A stretch of 64,000 bases of DNA from Perkinsus marinus ATCC 50983 (Eukaryota > Perkinsozoa > Perkinsida > Perkinsidae): contig NW_003216446.1 in the NCBI RefSeq assembly GCF_000006405.1, positions 239,043 through 303,042 of the forward strand. The letters run 5' to 3'. Numbering within the stretch: the stretch's first letter is position 1; each line of letters begins with the position of its first letter. The notes under the pieces are model-generated. The model did not search any database. It was not told the DNA's origin and was given only the letters and a program-made list of their open reading frames with translations. Positions 1-64,000 of the stretch are shown here, in pieces. The position numbers and the translations under genes are program-made.

Positions 1-54
1 TCACCGAGAAGATCCGAAAGCGGGCAACCGGACATTTCATGGATTCTTAGTTTA

Positions 55-73
55 TCCAATATACTATATTGGA
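55..73. repeat. Perfect inverted repeat, 9-bp arms, one-base centre
   Basis: TCCAATATA and TATATTGGA flank a single C. This is one of many one-base-centred palindromes in the window. Confidence 0.8.
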
Positions 74-463
74 AGCATTTTATTCCGGATAAACGGTGTC
101 ATTTCCGGATACGTGACCAGGAAATGCTGTTGAGGACCTTAAGCGCTGCAGGTTTGACCATAAGACCTGCCAGGTTTTTGAAGAGCAAGTCAGAGGAGAT
201 TCCGGAATCGTTCCTCAAAGTTTGAGAATCGATTCCAGCATCTACACAGCCTTGTCTATTGACCGGGCGGTCAAACCGAGCGAAACATCGCATCCTGGGT
301 ATAGCTTTTCCGGATTCACCTATCATTATTCCTGATATGAAGGACATGCACTTCAAATAGCCAATGTGACAGCTGTCATCGGCATGTAGGAACGCGTCGA
401 GTTCAGGGAGAGGCGCATGTGTCGGGACCCAAATTTGGATGTTTCAAAGAAATGCCATGCGAA

Positions 464-687
464 CCCCATGATGGGGTGAAGCGTTTCTCTCTCGTGAGAG
501 CCTTGTGCGCGATCCGACACCTTCCTGAGGAAGGCTTCCTCCTACATTATGTAGGTTACATATGACATCCTGAATGTCCAATACCAATACTGCCGATAGC
601 CAGATGGAGGCATCTGTACTACACATTCTGTAGTACTAAGGAATCCTCAGTGAGGATACTGAAACCCCGACATCATAGCTAAGCTAT
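464..687. repeat. Cluster of short perfect palindromes
   Basis: At least seven perfect inverted repeats lie in about 220 bases. Five have a single central base: 464-476 (CCCCAT-G-ATGGGG), 520-534 (CCTTCCT-G-AGGAAGG), 541-555 (CCTACAT-T-ATGTAGG), 643-657 (ATCCTCA-G-TGAGGAT) and 675-687 (ATAGCT-A-AGCTAT). Others at 488-499, 601-616 and 616-636 have centres of 2, 4 and 5 bases. The stem sequences differ from one another, so this is not a tandem repeat. No coding or RNA-gene explanation is visible. Confidence 0.85.
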
Positions 688-1862
688 AATATCTCAGTTG
701 CTATCTCGCACCATAGCCGTCACGTTGAGCTATGCCATGCATCCGTACGACATTCTCATCAGACTCATCAAACTCAACGAGATAAACCACGAACATTATA
801 TACCTTTCAACATGGCGGTATTTATATATTCAACAACAGCTGTCTTTGAGCTACTGGAGAAAGTTTGCCGATGTCGCTGCCGAGTGCTCTTTTCATCGAC
901 CAATCGACTTAGAGGCTCTCGATTCCAGCAAGCCCCAGCGTCATTGACACCAGCGCTCACGTCCACATCGTACCTGCCAAATTCTATAAAGGGTTTCTCC
1001 ACCGAAAAATCTGCAGACTACGGATGACCCAGACGATACGATAGCCTCCCCCCAGAGGTCGCTGCAGACCCTATGAGAATATTGAGAGGAACGTGTGAAG
1101 ATGGATATCACATCAAGGATGTGAGTTGCATTGAAGATGGATCAATGAGTAGCGGACCTTACGTGCCGAGCGGAGGCCTTCGACAGCCCTGTTCCAATAT
1201 AGGGTTGATATCCCTGAACCGCGGCTCGCGGTTTATGACGACGCCTAGGCGATCGATAGTAGGGCGATGTGAATTATCTACCGAGCATAAATCGGCCGAA
1301 TCGAGTGGGATCGGTCTGTCACCAGTGATACTGAGCCAATCGCGAGTATCTTCCAATTGAGAGTATCCTCTAGCAGCTCTAACTAACCTTCTAGATCCTC
1401 TAGACCAGGATGCCCCACTGCGATCGAGTGCAGATGAGATCAGCTGAGTAGGCCTAGAAACAGTACGAAATATATTCCAATTTCGTAGGGGGTCACGCTG
1501 ATGTAGCCTCACACGCCAAGTGAATGATGAGCCTCTTGTCCCCACTGGTCTTTCTTCTTGAATCTCGGCAGATCAGAGACCCAAACGCCCAATTGGTCGG
1601 GCTGAGCATCGCCATAGGAAGGTACCCATCTTTCACCATAGCGCCTTCCGAGTAGCGGATGGTCGAGTTCAAAGGAATCCATCGTGAAAGTAACAGCAAC
1701 ACATGTTCAATCGTTCTGCGCTGATTATGAGTAATTTTCTCCGATGGAATTTCTCGCTCAGCATGTAATCGTCGGCACGCTGCCATATCACTCAATCGCG
1801 GATCTTTCGGTAACTGGCTCATCAGAGGTTGCCGAGACAAGCCGACAGGCTTCTCCCAATCA

Positions 1863-1882
1863 CCAGGCAGCCCCCTGCCTGG
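1863..1882. repeat. Inverted repeat, 8-bp arms
   Basis: CCAGGCAG and CTGCCTGG are separated by CCCC. It lies in the same gene-poor region as the cluster at 464-687. Confidence 0.7.
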
Positions 1883-2288
1883 TTTCACTCACCGTCACTA
1901 TCACCACATAGGCGCTATAAGCTGACGCCAATCTAGTGTTGGCCAGGTGGAATACGGACTCCCCTGTGCCTAGGTAGTGCATCAACTCGGCCTTCTCTCA
2001 TATGTCATTAAGGATCGTCGGCTTTGACAGCAGATGGTCGTTGGCTCTATATGGGGCCAGCCCCGAATAGATGGTAGTGGTTCCGGATACCAAAGCCCGA
2101 AGCATTGTCCCCTGTCGCTATTGTCCAGTTCCTGCTCCTCGGTCGTTTACTGCTGCGGCGATGGGTTAGTTGATCGTCAGGGTGATCGCTCAGGTGTTGG
2201 GTCTTTCAGTGAGGCAAATGGGCTGCTTCGAAGAGTGGTAGTCTTAATACACCCCAACAGGACCATTTTGCCCCACACGGAAGAGGAG

Positions 2289-2353
<65 letters not shown>
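2289..2353. repeat. TAG trinucleotide microsatellite
   Basis: About 21 uninterrupted copies of TAG/GTA. The translations across it (poly-Val or poly-Tyr) are artefacts of the repeat. Confidence 0.95.
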
Positions 2354-2356
<3 letters not shown>

Positions 2357-3420
2357 CGAAAAGTAGCGGCCCTAGTAGAAGGATGGGATCGTTGATGGGC
2401 AGGTGAGGCTTAGTTGTCAAAGAATTACGAAGAATGGTGGTGACAGCGAGGCGGGGGAGGGGGAGTATCATTGTAGTTATTTCTTACTGTGAACTGATTT
2501 CGAGGACGTCGCAATGAGGTTAAGACGAAGTTGGCTTGATGGTGGCAGTCACTATCAGGGACTCTGGTTAGTCTCATATTGGCGCCAATCTGAGAGGCTA
2601 AATCTGATAGAGATATGGTATTTTATGGAATATCTGGTGTAGTGGTAGCATTCAGTGAATCCGATTGATGGTTGCAATGATGATAGGTGATGGGTTCTAT
2701 TATCTCACCCTCTACTTTTTACTTGCAGATAGCTTACTGTATAACCTACGCCGTCAGAATCCGAATCAGAACCGATGGACATCTTGATGACTCCTGACGA
2801 TTGCTGATGAGGGATGTGGGGGAAGAAAAGAGGTGAAGTCGGATGAGGACGATAAAAATGTTTTCGAGAAAATGTCGAAAACGCTGCGAGAGTAAAATTG
2901 CACCGACAGGCCTGGATGATCGATGATACACTTGAGTAGAGCGAGGAATCTTCGCATCCTATATGCATCGGTCGCGCGTATCTTTTATAGGAGTTTTCGA
3001 AACCGATGAAGGCAACTGAGCATTTGATGTTATCCTAAACCAACACTGAGTCCTCCCTGTTGCATCGTTATCGAGTATTTGGATTATGTAGTGAGAATTG
3101 TGTATAGTAGATTCCCTGTGGATAATTCGATATCGAGTATAGTTCTTCCCATCTGGTTTCTTCCACCCACCTTCTGAGGAGACTTTTAGTAACAGTTGCT
3201 GGTGATGCTGAGAATGGTTATTGTCGGATTACCTGAATGTATTGGCTCACGTCGTTACCCGATGGAAACTTTTCCATGTATCAAATTAACATCTGATGTC
3301 GCAGTTTCCCATAGTGGGAATCTTCCTTCCGTACGGTTGGTTCTTGAGTTGAGTCGTTAACTGGAAGGGGCTAAAAGGGCGATTTTCTTGATAGCTTTAG
3401 CTCGAAGAATCTTCGACGAA

Positions 3421-6400
3421 GATGCCTCGTGAGATTGTTACTCTTCAAGTAGGACAATGCGGAAATCAAGTTGGCAGCGAGTTTTGGCAACAGTTGTGCG
3501 CTGAGCATGGTAGGCTAGATGGGGACCTATTCCGTATCTTACCCGCTTGAACCTAAGATATGTTCGTCAGGTATCGACCCCGATGGTATCCTAAAGCCAC
3601 CTCCAGCCAACCAACCTCCTGCCGAGGACCGTAAGGATGTGTTCTTCTATCAAGCAGATGATGAACATTATATTCCTAGGTGAGGAGGTCCCTGGTTCGA
3701 ACCCTGGTACCGGCGCCTCTGTGGGATCTGTTGCTTTCTGTCGTAATGAACTTGAGAGCTGGGGAAATTCTGAGGTTCTCAAACCCTTGGGTGTAATTCG
3801 TGATCGAGATAGAGCGCTGAATCCGACAACAATTTGTTTTCCCTATTTACAGTTGAACAGTGTGGAAAATATGCGCACGTGTGTTGGTGATGATATAAGA
3901 ATTTTGAGGAGATTTTGGGAAATTATTGTTGATTTTTGTATACTTCTACCCTGAGAGTATAAATTCTCATAATGTAGCTGTGGAAGCTCTTGAGCTCAGC
4001 TGAGGAAACCAAACGTAGTATATTCCGACACTGCAGTTGTTGGTAACTCAATAACAAACTCGTCAACTACTGCTGTTGGTGTTGGCAAAGCCAACTCTTG
4101 TACTCGTTTTGAAAACATATTCAAATTCTTTCTCTCCAGGGCTCTTTTGATCGATCTGGAGCCCAGGGTTATCAATCAAATACAAACCTCCGAATTCAAG
4201 AACCTGTACAACCCAGAGAATATATACATGTCGAAGGAAGGAGGAGGAGCAGGTAGCGCGCGCCCGGATGATCGATTTGGACATGTGAGCTTAGGCAACA
4301 ACTGGGCTAAGGGTTACTCACAAGCAGAAGCAGTGCAGGAGGAGATCTGCGAGATGATTGATAGAGAGGCTGATGGCAGCGACTCGTTGGAAGGGTTTAT
4401 GTTGTTACACTCTATTGCAGGGGGTAGTGAGGGGGAATCTTGCACTCTTGCATTTCCTCAACGCTGAATGGACACTAGACTGTGGATTTATTCATAGCAT
4501 GATAGTGGAGATGTGTTGTCGAAGATGTTTGGTAGGTACGGGATCGGGCATGGGTAGCTATTTGTTGGAGACGCTATCCGATCGGTATCCGAAGAAGCTG
4601 TTGCAGACGTATAGTGTCTTCCCGATGCTCACTGAGACTTCTGATGTTGTGGTACAGCCGTACAACTCGGTATTGACGTTGAAGAGGTTAGGATATGGCG
4701 AAGGTGTGGTATGGAGACTTGTTGTTATTCAGGTTGGCATTAAATGCTGATGCGGTAGTGGTATTGGACAACACTGCTTTGAATAGGATCGCAGCAGATC
4801 GACTTAAACTCAGTAAGGGGCTTCGAGACACCTTGCTTCTATTGAAATCGAGTAATGTGTTTTATCGTTATGTTGGCTTTTTCGGGCCTGATCCGTATCA
4901 AGTTGTGAGCAACCTTGGATATTAATACCCATGACTTGTTCTATGGGATAGTCGCTTTTCTTTATCTCCTTAGCCACGCCAAGTTTCGCTCAAACGAATC
5001 AATTGGTATCAACAGTGATGTCAGCGAGCACAACCACTTTGAGGTGCCATTCGGACCTGTTTTGTATCTTGCCAGCTTCGACTTTAGATATCCCGGATAT
5101 ATGAATAACGATATGGTGTCGATAGTTGCTAGTCTGATACCAACACCAAGATGCCACTTCCTAATGACAGGGTGAGAGTCCGGTTGCATCCGTGTTCATA
5201 TGTGCACTGCACTAGTAGTTAAGAGGGTTAGTTATCTTTGCTTCTGCTGGAAAGGGCGCAGGTTCGATCCCTGGCTAGAGTATTTTCTGGTGCAGTTACA
5301 CTCCTCTAACGGCCAATACGTCCATCGTTCATCAAGCTCATTCAACCGTACGTAAGACAACCGTGATGGACGTTATGAGGCGGTAGGCAGGAAGGATTTC
5401 ACTTACTGCTTCGCTCCGCTCAATTTTAGTGCATTTTCAGACTCCTCCAGCAGAAGAATCTGATGGTTAGCGCGTCGACACGGAGGGGAGCTTATATATC
5501 TGTGCTGAATATTATTCAGGTTGAACGATCGAGATAATCGATCACGTGATCGATTTTGTTATTTACAGGGTGAAGTTGATCCGGCGTCTGTTCATAAGAG
5601 CTTGCAGCGCATCAGGGAGAGGAGGTTGGCTAGATTCATACAGTAGGCAGGTCCCGGGTTCGATCCCTGGTAGAGTTATTTTTAGGTGGGGTCCTGCCAG
5701 CATTCAAGTGGCGTTGGCGAGGCAATCACCTTATGTTCAACACGCTCATAAAGTCTCTGGACTCATGCTGGCTAATCATACTTCAATTAATACATTATTT
5801 GATAGGTGCGCTCACCAGGGATCGAACCCGGGACCTCTGTGTCGACAATTCCAAACAATAATACAATTACTTTGTCACTAACAATACTTTATATATAGTG
5901 GTAGATTGCTGCGCGCTCTCCTCGGAATTCGGTTTTGTATATCTTGCCAATTCTACTCCCTGGAGTAAGTTCAGATATGCAGTGTTTGCATCGTCAGGTG
6001 TCTGAAGCAATACGATAAGCTGAGGAGTAGAGGGGCTTTCTTGGAGCAATATCGTCAGGTCCGGGGATAGAACCCGGGTCGATCGATTCAGAAAGGACTG
6101 GTCTTAGGAATCGATATTTGCTGATGACTTGGAAGAGTTCGACCATGCCAGAGAGACTGTGGCTCAGCTGTCGGCTGAGTACGCTGGGGAACCGTCACGC
6201 GCCACGAAATTATCTACTCAGATATCGCGCTGCTGAGAAGGATGATTACATTACTGGTGGGTTCATGAATCAGACCTCAGCTGAGGTGAGGCCACACGAG
6301 GGGAGCGTTGAGATGAGATGAAGGAGTGGTATCGGTTTGCACCACTTTAAATTTCTATTTTATCTGATTTTGTGAAACGTGGATGTTCGTTGATCTAGGC

Positions 6401-6558
6401 TTATTCTGTATCTTCTAGACTTGAACCTAAGATATGCTCTTGTTTAGGGTGGTGGTGGTAGCAGCACTACAGTCGTCGACAACAGCACTTCGTCCCTCCG
6501 CATGGGTGGGCCACCACCACCTCCTCATCCTGACTCAGTGTCTGTAGGGGGTATGTAA
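3421..6558 (+). CDS. Gamma-tubulin (many small introns)
   Basis: Gamma-tubulin nucleates microtubules at centrosomes and basal bodies as part of the gamma-tubulin ring complex. The first exon (3421-3509) starts [16 protein letters not shown], the family's N-terminus. Later exons give the GTP-loop segment [16 protein letters not shown], then [59 protein letters not shown] and [17 protein letters not shown] infer at least ten introns, among them 3510-3570, 3680-4140, 4253-4294, 4424-4535, 5044-5087, 5643-5685, 6059-6107 and a 28-nt one at 6194-6221. The C-terminus runs KDDYITGG, matching the family's PDYISWG region, then a Gly/Ser/Pro tail if a last intron near 6286-6448 is removed (stop 6556-6558). 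Without that intron it stops at 6321. Identity is certain; exon edges were read by eye. Confidence 0.95.
3510..3570 (+). repeat. Intron repeat family D, copy 1 (gamma-tubulin intron 1)
   Basis: This intron contains the family core, roughly GACCTATTCCGTATCTT followed by CTTGAACCTAAGATATG. Related cores lie at 5044-5090, 5930-5981, 6399-6448 and 9360-9409. Splicing restores the gamma-tubulin frame (H-G-I-D-P-D-G). Confidence 0.8.
3862..3957 (-). repeat. Intron repeat family E, antisense copy
   Basis: This lies in the long second intron of gamma-tubulin. On the minus strand it reads GGGTAGAAGT, then ATCATCACCAACACACGTG, then GCATATTTT. The same blocks occur on the plus strand at about 9795-9885 and, more diverged, at 7430-7525, all between exons of neighbouring genes. 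Confidence 0.7.
4253..4294 (-). repeat. Intron repeat family A, antisense copy (42-nt intron)
   Basis: The whole intron is 42 nt. Its core is the reverse complement of the family A core CAAATCGATCATCAGGGCG. Removing it joins GGGA to [10 protein letters not shown], as expected for gamma-tubulin. Other copies are in AGO (24485-24532), DnaJ (31860-31913), the membrane protein (from 43981) and the gene at 54593-54640. Confidence 0.85.
4424..4535 (+). repeat. Intron with repeat family C core
   Basis: The core CTTGCATTTCCTCAACGC lies at about 4443-4460 in a 112-nt gamma-tubulin intron. It recurs at 8812-8833 and 54513-54533, and in reverse orientation at 31690-31743. Removing the intron restores [12 protein letters not shown]. 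Confidence 0.8.
5044..5087 (+). repeat. Intron repeat family D, copy 2 (44-nt intron)
   Basis: The intron carries GACCTGTTTTGTATCTTG and its own acceptor TTTAG. Splicing joins TTTLR to YPGYMNND of gamma-tubulin. Confidence 0.85.
5643..5685 (+). repeat. Intron made of a tRNA-like T-arm (43 nt)
   Basis: Between GTAGGC and TTTTTAG the intron is essentially CCCGGGTTCGATCCCTGG, a T-stem/T-loop with the Pol III B-box. Splicing joins ARFIQ to WGPAS of gamma-tubulin in frame. Confidence 0.85.
6059..6107 (-). repeat. Intron with a reversed tRNA-like T-arm (49 nt)
   Basis: The intron holds GGGGATAGAACCCGGG, a T-arm in antisense orientation to gamma-tubulin. Removing it joins LEQYRQ to ESIFADD in frame, where gamma-tubulins read LEQFRKE. 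Confidence 0.8.
6194..6221 (+). repeat. 28-nt intron, repeat family H
   Basis: It starts GTCACGCGCCACGAAAT and ends CTACTCAG. Removing it gives [13 protein letters not shown] at the gamma-tubulin C-terminus; without splicing the frame stops at once. The core GCGCCACGAA recurs in the intron at about 53478 and, reversed, at about 34265 and 43779. Confidence 0.7.
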
Positions 6559-6718
6559 TTAATCATAATCATCATCATCATATGTTTCCCTCTACTAGCA
6601 TTGTAGTAGTGTAGTCAATTTTATGGAACTTGGCAGCATTTCTAAAGGCGTAGCGGGATGTCGATGTAGGATTCACAGCGGAGCGAAGCAACTTTTTTTC
6701 TTCTCATTTTCTGCCGAT

Positions 6719-9700
6719 ATGGCTCCCACATACGAGTCTTTATCCCAATCCTTGAGGAGGAGCATTAACTGCTTAGTAGATGGGGACAGGCGACTGAGGA
6801 CGGAGGGGATCATAACGATAAAAAAGGGCATAGAGACGGCTGTTTATCAAGGTGGGTCGCAATCATCCGGACTAGCTACATGGCCTTGTCTCGTAGCTAC
6901 CGTATTGTTATCAACTCTTTTGTATATAGCAATCTCACCCTCCTGTAGTCGTTGAGTAGAATAGTGCACATGTCGTTACGATGAGTATAGCGGACAACCA
7001 ACTCGTGCGTGCCAACTTGATATGCAGATGTGAAGAATGTGCGTAATAATGATAGTGAACAAGTTGTCGCTATCATAGTCTCGAAAGGCTACTCTTATCA
7101 CATCACATTTTCATAGCAATGTTTACATTGTTTATGCGACTTAGTTTCTGATCGATTCTCATTAATCTCGAAAAACAACGTACATTCTCTTAGTTCGCAT
7201 ATCGAATTTGCACACATTGCAGAAATCGATAAGGAGGGTTTGACTTATGATCAGGCCAAGATGCGCTACCAGCTGTATCGCGGTTGTACTATGAGGACCT
7301 CTATAAGCCATTGATGAGGCTATTGACGGACTCTGTTGAGAAGGTGGGGACGTCGATAACATGCGACTGAAGGGATATGTCTCTGTCGTGTAGGAATATG
7401 TACTTGCTTTCCTCAGCTGAGTGCGGAAGATATTCGGGTAGAAGTTTACAGAAACCAATGAAAAATTCTCTAAATTTTCTCGCAATGACATATCTAGTTG
7501 ACCATATGCATATCCCTCCATACTGTTCCGACATCCTCTGTGGTGTGTTGCCTTCCTATGGTGACACCACAGAGGATATCAACCGGTGAATATTCTCATT
7601 AATATCTCAAGACTACCATAGTAGAGGAATTCATTAATTCAGTCGCACTTTGCAGCCTAGCTGTACAGTGCTAGAGGAATGTTGAGAGCGACTTCAACTT
7701 GCTTCTAAAAATGGTTATCAGCTACAGTGTAGAGGCTATAGTTGATGGGCGCCGGAAGGATCCTTCCTGGGAATTGAAAGCACTCTCGGTAGGTTCGCAC
7801 TGTGGCTGTTGAAGTGATGACGGAATTGGCGAACTTTTTAAACGTTGAGACGATCGAGGAGACCTCAACGGTACATTTTATCTCATACCACACCTTCGTT
7901 TCATCCTGTGTAGCAGCTGGTCGTTACCGGCATATGCAATCGTATACGCAACGGTCAAGAGTCTTCCGAGGAGCTCCGCTGTGAGCTGATATCACTGCTG
8001 AGGACCATCATCAGGCGGGCTCCCAGGTCGCCAGAGATTCATAAGCTTTCCAACGATGTGAGTGTGGGAAACAATCACCCTGCTGTAAACGCTGATCCGA
8101 GAGTTGGAACAGCTGAGCGAATCGTTAACAATTACAAGTCGCGAATGCAGTGGTGTGTTGTGGCACCGATTGGAGCTTCTTAGAGGAATTCCCAACACGA
8201 ACCTCATGCGAAGAGGAAGATCTTACTTGTGTAGATCTGTGGTCTACTACTACTGCCAACTTTGTCGAGTTGACGTTTAGATAATCGATACGTGTGGTAA
8301 GGCAGTAGAGGATCGTTGTCCTGATGTAAAGAAGGAAGCCTGTGAGCTAGTCAGGGTCGTCGTCAATGCAATACCAGGGGATAAGGTATACCGATAATAG
8401 TGGCTTGAGACGATATGCTCTTATAGGTACTGGGATGCTCATCAGCTCGAAACGACCTCGTTACGGCGTTGGTTCACATAACTAAGCATCAGCAGTGGAA
8501 GGTGGGGGAAGGAGGGGGTCCTCAAGAGAGCACCCGTTGAAAGGTCCGTCACCGAGCGGTCATGGCCATCACGGATCTCATGTTGGTCAAAGCAACGTTT
8601 AAGCTGAATCGAGGTAAGGGTAGGAGGAACCTTCGCTGTGCGATGCGAAGATACTCCCAGGTCCAGATTGTTTGATATCAGCAGGCCCGTCAGTGCCGCA
8701 GTTGTTGTTCTTTGCTCACACAGAGGAGGTCATCAACTCGGTTACAGGGGGTACAGCGCACGATGGACTAGTGAGAGATAGGAATGACAAGGTGAAATCT
8801 TGGAATCTTGCTATCTTGCATTTCCTCAACGCTGGTGGTAGGTGCGAGCTGCTGTTGTGGACATGTTGGAGAAGATTTTGGTAAATGGTGTGGAGATTGA
8901 TTGTGAGAAGTAGGGGGAGAAGGCGTATCTTTCGCACAGCGAAGATTCTGTATATCATGCAGTGTGAAGGCGATGATAGTGGGCATCGCAGGGGAAACGT
9001 CCGTTGAGGCTGAGGAGGAGTTGATAGCAACGCTGACGCCTGACTGGGAGAAGCGGACTCTGGCCCAGTTGATGGTTATGGCTGGTGATGAGAAATGTAA
9101 GGAGTATCATGATGATATGCGTAAAATATGTTGGTCTTGCAGTGTCGGCTCGAGCATTCGATGCTCTACATAGAGTAGCAGTCCGTAAGCGTGAGGGGTT
9201 GCTGGATCTAACGAAAGGGTTCGAGAGTGGCGCTTGTACTGCGTTGAGAAACTTCTTGACGATCCCTCCTCGCCCCAGTGACCTGCCAGAGGGTGGTCGC
9301 TTCGATGGGATCCGACCGATGCAGCGAGAGGAGGTGTGCAAGTCGGAGGAATCACGATGGTATGGGCAGGGATTGGACCTGTTTTGTATCTTGTATGTGG
9401 CGACCTCAGGTACGCATCTATTTTCGCTGAGTCGTTGATCCGCTTTGCTTTGAATGGCATGATCGAGTGGACAGCCTCCACTGGTATCAGAGAGCAAACG
9501 ATAAACATGTGCATAGTGAGTGGAAAAATGACGGTTCTGGGAATCGATCCTACGACCTCTTCTGTGGCAGGCAGTGATGATGATGATTGACATCCAGCAG
9601 ACCATCCCGTTCGTCGAAGAGCTCATCATCCATCTATACAAAGCCATCAGGGACGACGATGTTGATGCTGAGAAGAGAGTCACCCACGCTTGCCGTAGGT

Positions 9701-12526
9701 CCTCTATTTATTCCTCATGGGAGAGCACTCGGAGCACAGTATTGGAATTTTCGTTCACTTCCTTCAACTTCACTAATCATAGAAGAGCACATACGAATTC
9801 GGGTAGAAGTGCTCATAATTTCCTCAGAATTTCCATATTGTCATCACCAACACATGTAGTTGACCATGTGCATATTTCCCCCCTCACACTGAAGACAGCG
9901 TTTCGGATCAGTCGTCTTGTACCTATTAGGCATCCTGTTTGGAGTGGTTGTGAATCGACTTGGTGGTGAGTGCTTCGACAAGATAGTGAACACGATGGCT
10001 CAGCATGTTGGATGTGTGTTGGATGCGAAGAGAGAAGTTGCGCGTGCGTGCAGATTGCCATACCATCACATGGCCACATCGTGGTGTTTTTAGAGGATGG
10101 TAACTTCTGGGATGAGGAGAAGTTGGGGCGAGTGACGAGTCGAGTGGTGGGGACAGCGAGGACGATGAGTCATTACAGAGTGACTACTCGTGAGGGAGCT
10201 CAGGTGAGAGTCTGGTTTATGCGATAACTTTATGATGATGGGATAGCACCACACTGCAGTTGGGGTATAGTTGAGGAAGTAGGGGAGGAGTGGTATTGAA
10301 CTTCATCGAACGTCGTCCGTATGGAGTTCCACTTAACCTAGCTAATATCTTGGAAGCAATCGAGCATAGACGTGTGATCTGGATATAACTCGATGATAGT
10401 TTCGACAATCGGAGAACAAAGTGAAGCAATGTTCAGCCTAGTGCTGATACAGCACTCACTGGGGCGCGCGCCATTAGTACAAGGAAGCCTCCTATGGAGT
10501 GTTGATAGCGACCGACGGAACGGCGTGATCCGCAGGAGTGAGTATCCGTTTATCCACATCAGGACCTCCTTCTCCTATTGGGCGATGGTATCGAAGTCCA
10601 TGCGGGCCATAGTATCCGCACTGACGTTCTCTCTACCATTCTCGACATCATTCACACCTGCCTCACTATTTCGGTCGATACCATCAGTGGGATCCCTCGA
10701 GTGCTTAAAGGGATGCTCTATCTCGAGGCTGAGTCCCGGAAGGAGAAGGGCACGACAGGTGGGGTCTAGTCGAGTCTACATGGAGTTGGCCTCGATCAGT
10801 ATCGTATCCTTTTTCCAGGTCTAACAGATGCTCTCGTTACTCGTGTATTCAGCCTCCTATTGCAGTGCTTGGCCTCTTTGGAATCTTCCGAGGTCGCCAT
10901 AGTAGCGTTCTCTGTACATACCACTCATTCGCTACATCAGGTCGAGGAGTGCATATCCTTATTAGCTCTTCGAGAGGGAACTTCCCCAGCAGCTGTCTAT
11001 GATATGTATTTTGATGTTCAACTGGTAGGCGAGGCTTCGTCGGGTTCAATTCCCTTACCCGTTCAGTCGGGGATATTATCCGAAAGTATGCATGATAACT
11101 GGGCCGACTCCGACCCCACTCGGAAGATGCTGCATGAGCTATTGATCCGCAGCTCTGAAGAGAGCCTAGCGAAGTGTTTAAATGATGGGAAGGAGGAGGA
11201 GGGTTTGGGAGGACAGCTCATGAAGGTGAATCTTAGGTTCAAGCTCATATGATACGGATTAGGTTAGATGCTGTGCTACCAGTCGAATCCAGAACAGTGC
11301 ACACCGAGCTGCCGTGTGGATGTCATTGAGATCATTTACGACATCGCCAAAAGAGCCGCTGAAAACCGCGGGTGAGCCGACCAGTCGCCACTCCATCATC
11401 ATTAATATCAGGCCCCTACTGGATGCTTTGAAGGCTCACGGCATTGCTACTATTACGGAGCCTCACAATGTTGCTATCGGGTGTAGGTCGATCGTGGTTG
11501 CTGAAGTCGACTCTCCCACCACTCAGGTGTATCGGTCACCCTCGACTTGCCTATAGCATCCCCTCCTGTTGTCACTCTCCTCAGAGGAGTTATTCTCCCC
11601 AACTTGATTTGGCGACCAGGCCAGGTGGGTTTCCTATAGTCGAGGGTTAATGACCTCTTGGGTGTTTTAGGCGAATACGAGAATACGAAAGGCGACTCTG
11701 GTGGCCCTTCATGCACTATTCCCGGCTGTCGACAGCTGTTGGATGAGATTAATCGCGGAAGAGTTGGTATGGCCTGTTGAGGATCCTCCTCCCTCTGTGG
11801 AAGCCCCCGCAGTTACCTCTCGTGAAGAGCTGTCTAGATGATTCCTTCACCCCTGATAATCGTCATCTCGCCACCACTGTTGTTATTGATATATTTGAGA
11901 AGATGCTCGTGGACGGTGACCAGCATTGTGATGAGTTCGATGCGGAGGTCCTCAGAGAATGCTATCCCGATATGCTCAAACGCTTGGATGACAGTGTGGA
12001 CGAGATCCGGTGGGGAATCCAATGGGTGCGGCATTGGAGGACTCTTTCGTGTTTTGTAGGATATTATCGTGTCGAGCATTGGAGGTTCTGATGGGGATTT
12101 TGGCCAGCAGGCCGGGTACCATGAAGGCTCTGTCGAACAGCGTCTTTGGTAGATGACCCTATTGCTACGACTACCACTGAAGAGGCTCTTTAGGGTACAT
12201 CGTGCGTGCTTTATTCGTCCACTTGGACGACAGTAATATGCAGCTATCTAAAGCCGTGTATGCTACTTTGAGGAAGGTGAGGAGGAGATTGCGTGGAACC
12301 CATGACGGTGATGATGATGGTCAGGCGTCCATGGCGGGTGGGAGCGCATTCGAAGCGGAGGTTGATACGGCAGCTGCTAACTCTCTCCAACCTGACCTTT
12401 GCCTCTCCCTCCTCAAGAAGGAAGTATCGACATAAGGACATGTATCATGCTCATCTGTCTGATTCGAAATTGGTTGAGTTATCCGTTGTGGTCGCACTGG
12501 TGAGCCGATTCGAGACTGTTCCGTGA
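6719..12526 (+). CDS. HEAT-repeat dynein axonemal assembly factor 5-like protein
   Basis: DNAAF5 (HEATR2) is a cytoplasmic HEAT-repeat protein needed to pre-assemble axonemal dynein arms (family knowledge). The C-terminal exons are most diagnostic: YPDMLKRLDDSVDEIR near 11955-12010 and YIVRALFVHLDDSNMQL near 12197-12250 match human YPELLKRLDDVSNDVR and the LLVHLDDP repeat. The last exon has YRHKDMYHAHLSD, like the family's HKHRSATYC end. Upstream helices include LRCELISLLRTIIRRAP (near 7970), TPDWEKRTLAQLM (near 9040) and IPFVEELIIHLYKAI (near 9605). Introns are numerous and many hold repeats. The start MAPTYESLSQSLRRSINCL at 6719 opens with a HEAT-like helix; an in-frame ATG at 6623 is possible. 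Middle exons are incompletely resolved. Confidence 0.82.
7530..7578. repeat. Inverted repeat, 14-bp arms
   Basis: ATCCTCTGTGGTGT and ACACCACAGAGGAT flank a spacer of about 17 bases, in an intron-like stretch of the HEAT-repeat gene. Confidence 0.75.
8770..8838 (+). repeat. Intron repeat family C, copy 2
   Basis: AATCTTGC, TATCTTGC and the core CTTGCATTTCCTCAACGC lie between a GTGAGAG donor and a GGTAG acceptor. The arrangement matches the gamma-tubulin copy at 4424-4535. Confidence 0.7.
8925..8960 (+). repeat. Intron repeat family I, copy
   Basis: CGTATCTTTCGCACAGCGAAG followed by ATTCTG recurs at about 44347-44385 in another gene, and in reverse at about 8631-8657 (CTTCGCTGTGCGATGCGAAG). 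All three sit in predicted introns. Confidence 0.65.
9360..9409 (+). repeat. Intron repeat family D, copy (50-nt intron)
   Basis: GTATGGGC starts and ACCTCAG ends the intron. The core GGACCTGTTTTGTATCTTG is identical over 19 bases to part of the gamma-tubulin intron at 5044-5087. Confidence 0.8.
11025..11066 (+). repeat. Intron with a tRNA-like T-arm (42 nt)
   Basis: The intron contains CGGGTTCAATTCCCTTACCC, a T-arm-like stem-loop, between GTAGGC and TTCAG. Splicing keeps the HEAT-repeat gene in frame (FDVQL to SGILSESM). Confidence 0.75.
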
Positions 12527-13197
12527 TGAATTATCAGTCGGGAGGGCGTGAAGGGGAGAAGAAAGACAGAAAAGAAACTCGAGCAAATTATTGCATTCGT
12601 AGATTTGGAATGTTTGGAATCTTAATTGGTTGAACCAACGGTAGAGCTCGATGCTTCCATGTTGATAGTTTGCAATAAGTCTTTTACGCCTAATGACCTA
12701 CTTCATAAGTAAGATAATACACGTCCGAGAGTTCGTGACTTTGACATGGTATGATAATGAATCCATGATGAGGAACCGGGAGGGTATTACTAAACGTGCT
12801 TATTTAGCCTGGCCTGAGTTGAGAGGAATCAATATCAATCTGGTTATTTACGACCAATAGGGCCGTAAATACAGGGGCGATCCGTGGCGGATGACTAATG
12901 GCGACGCTCTTGCCGTGAACGGTGGTCAAGGTATGGTCGGAGATGGACGCGTTTGGCTCGAAATGACTGTGGAAGTCGATGGAACGAATGGATAAGGTGG
13001 GTGGATAATGTTCGGTGGAACGCATGTCATCAATTAGGCCCTTCCTGAAGTTTTCGATTACAAGAGAAAGGACACCTCCACGAAAATTTACATTGGCGCA
13101 ATTTTTCCCACTATCATCAGTTTCCTCAATCGCCCCACATGACTATTATCTGGATTGGTGCGTTTAGTTTTTCAGTTGTCATCATAATCGGTGAGTT

Positions 13198-13246
13198 AAT
13201 GCACTTGATTTATGGTTAATGCCAGTAACCATAAATTGAGTGCATT
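13198..13246. repeat. Inverted repeat, 21-bp arms
   Basis: AATGCACTTGATTTATGG on the left matches the reverse complement of the right arm with two transition mismatches, around a 7-base spacer. Confidence 0.8.
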
Positions 13247-14642
13247 CCAGGGGTGGCTGTAGCCCAAGAAATTTCTGGAAATTTCCGAGGGGGTTCAGAA
13301 TTTCCAAGAAAAAAATCCAAAATGCCCCAAAGCACAGCTCTTTGGTCATTCCTGTGAGAGATCCATCGCGAAGTCGCTCAACGAATGACGGATACATTTT
13401 GTATGTGTGTCATGTGTAAGCGACAATGATTATCGTTTCTATGCATTCTCTGGGTTGTATTTATATTAGTACGGTACTCCTCAGGGGGCGCGAGACTAGG
13501 CGCAACGAGGACCTCGTTGAGTTAACATCACGCAGGCCCTAGAAATCGATATGCTTCAGAAGTTCTACAGTAGCACTTATGGTGCAGGTTCCCTCTTGGT
13601 TGTGGATAATAGACTACCAATAGGGCATAAAAGCGGGCTCTTTGATTTCAATACTTTTCCGCCACAATCTGCGATGCCATTTTGAGAAGAAAACGCTCGT
13701 TATATCGGGGAATAGTTAATCTCGATGGGTATGTAAACATTGCGGGAGCACCATGCTCCAAATATGCGACAATATTACCACTCTGGGAAACGCCGTGAAC
13801 AATGTTCCCTGCTTAAGCAGCTCAGCGAGAGATCGTTCTTCGTACTTTCCTACTAACAGCTACCACGCATCTGACCTAGGGATCGAAGGACCAAGCCCTA
13901 TAGGAGCTCGACCGAAGAATTCGAACAAGTTCCAGATGAGCTAGCTTTGAAGCGCTTCAATGTTAAGCTTGCGATATCTATGATGGTGAATTGCTGGAGC
14001 TCAGCGAGTATTGTTAACCCTCCTTTTCTGAGTTCGCTTGATGAGCTGTTTGAAGAATACTCATCCAGCTCTCATAGGAGTGTTTTCCCTTGTATGCTTA
14101 GCCATTGAGGAAGTAAAATAGTAATAAAAGTTCCCAAAGGCGAGAAGATTAAAGATGGCAGAGCGTATGACATCGAAGGGCAGCTACGAGCAGAGCGCTC
14201 GGACAGCTCAAACAAAAATATGCCAGTTCACCCTCCGGCTCTTGGTTGCGTGGCCCACAGACACCAGCTTTTGATTTCGGACTTGACACGTTTAGCTCAA
14301 GTAAAACATCAGTCGCAATCGCCCGCGCACTTGGATCAATTCAGTGACTCATCTCAGTGCTGTTGCTTGGCGAGGAGATAAAAAAGAATACTCAGGTACT
14401 GAGTGTCAGTATAAACAGACTATAGGACATAAGGACTAAGGACATAATAGCCGTCTGTCCTCTACTCGATTCGAACGTCGAAGGTGTGATGCAACAGTTA
14501 TGGAGTATGATCCTGATCATAGTATTGCGTGTGGCCTGTAGGCGGATCCGGGAAGAGCTTGCTGAAGTGGTGCGTGAGATGGGGCCCACCCGCAAGGGTC
14601 TAAGTTTTAGATCCTTGCGGGGCCCCATCAATCTCATTAGAC

Positions 14643-14685
14643 CCAGGCGAGCCTCGCCTTAGACTCTAAGGCGATGCTCGCCTGG
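14643..14685. repeat. Inverted repeat, 21-bp arms, one-base centre
   Basis: The arms centred on C14664 match at 20 of 21 positions. Another long inverted repeat at about 14580-14628 (TGGGGCCC outer, CTAA/TTAG inner) ends just upstream. Confidence 0.85.
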
Positions 14686-15014
14686 CGAGCGCGGATGGTT
14701 CTTGCCACCGGACACTAAGTACCTAAGGTGCTGTAGCTGAAGTGCATCTATTCAGAGCGATTCTTCAGATCAACCCATCAAGTTCCCTGAGAAGACTTAT
14801 GGAGTCTACAATATGGACTGCTCATGGACTCTAAATGGCACCCTGAATGCAATATTGGTGGTCATTATTATCCTCACTATGATCATGGCTGGACAGTTGA
14901 TGGCAACATTAATGGCTACGCGAGCATCCAGCTTGAGATTTTGCTATGCACCTCTAACAGAGCTCCTCAGCTGTATCATACTAGTTTTCTTCACACTTGT
15001 GAACATCACTGAGA

Positions 15015-15029
15015 ATCTCAGTCTGAGAT
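15015..15029. repeat. Perfect palindrome, one-base centre
   Basis: ATCTCAG-T-CTGAGAT. A longer inverted repeat of the same design lies at 15092-15120: 14-bp arms, one mismatch, single central G15106. Confidence 0.8.
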
Positions 15030-15306
15030 GTACCTCCACTGTGGAAGCTTCACAGGATCCCGAACTCACCAGAAAATCAGAAGAGTGCACTACAGAGACG
15101 AGTTAGTAACCCGTCTCTGTGGCGCACCTTCCTGACTCTCTGATTTAACTCGGATTTACACTAGGTCTTAAACTTCTCAGTACTAGGTGGTGAGCGCATC
15201 TAACCATCAGACTCAAGCGCAACCGTCAACATCTCCGGTATCGTGTGATGAACCAGCGAGCGAGTGTGATACACTGCGTGTGATGTCAGAACTTATAAGT
15301 CTTATA

Positions 15307-15369
15307 ATGCCCTCAAGACTCTCAGTATCATCTTATAATATAAGATGATACTGAGAGTCTTGAGGGCAT
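15307..15369. repeat. Perfect 31-bp inverted repeat, one-base centre
   Basis: The left arm begins ATGCCCTCAAGACTCTCAG and the right arm is its exact reverse complement over 31 bp, around a single A at 15338. There are no mismatches, so it is either recent or maintained. No gene overlaps it. Confidence 0.95.
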
Positions 15370-15470
15370 ACAGAGAAAGCGGGAGTGATGCACGAGTGGC
15401 AGTTGGACTGCGCCCCAGCCTCGCAAGATTCTCGATGTGGATTTACCGAATATAGTGGGAGGTCACCTAT

Positions 15471-15596
15471 AGTTCCAGTCTGGAACTTTCAGATGACCTA
15501 GAACCTCTCGGCATCACACGCACAACTTGTGACCCCTAGCTTGTGACACATAGGGCTTGAATCGAGCCGGTCGAGTCGACCGTGTCGGGCCGACAC
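15471..15596. repeat. Three perfect palindromes, each with a one-base centre
   Basis: AGTTCCAG-T-CTGGAACT at 15471-15487, GGTCGA-G-TCGACC at 15569-15581 and GTGTCGG-G-CCGACAC at 15582-15596. The last two abut directly. Confidence 0.85.
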
Positions 15597-17202
15597 TGTC
15601 GGCCAGAGTAGCTCCGGAGAATCACTACTGGATCTATCAAGAAAATTATCAAGACGCGAGGAATCACTTCGCGCCACCCGAACACTCAACTCGAAAGTCT
15701 CGGAGACCAGGAACAAATTGGTGAACTTCAAGAACGGTAATCGTGCGTAGAGATAGTCGATTACCCCGAGTAATTTACTTGAGCAAGTCTTGCTTTCAAT
15801 GAACTGCATTCGAGCCGAGCTCGCTGCCATGGAGTAGATGTATACTGTATAAGTGTGTTACCCTTCTAGATCATCTAACCTAGATGGAATGAGAAGTGAG
15901 AGAAAGACACCACTGTGGATCAGCTAGGGCTCAGGGAATGTACCACACCCCAGCCGCACTGCAGCTGCTGTCGCTAACTCTATCACGACTGTGATTCCGC
16001 CGGCGAGTTCTACAACTGGTCCACAAGTGAGCTCGTCGGACGCGTGAACGACCGGTTATCAGCGATCCGTGAGATTATCGAGATTATACTTCCTCTGGAC
16101 GATGAAGGGGCTATCCTGGCGGCTACGGAAGTATGAAAAAACTATCCGAGAAGAACTCGTTCGAGCCTACGCCGAAGCACAAGCGTAATCCCCATGCTTT
16201 AACGAGCTATACCCTGTAGAATCTACAGTGTAGATCCTCTGTGATAACTCCTATGAGTGTATTCCATAAGACGCTTGGAGCGTCTTACACAACCTGAGTC
16301 CCAAAAGCCATCCATGCTGGACGCATCCCTTCCTTCTCGCTCAGCAGGAAACCCACCGACGCTGAGGTTGGAGGAGGCATACGACAAACAGACGCCCGCA
16401 AAAACGAATATTCACTGCGAGGCCAGATTCACGTATGCAGACCCGAGCGTGTTTACAACTACAGGATATAAGTTAAACAGGATTAAAGTTTAATGATTAA
16501 ACCCCCAAATGTAATATCCGGGAAATGGCCGGGAGAGAAGACGCTCAAACGCCTCACACTAGGAGACCATCACCTCCCATTTACGCTGCGATTAGCCTGC
16601 TAGCCAAACCTCACTCACAATCAATTCGCACATGCCCTTGAACACACGAAAGTGCGACTATGTCGTCTGAAAGGTACCTCAGCTGAGTATTTCCCCTCCG
16701 AGAAATCCTAGTCTATTTCTCTGCGACAGGGAGCAGAACACAAGACCACGGAGAGCCATTCCAACCGATAGTTGACAGACGAGCCGGCGGTCGAGATCTT
16801 CAACTATTGGATGGGCCCCGTTTGGCGGGCCCTAACGAGTACATGGACGCCGATGCGTAACGGCTCACCGCCACGTGGCCTCATGCGTATGTTGTAGACC
16901 CACTTCTCACGCAACGTTGCTCCATCTGTGGGAAAGATAGTGCCATTTTTCCCATTTATTATCGCTTTCGTGGTTGCCTCGAAGACATCGAAGAATAGCA
17001 AAATCCCATCCCCCATTGGGGCAGGAAAGGAGATTAGGAGTACGGTACGTACGAACAAGCCCTATGAGTAGGTTGGTGAGTCTGATGCCGTTGAAGATGA
17101 TCCTCGATGTGCCCCTGCTGTACCTGCACCAAGTCCACCTGAGTTACACAACATCACTGTCGTTATTGAAATGATAATTGCATTTATGGTAATGCCTAAT
17201 TA

Positions 17203-20200
17203 TCATGTCTGAGCCGAGGCTTCACATTCGACCGCTCGATGCTCTGCAAGGCCAGCGAGCTCCACCACCTGTCCGCAGCCGTAGCATTGTGTCAGGCTGG
17301 GACAATCCCGCCAATAGTGGAAATCCAGAAGGTCACTCTGGAGGGCGAACTCGGGGTCCGAGTATCCACAGAATTGACATACGACGGCCGCTGGGGGCTC
17401 CTTGGCAGAGTCGGGCTACTTATCAGTAAAAATCCATCCCGAGATGCGCTGAATAGCACCAACCTGACTATCATTGGTTTGAAGTCTCCGCTGTGCTCCT
17501 GAGGTCCTGCCGACACTCTTGCTATTGCTCGCCCGTCGGCCGTGGAGTATCCGATCTATTTCCGACTCGATAGCCTGATGAGGTCGTAGGCCCCTCGTAG
17601 GCCCCATCGTCACCTCACCTCCCGTTGTGACTGCCTCTCAATACTCTTTATGAACGGCTTTATCGCATCTCGGCCAACGAGGCTGCAAACCTGCACATCA
17701 ATCCAGAAGGAATAACACAACTATCAGTGCCCACCTTAGCTGCCAAAGAGACAGCAGACGAGCGAACCTCTGAAGCCGGGCACTGCTTGAGGAGATCAAA
17801 TGCCATACTCAAAAGCACGGGTGCAGTAAAGCTGCTGTTTCCATGCTGAGAAGAGCAACAATGGGAGCAGCAGCAACAGAGCCCTACTGCGTGGTCAGAC
17901 GCTCCTCCATCTGTGCCCATGAGACCACAGGTATCAATAACAGCCTGCAGGACGTCACAACGGGCTGAGAGCGCCTTATTGGGTAGGAGCGAGGAAGCCG
18001 TAGCAGCTCTGGTACCACCGCGACGAGAAGTAATCTTTAACACCTGCTTGGAATCTTTCTTCCTCCACACGATATAATCCCGCCGTACATGATGAGTGGC
18101 GAAAGAGGGGCCGACGTTGACAGCAATAGCCAGGATGGCATTCCTGGTAGCTTCCTGACAGCGCTTGTTGGGGTCCGACAGGCGATCAGTGAGGGCCGGC
18201 ATGAGAGGTTCCAACATAGTATGGAGGTCACGCGAGCCTCGAGGCATGGTGGAAACCATCTGGTGGGAGATAAATGCCTCACATAGTGATGGTTAATACC
18301 TCGTTGAAGACACTATTTGCAGCTGCTTGGAGAAGCCTCATGCATGGTAGGAAGACCTACGATGATGTACCAGAGTAGGGTGGCGACTTTATTTTACATT
18401 GGCAATTTTGTCCGTCACGCATTTTCGAACGGCATAGATAGCAGCTTGGGCTCCCGAGACTGCATCCCCCTTGTCCGCCCAGACGCCCTTCTCCAGGTCG
18501 TGCTCGGCTTGGATGAATCCTGCCTCGCGGACCCTCCAGTCCTGTGCATGCGTGCTATGTCGATACCATACCTTGCCCAACTCACCTTGCTGACTATACA
18601 CCGTATGATGTACTCCCCTAGCAGTGCCAATGGAGCCCCCTGAGCCTCGTGAGCAACAGCAGGTGGTAGTATTTCTGAGATCGTCATCACCCCTCCCCCC
18701 TCGGCCTTGCAGTACCAGCAGCAGGGAGAGCCTCCGAATTTGGTACGTCGGGCAAGTCAGGATGAGGTCCTCTGTCTCCTCCCAAGGGTGGTGGAGTCTT
18801 AGGAGTCCCTCCAGCCTCCATAGGAGCCGCGACCATCGGTGGGGTAGTAGTATTGGCTGTTGCCACCGCATAGTAGGGGTCTTGCCCGAGATATTCCGAC
18901 TGAAGCAGGGAGGTGACGACTAGGGCCGAGGAGGTTACTACGGGAAGGGAATTCGGACCAGCCTCTAGAATGGACCGGTGTTGACTGCTACCACCACCTC
19001 CACCGACGCCTGAAGGGTATCGCTCGCCCTGCATTGTGATGGTAGATTAACCTGCGACTGCTGGTAGCTCATCGTGCACGTTGACGTTGAGTCGAGCAGC
19101 ACTCGACCCTCCAGCGTAGTTACTCCCATTATAAGCTGAGTAGAAGGGTGGAGGAGGAGAAGGCAGAAGAGATGGACCCACCACTGCTGCTATCGAGGGG
19201 GGTACTGCGACCAGAGACCCCAGATAGGGGGGTCTGAAGGGCATTCTGATGGTAGTACTCTTGACGGGCCTGATGGGCAGTCTGAGACTGCCGATAGGGA
19301 GGCTGACGGATCGATTGAGTGGCCCCATTGGTCCTGAGTGGGCGATAGCGACAGAATTGTTGGGCGGGGGTGGGGGACCTAAGACGGTGTATTTCCTCCT
19401 TGAGAGCCTTCGCTCGGGGGTAGTCTTCCTCTTCGACTGCCATACGTTTGCTCCTCTCGAGCTCGGCCAACGCCCGAGATACTCCTTGCAGGCGAATTAT
19501 CTCATCCTTCAATCTCATCGCTTCGTCATAGTCCTCCACCTGTCATAGTAAAGGTCGGAGGTTCGAATCCCAGGGTAGGCAATATAACCTCTACTGCCCG
19601 CTGCTTCAAAGCCAGCAGCTGATTTATCTGTTTTTGGGTCTCTGGGTCGGCCTCCATATCGAACGCCCCCGCGGGCCCCAGAGGGGAGAAATCCCCGGCG
19701 GACGGAGGAGGACGATACACTGCATCCTCAGAAAAATGCTGAGCACAGGGATCGAACCCTACACCTTCCGGTCTCTAAAAATCCCGAGCGCTAATAGCTG
19801 CCCGTCCAGAGCCCGATATTACCACCATAGGCGGCCAGTCTATGCCTTGACCCATCCCCATCTCCGCCGCCTCCATACTGTGAACAACCGGTACCGGTAT
19901 CATTGGTGGAGGAACTGACAAAGGAGTGGTATTAGAGTGTATGGATAATAATTACTATGATTAGGCGAGGGTGGCGGGTCGATGTAGGTACCCAAAATAT
20001 TTACAGCTATCAACCCCTGAGGTGACATCTTCCCCTCTGCTACTACCACTGCTGCTGCTACTGCTTACCACTTGGGAATGGACATTAAGTTCGTTGATAT
20101 GACATTTGTGGAGTTTGATTTGTATGAACTTCGCCTCGCAGTCGACAAAGACGGACTTGAGTTCACGAGCTAACCATTGACCTGATGGAAGGTCCCACCG

Positions 20201-20799
20201 TGCCATCTACAGTTCACGACTTTTCTCATTGGAGTCCAGGGAGAGGTAACCCAATCGTTTGAAAGGTATCGACTCGATAAAGTCGTAACCATCGGGATCC
20301 CGAAGAGGGTCATAGGGCGTCCGAGGGCCCTCCACAGACACGTACTGAGGAGTAAGATGGCCCTCAAGGGCAGCATACCACATTTTTACCAATTCTAACT
20401 TGGTTGAAATGGCGCTTTGATGGCTAAGAAATTGCATTTGATTGATGGTGCTCCGTCGCTCTAGCTCAAGTATGAGTATCTGGGATGATACTATTAGAGC
20501 GATGTGTGGTAGAAGACAGATTAACCTGCGGGTATGCGGGGAACCTTTTAGATATCCACCCTTGGCCGCTGGTCATTCCGACTCCGGTGGTCTCGGGTAC
20601 CATGAGCTCGCTAGCAGGATGGGCACCATCTTCGGAAGATACGTATACTACTTCGTATCGGAGTCGGACTAACGAGTGGAGAGGACCACAAAGATATTCA
20701 CGCACGGTGGAGATTCCTGTTACGAGCGCCTGAGCTTTTCTTGGCCATCTCAGCCGAGGCAGCAGCACTGGAAGGGGGGACGGCTTCAGTGCTCGTCAT
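17203..20799 (-). CDS. CEP104-like centrosomal/ciliary tip TOG protein
   Basis: CEP104 sits at centrioles and ciliary tips and binds tubulin and EB1. All its domains are readable on the minus strand. The N-terminal jelly-roll exons give YEVVYVSSEDGAHPASELM (near 20625), FLSHQSAISTKLE (near 20400), FKRLGYLSLDSNEKS and RELKSVFVDCEAKFIQIKLH (near 20120). Coiled-coil segments are rich in DYDEAMRLKDEI and DYPRAKALKEEI repeats (19380-19540). The TOG domain gives VWYRHSTHAQDWRVREAG (near 18560) through IKPFIKSIERQSQRE (near 17625). The C-terminal zinc finger has CQFCGYSDPEF, HYWRDCPSLTQCYGCGQ and EHRAVECE (17210-17380). The chosen start gives MTSTEAVPPSSAAAS with a 37-nt intron before the jelly roll. 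The stop at 17203 follows ECEASAQT; a further C-terminal exon cannot be excluded. Confidence 0.93.
19545..19585 (+). repeat. tRNA-like T-arm in a CEP104 intron (antisense)
   Basis: GGAGGTTCGAATCCCAGGG is on the plus strand, opposite to CEP104, between a coiled-coil exon and the exon above it. A second tRNA-like block in the sense orientation lies at about 19735-19810, with T-arm AGGGTTCGATCCCTGTG on the minus strand. Confidence 0.7.
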
Positions 20800-20985
20800 G
20801 AATAAATTACTAATGTTATAATAATAATCAGCATCGCTAGTCCCCGCAGCAGTGAACTGTATTACACGGCGTTACGGACAGCGACGCCCACCACAGAAAT
20901 GACTCCCCCACAGTATGGAACCATAAAATGACCACGCTCACTGTATCAAGGTTTATAGTGTTATGGGGTGCCGGGAGAAACGTGA

Positions 20986-22119
<1,134 letters not shown>

Positions 22120-22736
22120 GCGATAACTGGTCGTTATTATGAATATTATGTTAAGGAACGATTCACCTTATTACTTCTTTTCCTTGGTCAACCCAAGTCG
22201 TCGTGATGATATAGAAAACTGATAATAGAAGTATTGATGGATATGTTATTGTCATGTTTCTGCCTAGTTGTTGTGTTCTCAGTAGAGTAGAGGATGATAT
22301 GCGGCCATTTGTGTAACTCTCGTTGACATAAATATTGTTATTGAGAGTAAGGGCGGTTCGCTAAAGCAACAGGAAGGTTAGAGAGGGGGTCTTCATTGTG
22401 CGAAGGTCTCTGTCTCTAGACTGCCTTATAGTTTTTATGTTTGATTAACATGGTCATGGTGAACGTGTTCGTTGCTGTGTTGGCGAGTTGTAAATGCGCA
22501 TCCAATGTTGCGACGTGGACGATGCAAAAGAGGCTCGGTGGTGGTACACGGGGTACAATTAGATTGTTGAATTTAATGCTGCACTCGCCATCTCGTTCGA
22601 GATCCCCAACACCGAGCGTGCTCAGGCGAGGTGGTGGAAGTAAGCTTATTTTTAATAGCAGTGAGGATTACCCCTGTCCTGGTCAGCTTCTACTCCGCCT
22701 TTGTCGAGTCGGAGTCGAGGGTCTCCGTTGGTAGTG

Positions 22737-25700
22737 ATGATCAGACCTCAGCAGTCGAAAGGGCAGGCGGCTCGTCGGAGGGATATACCAGTAGATCCAG
22801 CTAGAGTGAGAGCTCTACCCATTGTGGACCGCAGTTACTAACGAACGACTTCCTTATCAACGTTGGCACGGCGGCTCGGGTGGATAGCCTTGCTGGATGG
22901 AACCTCGTGTTTGAGGAAGGCGTTAGCCTATCCCACACCAAGCGGCTCCGGATGGCCACGCGAATATTCGGTCCTCCGCTTGGGGAGGCACTGGGAGCTG
23001 CTGGCGATAAGGTTCGTGGAGGGGGCAGGGGGAAGAGGTGATGCTGTCGAGTTAGGTACCCATTTGTAGGTGGCTTATCGACTTGAGTAGCAACTCCGTC
23101 TTCACTACGCCTGCTGTTACCTCTCCTACTGTTGATGAGCAATCACAAGGGGAAGGTCTCCTCCGGATAGAGTCCAGGCCACCGGTAGGTGACTGCGGTG
23201 CTGTCGGGTTGGAGGACCCTTTCCTTACTTCAGCTGCATGTGACCTCAAACCTTAGTAGAGTCGTGGAACTCTTTCTAGGGCAAACACTATTGCGGTCAA
23301 ACCCACCGTTGACAGCTACTCCGAGGCTATCTAATGCCAGCCGCTCGGGGCTGTTGTTCGTCCCTGTGGAGTCGACATCTGCACACTGGGGAGGGGGTGC
23401 GGGGTGTAGTGTCACTCAGAGCTCCTCGTCATTCATTGACGTGCCGGGGGTTAGGGCACAGCAGAGGGTTGTGGAAGGCACGGCGGAGGGAGGGGCTGCC
23501 AAGTTGACGGTTACATTGAGGAATGCACGGATGCAGCTCAGTGTATTACTCTCTTACATGTGCTTCCGTTCGTAATCGCTTGCCTCAGTCCTCTTGTCCT
23601 CTATTGGACTTCATTCGGACGGTTGTTGAGCTCCGTCGGGCCCAGCGAGGCTTCCCATCTGATGCACCTGGGGGAGAGTGGTTGCCTTGTGGAGAGGAAA
23701 TCGCCGATTTCAACCGGTTTCTAGAGTAATAAAGGCGGTTACTCTGGGGACGATGGTAGTGTGAATCTCTTCAGTACGGAGGTGAGAGTCGTTCATGGGA
23801 AGGAGAGGGCCTCTGACCGACGACGCCCAAGAGGGTTGGTCGTCAGCTGTGACCACACTGGGAAGAAGATGTACTACACAATCCTGCGGATACGACGATG
23901 CTCTGAGGAGCTAACGATCGATGGACGAGAGATGCCCTTAAGGGAGTACTACGAGACGTATCGCATGGAGGGAAAGAAGGATTGGACATGCGTATTAAAG
24001 CAACAGGAGGGGGAGGGATTGATAGTAGCGGAGGACTGGAAAGGGAGGGTTATTCCTATTGAGGTAAACAGATGAGTCACCGAAGGGTCAGGAAGAGGTG
24101 CCTTCCAGTTATGCCAAGTAGAGGCCAAGCAACTGCTCAGTATGAAGCCCTTGACAGTGTTGACGTCGGAGCCCCCGAAAACCTCTTTGTCATCTGTGTG
24201 GTTATTGAGAGAGTGAGTACCACAGCAGTAGTCTGAGGGATATCGATTTCAGGCGTCTGGCCTCGTCTCTGCCGTTGCTACCACGCGGTAAGCAACAACG
24301 GGCAAGTCCGTCCAATGCGGCCTCTCAGAATGCCGCGCTGGAACCCGATCTCGAGGTGGGATTGATCACTCTTGTTGGTCAGCTACGCAGGGAATTTCAG
24401 GTCGATGTACAGCGCCGGCCTCTTGCAGTTAAGGGGAGGCTCTTGCCTGAGGTGACTCTAGAATTCAGAGATAAACAGAAACCGGTGAGTGGCGGGATCT
24501 TAATCGATCATCAGGGCGAGCGCGATACTCAGATGCCATGCTCCCAAGGGTCCTGGGTCATCACTGGGCAAGAATTCAAGCAGTGTGCGAAGTATAGAAT
24601 ACCATATGGGGTTTTGGAAGTCGGGGAGTGCGGGGGCGTGGCTCCCTTCTGTGAAGCTCTTCGTGCTGTTGCTGACGGGCACGGGTTGAAGTTCCAGGAT
24701 GAACCGGTGAGAATCATTGACATGATTACTCGGACGTTGGCCTTTTTTAGAAAGTTCAATTGAAGCTGGATCATCCAGGGTTCACTGAGGAAGGAGATGT
24801 GAATCGATTAAGGGAGTGGTGTAGAGGTCAGCTCGCCGATTCGAGTCCAGCGGTAGGTCTTGGTGACGAATAATGAGTCTTAGAGTCTTCAAGATCCTAT
24901 TGATCTTCCTTCCTAAGAAGAGTAGACGGCCGTACTGCATAGTGAAGGATTTGGTCGACCGTATTGCTGGTATTCCGAGCCAGGTGGGTTGCCTCCTCTT
25001 CCTCTGGGCGTGGCAAATGTGACACTGGCAGGTTATAGTGTCACCATCGTCTAAGAGGACCATCAATCAGTGGCAAAGTATTATGTGTGAGCTGTGCTGT
25101 AAGGTGTGCTTGAAGGAGCCCCAAGCTGAGAGCCCTGATGAAGGTAGTGTCCGGTCTTAGCACAACTATAAAGTCTATGGCGTTTCTAGATATGGATGGA
25201 GATGAACCGTCCCTGCCCCCGCCGAGCCCTGGAGTTCTACCCAAGAGTCCTCCTAGAGCCCCTCTTCATGGTGGCGTTGTTGCAGGGGTACCCAGAATGA
25301 CACAGCAGACCAGGTAAGAGAACTAATACTCGAGTGAAGTGATTGTAGTTGTTCCGAGCTGTGTTTCATCAGTCTATTCGCGATGCCTAATGGTCGTGGT
25401 GGGGGAGGTGAGGACCGATCGTTGGTACCTAGAGGGTGTATGGTTATGGCATTCACGCTTGAGCGGAGCGAAGCAGTTGGAGGCTTTTGGATTGCCTCTG
25501 CTGTTGGCAGTGTAGACAATGATGTGAGCTTTTTGCATCGTTTTGCGATCACTAGACTTGCTTGTGGTAGGTTAACCTCTATGCTACAGCCTCGTCCGTT
25601 CAAGACACCGGAACGCGGATCCTGGATATCGAAACTCTCACTTTTCGTCTCCTCGAACGGTTCTACATAATCAACTCACGCTTGCCTCAGCGGATCATCG

Positions 25701-26579
25701 CCTTCCGAAATGCATTCCCTAGTGGACGGGTAAAATGATCTCTTTGTTCGAAAGAGATTCATTTTGTCAACTTATTAGTTTTTAACGCTCCAAACGGCGG
25801 AGTTTCGAGACATAGCGAACGCTATCAGCGATCGAGTGACGCAAGCTATTCTGCTGAAGTCGGGCGCGTTCGGAAGGTGCTCCGAGAAAATGCGCGATCG
25901 TTTGGCGAGGGAGAAATACTGGTAGGTGGGACCGTTGGTGTCTACTCTCATACTGGGTCTTCAGCCCGAGTTTCACACTTATGTCGGTGTCTCATGGGTC
26001 ATCGCAAAGTCTCACGCTTTGGTGCGAGAAGCCGCAGGACTGCGACAGGAAGACCGGGAACGTGCCTGCAGGGATGATCGTTGATGGAACGGTTACGCAA
26101 CCCAACATCCTCAACTTCTATCTGGTCTCTCAACAGGTGAGCGTCGTCGACGTCCTAGACTATAGTTCTATTACTTTTAGTGTCACACCGGGACTGCAAG
26201 ACCGACCCACTACATGTGTTTGCACGATGATAACTACTCCGATCCGAGCTTACGAGCTGAGGAGCTGCAGCAGATAGTGTGGAGTTTGTGCCATCTCAGT
26301 GCTAGGTGTACTCGAACGACCAGCAGACCAGCTCCACTGGTCTATGCTGAGGTAAGGATCATATTGCAGGTGGGGGGTCCTGTCATCTTTCCTTAGGCGT
26401 TGGCCAAGCGAGTTGATTGTTACCTTGAGGCAAATAACGATGAAGCTCGAACGGTTGCAGCGGCAAATGCTCTCTTGCTGGTGGGTGGAATATACTCCTA
26501 TTGTGTTGTTCTTAGTGGCTTATGTTCTCAGGAGGACGGATTGACTGATAAGTTACAAGGCCTGAATTTCTTCTTATGA
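22737..26579 (+). CDS. Argonaute/Piwi family protein
   Basis: Argonautes bind small RNAs and silence matching transcripts or transposons. An N-domain-like exon reads NDFLINVGTAARVDS (near 22850). A PAZ-like exon contains MPLREYYETYRMEGKKDW (near 23935). The MID exon has VKGRLLPEVTLEFRDKQKP, then after a 48-nt intron GSWVITGQEFKQCA (24420-24600). The PIWI end gives RKTGNVPAGMIVDGTVTQP, NFYLVSQQ, ARPTHYMCLHDDN and CHLSARCTRTTSRPAP (26030-26330), finishing LQGLNFFL-stop at 26577-26579. The His of PTHY corresponds to the last residue of the catalytic DEDH tetrad; I could not confirm the Asp and Glu residues. FYLVSQQ looks Piwi-like. The start is the first ATG that leads into the N domain and is uncertain. 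Introns are many. Confidence 0.92.
24485..24532 (+). repeat. Intron repeat family A, copy in Argonaute (48 nt)
   Basis: The intron runs from GTGAGTGG to ATACTCAG and contains AATCGATCATCAGGGCGAGC. Splicing joins RDKQKP to MPCSQGSW in the MID domain. Confidence 0.88.
25460..25478 (+). repeat. Repeat family B core in Argonaute
   Basis: GAGCGGAGCGAAGCAGTTGG. The core GCGGAGCGAAGC or a close variant recurs at about 6677, 49520, 51770 and 52650, and reversed at about 5407 and 50362. A variant (GCGGAGCGATGC) lies at 32866. Most copies fall in introns or untranslated DNA. Confidence 0.6.
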
Positions 26580-26843
26580 AGCTGCTTCAACTAAACGTTC
26601 ATTATCATTCACGATACCATTCTCACTGTGCCATTATCGTAGTGTCTGTTGTCAATTGATGGAAGGGCGCCGACCGTTTTGTAGTTGCCCTGATAGGCGA
26701 GCGAGATGTCGTTTTGTCATTTTGAAACGGTAGTGGTTTCAGCATTTGTCGAGCTCTGTTATTCACCGAGTAATCTCAAGCGATCTGTTCTGATATGGTT
26801 TCCCATCGACACGTGTTCGCAGGGTTCTTTGTTATTTCTATTC

Positions 26844-28577
26844 ATGATCGGTATCCTCTTATCTCTCCTTCCTATTCTAACTGTATCATTCATCAGGCGG
26901 GCCCAGGAGTCTGCTACGATGTGGGATGAGTACTGTCAGTATCTCAATGGTCCCGCCAGTGCCTGCGCCGGGTCGAGTTGCACCCAGGGTGGGCAGGCTT
27001 GTGGTGATGGACCTCCCTTGACGACTACTGTTGGTCCTGAGGTCGGTGACGCTGATGAAGTCCGAAGGGCTTGTGACAGTTACTGTCAAGTTTTGAACGG
27101 TGCCGCTTCCTTTTGTAAATGGTGGTTCGAGTCTCCTGTCTGCCAGTACGGTGATCATCCCTGTGGTACCATGGAGATCTGTGGTGCTCCTCCCCAGTTT
27201 GATCGGCCCGTTGGTGATTATTCATCTGAGTGGCACGATTACTGTAAGGCGTTGAATGGTCCTAGTAGTCGTTGTGATGGTACTTGTACTAGTGGCGGTC
27301 AGCCCTGTGGCTCTGGTCAGATCCCCTCTCTCGAGGTCACTACTGTGGCTCCACCTGTTGTTACTACTGTAATGTCTCCCCGAGCTCCTGATGTTATCCC
27401 TGGGAGTAAAGTCATCGTTGGATGTGATGACTATTGCAAAAGACTAAACGGCGAGACCTCATTCTGCAAGTGGTGGTTTATGGATCCGGTGTGCCAGTTT
27501 GGTGATCAGCCTTGTGCCGATGCACAAACCTGTAACTCCGAGGGTGTTCCTATGGCTGCCCAAGTCGACCCTGTTCCTCCAGTGGACACCATCTCTTCTA
27601 TCGACACCATGCTTCCTGTTGAAACTCTCCCACCGGTTGACACCATACCCCCAGTCGACACTGTCCCTCCTGTTGATACTCTCCCTCCCGTTGAGTACGT
27701 TCCCCCATTCGATGACGTGCCGTTGGTTGACGCTGTGCCTCCTGTGGACAACTCGGATGGGTCGTCAGACCCGACAGCTCCAGGCGATGCTGTACAGCAG
27801 ACTTGTGATGTATTCTGCGCTCAACTCAATGGAGAGAACTCCTTCTGCAAAATGTGGCACACCAATCCTGTATGCCAACACGGTAATCAACCTTGTGGTA
27901 CTCTGGACCTTTGCGGTGAGCCTGTGAATGGTGTCAGTGTTGACGTGAGTCGAGCCCCTGCTGTCTTACCCAGTGGAGATGGTCAACATTATGCCGAGTG
28001 TGACAAGATGTGCCAGAGCCTGAACGATGCCACTTCTTACTGCAAATGGTGGATGAATACTCCTGTCTGTCAACACGGTGATCAGCCTTGTGGTGATGCC
28101 TCCGTTTGCCAGTCCGAGACGTGGCCTTCTCCCCCGGCCCCTCAACTGCCCCCTGGTGCCCATTCCGAGGCGTCTGCTGAGTGTGACACTATGTGTAAGG
28201 AGTTGAATGATGATAGTTCTTACTGCAAATGGTGGAGATCAGTGCCGGTGTGTCACGGCGGAGATCAGCCCTGTGGCCCTGGTAGCTGCAATGGAGTCGC
28301 TGTGGTATCGACTCGGCTACCATACTCGATGCCAACTGAGGTTGTCGTCATTACTACTCAAGCTCCTCCTCCTCCGCCTCCGAGAGCTGTCACTGATGCC
28401 CCTGTCGTACCTGTTGCTTCTGGAGCCCATTCGATGCCTAATGCTAAATGCGATGCATACTGCAGTGAGTTGAACGGTCCTGGGTCCTACTGTAAATGGT
28501 GGAAGGATATCCCCGTTTGCAAAGGAGGTGATCAGCCTTGTGGCGCAGAGGTCTGCGATGATCCAACCACTCGTTGA
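26844..28577 (+). CDS. Secreted protein with eight cysteine-rich repeats
   Basis: The protein is not recognised. An N-terminal hydrophobic stretch, MIGILLSLLPILTVSFI, looks like a signal peptide, so I start at 26844; the frame stays open upstream to 26706. Eight related modules follow. The long form is C-x3-C-x2-LNG-x2-S-x-CKWW-x3-PVC-x2-GDQPCG-x-C (modules 2 and 4-8, with variations). A shorter form lacking KWW is found in modules 1 and 3, for example YCQYLNGPASACAGSSC. The first four modules are separated from the last four by a Pro/Val/Asp-rich linker of VDT-x-PP units (about 27565-27750). The gene has no intron. Its regular six-Cys spacing suggests disulphide-bonded extracellular domains, perhaps carbohydrate or surface binding (inference). 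Confidence 0.85.
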   Translation: MIGILLSLLPILTVSFIRRAQESATMWDEYCQYLNGPASACAGSSCTQGGQACGDGPPLTTTVGPEVGDADEVRRACDSYCQVLNGAASFCKWWFESPVCQYGDHPCGTMEICGAPPQFDRPVGDYSSEWHDYCKALNGPSSRCDGTCTSGGQPCGSGQIPSLEVTTVAPPVVTTVMSPRAPDVIPGSKVIVGCDDYCKRLNGETSFCKWWFMDPVCQFGDQPCADAQTCNSEGVPMAAQVDPVPPVDTISSIDTMLPVETLPPVDTIPPVDTVPPVDTLPPVEYVPPFDDVPLVDAVPPVDNSDGSSDPTAPGDAVQQTCDVFCAQLNGENSFCKMWHTNPVCQHGNQPCGTLDLCGEPVNGVSVDVSRAPAVLPSGDGQHYAECDKMCQSLNDATSYCKWWMNTPVCQHGDQPCGDASVCQSETWPSPPAPQLPPGAHSEASAECDTMCKELNDDSSYCKWWRSVPVCHGGDQPCGPGSCNGVAVVSTRLPYSMPTEVVVITTQAPPPPPPRAVTDAPVVPVASGAHSMPNAKCDAYCSELNGPGSYCKWWKDIPVCKGGDQPCGAEVCDDPTTR

Positions 28578-29500
28578 TGCATGATTGGTCTAAGTCCCAT
28601 TTTAAAGTATACAGTCATTCAAGTAGTGCAAGTCGATTATATATATCCACAATTATCACGAGTGCCACCACAGTTGTGGTTTTGATAAATGCACAATGTT
28701 TTTGGTATAATTTAAAGCGGTAATAAGCTGATTTCTACTGTTAGAGTGTCGTGTAAAGTTCACTCGGCCGAACATATGAGGACTAAGAGAGAGCCTTCCC
28801 TCTATGGTGGAGATCTCATCTCCCTAGACGCTCTCTGGGTCCACACATTTTTTTGATGGGCTCCGGTGTGGAATTGATAATATGCTCCAAAGAGTTGGCC
28901 GGTTTTTTCTTGTACTGACCCCATAGGGTAGCAATTGTCTTCGACGTATTATTGAGTCGCAGTCATAGGTCGTCGCAGGATGTCGGGAATTGACGCTATT
29001 CCGACCACTCCGTTCATAGATACTTCGGCAACAATGTTTCTACCATTCTGAGATCAACACTGATTATTCCTATTCTATGGGGGCAACACATTATACGTCT
29101 TCGCATAAGGAACAATGGAAGGCTTTGATGAGGCAGGGGAAGAACCCTTGAGCCTTGCGATAACAACATGCACACCAACTACCAGTACTATGTAGTATTA
29201 GACGTTAGACGGTCGTGGGCAAGAAGCCGGCAGCAATTCCGACTTTACCGTTCAACATCGAGATGGGAATACTTTGCTACGCGTTATTGCCTCACGCGCC
29301 TATAGAAGTTGAATGATAATGTACACACCACATTGTCATTGTATTCCAAATAGCAATCACAGCAATCTCGAAACTTCAGCCCCACACGGAGTACACGGAG
29401 CGGCGCTTCTTAGATTACTATCGACGCCCAGCCACGGTTTGAAACTCGGCTTGCGTGACAAGCACACCCAAGCCGCACTATCTTCGAACACAACTCCGTA
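28578..29500. other. Intergenic region between convergent genes
   Basis: It lies between the 3' ends of the cysteine-rich gene (+) and the JmjC gene (-). I see no supported gene, RNA or strong repeat in it. Confidence 0.5.
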
Positions 29501-30477
29501 TCACTCCACGAAAACAAGCAGTAAATGGTGGCTTCTTTCAAACGGAGCGATGACATACACAGTTGTTCGCCTTGTACCAACCAGCGTTATGGAGACTCCG
29601 TAGGGTCGATCGCACCATCTGAACACCAAAAGCAATTGATTGTCGAAGCAGCTACTAGGTACCTCTTCTGCGGCGTATCTCGGCCACCACGTCGAGAAAA
29701 CGTTAACGCTGACTGAGAGGCCGATACGACCACTCTTTGGGTGGATGTTGTCTTCCGGTAGAATCCTCACATCATGAAACCAATTCCGGGGGAAGTACAA
29801 TACATCACCTGAAACAAACTTGACCACCAACCGCATCATCGAATCACCTTCTCGTAAGACGACCTTCAACGCCTCTTTCTGAACGTCAGCCAACTTGGGC
29901 CATTCTTTTCTCCAATCCATCGAGTAAATATCCACATCACAGCAACGCGTACCGTCATCATATTTACCATTCACATAGACTGACTCCCCCGCATCAGGGG
30001 GGGAATAAAATGACTCTCTTGACACCTTGTAATTGGACTAATATGTTGTCTTCATCATCAGAATGAACACCTGTGGCCGTCACAGCTGAGGCTCTTCCAA
30101 CCCACATGTAGAGAGTATTCTTATGGTGCCCGGAAAACACCTTCTCCAAGATTGGTGAGAATTTATCAGCCAAACTGTGAGGCACCGACAGTTGCTTTAT
30201 ATACCCCTTCACATCTCCTTCGACATACTCTCGCATACTTGTCGATGATTTACTCGTAGGCGTCGCTGCGCTCTTCAATCGACAGACTCAACGCTAACCT
30301 CGAATCGCCGAATTCCTTCACGAGACTATCCCCACTGAAGTCATATTTAATTTCATCAGCCAAACCTCTGAAGACCATCGGGGCATTCAGTGTCCGCACA
30401 TACTCAGCCGTTGGCTTCTGCGTGGCCTCTTCCACATCATTAACTCCGCCCACAAATGATACTTCTACTGGACTCAT
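29501..30477 (-). CDS. JmjC/cupin-8 domain protein, with an apparent frameshift
   Basis: JmjC proteins of this small type (JMJD7, HSPBAP1 relatives) are Fe(II)/2-oxoglutarate oxygenases. The start MSPVEVSFVGGVNDVEEATQ leads to APMVFRGLADEI and LALSLSIEERSDAY, comparable to the VAVTPDGYADAV region of JMJD7. The core is WVGRASAVTATGVHSDDEDN with the Fe-binding HxD (His-Ser-Asp), then GVKRVILFPP. Removing a 39-nt intron (about 29796-29834) joins KVVLREG to DVLYFPRNWFHDV, which holds the distal His. Between FPP and DAGESVYV the frame shifts at a run of seven C (plus-strand G at 29997-30003); six would keep frame. A second frame change near 30245-30275 could be a 31-nt intron. The C-terminus past SVNVFSTWW is uncertain. 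Confidence 0.85.
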
Positions 30478-30642
30478 TTTCAATCAAACTGCTGCCTCAG
30501 AGGTTCATTACATCGTCTCGTTAGGCGAAGATTAGTTTTCATCTCCAATGGTGTTATCGAAGCTCTTCCACCCCAACTGCATAACGCAATTTCCACTAAG
30601 TCACAGAGGCCAAGGTGCCCTTAAACATTTGTGAAAAGAAGT

Positions 30643-32166
30643 CTATTGAGTTTCCCCTGCAGGGAAAAGCTTATCCACGGCCTCACGTTGAGAGTCTGTC
30701 AACGATTCCGGAAACTTGATATCCATTTTAATCTGCAGAGAGCACGATAAGACCCAACCCGACGATCCGCGACTGTCCTTACATATAAGTCGCCATAGTC
30801 ACTGTGGCCACCACCCTCCACTTTATGAGGCATCCCTTCTCCAGAGATCTTCATAATTTCGAAAGGTTGGCAGATCTCCCCAGGTTGTTTCACCAAGCGG
30901 ACCTGAAGACTTGACTCCCCATCCCCCACGATCCCCTGCTTTACCTGATGTCCATCCAAATGCGACATACTCCTGTCGAAGCCAAGAAGGGCCTCCTTCA
31001 AGGATATCTGCGTTGCCGTCCGCAGGTCATATCCATTCTCCCGTATAAACCTCCGATCGTTGGCTTGTTTAACGGTTAAAACTAAATTACCGGGGATCTG
31101 CCCCGGTCGCTGGTCACTCATCCCTTCGAAGACGATCTGACAAGACACGGTAATCCATCATCACGAATACGCCGCGGAAGTCAATACAGCGGAATAATTT
31201 CACTATTAAACCGAGCGACACAGGAATCTGCAACCTTCTGAGGGAAGCAGTCAAGCGCTATGCTGACTCCGATAAGATAATTTTGTCCAGGAAGCACAAT
31301 CGTGATTATGTGTGGACAAATAAGAGGGTTATTTTGCAGGTGGCAAGAACGTGTTGAGTCGACACCTCTTCGTAGACGTATGTTCATCATTACCTGTTCG
31401 CCATCCACCATTCCTTTCTCTATGTTCACCTCGAGCTCAGTGTCCTCATTCTTACATCTCTCCCGACTCGGCACTTGCTGCTGTTGTTGAACGAAAAACC
31501 CCGGACCAACCTGATGCCCACATCGTAGCTCACCCACAGCAGAGACGCCGACTCACTTGCTGCTGGACCATTTTGATTTCATCGGGACACTTCCCACAAC
31601 CCCGACACTTCTCAAGATTAGGTTTCTGTCGACATCCAGTGCACACAACACGACGATTGACCCTAATATGTTCCTTAGAACCAGTGTACCTATAAATCTT
31701 GCCCTCTTGCAATTCCTCAACGCCAATTTCGTCGACTCCTCACAGCTTCTCCAAAGAGACTTGGTAAACCACATGACCATCCTCGCCTCGCGGTATGTCT
31801 CCTTTTTCCATCGCTCTCACTGATTCCATGCCGCCCATATCATACAGAAATTTCTTGGCCTATGAGAACAGGGCAATCGCGCGCGCCCAAATGATCGATT
31901 TGGAAACTATTACCGGATCTGACAATATCTCATTGGCCTCACCGATGCGTGTAAATTTGCGATGCGCTGTCGGATCTAAAGTAGCAGTTCTCTGACTGTG
32001 AGGTGCCAGGTTCGATCCTAGCGAACGATTCCTCACCGTTTCCAGTCTTATCAGGATGATATTTTATAGACATTTTCCTGAACGCTTTCTTCACAGAGCT
32101 GACATCGGCCCCAGGCTCCAAGCCAAGATCCGCGTACCTTAGAATATTACTAGTAGCGCGCGCCAT
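30643..32166 (-). CDS. DnaJ/Hsp40 co-chaperone, ERdj3-like
   Basis: Hsp40 proteins stimulate Hsp70 ATPase and hand over clients. The J domain reads YADLGLEPGADVSSVKKAF, then MSIKYHPDKTGNG with the HPD motif, then after introns ANEILSDP and KKFLYDMGGMESV. The substrate domain gives EDGHVVYQVSLEKL, a 54-nt intron, then YTGSKEHIRVNRRVVCTGC. A Cys segment follows with the CRGCGKC and GPGFFVQQQQQVP signatures, which resembles DNAJB11/ERdj3 rather than four full CxxCxGxG motifs. The C-terminal domain has FEGMSDQRPGQIPGNLVLTV, KISGEGMPHK, GDLYVRT and KFPESLTDSQREAVDKLFP near the stop. Start MARATSNILRYADLG; I see no signal peptide, unlike ERdj3. It lies only 17 bp after the stop codon of the upstream gene on the same strand. 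Confidence 0.92.
31690..31743 (-). repeat. Intron repeat family C, reversed copy in DnaJ (54 nt)
   Basis: Relative to DnaJ the intron runs GTGAGGAG to TTATAG and holds the family C core in reverse. On the plus strand it reads CTTGCAATTCCTCAACGCC. Removing it gives SLEKLYTGSKEH in frame. Confidence 0.85.
31860..31913 (-). repeat. Intron repeat family A, copy in DnaJ (54 nt)
   Basis: On the minus strand the intron contains CCAAATCGATCATTTGGGCG. It is the sense counterpart of the antisense copy in gamma-tubulin. Splicing joins EILSDP to AKKFLYD. Confidence 0.85.
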
Positions 32167-32183
32167 CTCAACCCTCAACTATC

Positions 32184-33088
32184 TTACAGGTCCCTCCGAG
32201 CATCCTGTATTTCTGTGTCAAAAACCTGCGCGAATTCCGCGTGGACGGGTTCACCATCCTCCTTCCTCTTTCCGGTCAAAGTTATCTAAAAATACCACTT
32301 CTAGGAGTCGAACCTCAATCCTCCTGAATACCAAACACGAAGCCTAACTACTACACCAACCCTCCGTACATTGGGAAGTTCCAATTCGAAATCATCATCG
32401 TTCATGTCCGGAAGATGATCAGCCTTAATCTCGTGTAGGCCAGCTCTCCTGCAGTGACAATAATCTCAACCTGGCCATACCACGCCATCTTCAACTTACT
32501 TTCCCCACATGATGTAGATATTCCCATTCTTATCAGCACTCCATCTACACTGTTTAGTCTGTGGCTGCAGACACTCATCCGTTGGCGCTACGAACATTCC
32601 GTCCGATTGGAAGCGGACCCTCTCCCAACTGAAACTCATAGAAATCATCTCAACGACGACTGAGGCCCTTCATTTTATCATTCTCGATTTTCTAGACTTC
32701 CCCTCGAACGATTTAGGCAACCCGTCCGCAGAGATGTGCCTACTTGTTCCACATCCACTCAGTTCCCTTCAACCAATCCATAGATTTATGTATCTTAGAA
32801 GTAACGCCTTTAGGAAACTTGATCGGCTTATATTGTTGCTGCTGTTGAAAGCCGCCGCCTGAGGACAGCGGAGCGATGCAAGAAGTAATGATTATCCACC
32901 GCTATTCCACGACAGGAAGGTAAGCGTTTACTACCTCCAAATTGGAATTGAAAACTGCCACCACCGCCACCTCCTCGCTGCCCTCCCCTACCACCACCGA
33001 AGGCTTCGTTTAAGATGTCCTCCAGGAAGGCTAATGATGGTTGGATGACGACAGTGGCCAGGAGCAGACCAGATAGAAGACGGCTCAT
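32184..33088 (-). CDS. Secretory-pathway protein with a WRVRF/APTxEC domain, function unknown
   Basis: The start MSRLLSGLLLATVVIQPSLA is a clear signal peptide, followed by FLEDILNEAFGGG and a Gly-rich stretch ending FQFQFGG. Later exons read KFPKGVTSKIHKSMDWLKG, TEWMWNK, VRFQSDGMFVAPTDEC, QCRWSADKNGNIYIMWG, AGLHEIKADHLPDMNDDD and EFAQVFDTEIQDARRDL-stop. The W, DG, APT-x-EC and CRWSA elements look like a conserved domain that I cannot name with certainty. The Gly/Phe-rich N-part and tight linkage to an ERdj3-like DnaJ suggest a role in ER folding (inference). The intron before the last exon (about 32288-32372) is tRNA-like. Confidence 0.65.
32288..32372 (-). repeat. Intron that is a near-complete tRNA-like sequence
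   Basis: Read on the minus strand, the intron between GTACGG and TTTTTAG contains GGTTGGTGTAGTAGTTAGGC (A-box region and D-arm), a middle arm and GAGGTTCGACTCCTAG (B-box, T-arm). This is the order and spacing of a tRNA. It lacks a clean acceptor stem, so I call it tRNA-derived, not a functional tRNA. It separates exons of a protein-coding gene. Confidence 0.8.
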
Positions 33089-33180
33089 TGTGGACAAAAA
33101 CTAGCTGGAACAACGGTGAATAGGAGAACGTACAAAACTCAACATGACCGAGAATACAAGGGAAAGGAGATAACGCGATA

Positions 33181-34706
33181 TCATGCACATTTATTATCGT
33201 CTGATTTCAACAGTCTATAGATCTCATCAAGAACCTGAACAATGTCAGAAGATACGTCCCGTGGATCGTCGGCTTCTTCTATGCGGAGTACCTCATCTGG
33301 TGGACATTCCTCATTCGCCACAGCCAACTTGAGGGCTTCTCTGAAAACCTACACGTCTTGAGGTCCAGAAAGGGGAGAGCAGCCTCTCATGACTGTATGT
33401 AGAATACCCATTACCTTAACTACGTTGATACCACTGCTGGCGCTGACGAAGTAGAAGGGTAGCTTGTGACGCGCCGGGAAAGCGAAGTTACGCTGAGGGA
33501 CACTCTGGACCGATCAGAGGTCAGTGATCGCACCTCCGTTACGGTCATGTCGATATCGATTTTATTTGCGACACAAATCGCTGGAACATCCTCAACGTGT
33601 TGACGGAGTTCACCGAACCAATCCTGACTGACAACGGAGGGAATCAACTCAGGTACTGTTTTCAATTGAGGCGGATATGAGGGACTGTGAGGCTCGATCG
33701 GATGGGCAGTTATTAACGTTGTGTAATGGAGCACGCGAAAACTCAGACCCAGCCCATAGATTCTATAGGTTTTCTCTGAGTTCTATTCTATTCTATTCCA
33801 TTCTCTTCTATTCTATAGTATAGGAGTGCAAATCGACGATCCATACACTCTTAACGGATACGTCCCTCCCTCGCTCGAGCCCGAGCGAGAGATGCCACAA
33901 AAGGAGCATGAAACCATGCCTATGGGCTTGGATTCTATTGGAAGACTCGAAAAGCCATCGATTGGGAAATCTCAATATGATCAAATTCATGACAGAATGA
34001 CTCGAGAAGCCTCCGTGGAAGGATCGGGTGGAACAACGCTTTCCCAGGGAAATTCCCACATACAAATGCCAGAGATCTCTGACAGGGTTTCCACCTACAG
34101 ATGTTTGTAAGTTATCTTCCTGGTGATATCGAAGACCAGTATAGCCGCATTAGCCTTGTAATAATAACTTGGATGAAGCTTGTTAAACTGTTCCTGTCCC
34201 GCTGTATCCCACAAGTCTACCTTCCATTGCCGTCCATCTGTAGAATGGTGGCCAACACACCTCCACTGCGCCACGAAATAACACTACCTTCAGTGGCAGT
34301 GGTGTAGCGGAAGAGGTTGACCGCGTAAGTGGATAGTTGCCGTGGGTTGTAGTCGTCCAACAGGAAACGTTCCACAAGCTTGCTTTTCCCGGACGCAGAG
34401 TCACCTGAAGATTCCTGTCTCTGCTCACAAACACACGTAGTAGAATCTAGCATGCGTTATGCCATGCTCATCCGCTAGAAAATTCGAATTACGTTGGTGG
34501 TGGAGTTAACGGTATCAGGGAGAAGAAGCTGATCCAGGAGCAAGCGGCTTGAATTTGAAGTTAAAGTCGAGGAGTTTTGTGATCATCACAGATCTTTACT
34601 TACCGAGTAATATGATTTTCAGATCTGCTGGTGTCATGTCATCCTCGGCGTATTCTTGTCGATGTTCAGTTTGATCGAAATAAGACTGCGACTCGGACGT
34701 CGCCAT
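33181..34706 (-). CDS. RABL2-like small GTPase
   Basis: RABL2 is a Ras-superfamily GTPase that binds the IFT machinery and promotes ciliary trafficking. The first exon gives MATSESQSYFDQTEHRQEYA and DLKIILLG. The next gives DSASGKSKLVERFLLDDYN (P-loop) and PRQLSTYAVNLFRY, which is distinctive for RABL2. Then come WKVDLWDTAGQEQFNKLHPS (switch II), YYYKANAAILVFDITRK, WFGELRQHVEDVPAICVANK with ID after it (NKxD), and a helical C-terminus, VQVLDEIYRLLKSDDNK. No C-terminal prenylation Cys motif is seen, in line with RABL2. A long intron near 33.65-34.09 kb holds a pentanucleotide microsatellite, and the intron near 34.22-34.29 kb holds a reversed family H core. Confidence 0.93.
33781..33823. repeat. 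TTCTA pentanucleotide microsatellite
   Basis: Imperfect TTCTA/TTCCA repeats inside the long RABL2 intron. Confidence 0.85.
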
Positions 34707-35031
34707 GATGCTAAGTTCAGACGGGACTACACTGTGAAGGCTGCACTGCAAACGTTACAGTGAAGCAGTACAGCAACTAAGGGAACACTGAGATGCCCAA
34801 GTATCTCTTCGATCTACTCACGCTTTGATCGAGAATCGTTGCAGTACAAAAGATTCGTGGATGCAAGAAGCGTGCGCCCAATAATTCGCCCACTGTGTGA
34901 TGATGATTTCTCGAGGCTTGACAACTCTGCTATAGTTGTCGCTTATTCAGACGAGGATTCGTGATTGATCCTGTCTACTTTTCTCTCTCGTATACTCATT
35001 ATCAGACTTATTGAGAAATAGTCAAGAACTT

Positions 35032-35337
35032 ATGAGATTACAAGATATGTCTGTGACGCGTCCGATATTCGGTTCTGAATCAGAACTTCTGATCTGTGAC
35101 GTAAATCGGGAAGTCCGTAATTTTGCAGCTCGTTACATTTCGAGTATCTTACGTACTTCAGGGGTTCTTATTTGGATCTTAATCTTCGGTCTATTCCGTC
35201 ACTATTACTCCGATATGGATACGAGTTCTAGTAGAGAAAGCGATGTTGGGTTGCACGCGAGTCCGTCGTCGATAGCTTCTAATCGAGAGTCTGCAGGGGA
35301 GGAAACCGTGTCGCTACACACTGTTCCAAATCTATAG
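35032..35337 (+). CDS. Small hypothetical membrane protein
   Basis: A 102-codon frame beginning MRLQDMSVTRPIFGSE. It has one hydrophobic segment, TSGVLIWILIFGLFRHYY, and a Ser/Glu-rich C-terminal tail. I do not recognise it. It sits alone between the RABL2 promoter side and the weak hypothetical gene near 36.5 kb. It may be a complete small single-pass protein or one exon of a larger gene. Confidence 0.35.
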   Translation: MRLQDMSVTRPIFGSESELLICDVNREVRNFAARYISSILRTSGVLIWILIFGLFRHYYSDMDTSSSRESDVGLHASPSSIASNRESAGEETVSLHTVPNL

Positions 35338-35493
35338 GATTCGACGGCATTCACAAAGCTGCTTTGTGCTCCAGAACTAGTTTTCATCTTTTAGTTATTT
35401 CTATCCAATGAGATAGAGAGTTTTCAGTTCGTCATCACAAAAGCTACCCACTGCGTCTACTTCATTGGTAGCAACTTTCAAGACGAGTATTTT

Positions 35494-35513
35494 GCCCGGC
35501 CTCCCGGCCGGGC
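35494..35513. repeat. Inverted repeat, 8-bp arms
   Basis: GCCCGGCC and GGCCGGGC around TCCC. A possible exon (VEDEQFVLGDDG then ITFEKVWAYRPELPVI, about 35512-35707, with an intron between) starts just after it, but its gene is not identified. Confidence 0.7.
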
Positions 35514-36479
35514 GTGGAGGACGAGCAGTTTGTCTTGGGCGACGATGGTGAGTCTTTGCTTACCCTGCCTTCTTCTGACCCTCTCCTTATTTCAGGTATT
35601 ACATTTGAAAAGGTTTGGGCCTATCGGCCAGAGCTTCCAGTTATCATTGCTCCTTCTACGAACTGTTTGTGTGGTGTTCACGCGTGGAACATTCGAGGGC
35701 TGGTGTGAAATGTTAGTATAACCGACATGATCTGCTAAGTTGTGCTGACTTCACGTCAAAGTTATTCTGAGCGCTCGAGTTACAGCCGAACCTGGTCGCT
35801 GCCACATCGCTGTGAAAGATTGGAATGGTAATCAATGACAGCAAGTCATTCAGCCTACTTGAACGTAATGATAGCATTTATCCCGTCATTCCTGAGGATT
35901 AATGAATCATACGGGGGATAAGAGGAGAGAATGAACGATACCTTAAAGGTCATAGTATCAAGTTGCCTCTCTCAGGAGGCCGATGGAGAATGATACCTAC
36001 TTTGGCTTGAAGTCTTCGGGTAGATTAGCAATGGCCTTATAGAGAAATATGTATCAGTATTGGACGCTTGCCGTGCGTGCGCTACGAGACGTGTTCATAT
36101 CAGCTCAGCTGCCAGGAGGTTCTCCAGTGGAGGATTGTGGGATTACTCCATCGTCGAAGCGCATTGAGATGCTTCCGATGGCAGACTGCAACTAGCAACA
36201 CCCTTCCCGGAGAACGCTCCAGGTTCGCATCAGTAATATATGGGTCGGCTCCATAAATCGCTAGGTTGTGGAGTCCTTCCACAGGGAAGCTTTAAGCGCC
36301 CCTAGCAGTTCGGTGAAGGAGCTTCGCCTCCGCCCAACAAACTATTCAGAGAGATGAAGACACGCTTCGAGACCCTCTCGGGATATCACTGATGACTCGT
36401 CATCACCGTCGCCTTGACATGTTCCATGTTGCTTCCTTTTCACAAGGCCTATGTAGTTCACGAATGCAGCCTTTGAGAG

Positions 36480-37621
36480 ATGGCTAACAGAGGGCTCATC
36501 CGAGAGGGCAAAAATCAAGATAGGATTGACCCCTCAGACTGCCTAATGTCCCCGACGAACCTTCATCCCATTGGTTCCCAGAACACGAAAACTAACACAG
36601 GTCGGAGTGTTTGCTCGACCCTGCCTGGAGATCTCTCAGGCCACTTCAAGTCTTATGTTGATGTCCGCGTTGTGGAGCTCCGCAGATACGCGTTTCTAAC
36701 ACCTTCCGAGATCATGCAAGTCATACAACTGGAATGGCGCCTCGCACAAGAGTATGATCACCGGTCTGAGCCGAGAGTATCGAATTGTAGATCTTCTGGT
36801 TGCAAGGAGGGTCCGCGAAATAAACGCCCGCGAACGGAGGAGTCGGGACAGCATGGTTGGTTAACATGAGCCCTTCTCCTACTCACGTCAGCTGTAGGCA
36901 CGCCTATCATCCGCTTTATCGAGGAAAAAATTCGAGAATATCGCGCAGCAGGGCAGATTAGCGATAACCTTCAAATTAGCGACGAAACGCACTGTGCGCT
37001 ATGGGAATGGAGACTGAATGCAGAGATGCCCGAGGTTGGAAGGAATACCGTTTTTTTTCTGAGGGATCGGTATTCTTGCAGCGTCCGAGTGGCCCCACTG
37101 CATTCTCTGTCAGTGATGAACAAGAACCTGAAGCCATTCAGTAAAGAGGGCTCACGGATACATTTGTGTGCACTGGTTGTAGATCAACAGAGACCGATGG
37201 TGTAGAGCTGAAAGAAAGTCTCAGCGACGAAGATTCCAGCCAACGCATAAAACAGCGTAACGTAAATCCTGCATCAGACACCGTCGACGCTGAAAGTCAC
37301 GAAGATAGCCGCTCAGTAGGATTGCTGAATCGCAGGGACTTTCTTCTTTGAAATTCTCTCCTTCGTGAACCTCCTCAGGGACTGGAATCCGAATCCGGAG
37401 CGTCAGTAGGTTTGAGGAGCTCGAAATGGACAGTAGGTTCCAACAGGGATTCTTTTGGTTTATTAATTCTCTTCCAGGGAGAGGAGGTACGCGAGTTATT
37501 GAGAGCTCATTCAATCCATGGAACAGACTTTAAAGCGGCTCTTGACTCTGGAGCATTCACAACCTGTAACCAGTCCTCCATCGCCATATATTCCACGATA
37601 CTCCCTAGTTGGCTCACTTGA
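36480..37621 (+). CDS. Hypothetical protein, several exons
   Basis: Unrecognised. A first frame of 129 codons (36480-36869) includes YVDVRVVELRRYAFLTPSEI and ends in a basic RNKRPRTEES stretch that resembles a nuclear localisation signal. After a possible intron, 36895-37205 reads TPIIRFIEEKIREYRAAGQI and DETHCALWEWRLNAEMPEVG. A last frame, 37412-37621, contains EEVRELLRAHSIHGTDFKAA. The frames look protein-like but I cannot prove they form one gene. Confidence 0.35.
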
Positions 37622-37955
37622 TGATCAGTTTCTCAAAAACGCGCACCGCACTCTCTCTCAGAGGGAAATTTGGGAGACTTAGAAGCAACCCTCCAAGCAC
37701 ATCATGAGTCTGTGGTCGGGTGGAGCATGAATGTCATGTTTCCATTATAGAGGTGTTGGGTTTAGTCTAGTTCGAACATAAAGCACGATTTCGATGAACA
37801 TGCGTAAGGGGATCGTTTCGCGCTAGTTCTGGCGCGGTTCAGTCTCAGGACCCTTGGCGGGGGATAACGAGCGGTGCTGTATGATGCATGTTCTAGGTGA
37901 AATAAAATTAGGGTCGTACATTGGCCTCATAGCAACAATGATACTATGGTTGAAT

Positions 37956-38028
37956 ACTCTGGGCGGGACTTGAACCCGCAACCTTTGGATTAGAAGTCCA
38001 ACGCTCTATCCGATTGAGCCACCAGAGC
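37956..38028 (-). tRNA. tRNA-Arg (anticodon TCT)
   Basis: All arms fold on the minus strand. The 7-bp acceptor stem is GCTCTGG with CCAGAGT (one G-U). The D-arm is GCTC/GAGC, the anticodon stem TTGGA/TCCAA around CTTCTAA, and the T-arm GCGGG-TTCAAGT-CCCGC. It is 73 nt with no intron. It is the only tRNA-like sequence in the window that makes a full cloverleaf, in contrast to the tRNA-like intron elements. Confidence 0.97.
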
Positions 38029-38857
38029 TGGTGCTAATATTTTCTAGCGTTATTCTACGTTCTTAGTCCGAGCAGTATGTTGGATAGCACATGAGGTTGG
38101 AGCTACGTTTCGAACCGAAAATATCACTTGCGTGCCTGTGTGCATGCATGCAATCTCACCATTATGGCTTGTTATCTTGTAATCATGCAGAATGTTCGGA
38201 TGACTACCATACTTACTGCTGCTCAAATCTCACGTCTACGGAAACCGCTGCGACTACCTTAGGCCCATCAGATGCTCTATGCGCATCAAACTTCTACTTG
38301 TCTTAAAAACCTGTCTAAACCCATCTCTAGGTATGCGCTGCCAGACCCATACGCTAGAGACACAAGCGTGCATCACGAATTTTCCTTGCGAGACTAGTAA
38401 GTTATGCGTTAGCCCTTAGACATATTAGCCGTCATGTCAAACGCATCGTAACCGAATAGAAATACCATAGGGAACGCAACATCAACCTTGACTGTCACTT
38501 CATTTGCTTGTTTATACCCTCCGTCTTGATCGTTGGTCAGCTGTCTTCGTCTCCGAGATGGACAAGAACCTCTCTCTTATATCGCTTGATGAATCATCGA
38601 ATTCATCACACTCGCATGCACGCCCTCCGTCAACAGTTCCAGTAGTGCGGGTACTAGCAATCTGCAGTTACCTTTGTTGAACTGACAACGCAAGACAGTA
38701 GACGAGATATGTACATGACACGATTGTCATCAAATAACACGCAAAAATGTCACGTTATAAAAAACAAATACTCAACCTCTGCTGTCCCTACGTTACCCCG
38801 ATGGGGTGGACCCGACGGCACTAAATAAATTATAGTCATGCATGATGATGTTCCAAC
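38029..38857. other. Intergenic region
   Basis: Between tRNA-Arg and the 3' end of GSK3. A 71-codon frame at 38091-38306 has no recognisable motif. I see no supported gene. Confidence 0.45.
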
Positions 38858-40251
38858 TTAGACGGGGGCAGAACTCGAGGAGGAGCTACTGCTGTTTCCA
38901 GCCACCACTGGAGGCGCTTCTAAACTACTGCATTTAGTGTACCATTGTGGGACCAACTTCTCGCCGTCGGGTATTCGGCTGAAGGCTACTAATTCTTCTT
39001 GGCTAAAATCAAACAGAGGCGGCAGAGGCTTTTCCGGAGCCTCTCTGCCGAACACTCCTGGAGGCAGCGTAGTGGACTTCAATCGTAACTCGTCGAAAAA
39101 CACTTGGGTCAGAGCCTGCGTTGTTGTGATGCGCTCGGCTGGGTCGTATTTCAGAGTGCAGCCAATCTAAAAATACAAAATCAACGAAAAACAACATAAA
39201 AACGAAAAACAACTTACGAAGTCAATGGCGTCCGGCGCCGTTTTTGATCGAAACACTTTATGCCACGTATGAGCTCTGATGTGAGGGAACTTAAATTCAG
39301 TGTAGTTTGGATTCATCGCCAATAGCTGTTCCTTCGTGGGGGTACCTACAGCAAACAATACCAGGAAAGCTTACTAGTCATCAAGAAACCTACCAAGAAC
39401 TTTAATAACTTCTACAAGCTGGTCTACGCCACTTTCGCCAGGAAACAGAGGCGTGCCGAGTATCATCTCGGCCAGCACACAACCTGAGCAGATGACTATA
39501 CACTCGAACGTGGTAACCTATCGTGACTCACCAGTACTCCACGTGTCGATGACACAAGTATACTCACTGGCACCGAATATGAGCTCGGGGGCGCGGTAGT
39601 AACGACTGCAGATATAGGAGACGTTTGCTTCGCCTGGGATGAGCCGCTTCGCCGAGCCGAAGTCGCATATCTTCACTCGATGTGTTTCACCACAAACCAG
39701 AAGGTTCTGTGGTTTGATATCTCGATGGCAGATACCGAGATTATGTAGATAGGATAGAGCTCGACAGACTTGATAGCCATACAGCTTGCAGAGGAGTAGA
39801 GGCACTTGACGCTTCTGTTTACTGTAATACTTCACCACTCGATACACCGTGTCCGACATATAGTCCATGACGACGTTAAGGAAGAGTTCATCAGGTCGCT
39901 CACCATTGGTATAGAAAGCATGCCTTAGAGTGACCTGATGAGGTAGAGTGGACTGATAACGGCAGCAGCTAAGACTTACTATATTGGGATGCTTGAGTTC
40001 CCTCATTATGTGTAGTTCTCGATTCTTATATCGTCTATCCTGGAAGACCTTCTTGATGGCAACACTCTCATTCGTGTCCACCACAGTGGCTTGATACACT
40101 ATGCCAAAGGAGCCGTTACCTGCAACAAAGGTAGAGGAAGAGGTTATAGTAGAGGATTACCTATCACTCGTTCGGCGTTGTATGTATAGGCGTTCGGGTT
40201 CTTCCCTGAGGATGAGTAAATAGTCCAGTTCAAAAGGTCGAGTGCTACCAT
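38858..40251 (-). CDS. Glycogen synthase kinase-3 (shaggy-type) Ser/Thr kinase
   Basis: GSK3 phosphorylates primed substrates in many signalling pathways. The catalytic domain shows [10 protein letters not shown] (Gly loop), [19 protein letters not shown] (VAIK lysine and alpha-C Glu), [11 protein letters not shown] (catalytic loop), KICDFGSAK (DFG) and [18 protein letters not shown]. The last holds the activating Tyr and the Arg of the primed-phosphate pocket. Later exons give [27 protein letters not shown] and a Ser-rich end. The start [18 protein letters not shown] at 40251 precedes an intron in the Gly-loop region. Introns also lie near 39.11-39.17, 39.36-39.40 and 39.49-39.54 kb. It is divergent from the proteasome gene, 368 bp away. 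Confidence 0.96.
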
Positions 40252-40619
40252 CTGCCGGATCAATGAAGCCTTCAGGTAAGTCCATACTCGGGAATGAGGA
40301 GAAGGCTAAAGATGAATTCGTGATGTGAATCTTATCGGCGTTACTGCGCTGTTAAACGCAGCGCTCGCCAAAGTGATCGATAATGATTCTCGGCAGTGTC
40401 GAGCGTCTCTTTGCTGTGCGTAGGGGAGTTACAGGAGGGTAGGGCTTCCAGTCATTACATACTTTACTAATAGTCACTGCTTAGGGTCGCAGTAGAGGGC
40501 TCGTGGCACTTACCTTAACCTTCGTTGAATCTTCCACCCCCAGCCACAAGAATCTTCCTGGGCTGATCAAATGGCAGTTTATATGTTTGTGGCAGTGTTT
40601 TGAATAATTTTGCGGAATT

Positions 40620-41950
40620 ATGTCGGGAACTGGCTCGGGATATGATCTTTCGGCGACGACGTACTCTCCAGATGGGAGGGTCTTCCAGGTCATATCTTTG
40701 CATCATATAAACTAGGTCATAAAACGTATCCTCTTAGATTGAATACGCCCAGAAAGCTGTTGACAACGGCGGCACTGCTCTCGCTCTGTGTTGCAAGGAT
40801 GGGGTACTACGCGGCTTGTATCCGCTGTATTACTTAACTCGTTTTAGGTCGTCTTCGCTAATGAGAAGTTCCTCTTGTCGAAGATGTTGGTTCCGGGCAC
40901 AAATAAAAGGATTTTCCCAGTCGATCGTCATGCCACTCTGGCCATCTCTGGGCTTGTGGCCGATGCTAAACAGATCGTTGAAAGGGGTAGTAAAGGGAGC
41001 TCATGCGGATGACAACTTTTCCAATGCATATCATTTTCGGGGAAGCTCTTGTATCGAGAGTTGAGCCGGTGGAGTCGCTTATCATCCACCATCCTATAGG
41101 GTATGAAGTGCCCTAGAGATGGCGAGCTAATTGCTCTATCCCTCGGGCTTGTCCATTCCCCATGGGACTGCTTGTGGTTTTCAGCGAGAGAAGAGTGCTC
41201 CCAGTATAAGCAAGTTTACTCGACTCCTATACCTGGACCAGTATTGGCAGACCGTGTAGCTATGTTCATGCATATGTACACGCTTTATTGGAGTGGTAAT
41301 AGTGGAATGGGTTAGAATGTTAGGCCTCTATACGGGAGGTATCACGTTCAAATATGAGGATGGTTCTTTTGTCTCAGTCCGGCCCTTTGGCAGTACTGTC
41401 CTGTTGGGTATCTACGACGAAGTCGAGGGCCCTCAGCTGTACGGCATCGACCCCAGCGGGACCGCTATTAAGTTCAAGGGGATCGCTGTTGGTAATAGGA
41501 GTAACTCTAATCCTGTTGAAGACGATATCAATTCCTATCGTGGTGGTTAGGTAAGGGTCGTCAAGCTGGGCGTACTGAAGTCGAAAAGCTCCTGCCCGTC
41601 GATGCTTCGATCCCTTATGTGAATCTTACTTGTGAGGAGGCCAAGTTCTACGCGGCTAAAATCATTCAGAAATGTCATGATGACAAGGTGAGGGAATCCT
41701 GAGGTTGATCGAACAAGATACGCAATAGGTTGGTATATGTATTCTATTTCAGGATAAGGATTACGAGTTGGAGATGGCTGTGCTATGTGATGCTAGCGGA
41801 AAGTCGCATAAAATGGTAACATTGGGAACTCGCTGAATTCACTGACTATTGGGATGTGTGCAGATTTCTCAAGAGGAGGTCCATCAACTTCAAGAGCGGG
41901 CCAAGAAGGCGATTGAAGAGGAAGAGGATGCACAGATGGAGCAGGACTAG
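40620..41950 (+). CDS. 20S proteasome alpha subunit, PSMA3/alpha-3 type
   Basis: A structural subunit of the outer ring of the 20S proteasome. The first exon starts MSGTGSGYDLSATTYSPDG; after a 49-nt intron (40689-40737) comes IEYAQKAVDNGGTALALC, the alpha-subunit N-terminal signature. Next are VVFANEKFLLSKMLVPG, IFPVDRHATLAISGLVADAK, PIPGPVLADRVAMFMHMYTL, RPFGSTVLLGIYDE, GPQLYGIDPSG, EVEKLLPVDASIPYVNLTCE and a typical acidic tail EEEEDAQMEQD-stop. The acidic C-terminus and DYELEM match the PSMA3 branch. It has at least six introns. A minus-strand frame over the first exon is a shadow. Confidence 0.96.
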
Positions 41951-41959
41951 TTCGTGGTT

Positions 41960-41995
41960 GCTATCCAATAGGTCCCTGGTTCGATTCCCCGGAGT
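41960..41995 (+). repeat. tRNA-like T-arm after the proteasome stop codon
   Basis: GGTCCCTGGTTCGATTCCCC lies about 15 bases downstream of the stop, in the presumed 3' UTR. It shows that these tRNA-derived pieces are not confined to introns. Confidence 0.65.
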
Positions 41996-42267
41996 GACTC
42001 CTATCCCTTTATGTGTAAACACTAAATAGTAACCGTTTCGATACTCTCAATACCTCTATGACTTTGGTTATCTTCAATGCCCGGCCTCAGGAGGGGTAAG
42101 AGGCCACTACGCCTCGCTCTCGTGGTTTCAATCATGCAGGGAAAGTGAGGTTAGCCTTGGTTTCACACTTTCGTCTGAAATAGTCTGTTATTATAGGTTT
42201 GTGTCGTATCTTGGTGGAGGGTGATTGATATGCTCAGTATTGCTATTATGTTTTCTATCAGCTGATT

Positions 42268-45200
42268 ATGCCCCATCGTAGTTTCCAACCCCCAGCTAGA
42301 GAGCAAAGGCCGCCGCCCTCTTATCTACACCATACCTCCATACGCTCACGTCAGTTGACGTTGCCATTGGGGGCTGTGTCGTCTCATAGTAGCACTACTG
42401 AGGGCATCATCGCCAAACGCTATGTGTCTAGGAAGCCCTGGGCTGGGATATTAGCTTTAATGTAGGCCACAGGGGTAGAGGAGGGGCCAGTCTAGATGAT
42501 CACTACCTTCTTTCGATGAGATTCAGTCGGGAGGATGTTGATGTTTGACCTTTCCACTGTGGTGATAAGCTGTTTGCGATGTGATGATATAACGACTAGA
42601 CTCATGGGCGCGGGTTCGATCCCCCGCAAGGGGATTTTCAGTATCACATCGTTTCGAATAGTTTAAATACATAGAAAGGACTGAGGAAGGTTTTGTATCC
42701 CATCGTAGAATACACAAATTATGAGAGTGACTTGTAACATCGTCGTAGTGATACATCGATGATAGAAAATGACTTTAAAGCTGAGTAGCTATTCCCCCAG
42801 ACAAGTAATTGCCTCAGTGTGGTATTACCCCTCAGTTACTTATCCTGGATTGCCTTGCATGGTTATGCGGCGTGGACGGCTGTGACGTGTCCGAATAAAG
42901 ACTTTCATCAGTTCGTCTGGCCCCTAGCACTCATCCCTACCCTCCCCTGTGCCTACTTTACGATCCAATTGGGGTGAGTTCTTGTGAGTGCCAAATCGTT
43001 CATGTGGTCTCTCTTAGATGTGTTAGGAGTTACTCGAAGGCTCTGTCGGCAGCCTTGGGCCTCTACCCGCTTTTTTTGGGTCTGAAGTCTTTATCTCGGT
43101 GTAAGGTAGGTAGTAGGGGGGAAGTGCATTGCATATCCATGCTGGAGTTGTTATTTCATCGGAGAAAAATAGTTGAAAATCTGCTGAGTAGTGGAGTGCG
43201 TATACTGCCACTGTGTGCCTTGTCCATGGGTTCGGTGGAACTACTGGCTAGTTGATCTCTCGAGACCCATACCATTCGGAAGGGCGTCGTTTATATATCC
43301 TACAAAAAATATGAGAATGCTCTGATCCTCTGTCGTATGTTGATCAAAATGTGGAAAATGCTCGGAAAGAGACCGTGCCGAGAATCGAACCCGCAGCCAT
43401 TTCTAACAATTTGAACGCCGTTTATTTGTCCCGAAGGTCTAGTGGAGGATCTCATATCAACAGCAATCGTTGGGGCCGACTTGTTCTTCTCAGGATACTC
43501 CCAAATTCGAGGAGGTCCAAGCCATACAAGCAGCAATAGGGATAATGCCGAGTCTAGCACTGTTCGCCAGCATCCTTGTTGCTGTAGAGACGCCTTATGC
43601 CAATATACGGGACAGTGGATTCCGATACTATTCTGTAGTACTGGTGATCATATCAACAGAGTTTACTCTCGTTTATCCTCAGTTGCCGGGCCCGTTAGGC
43701 TCGTGGTCGGCTGAATGGATGCAGTATCGAGTTGATCCGCAACTTGTACTCGATGAGGAGCCTCTAAGGTAGGACTATTTTCGTGGCGCGCGGTAGTCAT
43801 CATCAGTGCGAGTGTGCTATTCTTCGCATCCCATTTGATGATACGTCTTCTTGTGTTCAGGAAGGTGTCGATATGGGGTATTATCCTCACCGGTATCTTT
43901 ATGGGTCTGCTGCTCACCCGCTCGCAATCGGACAAATCCGTCGTCCCTGAGTCTTTGGTAATGCAGCTGATATCTCTACTGTAAGTTATTATCAAATCGA
44001 TCATCAGGGCGAGCGCGGATGTGGTAGGCAGTTTGTCATCTGGTGGTAGGTATTATTCCTGTTGTACATGTGCGAGGACGACTCTCATAGTGCTATTCCT
44101 TTCGTCGGGTCCCTCTCGTCGGATCGCTCCTTGGAACAGCTATAGCGTGCTCCTCAGCATGTGTGTCGCTGTTGTATTATGTGTAAGGAAGAGGGGGGGA
44201 CAAGAGCAAGCACCGTATTATTTGTTCCTCGGAGTGCCCTATCTGCCGCCCTATTGCTCCCTTTCAGGCGCTCTCATTCTCAAGGGCTCGGTCTCAATCT
44301 GGCGTAGCAATCTCTGGTTTGGTTGCTTTGGGTTGCTGGTGGACCAGTAAGTATCTTTGCGCACAGCGAAGGATTCTGCATAATTGGAATCACTGATAAC
44401 TCTGATCAATGTTTGAATCTTACGATATAACTAATTTCTTAGAGAGGCATGCATGGAGGACTGTTTTAAAAACGACGCTCCCGGGGGTAGAACCCGGGAC
44501 CTGTTCGGCAGTAGCAGCGAGTTTTGGTCTCCTATGATAGGAGGGTTCACTGTAATTCTCCGATCCCCACTCGCGGCTCTGCCGCGAGCAGGAAGGAAAC
44601 CGCCCGCTCCGCCGGCAAGGTTCATTATTATCCGCACACTGTCAACCCTAGAATGCACGCGTGCACTATTTTTCACGTACGCGCGCGCAAACAATGTCAC
44701 TCTTGATTAAACGGAACCGCCGATATGCGAAAGGCCAAGGACCTCGGTCCGAGGTAGCGTCATTAGCAACACTGCGTCCAAACTCTTGAAAGGTATCACC
44801 CAAGTATCATATCCCACTATACTCAGAAAATTTTGAAATGCCCTGCGTCAGTAACTACGCTTCGAAATTCAGCTGGCTCCGTATACGCAAGGTCGATGGT
44901 AGGGTGGAGTATTGTTGTGGGGAGTGCTTGGACCATGAAGCCTCCGGCAAATGGGCAGCTTGGAGGACTTGTGATGCATCGAGGTTCAAGAAATCTGATC
45001 TGACCGACCATGAGAAGGCCATCCAGAATGGCAAGCATAAGTTCAAGCAGCTCCCTGTACACGTAGCCTTCAAGCAGATCATTGCAAAAAATGAGGCTAC
45101 TGAGGCTAGTCGCATGGCCGAAGAACTCCTCCTTGTTAATCCCTTGGCCGACCTAGCACTCACTTTGGCTATCGAAGAGGTCGCGCTCCTCAAATCCGAA

Positions 45201-47910
45201 GCTTTCTTACAATGGGCTGAGAAACATGGGCTCAAGGTCACCAAGCACTGGCGCTCTGTTAATTATGGTTGGCAGTTCATCCAAGCGGCACATTCCATAC
45301 AGTTGGCGGATATTAAGGTCTGGCTTAGTGGCCATAAATTTGGCATAATAGTAGACGAATCAACCGATATCTCGGTCACCAAACAAATCATTCTCTACAT
45401 CAAATCGAGGGGTCAGACACGATATGTCGGTCTCCGAGATATGCACGGTGATGGATCAGGTGAAGCCATAAAGAATGCTGCTGTGGGCTTGCTAGAAGCT
45501 TTACAGTTGCCGAAGGAGGATCTTATCTCGGTCACATCGGATGGGCATCAGCTATGGTGGGAGCTAAGTCTGGTGCGGGTGTCTTACTGGAAAACTGGTG
45601 CGGGGGCCCTTTGAAAAAAGAGCACTGTATAGTGCATAGGGTAAACCTCACCACGGGCGACGTATTCGACGCCAAGACCTGTACAGATGGTGATGTCCTA
45701 CGTATAGCAGCAGACGTGGAAGCTTGCGTAAGGAACAGATATCCATTTTCAACAGATCAACTTCGAATCGCGAGGAGCTGATTAATATTTCCAAACAGTA
45801 CGAGCGATTGCATATGCCGAGATCGTGGTGCGAGACAAGGTGGCTCTCTCGATATTCGGCCATGAAATCTCTGTGGCTCGGAAGACCCGCAGTCCTGGAA
45901 TTTCTCACATCGAATTTGTCACGTCGGTTCTCCAATGAAGCTGCTGTTATTCTTCGAATGCTCGGTGAGCAGTCAAACGACTTCGAGGGAGTGTTGGATA
46001 CCATGCGAATAGTTTACTTACTCTCGATTAGGCTACAGAAAGCCAATATGAACCTTTGTAGTTACTCGCACAATTACCCCGCACGTTTTACCAACGTGCG
46101 GATGCTGCGCTAGGCGACTTGATCGACGACATGGAGTCTGATGATGCCAGAAAATTCGCCGTGTTCATGCGCAAGCGCTTGCGCGCACGCATCCCAGCCA
46201 TGTCAACCGCCCAAGAGGCACAGGTACTACCTGTGTCTCTTGGGCGGCTGACATGGCTTCACATGTCAGGTACACGACTTCAGGCTCTTGAATCCGGATT
46301 CTGAGGCTGCTGGTAACCCTCTGGTTGGTAGCGTTTTTTCGAAAAAGCTGATCACCAGGGCCGCGCATAGTCACTGGTCTATCCATTCGAGGCACTATGG
46401 CTGCTCCGAGGAGGATTTCGTCACAGCATTCAAGAAGACCAACCGTCGTCTCTCTAGGCAGGCCCATGTGAGAAGGATTTATAATGAGCGGCTCCTTGAT
46501 ATAGAGCTCAAAGAGAAGCCTGACGACAGGCAGCTGAAGATCTACAGACTGGTATTGGAAATCGAGTCCTCCGTGGCGGTTGACTCCTGTGAAGCTGAAC
46601 GTGTGTTCAGCGCTTTGCAGCGCATCCGCTCAAAAACTAGAAATAGACTGCAGGGTGTCAACCTCGATGCCGCTATGTCGCTATCCATAAACGCGACCCC
46701 TGCCTGCGAGGAGGTGGTGAAAGTGTGGTCAACAATCAAGCCTCGTCGTAAGAAGGTAGCTGCTAAAAGGGCCACCAAAAGGGATAGGGACGGTATACCA
46801 GTCGCTAGCTCCTCGGATGAGGAAGACTTCGTGTACGACGATGTACTTTTCGAAGGGAACACCGACGAGGAATGTGACCCTATTGACGAGGAGCATGAAT
46901 ATAACCTTATGCTGCAATCTGGGTATCTCGTTTTGGAGGAAAGCGACGGGGAGTAAGTGAGCTATTTATATTGTTTGAGGGGCTTCAAGCCCAAGCCTCG
47001 GGCTCGATAATCAAGCCTTGGGTCTTAGCATGTGAACGCGATCCGAGGTGTGCGAACACCCAGCGCCGCTGACTCAGCATCCTTTTTTTGGTCGTCAGCG
47101 GTGTCAAGGTATCTCCGTGGCGAAGGCCCCGCCTGTCGGAATAAAAGTTTTCCCCTGAATATTTCTCTCGTTGTCAATCACGAGTCCCACTAGCATCAAC
47201 GGTGAGCCACATTAAATACATAACAGAGTCAACCCCATAAACGAACACATTCTAATATTCCGCGATCTCATCACGGGGTAGGGATTTTCCGTTTTCACCT
47301 CGATGACAAAGTATACCATTTTCCGCGCGGAAAATTGAAAATCGCTTACAGTGAACTCCTATTTCACTGTGAAATAGGAGTCCTATCGATCGAACTGAGG
47401 TCTCTCTCTCGTATCTTCCTATGCCGCACAGGGAAGGTTTTTTCCTCTCTTACAGGTTGGCGAGCTGTGAATGCCTTCGATGCCGAGGAGTGGGAAGCCT
47501 CATCTTCTCTGTTGGGATTCCTGTCGCAATTATGGGGTTGGGAAAACGTCCTCTTTCTGGCGATTTGTTATATTACGGGTGAGCGTGGGGTAGGAATATA
47601 TATGAACCTTCGATTCGGCTTGGGGAGGAATTGCACTGGCCAAATTTCCACCTTTCTGCTGCTGTGCAAGACTGTTTGTATAGTAGACGTATCTGTAATA
47701 ACCGCAGCAACATGTTATGCATTATTGTTGTTGTTGTCAGATCCGAGCAACACTCTGGTAGTGCTGTGTTGTCTTGGTGGCCTCATCTTGGAGCGAGTGT
47801 TGAGGGAGTGCCTCGATTTGTCTGTTAAAGGCGATAACATCAGCCGTCATCAGCAAGAGGAAGTTCGTATAGACAATCCTACTCTCAATCAAGCGTTGTT
47901 GTCTGCGTGA
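42268..47910 (+). CDS. Polytopic membrane protein, interrupted by a hAT remnant
   Basis: Not recognised. The start MPHRSFQPPAREQRPPPS is Pro-rich and precedes KRYVSRKPWAGILALM. Exons then give hydrophobic segments: QFVWPLALIPTLPCAYFTI (near 42920), KALSAALGLYPLFLGL (near 43040), AIGIMPSLALFASILVAVE (near 43535), YYSVVLVIISTEFTLVY (near 43625), IWGIILTGIFMGLLLT (near 43872), SYSVLLSMCVAVVLCV (near 44145) and LFLGVPYLPPYCSLSGALIL. A GTAAGT donor at 44349 could join an exon at 47455, and a final exon reads LVVLCCLGGLILERVLREC and NPTLNQALLSA-stop (47910). This would place the hAT remnant within a 3.1-kb intron. That the upstream and downstream parts form one gene is inference. Confidence 0.55.
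42590..42645 (+). repeat. tRNA-like intron element
   Basis: ACTAGACTCATGGGCGCGG leads into GGGTTCGATCCCCCGC and ends GATTTTCAG, a T-arm with B-box just before an acceptor, in an intron of the membrane-protein gene. Confidence 0.7.
43981..44027 (+). repeat. Intron repeat family A, copy in the membrane protein
   Basis: The donor GTAAGTTATT precedes CAAATCGATCATCAGGGCG and AGCGCGG, then the acceptor GGTAG. The core is identical over more than 17 bases to copies in AGO and at 54593-54640. Confidence 0.82.
44529..44755. repeat. Palindromes on the left flank of the hAT remnant
   Basis: CTCCTAT-G-ATAGGAG (44529-44543) and ACCTCGG-T-CCGAGGT (44741-44755) have one-base centres. CTCGCGGC-TCT-GCCGCGAG lies near 44571-44589. 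The transposase frame starts at 44838. Confidence 0.8.
44838..46956 (+). pseudogene. hAT-family transposase, decayed
   Basis: hAT transposases cut and paste DNA transposons. The N-terminal part has a possible zinc-binding module (CCGECLDHEASGKW, then SDLTDHEKAIQNGKH). The catalytic region shows IIVDESTDISVTKQIILYIK (the DEST-type first Asp), AMVGAKSGAGVLLEN, HCIVHRVNL and CETRWLSRYSAMKSL. The C-terminal hAT dimerisation segment is SCEAERVFSALQRIRSKTRN then RLQGVNLDAAMSLSIN, followed by an acidic tail. The gene needs at least three frame changes: near 45550 (one base missing before ASAMVGAKSG), near 45720-45780, and across a 61-nt hairpin at 46197-46257. It is therefore broken. Terminal inverted repeats and an 8-bp target duplication were not found by eye. 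Confidence 0.9.
46169..46257. repeat. Hairpins inside the hAT remnant: 16-bp palindrome and 30-bp arms
   Basis: GCGCAAGCGCTTGCGC at 46169-46184 is a perfect palindrome. At 46197-46257, 30-bp arms (outer GCCATGTCA, inner CACAGGTA with one substitution) flank one central C, with two mismatches. After it the transposase continues in another frame (VHDFRLLNPDSEAAGNPL), so the 61-nt unit looks inserted. Confidence 0.88.
46979..47381. repeat. Palindromes on the right flank of the hAT remnant
   Basis: These include GGCTT-C-AAGCC near 46981, a CGCTGAC/GTCAGCG pair near 47070-47100, TTTTCCGCGCGGAAAA near 47318, and a perfect 27-nt unit at 47355-47381 with 13-bp arms (ACTCCTATTTCAC) around one T. Confidence 0.8.
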
Positions 47911-48424
47911 ATATCGATCACAATGGCGCGCGCTTTTGCAACAGCAGCGAGTGTAGGATATGTATAATATACGTTGTATATTACTGAGTGCAGGCTACTA
48001 CCATTTGGTGACTCACCATAATGATGTTATTTCCGGTCGTTATTTTGTTGTTCTCGAATTCGGGGGGTTCACCTGATCGGTTACGATGGCCCAGAGATAG
48101 TACCATTAGCAGCTTGTTGTGGGCATATGTATTGATTGCTTCCCCATCACCTGGTAGGATTGAGTAAGTCTGTGTCGGTCATTCATTGACTCTTCGAGTG
48201 GTGGAATGCCTTTAGTGTATCCGTGCCCCGGGGTGTATGGGGTTCTTAGGAGAGGATCATCCAACCGGCATTCAGGACCACGGAAATGTGTGTCCATACA
48301 TGTATGAAATGTTAGGAATTGAATAATTTAACAAATTGTTCTATAGTATTACTCACTGTATATTTAGTATACTTTTGAGTTCGCATCGGGTAACCGTGTG
48401 ACCTGTTCAGAGTTGCCTTTGTAA

Positions 48425-49372
48425 ATGTCGCTCAGCATCACCATCGTCGGTAACGTCAATTGTGGCGATTATCAAAGGGCCAAGAGTCTGGCGGAATTCC
48501 TCAAGAAGAGCTCGAAAGACAATTTTGAAGTGCGAGGTTTTTTCGAAACCGATTTCGACAGAATTCGCGCCACCGTGCAGTCGTATATCTCACATTCAGA
48601 GGGAGTGCTGATCATCATGGAGGAAGAGGGGAAAGATAAGATAGTGCAATTTGGGGTAAGAACGTTCGAGGGTTGGGCCGGAATAAATTACGCATTTTCT
48701 CCCGACGATTGGCAGTGTGGTGATTTCGAGGCGAATCTAATGGTCAATGCAAAGAGGGACTTACGTGGATTGATGAACCCTGAGAGGTCGTACGTTTGGG
48801 TGAATTTTGTGGCGCGCGACAATGATTATAGCGGTCCCGTTTTGATAGAATTTTTTGATGATATTTGCCCTAAAAGTTGTGCATTTATGAAAAAGAAATT
48901 ATCGGAGTTAGCGGTGACTCGATCGGTGAAGGATGGATGGATCCAATTGGGCAGCAATAGTCGAGCGACTGAGGAGGAAGGGATCGTAAGGGAATCCTAC
49001 GCGGTGCGCCATGATAATGCTGGAATAGTTGGTTTATGCTCTAGCGGAGCGGAGCATGAATTGTACGGGAAGGAGTTTTACATTACGACTAGAGCACTGG
49101 AGCATTTGGACGGGCGTGGGGTGGCTATTGGGAGGGTAGTAGAGGGGTTAGAGTTGATAGATAAGATATCAGAAATCGAGACGATCAGTTTTAGTAATCA
49201 AAAACCAAAAATTGACGTATTGATGTTGGCGGTTGACGTGTCGGTGGAGGATATTTCAGAGGTTATTGTGGAAGAGAATTCGAAAAATCTGGAGGAAGTT
49301 GATACTGATGTGGAATCGATCGCCCGATCGATTTTACAAGTGGTGATGGAAAACGTTGTCGTAGTGGGATGA
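48425..49372 (+). CDS. Cyclophilin-fold protein, PPIL6-like, intronless
   Basis: The 315-residue frame begins MSLSITIVGNVNCGDYQRAK, like the N-terminal extension of PPIL6. The C-terminal half is a diverged cyclophilin: VLIEFFDDICPKSCAFMKKK, DGWIQLGSN, AGIVGLCSSGAEHELYGKEF, then YITTRALEHLDGRGVAIGRV. The Arg/Phe active-site motif of true prolyl isomerases (FHRxxxxFMxQGGD) is replaced by a stretch around DGWIQLG, so it is probably catalytically inactive, as annotated for PPIL6. PPIL6 is a motile-cilium gene in animals, which fits the ciliary genes nearby. Single exon with an acidic C-terminal tail. The assignment to PPIL6 rather than another diverged cyclophilin is likely but not certain. Confidence 0.78.
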   Translation: MSLSITIVGNVNCGDYQRAKSLAEFLKKSSKDNFEVRGFFETDFDRIRATVQSYISHSEGVLIIMEEEGKDKIVQFGVRTFEGWAGINYAFSPDDWQCGDFEANLMVNAKRDLRGLMNPERSYVWVNFVARDNDYSGPVLIEFFDDICPKSCAFMKKKLSELAVTRSVKDGWIQLGSNSRATEEEGIVRESYAVRHDNAGIVGLCSSGAEHELYGKEFYITTRALEHLDGRGVAIGRVVEGLELIDKISEIETISFSNQKPKIDVLMLAVDVSVEDISEVIVEENSKNLEEVDTDVESIARSILQVVMENVVVVG

Positions 49373-50468
49373 TGGTCATGGATTGATTAATGATGTTCAC
49401 TTTGTAGCGTTATTGCGTTGAAGGTGCCAATCAACATAGGTATTATTGTCAGTGGTGATCTTGGAGGGAAGTGCCATTCTGCTATCTACTTCCCTTCGCA
49501 TCAAGGGGATGTGAACGATAGAGCGGAGCGAAACAGTTCATTAGTGACATTTTTGATCCTCAATTATCAGGTAGATCTTTCCCTTTTCGGGGGCTACTGG
49601 AAGATGAGTCACTTCCGAGCTTTGCGGGTTCATCCTGATTGATCTGGCTGTAAGCAGTGAGGCGATCATTTATATATGTGTGCTCGTATATGCAGGGTGT
49701 TTTAGAAAAGGTCCATTGTAATTACTCAGCGCATGTGTGTATCTGCCATCCCTCCCACTATGTATGCTTCTCTCCATATTATTATGACTCAGCGGATAGG
49801 TAGAGTATGGGAGGCACTCAACTAGCATTCAAAATGGCCTATCCTCGTCGTCTGCCTTACACTAATATTTACACACGCTGAGAAATTGCTATAGATGGCA
49901 TTTTTTTCCAACAACCTGCAAGTCCGGAGCAGGTGTTTAGCAGTATTATGATCTATTGTTAGTCATTCGGCGCTCTGTCGTAATCCCCATAGACAAGGGT
50001 CCGTCTTTGTGGCGATTGTTCCTGATACATGTCAACTTGGATTCTATGTAGCTTCCCAGCGGAGACCTTGCACGGAATTTAATTGCATTGTTGGAATAGT
50101 GAAGACTTCGAACGCCTTGTACCTCTGGGATACTACCGGCTCGCCTTTCCTAAAGTAGAGTATGGCATTCCCCTCACTGCTGCCTGACTTGGTGAGTTGT
50201 TAGTGTGGGAATAGAGGAAATTGGGACTGTTTCCCAGTGATGTCATCCTTTAGCATCAATCGATTCGCTCTATTGCTGTTGCAGTAACTCAATATCTTCA
50301 CACAGTAGTGATTCACTCCAATACTCATTTTTGTGCAACAGACTCCCGAAACCGCCACTTTCGCTCCGCTGAAAATCTTCTTACCTCGAGAGCGAACGCT
50401 GGAAACATCGCATAGGGAAAGGGTTGCATCTTGTTGGAGGTTTTAGATTTACCAGGACTAGTTTATAA
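49373..50468. other. Intergenic region
   Basis: No convincing gene. A frame at 49418-49642 contains a family B core (GAGCGGAGCGAAAC near 49520). A reversed family B core (TTTCGCTCCGCTG) lies near 50362. Confidence 0.45.
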
Positions 50469-52395
50469 TGGCAGAGCAGGCTGGGCTGACGATGGGCTCT
50501 AATGATGCCCTCACTACTGCGGCTACGATCACGAAGAGAGTTATAGACGAGCAGTTAGCGGTCCTGTCGGCGTAGGGCGTAGTGTTCGATAAGGCTCTGT
50601 TGAGGCATGCTTTGCATGTAGGTATCCTCAGCATTTGGTCACGGCAGCCCAAATGCCTGCTAAAATGACGGCGTTGGAGACCACGAGTAGTGACCTAAAA
50701 CTACAGGTGGCTTGAGCGTCGTAGCTACATCCTGCTATGTGGTGATCTTAGGTCTACACCCTAGACGCCCTGAGAGCCTGCCGGAAACTGTGGCGGTTGG
50801 CATGCGAACTCCACACTAATAGTTCCTGTATGAGGGTGGGTAGTGATCAGTTAAAGCCATTGGAGATCAGTGGGAGGTTGATGGTGGTCGAGGTAGGGAA
50901 AAGGTAGTGGGGGCAAGATCACTAGATTGATAATGTTAGCAACGAATATCCGAGCTGGAGGAGAAGTTGAGGGAATTGAGACGGTCCAAGGCTTCGTCGA
51001 ACGATGGTTTGGCTCATCAGAATATACGGTGAGATTGGAAGTAGAAGATATGGACCCATGTGGTGTCGTAGTAGGTTGAATGATGCCGATGATGATGATG
51101 CTGCTGTTGAAGTAGCAATACTACCAGATGGTCGAGGAGGTACGAATGGTGCGTAGTAGAAGTGGTGTCGAGTTACATTCAATTCACTGGGGGATGATTT
51201 TGCTCTTGGGTGGTGATCTAGATTTGATGACTTCCCGTCTCCGTATCCTTACCTCTACTAGTCGACGTGCCTTTGCAGCAAGTACTAGAGAGGAACTGCC
51301 TCGTGGGGTTTACCGTTCCTTTGAGAAGAATACCTCTCCTACTGCTGCTGGGGGTGGAGGAGGCGGTGATCAGCTGCCGACTGGGATATCCAGGGTCAGT
51401 ACTGGAGGTGGGCAGGTATGGCCAGGGGAGGGTAATAGGAGAAGGAAGGTGGTGGTGGAGGACGAGGATGTACCTTTGAGGGAGCTGCCTAAAGGCTTGG
51501 CCAGAGTGGGTAAGGAAACTCCCAATGTGAACCTGCGTCGTCCGTCTATGGTCGAGGAGGGTCCAAAGATGAGGTTGCCGAAAGGGTTACTAAAGGTGGG
51601 GGAGGAGGAGAAGAGAGCTGAACGGGGATTGCCGAGGGGTGTTACACCGATAAATTCAGAGAAATTTGGTATGGATGTGCAGACGACGGAGCTGCCACAG
51701 GGGCTCAAGAGAATCTCAGAGGCTCCAGTGAGGAAGGAAAAGTTGGATAATATTTCATTTGAAAGGCGGAGCGAAGCGATTCGCGAATCGGGGGATTCGA
51801 TTCAGCAATCCCAGGTCTACCATGGAACTATACCGGTAGTCCAACGACCCAGCATGTCTGGTGGGGTTATGATCACTCCAGTGGAAGGCAGTGAGTGGGG
51901 CGGGGGTTGTAGTCGTAGTAGCTGTTATGGCGTAGCGACGTTGTTGAGAAGGGGTTGTTGCACTGTAGGTGAGCAAAACCAACCGACGACGTTATCAGTG
52001 CCGAAGTCGACCAGGGAGGTGGAGAGTGAGGTCACGCCAGTTGCGGTGGAGATACTCAAAGTATACGTATCGGGCAAGAGCGAGGTATTGTTAAAATGAC
52101 GGGTGCGGGGATCGAACCGGGGTCCTTGGCAGCCCGGAAGGATCGTCATAGCCTTAAAGCAGCTGGCGGGCCATCATCAGAATGCTGAGGAGATCGAAGG
52201 CTTGGAGAGCCTACCTGAGTGAGTTCACATGCACGCATGCCCAAAGCTTTATAACTGATCGTTGTTGTTGTTGTAGATACCAACGTCTATTGGATGATAT
52301 GGGCGCTGCTTTGGATCTTGCAAGATTCTCCGGCCACGAAATATCCGAGATTGCGGAATACTTTCGTGTAGGATGCAGAATAGATGAATACCGAT
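50469..52395 (+). CDS. Hypothetical protein with repeated LP-x-G motifs
   Basis: Not recognised. A start-like exon reads MAEQAGLTMGSNDALTTAAT and VIDEQLAVLS. Later exons give a charged helix ISELEEKLRELRRSKASSND (near 50950), an acidic LNDADDDDAAVEVAILPDG (near 51080) and a long exon from about 51262. That exon holds six short repeats: ELPRGVYR, QLPTGISRV, ELPKGLARVG, RLPKGLLKVG, GLPRGVTPI and ELPQGLKRIS, spaced about 20-40 residues apart in disordered, charged sequence. Possible last exons read NAEEIEGLESLPE and LLDDMGAALDLARFSGHEIS, with VGCRIDEYR-stop at 52395. The repeated motif suggests multivalent docking to a partner (inference). Exon joins are uncertain. Confidence 0.5.
52080..52170 (-). 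repeat. tRNA-like element, reversed
   Basis: On the plus strand GCGGGGATCGAACCGGGGTC is a T-arm in antisense orientation. It is followed by further tRNA-like sequence (GGCAGCCCGGAAGG, then TAAAGCAGCTGGCGGGCC), between exons of the LP-x-G gene. Confidence 0.65.
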
Positions 52396-52990
52396 AGTTG
52401 TTGTATCGTCTTGAAGATACTCGGAGCCCCCGGGCTCACCAACCCGTCACGGCAGATGGCCAAGCGATTGAGTGTAAATCGAGATCGATCGAGGAGCATC
52501 CTCTGAGCTTGTTGTCATCAGTTCCAAATATGTGAACGTCTCCATGAGCTGTCACCTGTAGAGAGGATCCGTACCATCTACGTTATTACTACAGTCAGTT
52601 GGGAAGAGATCTCTATCGGACATTTCAAGGCTATTTTATAACGTCTAGCGGAGCGGAGCGATTTTTTTATTGGTTTTTTTCAGTGGATGGGACTCCGTCT
52701 TGATGATTACACTCATTGGGCCCTGCACCAATCGATTGACGCATGGATCGATTCTCCGGAGGTTGATGATGCTGCCGTGTTACCAGCGTTGTAGGAAATA
52801 TCGTTATTGGAAAAGCGAGGTCACGATGATGATGCTCCGGCAGGTATCTCCTCTGTGAGCCTAGTATGCGTAAGCGCAGCCATAAGGTCTTGGCTAAACC
52901 TAAGGTGGGGTACCGACGGCGGCGGCGGCGGCGGCTGCCCGTATCGAAGGGTGGTTGAGGTTATCTTAGGTATTCACACGTATGGAGGGT

Positions 52991-55195
52991 ATGGTTGATC
53001 GATTGGAAATCCATCAAGTTGTAGATATGGTCAGAGCCTTGGGGAAGTATGAGGCGCAGGTGAGGAATGGAAGTGTCACTAAATCTGCACGCATGCACAA
53101 TGTCATCAGAAATCTATCGTCAACAGAGCTCTGCAGAGGTTAGCTGCAAATCCTGGGAGGATACCTGACAGCAGTCTGCCTGCATTAGCACAGTTCTTAG
53201 AGTAGTTCTGAGGTCCCCGGTTCGAACCCCACGACCTGCACTTTTCAGCTCGACCGATCCGTCCAGCCCCGACATGTCGGCTGTAGCCGACTACGCCAGG
53301 AGGCGACTGTGCGCTATCGTTGCTGATGAAAGCGTAAGATTAAAGTGTGTCCATGCGTGCATACCACACCTCAGATAAATCGTAATGATGTCGCCCATCT
53401 TGTAGTCGAGCTCGCCAAGATCCCCACTATAGCCGCCGGAATCCTTGATGAGTCTGCTGAAGTGGGCCATGAGCGTCACTGCGCCACGAATACTCCCTTG
53501 GCAGATGATCCGCATGTCGGCCAACGTCCTCGATAAGGAAGTTATACCACAACTACTGCTACTGTACACTGCAGAAGGGGTATGGGGTCATCCTAGGGGG
53601 GGGAGTTTGCTCAGAGATCTTCCCTCAGCAACCGATGCATGAACTGGAGGTATCAGCGATGGCTAAGCTACGAGAACTGGAACCAAAAGGCGTTGCTAAG
53701 CTCTGCCTGGCAGCAGCCGCTGGAGGAAGTAGGAATCTTGTGCGCACAGGGAATGATACTTCATTGTTGATATCATCTTAGTGCGAGATAAGGAAGCATT
53801 GGTAGCCTCATATGGTGAGTGTTTGGATAGGGCCAGGAAATTCGAATCGGAAGAGTAAGGCAATCCTGGGTCTAACATTGCCACTGAAGTACCAGCTCGA
53901 ATATGCTTACTACCACTACTCCTGCTGGTCTACGTCGCTGCATTGTATGTTAGTTCGATGTTCTCTCTATCAGTTTCATAGACGCCTTTTACTCGATGAG
54001 TCTGGCTGGGTTAGTGAACGATGATGCCTTGGTAGAGAAGGTTGATATCGAGAAAGTAACCTCCTGTTGTGTATCTCCATCGTCTCCAACCTCTTGGTAG
54101 ATTATACGTCAAGCGCCAGTATCAGCCCTGCCTTCTCTAGCCTGGTCCTTAGTCGTATCTAACTTCAGCCGTCCACTACCTTGGAGTGTCCTATGTAAGC
54201 CTTTAGTGTAACTCTGCTGTTGGTTATGATGGTATCACAGGCTCGAGGATCGTACAAGACCCCTCTAGAGCAGTTGGTGATGATGTTGAATATGATGATA
54301 ATGGAATGTGTGTGAAGGGGGATCCACATCAAGCCGCAATACTGTAGGTTTATGAACGATCGGCGGCCTTGTGTGCATGTTCCAAGTATAGATACGAGGC
54401 GTTGGCTAGTGCAGCCACTTTGAAGTGGTTTGTGATTGATGAGCCGTCAGTCGTGGCTGGTATGGAGAAGTGGAAATTGGCTTGGCAGAGTAGGTTAAGA
54501 ATCTTGCACATCTTGCATTTCTTCAACGTTTAGGCTCACAGGATAAGGAAGATCCCCCCAGTCGGATGCAGTGGGAGGACATTCTCAATAAGGTGAGGAT
54601 TACACTCAATCGATCATCAGGGCGAGCGCTACCTGTTCAGTTGGATATATCCCACCGGATGAAGGTGGAGGTTGTTGGCAAGAAGTGGCCTCTATGGGAG
54701 GCGCCCATTGTGATGTCTGAACTGAGCTGTGTGATTGACGCTAAATTGAAGAAGTCCCAGATTGTGCATCACTACAGCGGTTTGACGACAGGCTCGGCGA
54801 AATTGAGGCATCGTATTTGGAATGCCAAGTAGGGTGGTAGAGCATAGTTACGTATTATTAATACTTGTCGTCGTTGTAGCGGGTATGCTGTGTTTGGTAT
54901 TGGTGATGATCAATTCCCTGATAATCATGGAGGTGCAGCATCTGATGCTAATTGTGACTTCCTGGCCGGCCTATTAGATATAGTAAGAGGGTTGATCTCC
55001 ATCACTCTGCTGCACTCTTGTTGTTGGTGGTTAGGTAGTAAAGAATCAACTCAACACACAGCGTTTGGCTGGTATAGAGCTACAGACAACAGAGCGTCCG
55101 AGAGGTACTCAGAATAGGAGACCAGGACAACGATCAGGGAAGATTGTCGATGTTGCCGCTGAACGGGCTAAGAAGGAAGCAAGATGGTTGCGGAG
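52991..55195 (+). CDS. Hypothetical helical-repeat protein
   Basis: Not recognised. Exons appear to include MVDRLEIHQVVDMVRALGKY, KSIVNRALQRLAANPGRIPD, SSLPALAQFLE, DYARRRLCAIVADESVRLK, VAHLVVELAKIPTIAAGILD, MIRMSANVLDKEVIPQLLLL and KLRELEPKGVAKLCLAAAAG. Further on come PVQLDISHRMKVEVVGKKWP, RYAVFGIGDDQFPDNHGG and a basic end, RAKKEARWLRR-stop. Repeated short helix pairs starting with KL or NV recall helical-repeat organellar RNA-binding proteins (FASTK/RAP, HPR), but the clear RAP signature is not seen. Introns near 53478 (family H core), 54490-54535 (family C core) and 54593-54640 (family A) are repeat-derived. One gene or two is unclear. Confidence 0.35.
53476..53505 (+). repeat. Tiny intron, repeat family H (about 30 nt)
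   Basis: It runs from GTCACTGCGCCACGAAT to CTTGGCAG. It shares GTCAC, GCGCCACGAA and its tiny size with the 28-nt gamma-tubulin intron at 6194-6221. Confidence 0.7.
54593..54640 (+). repeat. Intron repeat family A, copy (48 nt)
   Basis: From GTGAGGATTA to CTGTTCAG, with AATCGATCATCAGGGCGAGC inside. It is the same size as the Argonaute copy. Confidence 0.85.
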
Positions 55196-56020
55196 ATGAT
55201 GGGCCATGTTTCTGTTATGTTTCTAGTCTATACTACTGTTGAGCTGAGGGGAGGGGGAGTAGGAACCTATCAGGCCAGTCGATGAGGATTTAATAGTCTG
55301 TGCATGTTAAGTCAAGAAGCCGAGATTCTCAGGGACGCTAGGGAAGGCTGTATGACTGGTGGAATCAACTAGTGTTGAGGAAAGCTTTCAGAGAGGATGG
55401 ATTGGGGACAATATAGAGTTGTGGGCCGTCGCGGACATTCCTGCACAACAGTTTCTCCATGCGCACAGTGCATAGTTACCATGACGTCAACTGCACTACT
55501 CTTCCTGCGCCTTTAACATACCTCGATCAGAATAATAATAATCGATTCCAGGATCGACCCTGAGGTTTGGTCAGCATACAAAAAGTCCGCCCACTAGGGA
55601 GCTGTCCGTATAGGACGACGAGCTTGTGTAATCTCGCTCGCCCGATGTGGGCGTGCGCGGTTTACAAACAGCTCATAATGTGAGGGGGTTATAAAGGATT
55701 TTGCCAACTAGTCATTTGAGCATTCGGTTGCAGGTTTCGCCGAGTTGGAGAAACCTGGTGCCTCGCTCATCATAATCATCTATCTTCCTAGGGTGAATTA
55801 CGTTGCGTGATGAAAATGGATTTAGGGTTCTGGCTGGGTGGTTGTATATCACTTTCCAACTCTTTAACGGTTCGGGGATCTGCTTGCACGGTTATCGGCT
55901 TACAACCGAAACCTTTCGAGATGGGTTTTACGATTTCACAAATTTCAAGTATTCGGTTTTTTCCTCTCATTTTGTCCATCACTTGCTCGATGTAACTTAC
56001 CTGTATGTCAGTATATTATA
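55196..56020. other. Intergenic region
   Basis: A reversed tRNA-like T-arm (CAGGATCGACCCTGAGG) lies near 55551. Short frames at 55788-56021 lack motifs. No gene is supported. Confidence 0.4.
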
Positions 56021-56549
56021 ATGACTTACTCCTCACTGACTACTCCTGGTGATGATGATTATGATGATAGTCGCTATCAAGAAGCCAGGGAGTTCTTGTA
56101 TGAGGCAAGTAAATTAATGAGGGAGAGCACGGCCCAAACTGACCTGCTAAGGTGGTGGTCGTTGTGGTGTCATCATTGTTTATGCTCTAGACGTCGCCAC
56201 TCAGTTACCAGAATGCCTTCATACACGATAAGGTTGGGCCCCTCGTCCGCACCTCCTTCGGTGTAGGGGTCCTTATGGGGGTTAGACCAGATGGCACTGC
56301 TGAAGTACAATTACAAACGTTGAAGATGTATCCAAGGCTCACTGATGTAGACGACCTCTATTATATCATCCCTTTTACCTGATATGTCATCAGATACGAC
56401 TCCTCCCTGAGCGCTGTGCCAGGCCACTACCATCATCATATCCATATGATGAGGCCGCCCCTTCTCAGGGCTTGAAGCGGGAGGCCCAATGTTATGAAGA
56501 GCATCCTTGCCCTAACAATAATAAGAGGCAGTTGGTTGATTACCACTGA
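56021..56549 (+). CDS. Hypothetical small protein
   Basis: Not recognised. The start MTYSSLTTPGDDDYDDSRYQ runs into a helix, EAREFLYEASKLMRESTAQ. After an intron comes NAFIHDKVGPLVRTSFGVG and EVQLQTLKMYPRLTDVDDLY. A last exon may read EAQCYEEHPCPNNNKRQLVD-YH-stop. It lies 103 bp upstream of the carrier gene on the same strand. Confidence 0.35.
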
Positions 56550-56651
56550 GGTGTATTACTTCTATTAAGAAGTCGTATTATCAACAGTGGAGTGTTGTCG
56601 TTGTTGTGGTTAATACTATACTGTAGTGTTGTCCACATCCTTGTGATCATC

Positions 56652-57880
56652 ATGACTCTACCTCCTGGGTTCAAAGATAATCGTCCACAATGGTTGAAGA
56701 TAACCCAACCCTTTGTGGCAGGAGGTTTAGCTGGATCATTGGCAACCTGTGTCATTCAACCCGTTGACATGGTTAAAGTGAGATCAACCATAATGCCGAC
56801 AGAGAGGAAGGAGGAAGGCCTCATTTCTGATGTATCAGGTGCGGATCCAGATAGCAGAGGCGGGTACAACTCACAGTCCAGTGGCCATCGGTCGTAAGAT
56901 CATAGCTGATGAGGGTTTCTCTGGTCTCTATAAAGTAGTAGGACCAGAAGGGTCACCCTTCCACATCTGGTCTCAACTCTTCCTCTTATTGTTGTCAGGG
57001 TCTGGACGCCGGTATTGTTCGTCAACTCACATACACTACAACCAGGTTGGGAGTCTTCCGTCTGGCGTCAATGTCGTTACAAGCACCAGACGAGAAGACG
57101 CTACCGTTTTGGAAGAAGAGTGTTGCCGGCCTGTAGGTTGCCCTCACGTCGTTGCTCCCCATATCTACTACTCAGGTTTGCTGGTGGTGTTGGGGCATTC
57201 GTGGGCACTCCAGCGGACCTCTCCCTGGTTCGTCTACAAGTAACGGTCGCTACAGATCGGCGGATTAATATCACCATCGTTGTCGTCGTTTAGGCTGATG
57301 CAACTCTGCCTGCAGCCGAGCGACGTAATTACAAGGGGGTTTTCGACGCTATGAGGCAGATTGTCAAAACCGAGGGGGTTACTGGTCTTTGGAAAGGCTC
57401 TCTACCGACCGTTACTCGAGCCATGGCACTTAATGTTGGCATGTTGGCTACTTTCGATCAGGTAGTTGTGGTCATAGTAGTAGTATCATCCAATTTGTTG
57501 GTCCCTCAGGGGAAGGAGTATTTTGGGCATCTTATGGGCCCAGGATGGGGCGCAACATTAACGGCATCAGCATGTTCAGGGTTCGGGGCCTCAGTCATGT
57601 CACTTCCCTTCGATTTTGTCAAGACTAGAATTCAGAAAATGAGACCGGATGCTAATGGGGTCATGCCGTACACTGGTACTCTCAATTGTTTTGCCAAGGT
57701 AAGGGAGATTCCTGGTTCGATTCCTGGTCATGACATTTCTGTCAGGTCCTCCGTGATGAAGGACCATTAGCCTTTTACTCGGGTTTCCCAACCTACTATA
57801 CTCGTATTGCCCCACATGCCATGTTAGTTCTGCTACTTGTTGACATGATTAACACCTCAGTGGTGAGGTCATTCGCTTGA
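56652..57880 (+). CDS. Mitochondrial carrier, oxoglutarate/malate type (SLC25A11-like)
   Basis: These inner-membrane carriers exchange 2-oxoglutarate for malate. The start MTLPPGFKDNRPQWLKITQP leads to FVAGGLAGSLATCVIQPVD with the first PxD signature, then IGRKIIADEGFSGLYK. After an intron come RQLTYTTTRLGVF and GGVGAFVGTPADLSLVRLQ (second signature), NYKGVFDAMRQIVKTEGVTG, LWKGSLPTVTRAMALNVG, ACSGFGASVMSLPFDFVKTR (third signature), YTGTLNCFAK, VLRDEGPLAFYSGFPTYYTR and IAPHAMLVLLLVDMIN. TYTTTRLGVF and RAMALNVGML are typical of the oxoglutarate carrier branch. The intron at about 57697-57745 carries a tRNA-like T-arm. Confidence 0.94.
57697..57745 (+). repeat. tRNA-like T-arm intron in the mitochondrial carrier
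   Basis: GTAAGGGAGATTCC starts it and CTGTCAG ends it. The middle is TCCTGGTTCGATTCCTGG. Splicing joins TLNCFAK to VLRDEGPL. Confidence 0.85.
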
Positions 57881-58901
57881 GTTTTTCATGAGTTATCTTA
57901 ACTCCGTCCAACCACTGGTCAAGTCAGCATGTGCTGAGTGTACTACTGATTGGCAGTCATCATTTTTCACGTATACCATTATTGCGTTGTACCAAGTCGG
58001 GATTTGTAAAGTACAAATAACCATGGACGAACCGTGATGTTCCTGAGCCCAATATCCTCCTGGTGAAAAGAGCTGTGACTAAGAAGTAATTTCCTAGCTA
58101 ATGAACACTCATCAATACTCTCTATCTAGTGTGTACTATCTTAATAGTGCTCAGGCTCTAAAGGTGTGATAGGTTTACCTTCCAGTACAAACCTTTCGCG
58201 TCTATTCACTCAAACGAGCCGCGTATTCTGTAACTTAATATGGTGCGACGAGATATAATGGACGAGATCAACAGCTATCGATTACCAACTAGCCATGTTG
58301 TCGCGCGGCTTGAATGGACAAGTAACGCACGGTCAGGGTTATTGTCCTCCAGTATTCCCACCGATCATTTTACTATATCGGCAGGGATTGTCTTGTCACT
58401 TGAGTTGTCACTATAAAGAACACAACAAGTGTATATGAGAAATCTCCTTCGAAGAACAAAAGATATCATGAGCATGTGGGAGGAGGAGATAGGCGTATTA
58501 GAAAGTTCAGAGAGACACACAAAGAACACTAATTGGCAACACCAAAAAGTAGTACGAGCAATAATCACTTAGGTGATGATGGCGACGGCACACTATAGGC
58601 AAATCAGCATAATTACTGATAAAAAGGAATACGATTGAATAGATAACACGCTAGGCAAATGAGTCAACTGAACCGAGAACGATCAACTATAGGGGATGGG
58701 GTATTCGGATAACGATGCTCTCGGGAATCTGGAGTGGAGAACACCAAACGGCGTGGATTCAACGGAGTGCCTGCTAGGAGGATGCTTGGTAGTACATGCA
58801 ATGGGAATACCTTACATGGTGGGGCAGTATGGTTAGCATTCAGCTCGTCGAGTTGAGGTATCCTGAATAATGAAACTAGATGATGGGATTAGGACTTGTG
58901 A
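57881..58901. other. Intergenic region between convergent genes
   Basis: No supported gene. Short minus-strand frames near 58365-58568 lack motifs. Confidence 0.45.
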
Positions 58902-60838
58902 CTACTCCTGTTGATGATGAGGATATTGGTTATGATTATTCATAACAGCATGGACAGCAGCTGCTGAGACTTCAGCACATCTCAACGCCATTGTAGCGTT
59001 GGCCGCTGCCATCTATAGAGGAACACTAATACAAGATAGGAGACACAAGCACACACTTGGATGAGATGCTGCTGGACATTATGGGCCGGGAAAGGAGGCA
59101 GATGAACCTCTCCATAAGGTGGAGGAATACCATAGGGCAGGTAGGCAGGTAATGAATTAGGTGGTGTCCACATAGGAGTATGTCCTATTAGAAAAGGGTC
59201 TAATGATGATCAAGTGTGATAATGATAGCTCACCTTGAGAGTAGTACATAGGAACATGAGGCGACATATGCGTACCAGCATCCCCACCACCTTGCTGCTG
59301 TTGTTGTTGTGGGGTTTTATCGATCCATGCAGGCTCACAATGGTGATGATGCCACTGGTCAACAGGGAGGAGGGTAGTGAGTCTTAGTGGCTGAGGTGAT
59401 GGTATTGACTCCTCCTGTTGGTCCTCCTGTTCATCCTCATCATGATGATGAGGTGTCTGAACTCCACGAGTGCTATGTCCAGTAGATGCAGGATTGGTTA
59501 AGAAAGACGGTGTATCCATCATCATCGTAGTTGCAGTAGCACTCACACCACCTAATAGGATATGATCATAAACCACACCGGAGGGTAACAGCCACACCAA
59601 CCATCGCATGTAGACTCTCCTCCCGACCTATTCCTGCTACTATTACTGCTCGTCCCCGCGCTAACTTCGCCCTTATTGATAGATAGCCCACCACCACCAT
59701 GCTGGTGATGATGATCATCATCAGAGGTCTTAGGAGTAGATTGATGATCTACTGGCTCTTGTGTGTCGACTCGACGAAGGTTGGCTACTTGCTCATATAT
59801 CTGTAGGATAATCAATGCAAGCCTTCTTGGTATAAGGGTATAACCTCTTCGATAAGAGGATCTCCTCGCTGAAAGGTAGGAGTTTCGAATAGGTTCTTGA
59901 AAGCAGCCATGTAGTTCTGCCTTGTCCTCGAACTCAATTGTTGAAGGTCTCCATTACCCTCACCAGTGGTACTAGGCAATAGCAGTCTATGATGCTCCTT
60001 ATCAAGATGTAGCCGTACAGCGAGGCGCCTATAGAGACGACCATCCTACCCAGAGGGACTGCTGGTGGTACTTTGACAACTCCTGCCAGACATCAGTGGC
60101 CCATTCGATGAGGTAATGGTCGACCAGCTTGGGGACGTTAAGAGCCTTCCTAGCTGCTGAGTTCGTACCAAAGTCCACTAGGCAATCCTGATGATGAAGA
60201 GCAGCTCTACAGTCACTCCACATGATGATACCATACTGTGCCGGATGGGTTGAGGTAGATAATAGCTCGGATCTTGTGAGGGTTGGGGAAGAGCCTCTCG
60301 CAGGTATAGGGTGTAACCGAATGGGAGGAGGACGACGAATCGTTATTACATCCTTCTTCAGAGGCAGTGATCCTGATACAACAAGTGATAGGGTATGATC
60401 TAATAGACCAACCTGAGTGTTGTTGGTATAATGTTATCAGGCATGTGTGTAGAGGATGCAGTAGCCTTAGCAGAAGCAGCTAGGACATCAGCTCGGTCTG
60501 CCTCCATCTAAAGGAAGGTATATCTAGGGTACTGTATTAGAGGTCTACCTTTAGCCTCTCTAGAAGGTTCTCATAGCCAATAACATTAGAAGCAAGACCC
60601 CTGTGGTCCTCGAGGAACCTTACAGCTGCGTGGACATGACCAACCATATTGAGTAGACCAGCAACGTCCTTTAGGGATGAGTCAACTCTATCACCACGGG
60701 CTATGGCCTGATGAAAGTAGTATCATACCAGGGTAATGACTAGTACTCTACCTCCATAAAGGCAGAGAATGCACCTTTTAGATCGCCATCGAACTCCAAG
60801 CGTTTAGCTTGGCCATACCAGGAGTCATAAGAAGGCAT
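58902..60838 (-). CDS. His/Gln/Pro-rich protein with a helical N-terminus
   Basis: Function not recognised. The start MPSYDSWYGQAKRLEFDGDL leads to KGAFSAFMEVEY, then after introns FHQAIARGDRVDSSLKDVAG and VRFLEDHRGLASNVIGYENL. The helix pair with GDLKGAF recalls MIT or USP8/AMSH-type N-terminal domains, but this is weak. A middle region reads RRPPPIRLHPIPARGSSPT, MWSDCRAALHHQDCLVDFGT and LVDHYLIEWATDVWQELSKY. The C-terminal third is low complexity: His runs (DDDHHHQHGGGG, WHHHHCEP), Gln runs, and AYLPYGIPPPYGEVHLPP. It ends MNNHNQYPHHQQE-stop. Such a tail suggests a disordered scaffold or RNA-associated protein (inference). Confidence 0.55.
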
Positions 60839-60963
60839 AGCAGGGCTTGGGCAACGGGCGAATAGGCGACCACGACGACTAAGAGGGAGGTAGTAGCACA
60901 ATAGGAGGGTGGAAGGACTTACTCGGTAGAGTGATGACGAGATAGGGTAGTCATACAAAGACA

Positions 60964-60988
60964 GTAGCAACAACAACAACAACAACAA
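60964..60988. repeat. CAA trinucleotide repeat
   Basis: AGCAACAACAACAACAACAAC between divergent genes. Many CAT/CAA/TAG triplet runs occur from 59 kb to the end of the window. Confidence 0.85.
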
Positions 60989-61102
60989 CTTGCGCAGATG
61001 ATGATGAGAGGATACAAATTACAGTTGAGGAGATGCAAGATGTACAAGAATGCAAGATGAGTCCATCATCATCACCGACTCCGGCCTACCGCCACTTGAA
61101 TT

Positions 61103-62125
<1,023 letters not shown>

Positions 62126-62774
62126 TCCTATCCTATCTAGTGCTCTCGATGATCATCGTTTCTGTCATCATGTCGCCTTGAGTACTACAGGGATTCTCGA
62201 CTATGGAGAGTAGCTGCTGGTCATAATAATGGTGTCCGACTACTCCCGCTCCTACCCGAATTAGTATTGCCGTTACTGTGTCGTTGTTAGGGATGAGGCC
62301 AACTCCTCATGGAGGATGGGTAGTAGTATGGACCATGTTGTGGTGGTGTTCACTTCGATGACCTCCAACAGGGGTCAACAAGGACGACTATGACGTCAGA
62401 TGATCACTGTTCGCCTTGTATGATTGGTGTTCATATCGAGTTATAGACCCTCCGAGGCAACATTGTGATTGCCACAACTGTTGCTGTTGTTTTATGGAGT
62501 TACACATCTCCAGATAAGATGGATGAGTCTAGTTATCTATACTGCAACTCAATACTCACCATACAGACGTTGATAAGGAGGAAGCTACCATCATCAGTTG
62601 TGGTCGTGTGCTGGCCCTCCTCTAGCCTTCTTGCTATGCCTTGGTGTCGACATCTCCTCTGGTGATAGGGAGATCTCCATAGCTAGTCTGGCAGCATGAT
62701 CTAATACTGCCATCTCTGGTGATGGGGTAACGTATCTATAAGGGGACTACTACAGGGCAGGAGCTTACTCCTTC
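62126..62774. other. Intergenic region between convergent genes
   Basis: Short frames only. I cannot support a gene here. Confidence 0.45.
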
Positions 62775-63822
62775 TTACTTTAGTAGAGTAGGCTCTGATT
62801 CAACATGAATAGTGGTGCCATCTTTAACATGCCGTAGTTGACCTCTTTTCCTCAACTTGCCCCCACAATGTAATAGATCCCCAAAAGGGAGTGTAAGCCT
62901 CCAAGCATGGAGTAGCATTCTTGGTAAGGTAGGCCCTCTACCACCTATTACAATGAATATGATACTACTGCATCATCATCATCCACTTTAGTACTACTAC
63001 CCTTAGGTAAATGAGTTGAATAGGTATAATCTCCTAATATAGGATGGCCAATATAAGATAGATGTAATCGTAATTGATGCCTCCTCCCAGTCAATAGGCG
63101 TAGGATGTATACAGTACACTTAATATCATCACAAAGGAGGTGGCCAGTGGATACGGGTACAGCTATTGTACTACTCATCTTACCTCCTCCTTCCTCACAC
63201 ACTTTCATCCTATAACATTACTACTATGATGATGCTTATCAATGATTACTACTTGAATTCTCCCTCTACTGATGATATCCCTGTAGTTATGATTCTAGGT
63301 TTCATCAATTCATCATCACCAACCCAACCTTCACATACAGCGATATACACCTTCTTAGTCAATCGGAACTGTATGATGATGATGAGTAGTGATAAATGGT
63401 AGTAGTAGTAGTTCTTATTACTACCTGAAATAGGGCACTAGTCTCCCTATCTGCCGTCTTATTCAGTGTTAATACTAGAGCACCACTAGTGGCAAAATCA
63501 AGTTGATTGGCTAATCTAAACTTATCCATAGGGATCTTCAATGACCCTGGCCTTGCATGAGGTATATCCCTCACAAACTTCTCAACAGTACAATCAAAGT
63601 CGTTACCATCAACCCTCAAGTCGTATGGCTTGTCAACTATGAGTATATCATCATCCCTATCCAACAACAATACTACTCTTACCCACCATAACAACAACAA
63701 CAACCCTACCTATACAATACTCCTATACGATAGTCATCAGTAAAGGGTGGATCTCGTGTGGTTATGGTCATCTCATCGACTGTCTCATCAACTTGGCTAC
63801 TCATAGTAGTAGTAGTAGGCAT
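62775..63822 (-). CDS. RluA-family RNA pseudouridine synthase, RPUSD1-like
   Basis: These enzymes isomerise uridine to pseudouridine in RNA. The start MPTTTTTMSSQVDETVDEMT lies in an ACT-rich stretch. After a first intron, DRDDDILIVDKPYDLRVDGN matches the family's DdxxvvdKP motif. The catalytic motif is RLANQLDFATSGALVLTLNK, where HQLDFSTSGAL is the RPUSD1 form; the catalytic Asp is present. A later exon has LLTGRRHQLRLHLSYIGHPI and LGDYTY, the RluA TGRxHQxRxHxxxxGxPIxGD motif. The C-terminus is PRMLLHAWRLTLPFGDLLHC and a Lys-rich end to the stop at 62775. Confidence 0.92.
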
Positions 63823-64000
63823 CTACTGCTGTTGGGGTAACAAGCTCTTATTAACGCAATAAAAGGGTGGGGAGAAAACTTTAGGAATCCAAAGGATGAT
63901 GATGTTGGCAATAATAGTAATAGTGGTACGTTCAATATTAAAGATAGGGCCTTTACCATCATCATCATACCACACCATCCCCAACTTTATCATCATGGGG
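63823..64000. other. Window end, no gene seen
   Basis: Low-complexity ATG/ATC triplets and A/T-rich sequence. Nothing can be assigned. Confidence 0.4.

What the first reader, a model, noticed from the sequence alone, without database searches (positions are those of the whole stretch)
3510..57745. Introns of unrelated genes are copies of shared short repeat families (introner-like elements)
Predicted introns in gamma-tubulin, the DNAAF5-like gene, Argonaute, DnaJ, the membrane-protein gene, the mitochondrial carrier and others share cores that exons do not. I can follow at least five families (A, C, D, H and a tRNA-derived group) plus looser ones (B, E, I). In many cases the intron is little more than the repeat with GT and AG ends, and removal restores a recognised protein motif. 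This is what elements that insert and become introns would leave. I know of introners in some algae and dinoflagellates; this family set is new to me.
Basis: partly seen in the sequence, partly recalled or inferred. Interest (0 to 1): 0.93.

Follow-up and report, generated by a model that had tools for sequence, protein, structure and literature searches.

The report
Introns built from tiny shared repeats
In this oyster parasite's genome, many of the short stretches cut out of gene messages are little more than copies of a few tiny repeats, one of them resembling the end of a transfer RNA, which points to a source of brand-new introns.

Summary
The window is from Perkinsus marinus ATCC 50983. 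Spliced alignment to homologous proteins gave 48 GT-AG introns in three unrelated genes. Of these, 27 carry a core from one of eight short repeat families, including 14 of 14 in gamma-tubulin; shuffled introns average 0.3 of 48. With matrices from window copies only, 13 of 34 introns outside it match (shuffles 0.48), or 9 without the two families defined partly there (shuffles 0.18). Strict patterns of five families occur 119-498 times in the genome and never in reversed controls. Eleven of 16 introns with family A or T leave only 8-27 nt outside the element, and element-bearing introns are no longer than others (median 50 vs 51 nt), which argues against insertion into older introns. Both orientations occur. 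Best reading: very short introner-like elements. One family is a tRNA-like B box whose T run sits where the polypyrimidine tract should be. Not shown: splicing in RNA, an empty site, a target-site duplication (no signal), or how the elements move.

The parts
3510..3570 (+). gamma-tubulin intron 1, 61 nt, family A core (sense) at 3532-3560
   Evidence: spliced alignment; family
3680..4139 (+). gamma-tubulin intron 2, 460 nt; family T (sense) at its 5' end (3686-3707) and a separate dispersed repeat at about 3858-4034
4253..4294 (+). gamma-tubulin intron 3, 42 nt, family C (sense) at 4255-4280
4424..4535 (+). gamma-tubulin intron 4, 112 nt, family D (sense)
4687..4732 (+). gamma-tubulin intron 5, 46 nt, family H (short 18-bp core, weakest family)
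4813..4973 (+). gamma-tubulin intron 6, 161 nt, family A (degenerate) at 4893-4921
5044..5087 (+). gamma-tubulin intron 7, 44 nt, family A; the 3' splice site TTTAG lies inside the element, leftover 8 nt
5172..5295 (+). gamma-tubulin intron 8, 124 nt, family T (sense) with T run; called tRNA-Gln by ARAGORN (5208-5283), not by Rfam
5383..5440 (+). gamma-tubulin intron 9, 58 nt, family G (antisense)
5520..5568 (+). gamma-tubulin intron 10, 49 nt, family P palindrome
5643..5685 (+). gamma-tubulin intron 11, 43 nt, family T (sense); ends TTTTTAG, leftover 8 nt
5806..5997 (+). gamma-tubulin intron 12, 192 nt, family T (antisense)
6059..6107 (+). gamma-tubulin intron 13, 49 nt, family T (antisense, truncated at its T-run end)
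6179..6221 (+). gamma-tubulin intron 14, 43 nt, family F
8771..8841 (+). predicted intron of the DNAAF5-like gene, family D
   Evidence: ab initio model; gene named by Pfam
11226..11267 (+). predicted 42-nt intron of the DNAAF5-like gene, family A antisense nearly end to end
19540..19588 (-). predicted 49-nt intron of the CEP104-like gene, family T (antisense)
31663..31743 (-). predicted DnaJ-gene intron, family D
31860..31913 (-). predicted 54-nt DnaJ-gene intron, family C
44463..44511 (+). candidate 49-nt intron by eye (GT..AG) near the end of the membrane-protein gene, family T antisense
   Evidence: not in the gene model used there
52085..52132 (+). predicted 48-nt intron, family T antisense
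53202..53248 (+). predicted 47-nt intron, family T sense, ends CTTTTCAG
54490..54533 (+). predicted 44-nt intron, family D
54593..54640 (+). predicted 48-nt intron, family C antisense
57699..57745 (+). 47-nt intron by eye in the mitochondrial carrier gene, family T sense; missed by the gene model

Best explanation
These are introner-like elements of a very short kind. Several families of dispersed repeats of about 20-39 bp inserted into exons, in either orientation, and each copy together with a few neighbouring bases became a spliceosomal intron, typically of about 42-60 nt. Splice sites come partly from the element and partly from its edges: sense T copies offer their Pol III-type T run just before the AG, and some A copies are cut at an AG inside the element. 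Shown: the introns (by protein homology), the shared cores, their excess over chance, both orientations, and the leftover lengths. Inferred: that insertion made the intron, that it happened at DNA level, and that splicing occurs in the cell. Unknown: the enzyme and route of dispersal; reverse transcription of short Pol III-type transcripts is possible for T, since RT domains are abundant in the genome.
For: 48 validated introns, 27 with a core, 14 of 14 in gamma-tubulin; shuffles mean 0.3, max 1 in 20 rounds. Matrices from window copies only: 13 of 34 introns of two other genes against shuffle mean 0.48, max 2 in 50 rounds, exons 2 of 35; without G and H, 9 of 34 against 0.18, max 2; A and T alone 7 of 34 against 0.14, max 1. 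Genome strict patterns with 0 in reversed controls: T 498, A 125, C 119, D 316 at <=1 mismatch, F 351. Median length 50 nt with and 51 nt without element; shortest validated intron 42 nt; 11 of 16 A/T introns leave 8-27 nt outside the element. Both orientations in predicted introns: T 15 sense and 12 antisense, C 8 and 6, F 6 and 7, A 3 and 14; in validated introns A is 4 and 2, T 7 and 3. Copies also lie outside predicted genes and in tandem arrays. RVT_1 domains: 149 matches, many in long open frames.
Against: No target-site duplication signal for A, T, C or F. No empty site found: haplotype pair L039/L040 shares its T copies where both can be read; C69 has more copies where C52 reads N; none in duplicate L031/L033 or among 90 gap segments of C333 duplicates. 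Copies are diverged, so no recent activity is seen. 21 of 48 validated introns have no recognised core, 15 of them 60 nt or shorter, so short introns need no element. The 27-of-48 count used matrices trained partly on these same introns, and even the 13 of 34 is not fully independent: families were found on the pooled sample, and G and H were seeded partly from SYF1, hence the lower 9 of 34. H is a short core and could be a splicing signal; without the four H-only introns it is 23 of 48. Core length does not set intron length: C and F cores of 24-26 bp sit in predicted introns of 42-69 nt among those listed up to 75 nt. No RNA data.
Confidence: 0.7

Rival explanations
1. Ordinary repeats landed inside introns that already existed, and the introns later shrank to the usual 42-60 nt.
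For: Some cores sit inside long introns (112-460 nt) that could predate them, and 21 of 48 introns have no core. Intergenic copies exist.
Against: Element-bearing introns are not longer (50 vs 51 nt). 11 of 16 A/T introns leave 8-27 nt outside the element, less than any validated intron. Trimming of the old intron around a mostly intact element would be needed again and again.
Confidence: 0.15
2. The cores are functional motifs (transcription-factor, TFIIIC or splicing sites) kept or regained in introns, not insertions.
For: B box and T run are kept in T while its stem is not. Some copies lie between predicted genes, e.g. 40360 between two divergent ones.
Against: At least eight families, up to 39 bp, in both orientations, three of them also seen as tandem arrays; five T copies in one gene; no clear folding signal (mean z -0.27 with, 0.01 without element).
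Confidence: 0.09
3. Introns were copied as RNA and spliced backwards into other transcripts (reverse splicing), so whole introns spread.
For: Shared sequence runs close to both splice sites in some short introns.
Against: Reverse splicing should keep sense orientation and the intron's own ends; both orientations are common and the flanks differ.
Confidence: 0.03
4. Artefact of gene prediction or chance motif similarity.
For: My gene finder is crude: at looser settings it recovered 7 of 14 known introns.
Against: 48 introns rest on protein homology at 77-93% identity; zero reversed-control hits in 54 Mb for five patterns; tests on other sequence.
Confidence: 0.03

Closest known systems
Introners of diverse eukaryotes (Gozashti et al. 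2022, PMC9860276; passages and one methods section read)
   Same: Intron families spread over unrelated genes, same- and opposite-orientation insertion both considered, family median lengths from 30 nt; most of the families they could assess lack target-site duplications (49 of 130 have them) or terminal inverted repeats (72 of 177).
   Different: Here the cores are about 20-39 bp and diverged, so pairs would rarely reach that study's E-value of 1e-5 (inference, not tested). Similarity starts within 10 intronic bases at both ends in some introns only. 'Perkins' does not occur in its main text; its supplement was not seen.
Introner elements of Amoebophrya (Farhat et al. 2021, PMC7789003; sections 10-11 and passages read)
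   Same: Repeated introns in a parasitic alveolate related to perkinsids.
   Different: Those are mainly non-canonical introns (averages 120 and 240 nt in two strains) with 8-20 nt inverted repeats and 3-5 nt direct repeats at the boundaries; here the introns are GT-AG, mostly about 42-60 nt, with no direct-repeat signal.
tRNA-derived SINEs (recalled)
   Same: Family T has a B box, AGGTC like a tRNA variable loop, and a T run like a Pol III terminator; a few copies, such as the 88-nt SYF1 intron, also have an A-box-like stretch upstream (by eye).
   Different: Most copies start at the variable loop, 30-35 bp to the end of the T run, with no A box seen and no intact T stem.

Membership tests
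Introner (criteria of PMC9860276) | Four or more introns in unrelated genes share sequence | tested here: met
   T and A in gamma-tubulin, SYF1 and PPDC; C, D, F in predicted introns of several genes
Introner (criteria of PMC9860276) | Similarity reaches within 10 intronic bases of both boundaries, in both introns | tested here: inconclusive
   Holds roughly for short A/T introns such as 5643-5685, 11226-11267 and 53202-53248; longer flanks in others
Introner (criteria of PMC9860276) | All-against-all BLAST E-value of 1e-5 or better | not tested
   A different scoring was used; cores are likely too short and diverged (inference)
Introner | Intron absent at the orthologous site in relatives (gain) | not testable with these tools
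   P. olseni and P. chesapeaki proteins were found, but not their DNA
Introner | Target-site duplication (present in some families only) | tested here: not met
   No signal for A, T, C, F against permuted flanks; copies are old, so loss by decay is possible
Introner | Spliced out in RNA | not testable with these tools
   Only protein homology across the junctions
tRNA-derived SINE | Pol III promoter boxes A and B | tested here: inconclusive
   B box in all T copies by construction; A-box-like stretch noted by eye in about 3
tRNA gene | Full cloverleaf | tested here: not met
   Rfam finds one tRNA in the window, the tRNA-Arg at 37955-38028, and none of the intronic copies
MITE / DNA transposon | Target-site duplication | tested here: not met
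   No signal for A, T, C, F
MITE / DNA transposon | Terminal inverted repeats | not tested
   Only by eye: the inverted repeat of family A lies inside the element, and P is a palindrome

The most novel reading that the evidence does not exclude
Fragments of Pol III-type transcripts (tRNA 3' ends from variable loop to terminator) and other RNAs of 20-40 nt were reverse-transcribed into exons and turned directly into minimal introns, the Pol III terminator serving as the polypyrimidine tract. This would be an RNA-fragment route to intron gain that needs no transposon ends, and it would have supplied most introns of some genes.
Probability: 0.18. Interest if true: 0.92.

Novelty: new variant of a known kind. 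Interest (0 to 1): 0.74.

Why it matters
How eukaryotes gain introns is a long-standing question, and known introners are often linked to transposons. Here a conserved gene has a short repeat core in all 14 introns, from a set of at least eight families of about 20-39 bp, one of them tRNA-like. If right, intron gain can be driven by elements so short that usual screens would miss them, in a parasite phylum (Perkinsozoa) where my searches of the held library found no report of introners. Proteins of two sister species are public on contigs, so their DNA should allow gain or loss at each site to be tested directly.

Tried and rejected
Looser gene-finder settings over-predicted and recovered 7 of 14 known introns; not used. 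Hairpin function: folding z-scores barely differ. Target-site duplication search: no signal. Empty sites: C333 self-comparison (90 gap segments, 0 family hits), L031/L033 duplicate, large-block searches for paralogues and the C52/C69 haplotype pair gave no clean element presence/absence. In 53 the only long duplicates were of a transposase-like gene; in 56 the strongest were GAPDH relatives. T copies as remnants of one known tRNA: the best match is 20 of 30 nt on median against 20 tRNA loci (the frame was off by one for some of these, so the tRNA control line there is not used). A spliced-leader origin for family A was considered (outline and passages of PMC9399869) and dropped: only a partial resemblance by eye. 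One search stopped with a script error, redone. One search printed nothing because of a wrong BLAST setting, redone. One search used a pattern with one N too many and found 0, corrected in 60.
Full report
What the window is. It is G000:C333:239043-303042 of a 54.5-Mb, 347-contig assembly. The organism follows: a protein named 'Phosphonopyruvate decarboxylase, putative, partial [Perkinsus marinus ATCC 50983]' lies on a contig of 366,059 bases, exactly the length of C333. The P. olseni SYF1 protein is 83% identical to the predicted one.

Are the introns real? I aligned homologous proteins to the DNA with a spliced aligner. Gamma-tubulin gave the same 14 GT-AG introns with three homologues (77-80% identity). 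SYF1 (C333 about 136-141 kb) gave 23 with the P. olseni protein (93% identity over aligned residues); one was non-canonical and was replaced by the GT-AG solution that a second homologue gave. PPDC (C333 about 182-184 kb) gave 11 with the P. olseni protein (91%); two other Perkinsus proteins gave 10 each and moved one boundary or intron. That makes 48. Splicing is inferred from protein continuity; no RNA was available.

Do they share sequence? Position weight matrices built from repeated intron pieces of the window and the upstream 200 kb, iterated against shuffled sequence, gave families A (GGACCTNATCCGTATCTT..AACCTAAGATAC), T (AGGTC...GGTTCGATCCC...CATTTT), C, D, F and P; G and H were added later from frequent 9-mers, with seeds taken partly from SYF1 introns. 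At thresholds allowing a 5% chance of one false hit per family in the whole intron pool, 27 of 48 introns carry a core: 14 of 14 in gamma-tubulin, 13 of 34 in the other two genes. Shuffled introns: mean 0.3, max 1 in 20 rounds. Exons: 2 hits in 5,321 nt. These matrices had seen the same sequence, so I rebuilt them from window copies only and tested the 34 introns of SYF1 and PPDC: 13 hit, shuffles mean 0.48 and max 2 in 50 rounds, exons 2 of 35. The two sets of 13 differ in two introns. Without G and H it is 9 of 34 (shuffles mean 0.18, max 2; exons 2 of 35), and with A and T alone 7 of 34 (0.14, max 1; exons 1 of 35). The window copies had been picked with pooled matrices, so independence is not complete. 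On the upstream 200 kb and five tiles of other contigs (chosen around A hits), the window matrices found A 28, T 40, C 12, D 4, F 22, P 8, with about 1 expected each.

Genome-wide. Strict patterns, reversed control in brackets: T 251+247 (0), A 68+57 (0), C 62+57 (0), D with one mismatch 173+143 (0), F 160+191 (0). P, G and H were not searched genome-wide. Haplotype copies are included, e.g. C52 and C69 carry several T and A hits in the same order. Scaling by the ratio of matrix hits to strict hits in the sample (3-15 strict hits, so rough) gives about 500-2,300 copies for T, A, C and F. The sample contig is richer than the genome average, so density-based figures in that call are too high.

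Where they lie. By ab initio models, which are crude, introns hold 1.53 hits/kb, intergenic DNA 0.43 and exons 0.26. Some 'exon' hits are introns missed by the model (3686 by homology, 57706 by eye). Tandem arrays exist: A with a 47-bp period on C304, D with a 57-bp period on C52, and F repeated in a predicted intron at C333 25304-25410.

Insertion into exons or into older introns? Family A is 39 bp and T 30-35 bp to the end of its T run. The 16 validated A/T introns have lengths 43, 44, 49, 49, 49, 50, 50, 53, 59, 61, 63, 88, 124, 161, 192 and 460. In the 11 of up to 63 nt, 8-27 nt lie outside the element; in four of these the element itself is cut short by a boundary, by 3 to 6 nt. The shortest of all 48 introns is 42. 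Introns with and without a core have medians of 50 and 51 nt, and 70 and 68 nt in the predicted set of 99 and 656. Insertion into an existing intron should have added the element's length. Against a simple 'element equals intron' picture: C and F cores of 24-26 bp also sit in predicted introns of 42-69 nt, and 15 validated introns of 60 nt or less have no core that I recognise (one of them, PPDC 183152, looks by eye like a decayed antisense T).

How splice sites arise. Sense T copies put their T run just before the acceptor: 5643-5685 ends TTTTTAG, 53202-53248 CTTTTCAG, the SYF1 intron at 136860 ATTTCAG. Antisense A copies are cut at GGATNAG|GT in SYF1 138873-138922 and in the predicted intron at C333 18408-18452; sense A copies at TTTAG|ATA in 5044-5087 and PPDC 183584. 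Copies occur in both orientations, so splice sites are recruited from element ends and flanks rather than from one fixed design.

What T is. It begins like a tRNA variable loop, holds a B box and ends in a T run about eight bases after the stem, the geometry of a tRNA 3' end plus Pol III terminator (recalled knowledge of tRNA and Pol III). In 44 matrix hits, one of them the real tRNA-Arg, the two B-box pairs are kept (89-100%), but the outer three are at 41-61%, and Rfam recognises none of the intronic copies. So it is B-box-like, not a working tRNA. The tRNA family search had 4,410 first-look candidates, of which 63 were scored.

What failed. No target-site duplication signal, little excess of RNA structure (mean z -0.27 against 0.01), no empty site in the few duplicates compared. 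The age of the copies may explain part of this.

Print. In the held library 'introner' with 'Perkinsus' gives one paper, on Amoebophrya; 'introner' with 'tRNA-derived' gives none. Searches on Perkinsus introns and genomes listed 15 of 46, 15 of 18 and 4 of 4 papers, none about such elements in Perkinsus by title and abstract start; I did not open the rest. A later study of introner horizontal transfer is recalled but did not show. Subscription papers are not held.

Verdict. Real, well beyond chance, and best read as very short introner-like elements; creation of the introns by insertion is likely but not proven.

Noticed in passing
15307-15369 and 46195-46259: Two palindromes with arms of about 31-32 bp and a loop of about one base; not explained.
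   Followed up: no
3858-4034: Dispersed repeat of about 110-185 bp inside gamma-tubulin intron 2, with 39 further copies listed at 72-83% identity on many contigs.
   Followed up: partly
7005-7220: Another dispersed repeat, about thirty copies listed, most at 76-92% identity, many on contigs C51 and C77.
   Followed up: no
44538-47358: Transposase-like gene (hAT-like by eye, no family search run) with long partial copies at 98%, 92% and 90% identity on other contigs.
   Followed up: partly
21109-22111: Intronless GAPDH gene with ten long genomic matches at 75-77% DNA identity.
   Followed up: no
26844-28577: Single-exon predicted protein of repeated cysteine-rich units with a YCKWW motif; a similar predicted gene lies at C333 4626-6534.
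   Followed up: no
L039 and L040 (C52 and C69): The assembly seems to hold both haplotypes in places (97.8% identical over 1.7 kb), useful for presence/absence tests.
   Followed up: partly
L007 and C52:52131-52490: Families A and D also form head-to-tail arrays (47-bp and 57-bp periods), not expected of introners.
   Followed up: partly
2289-2353: GTA microsatellite, 21.7 copies.
   Followed up: no
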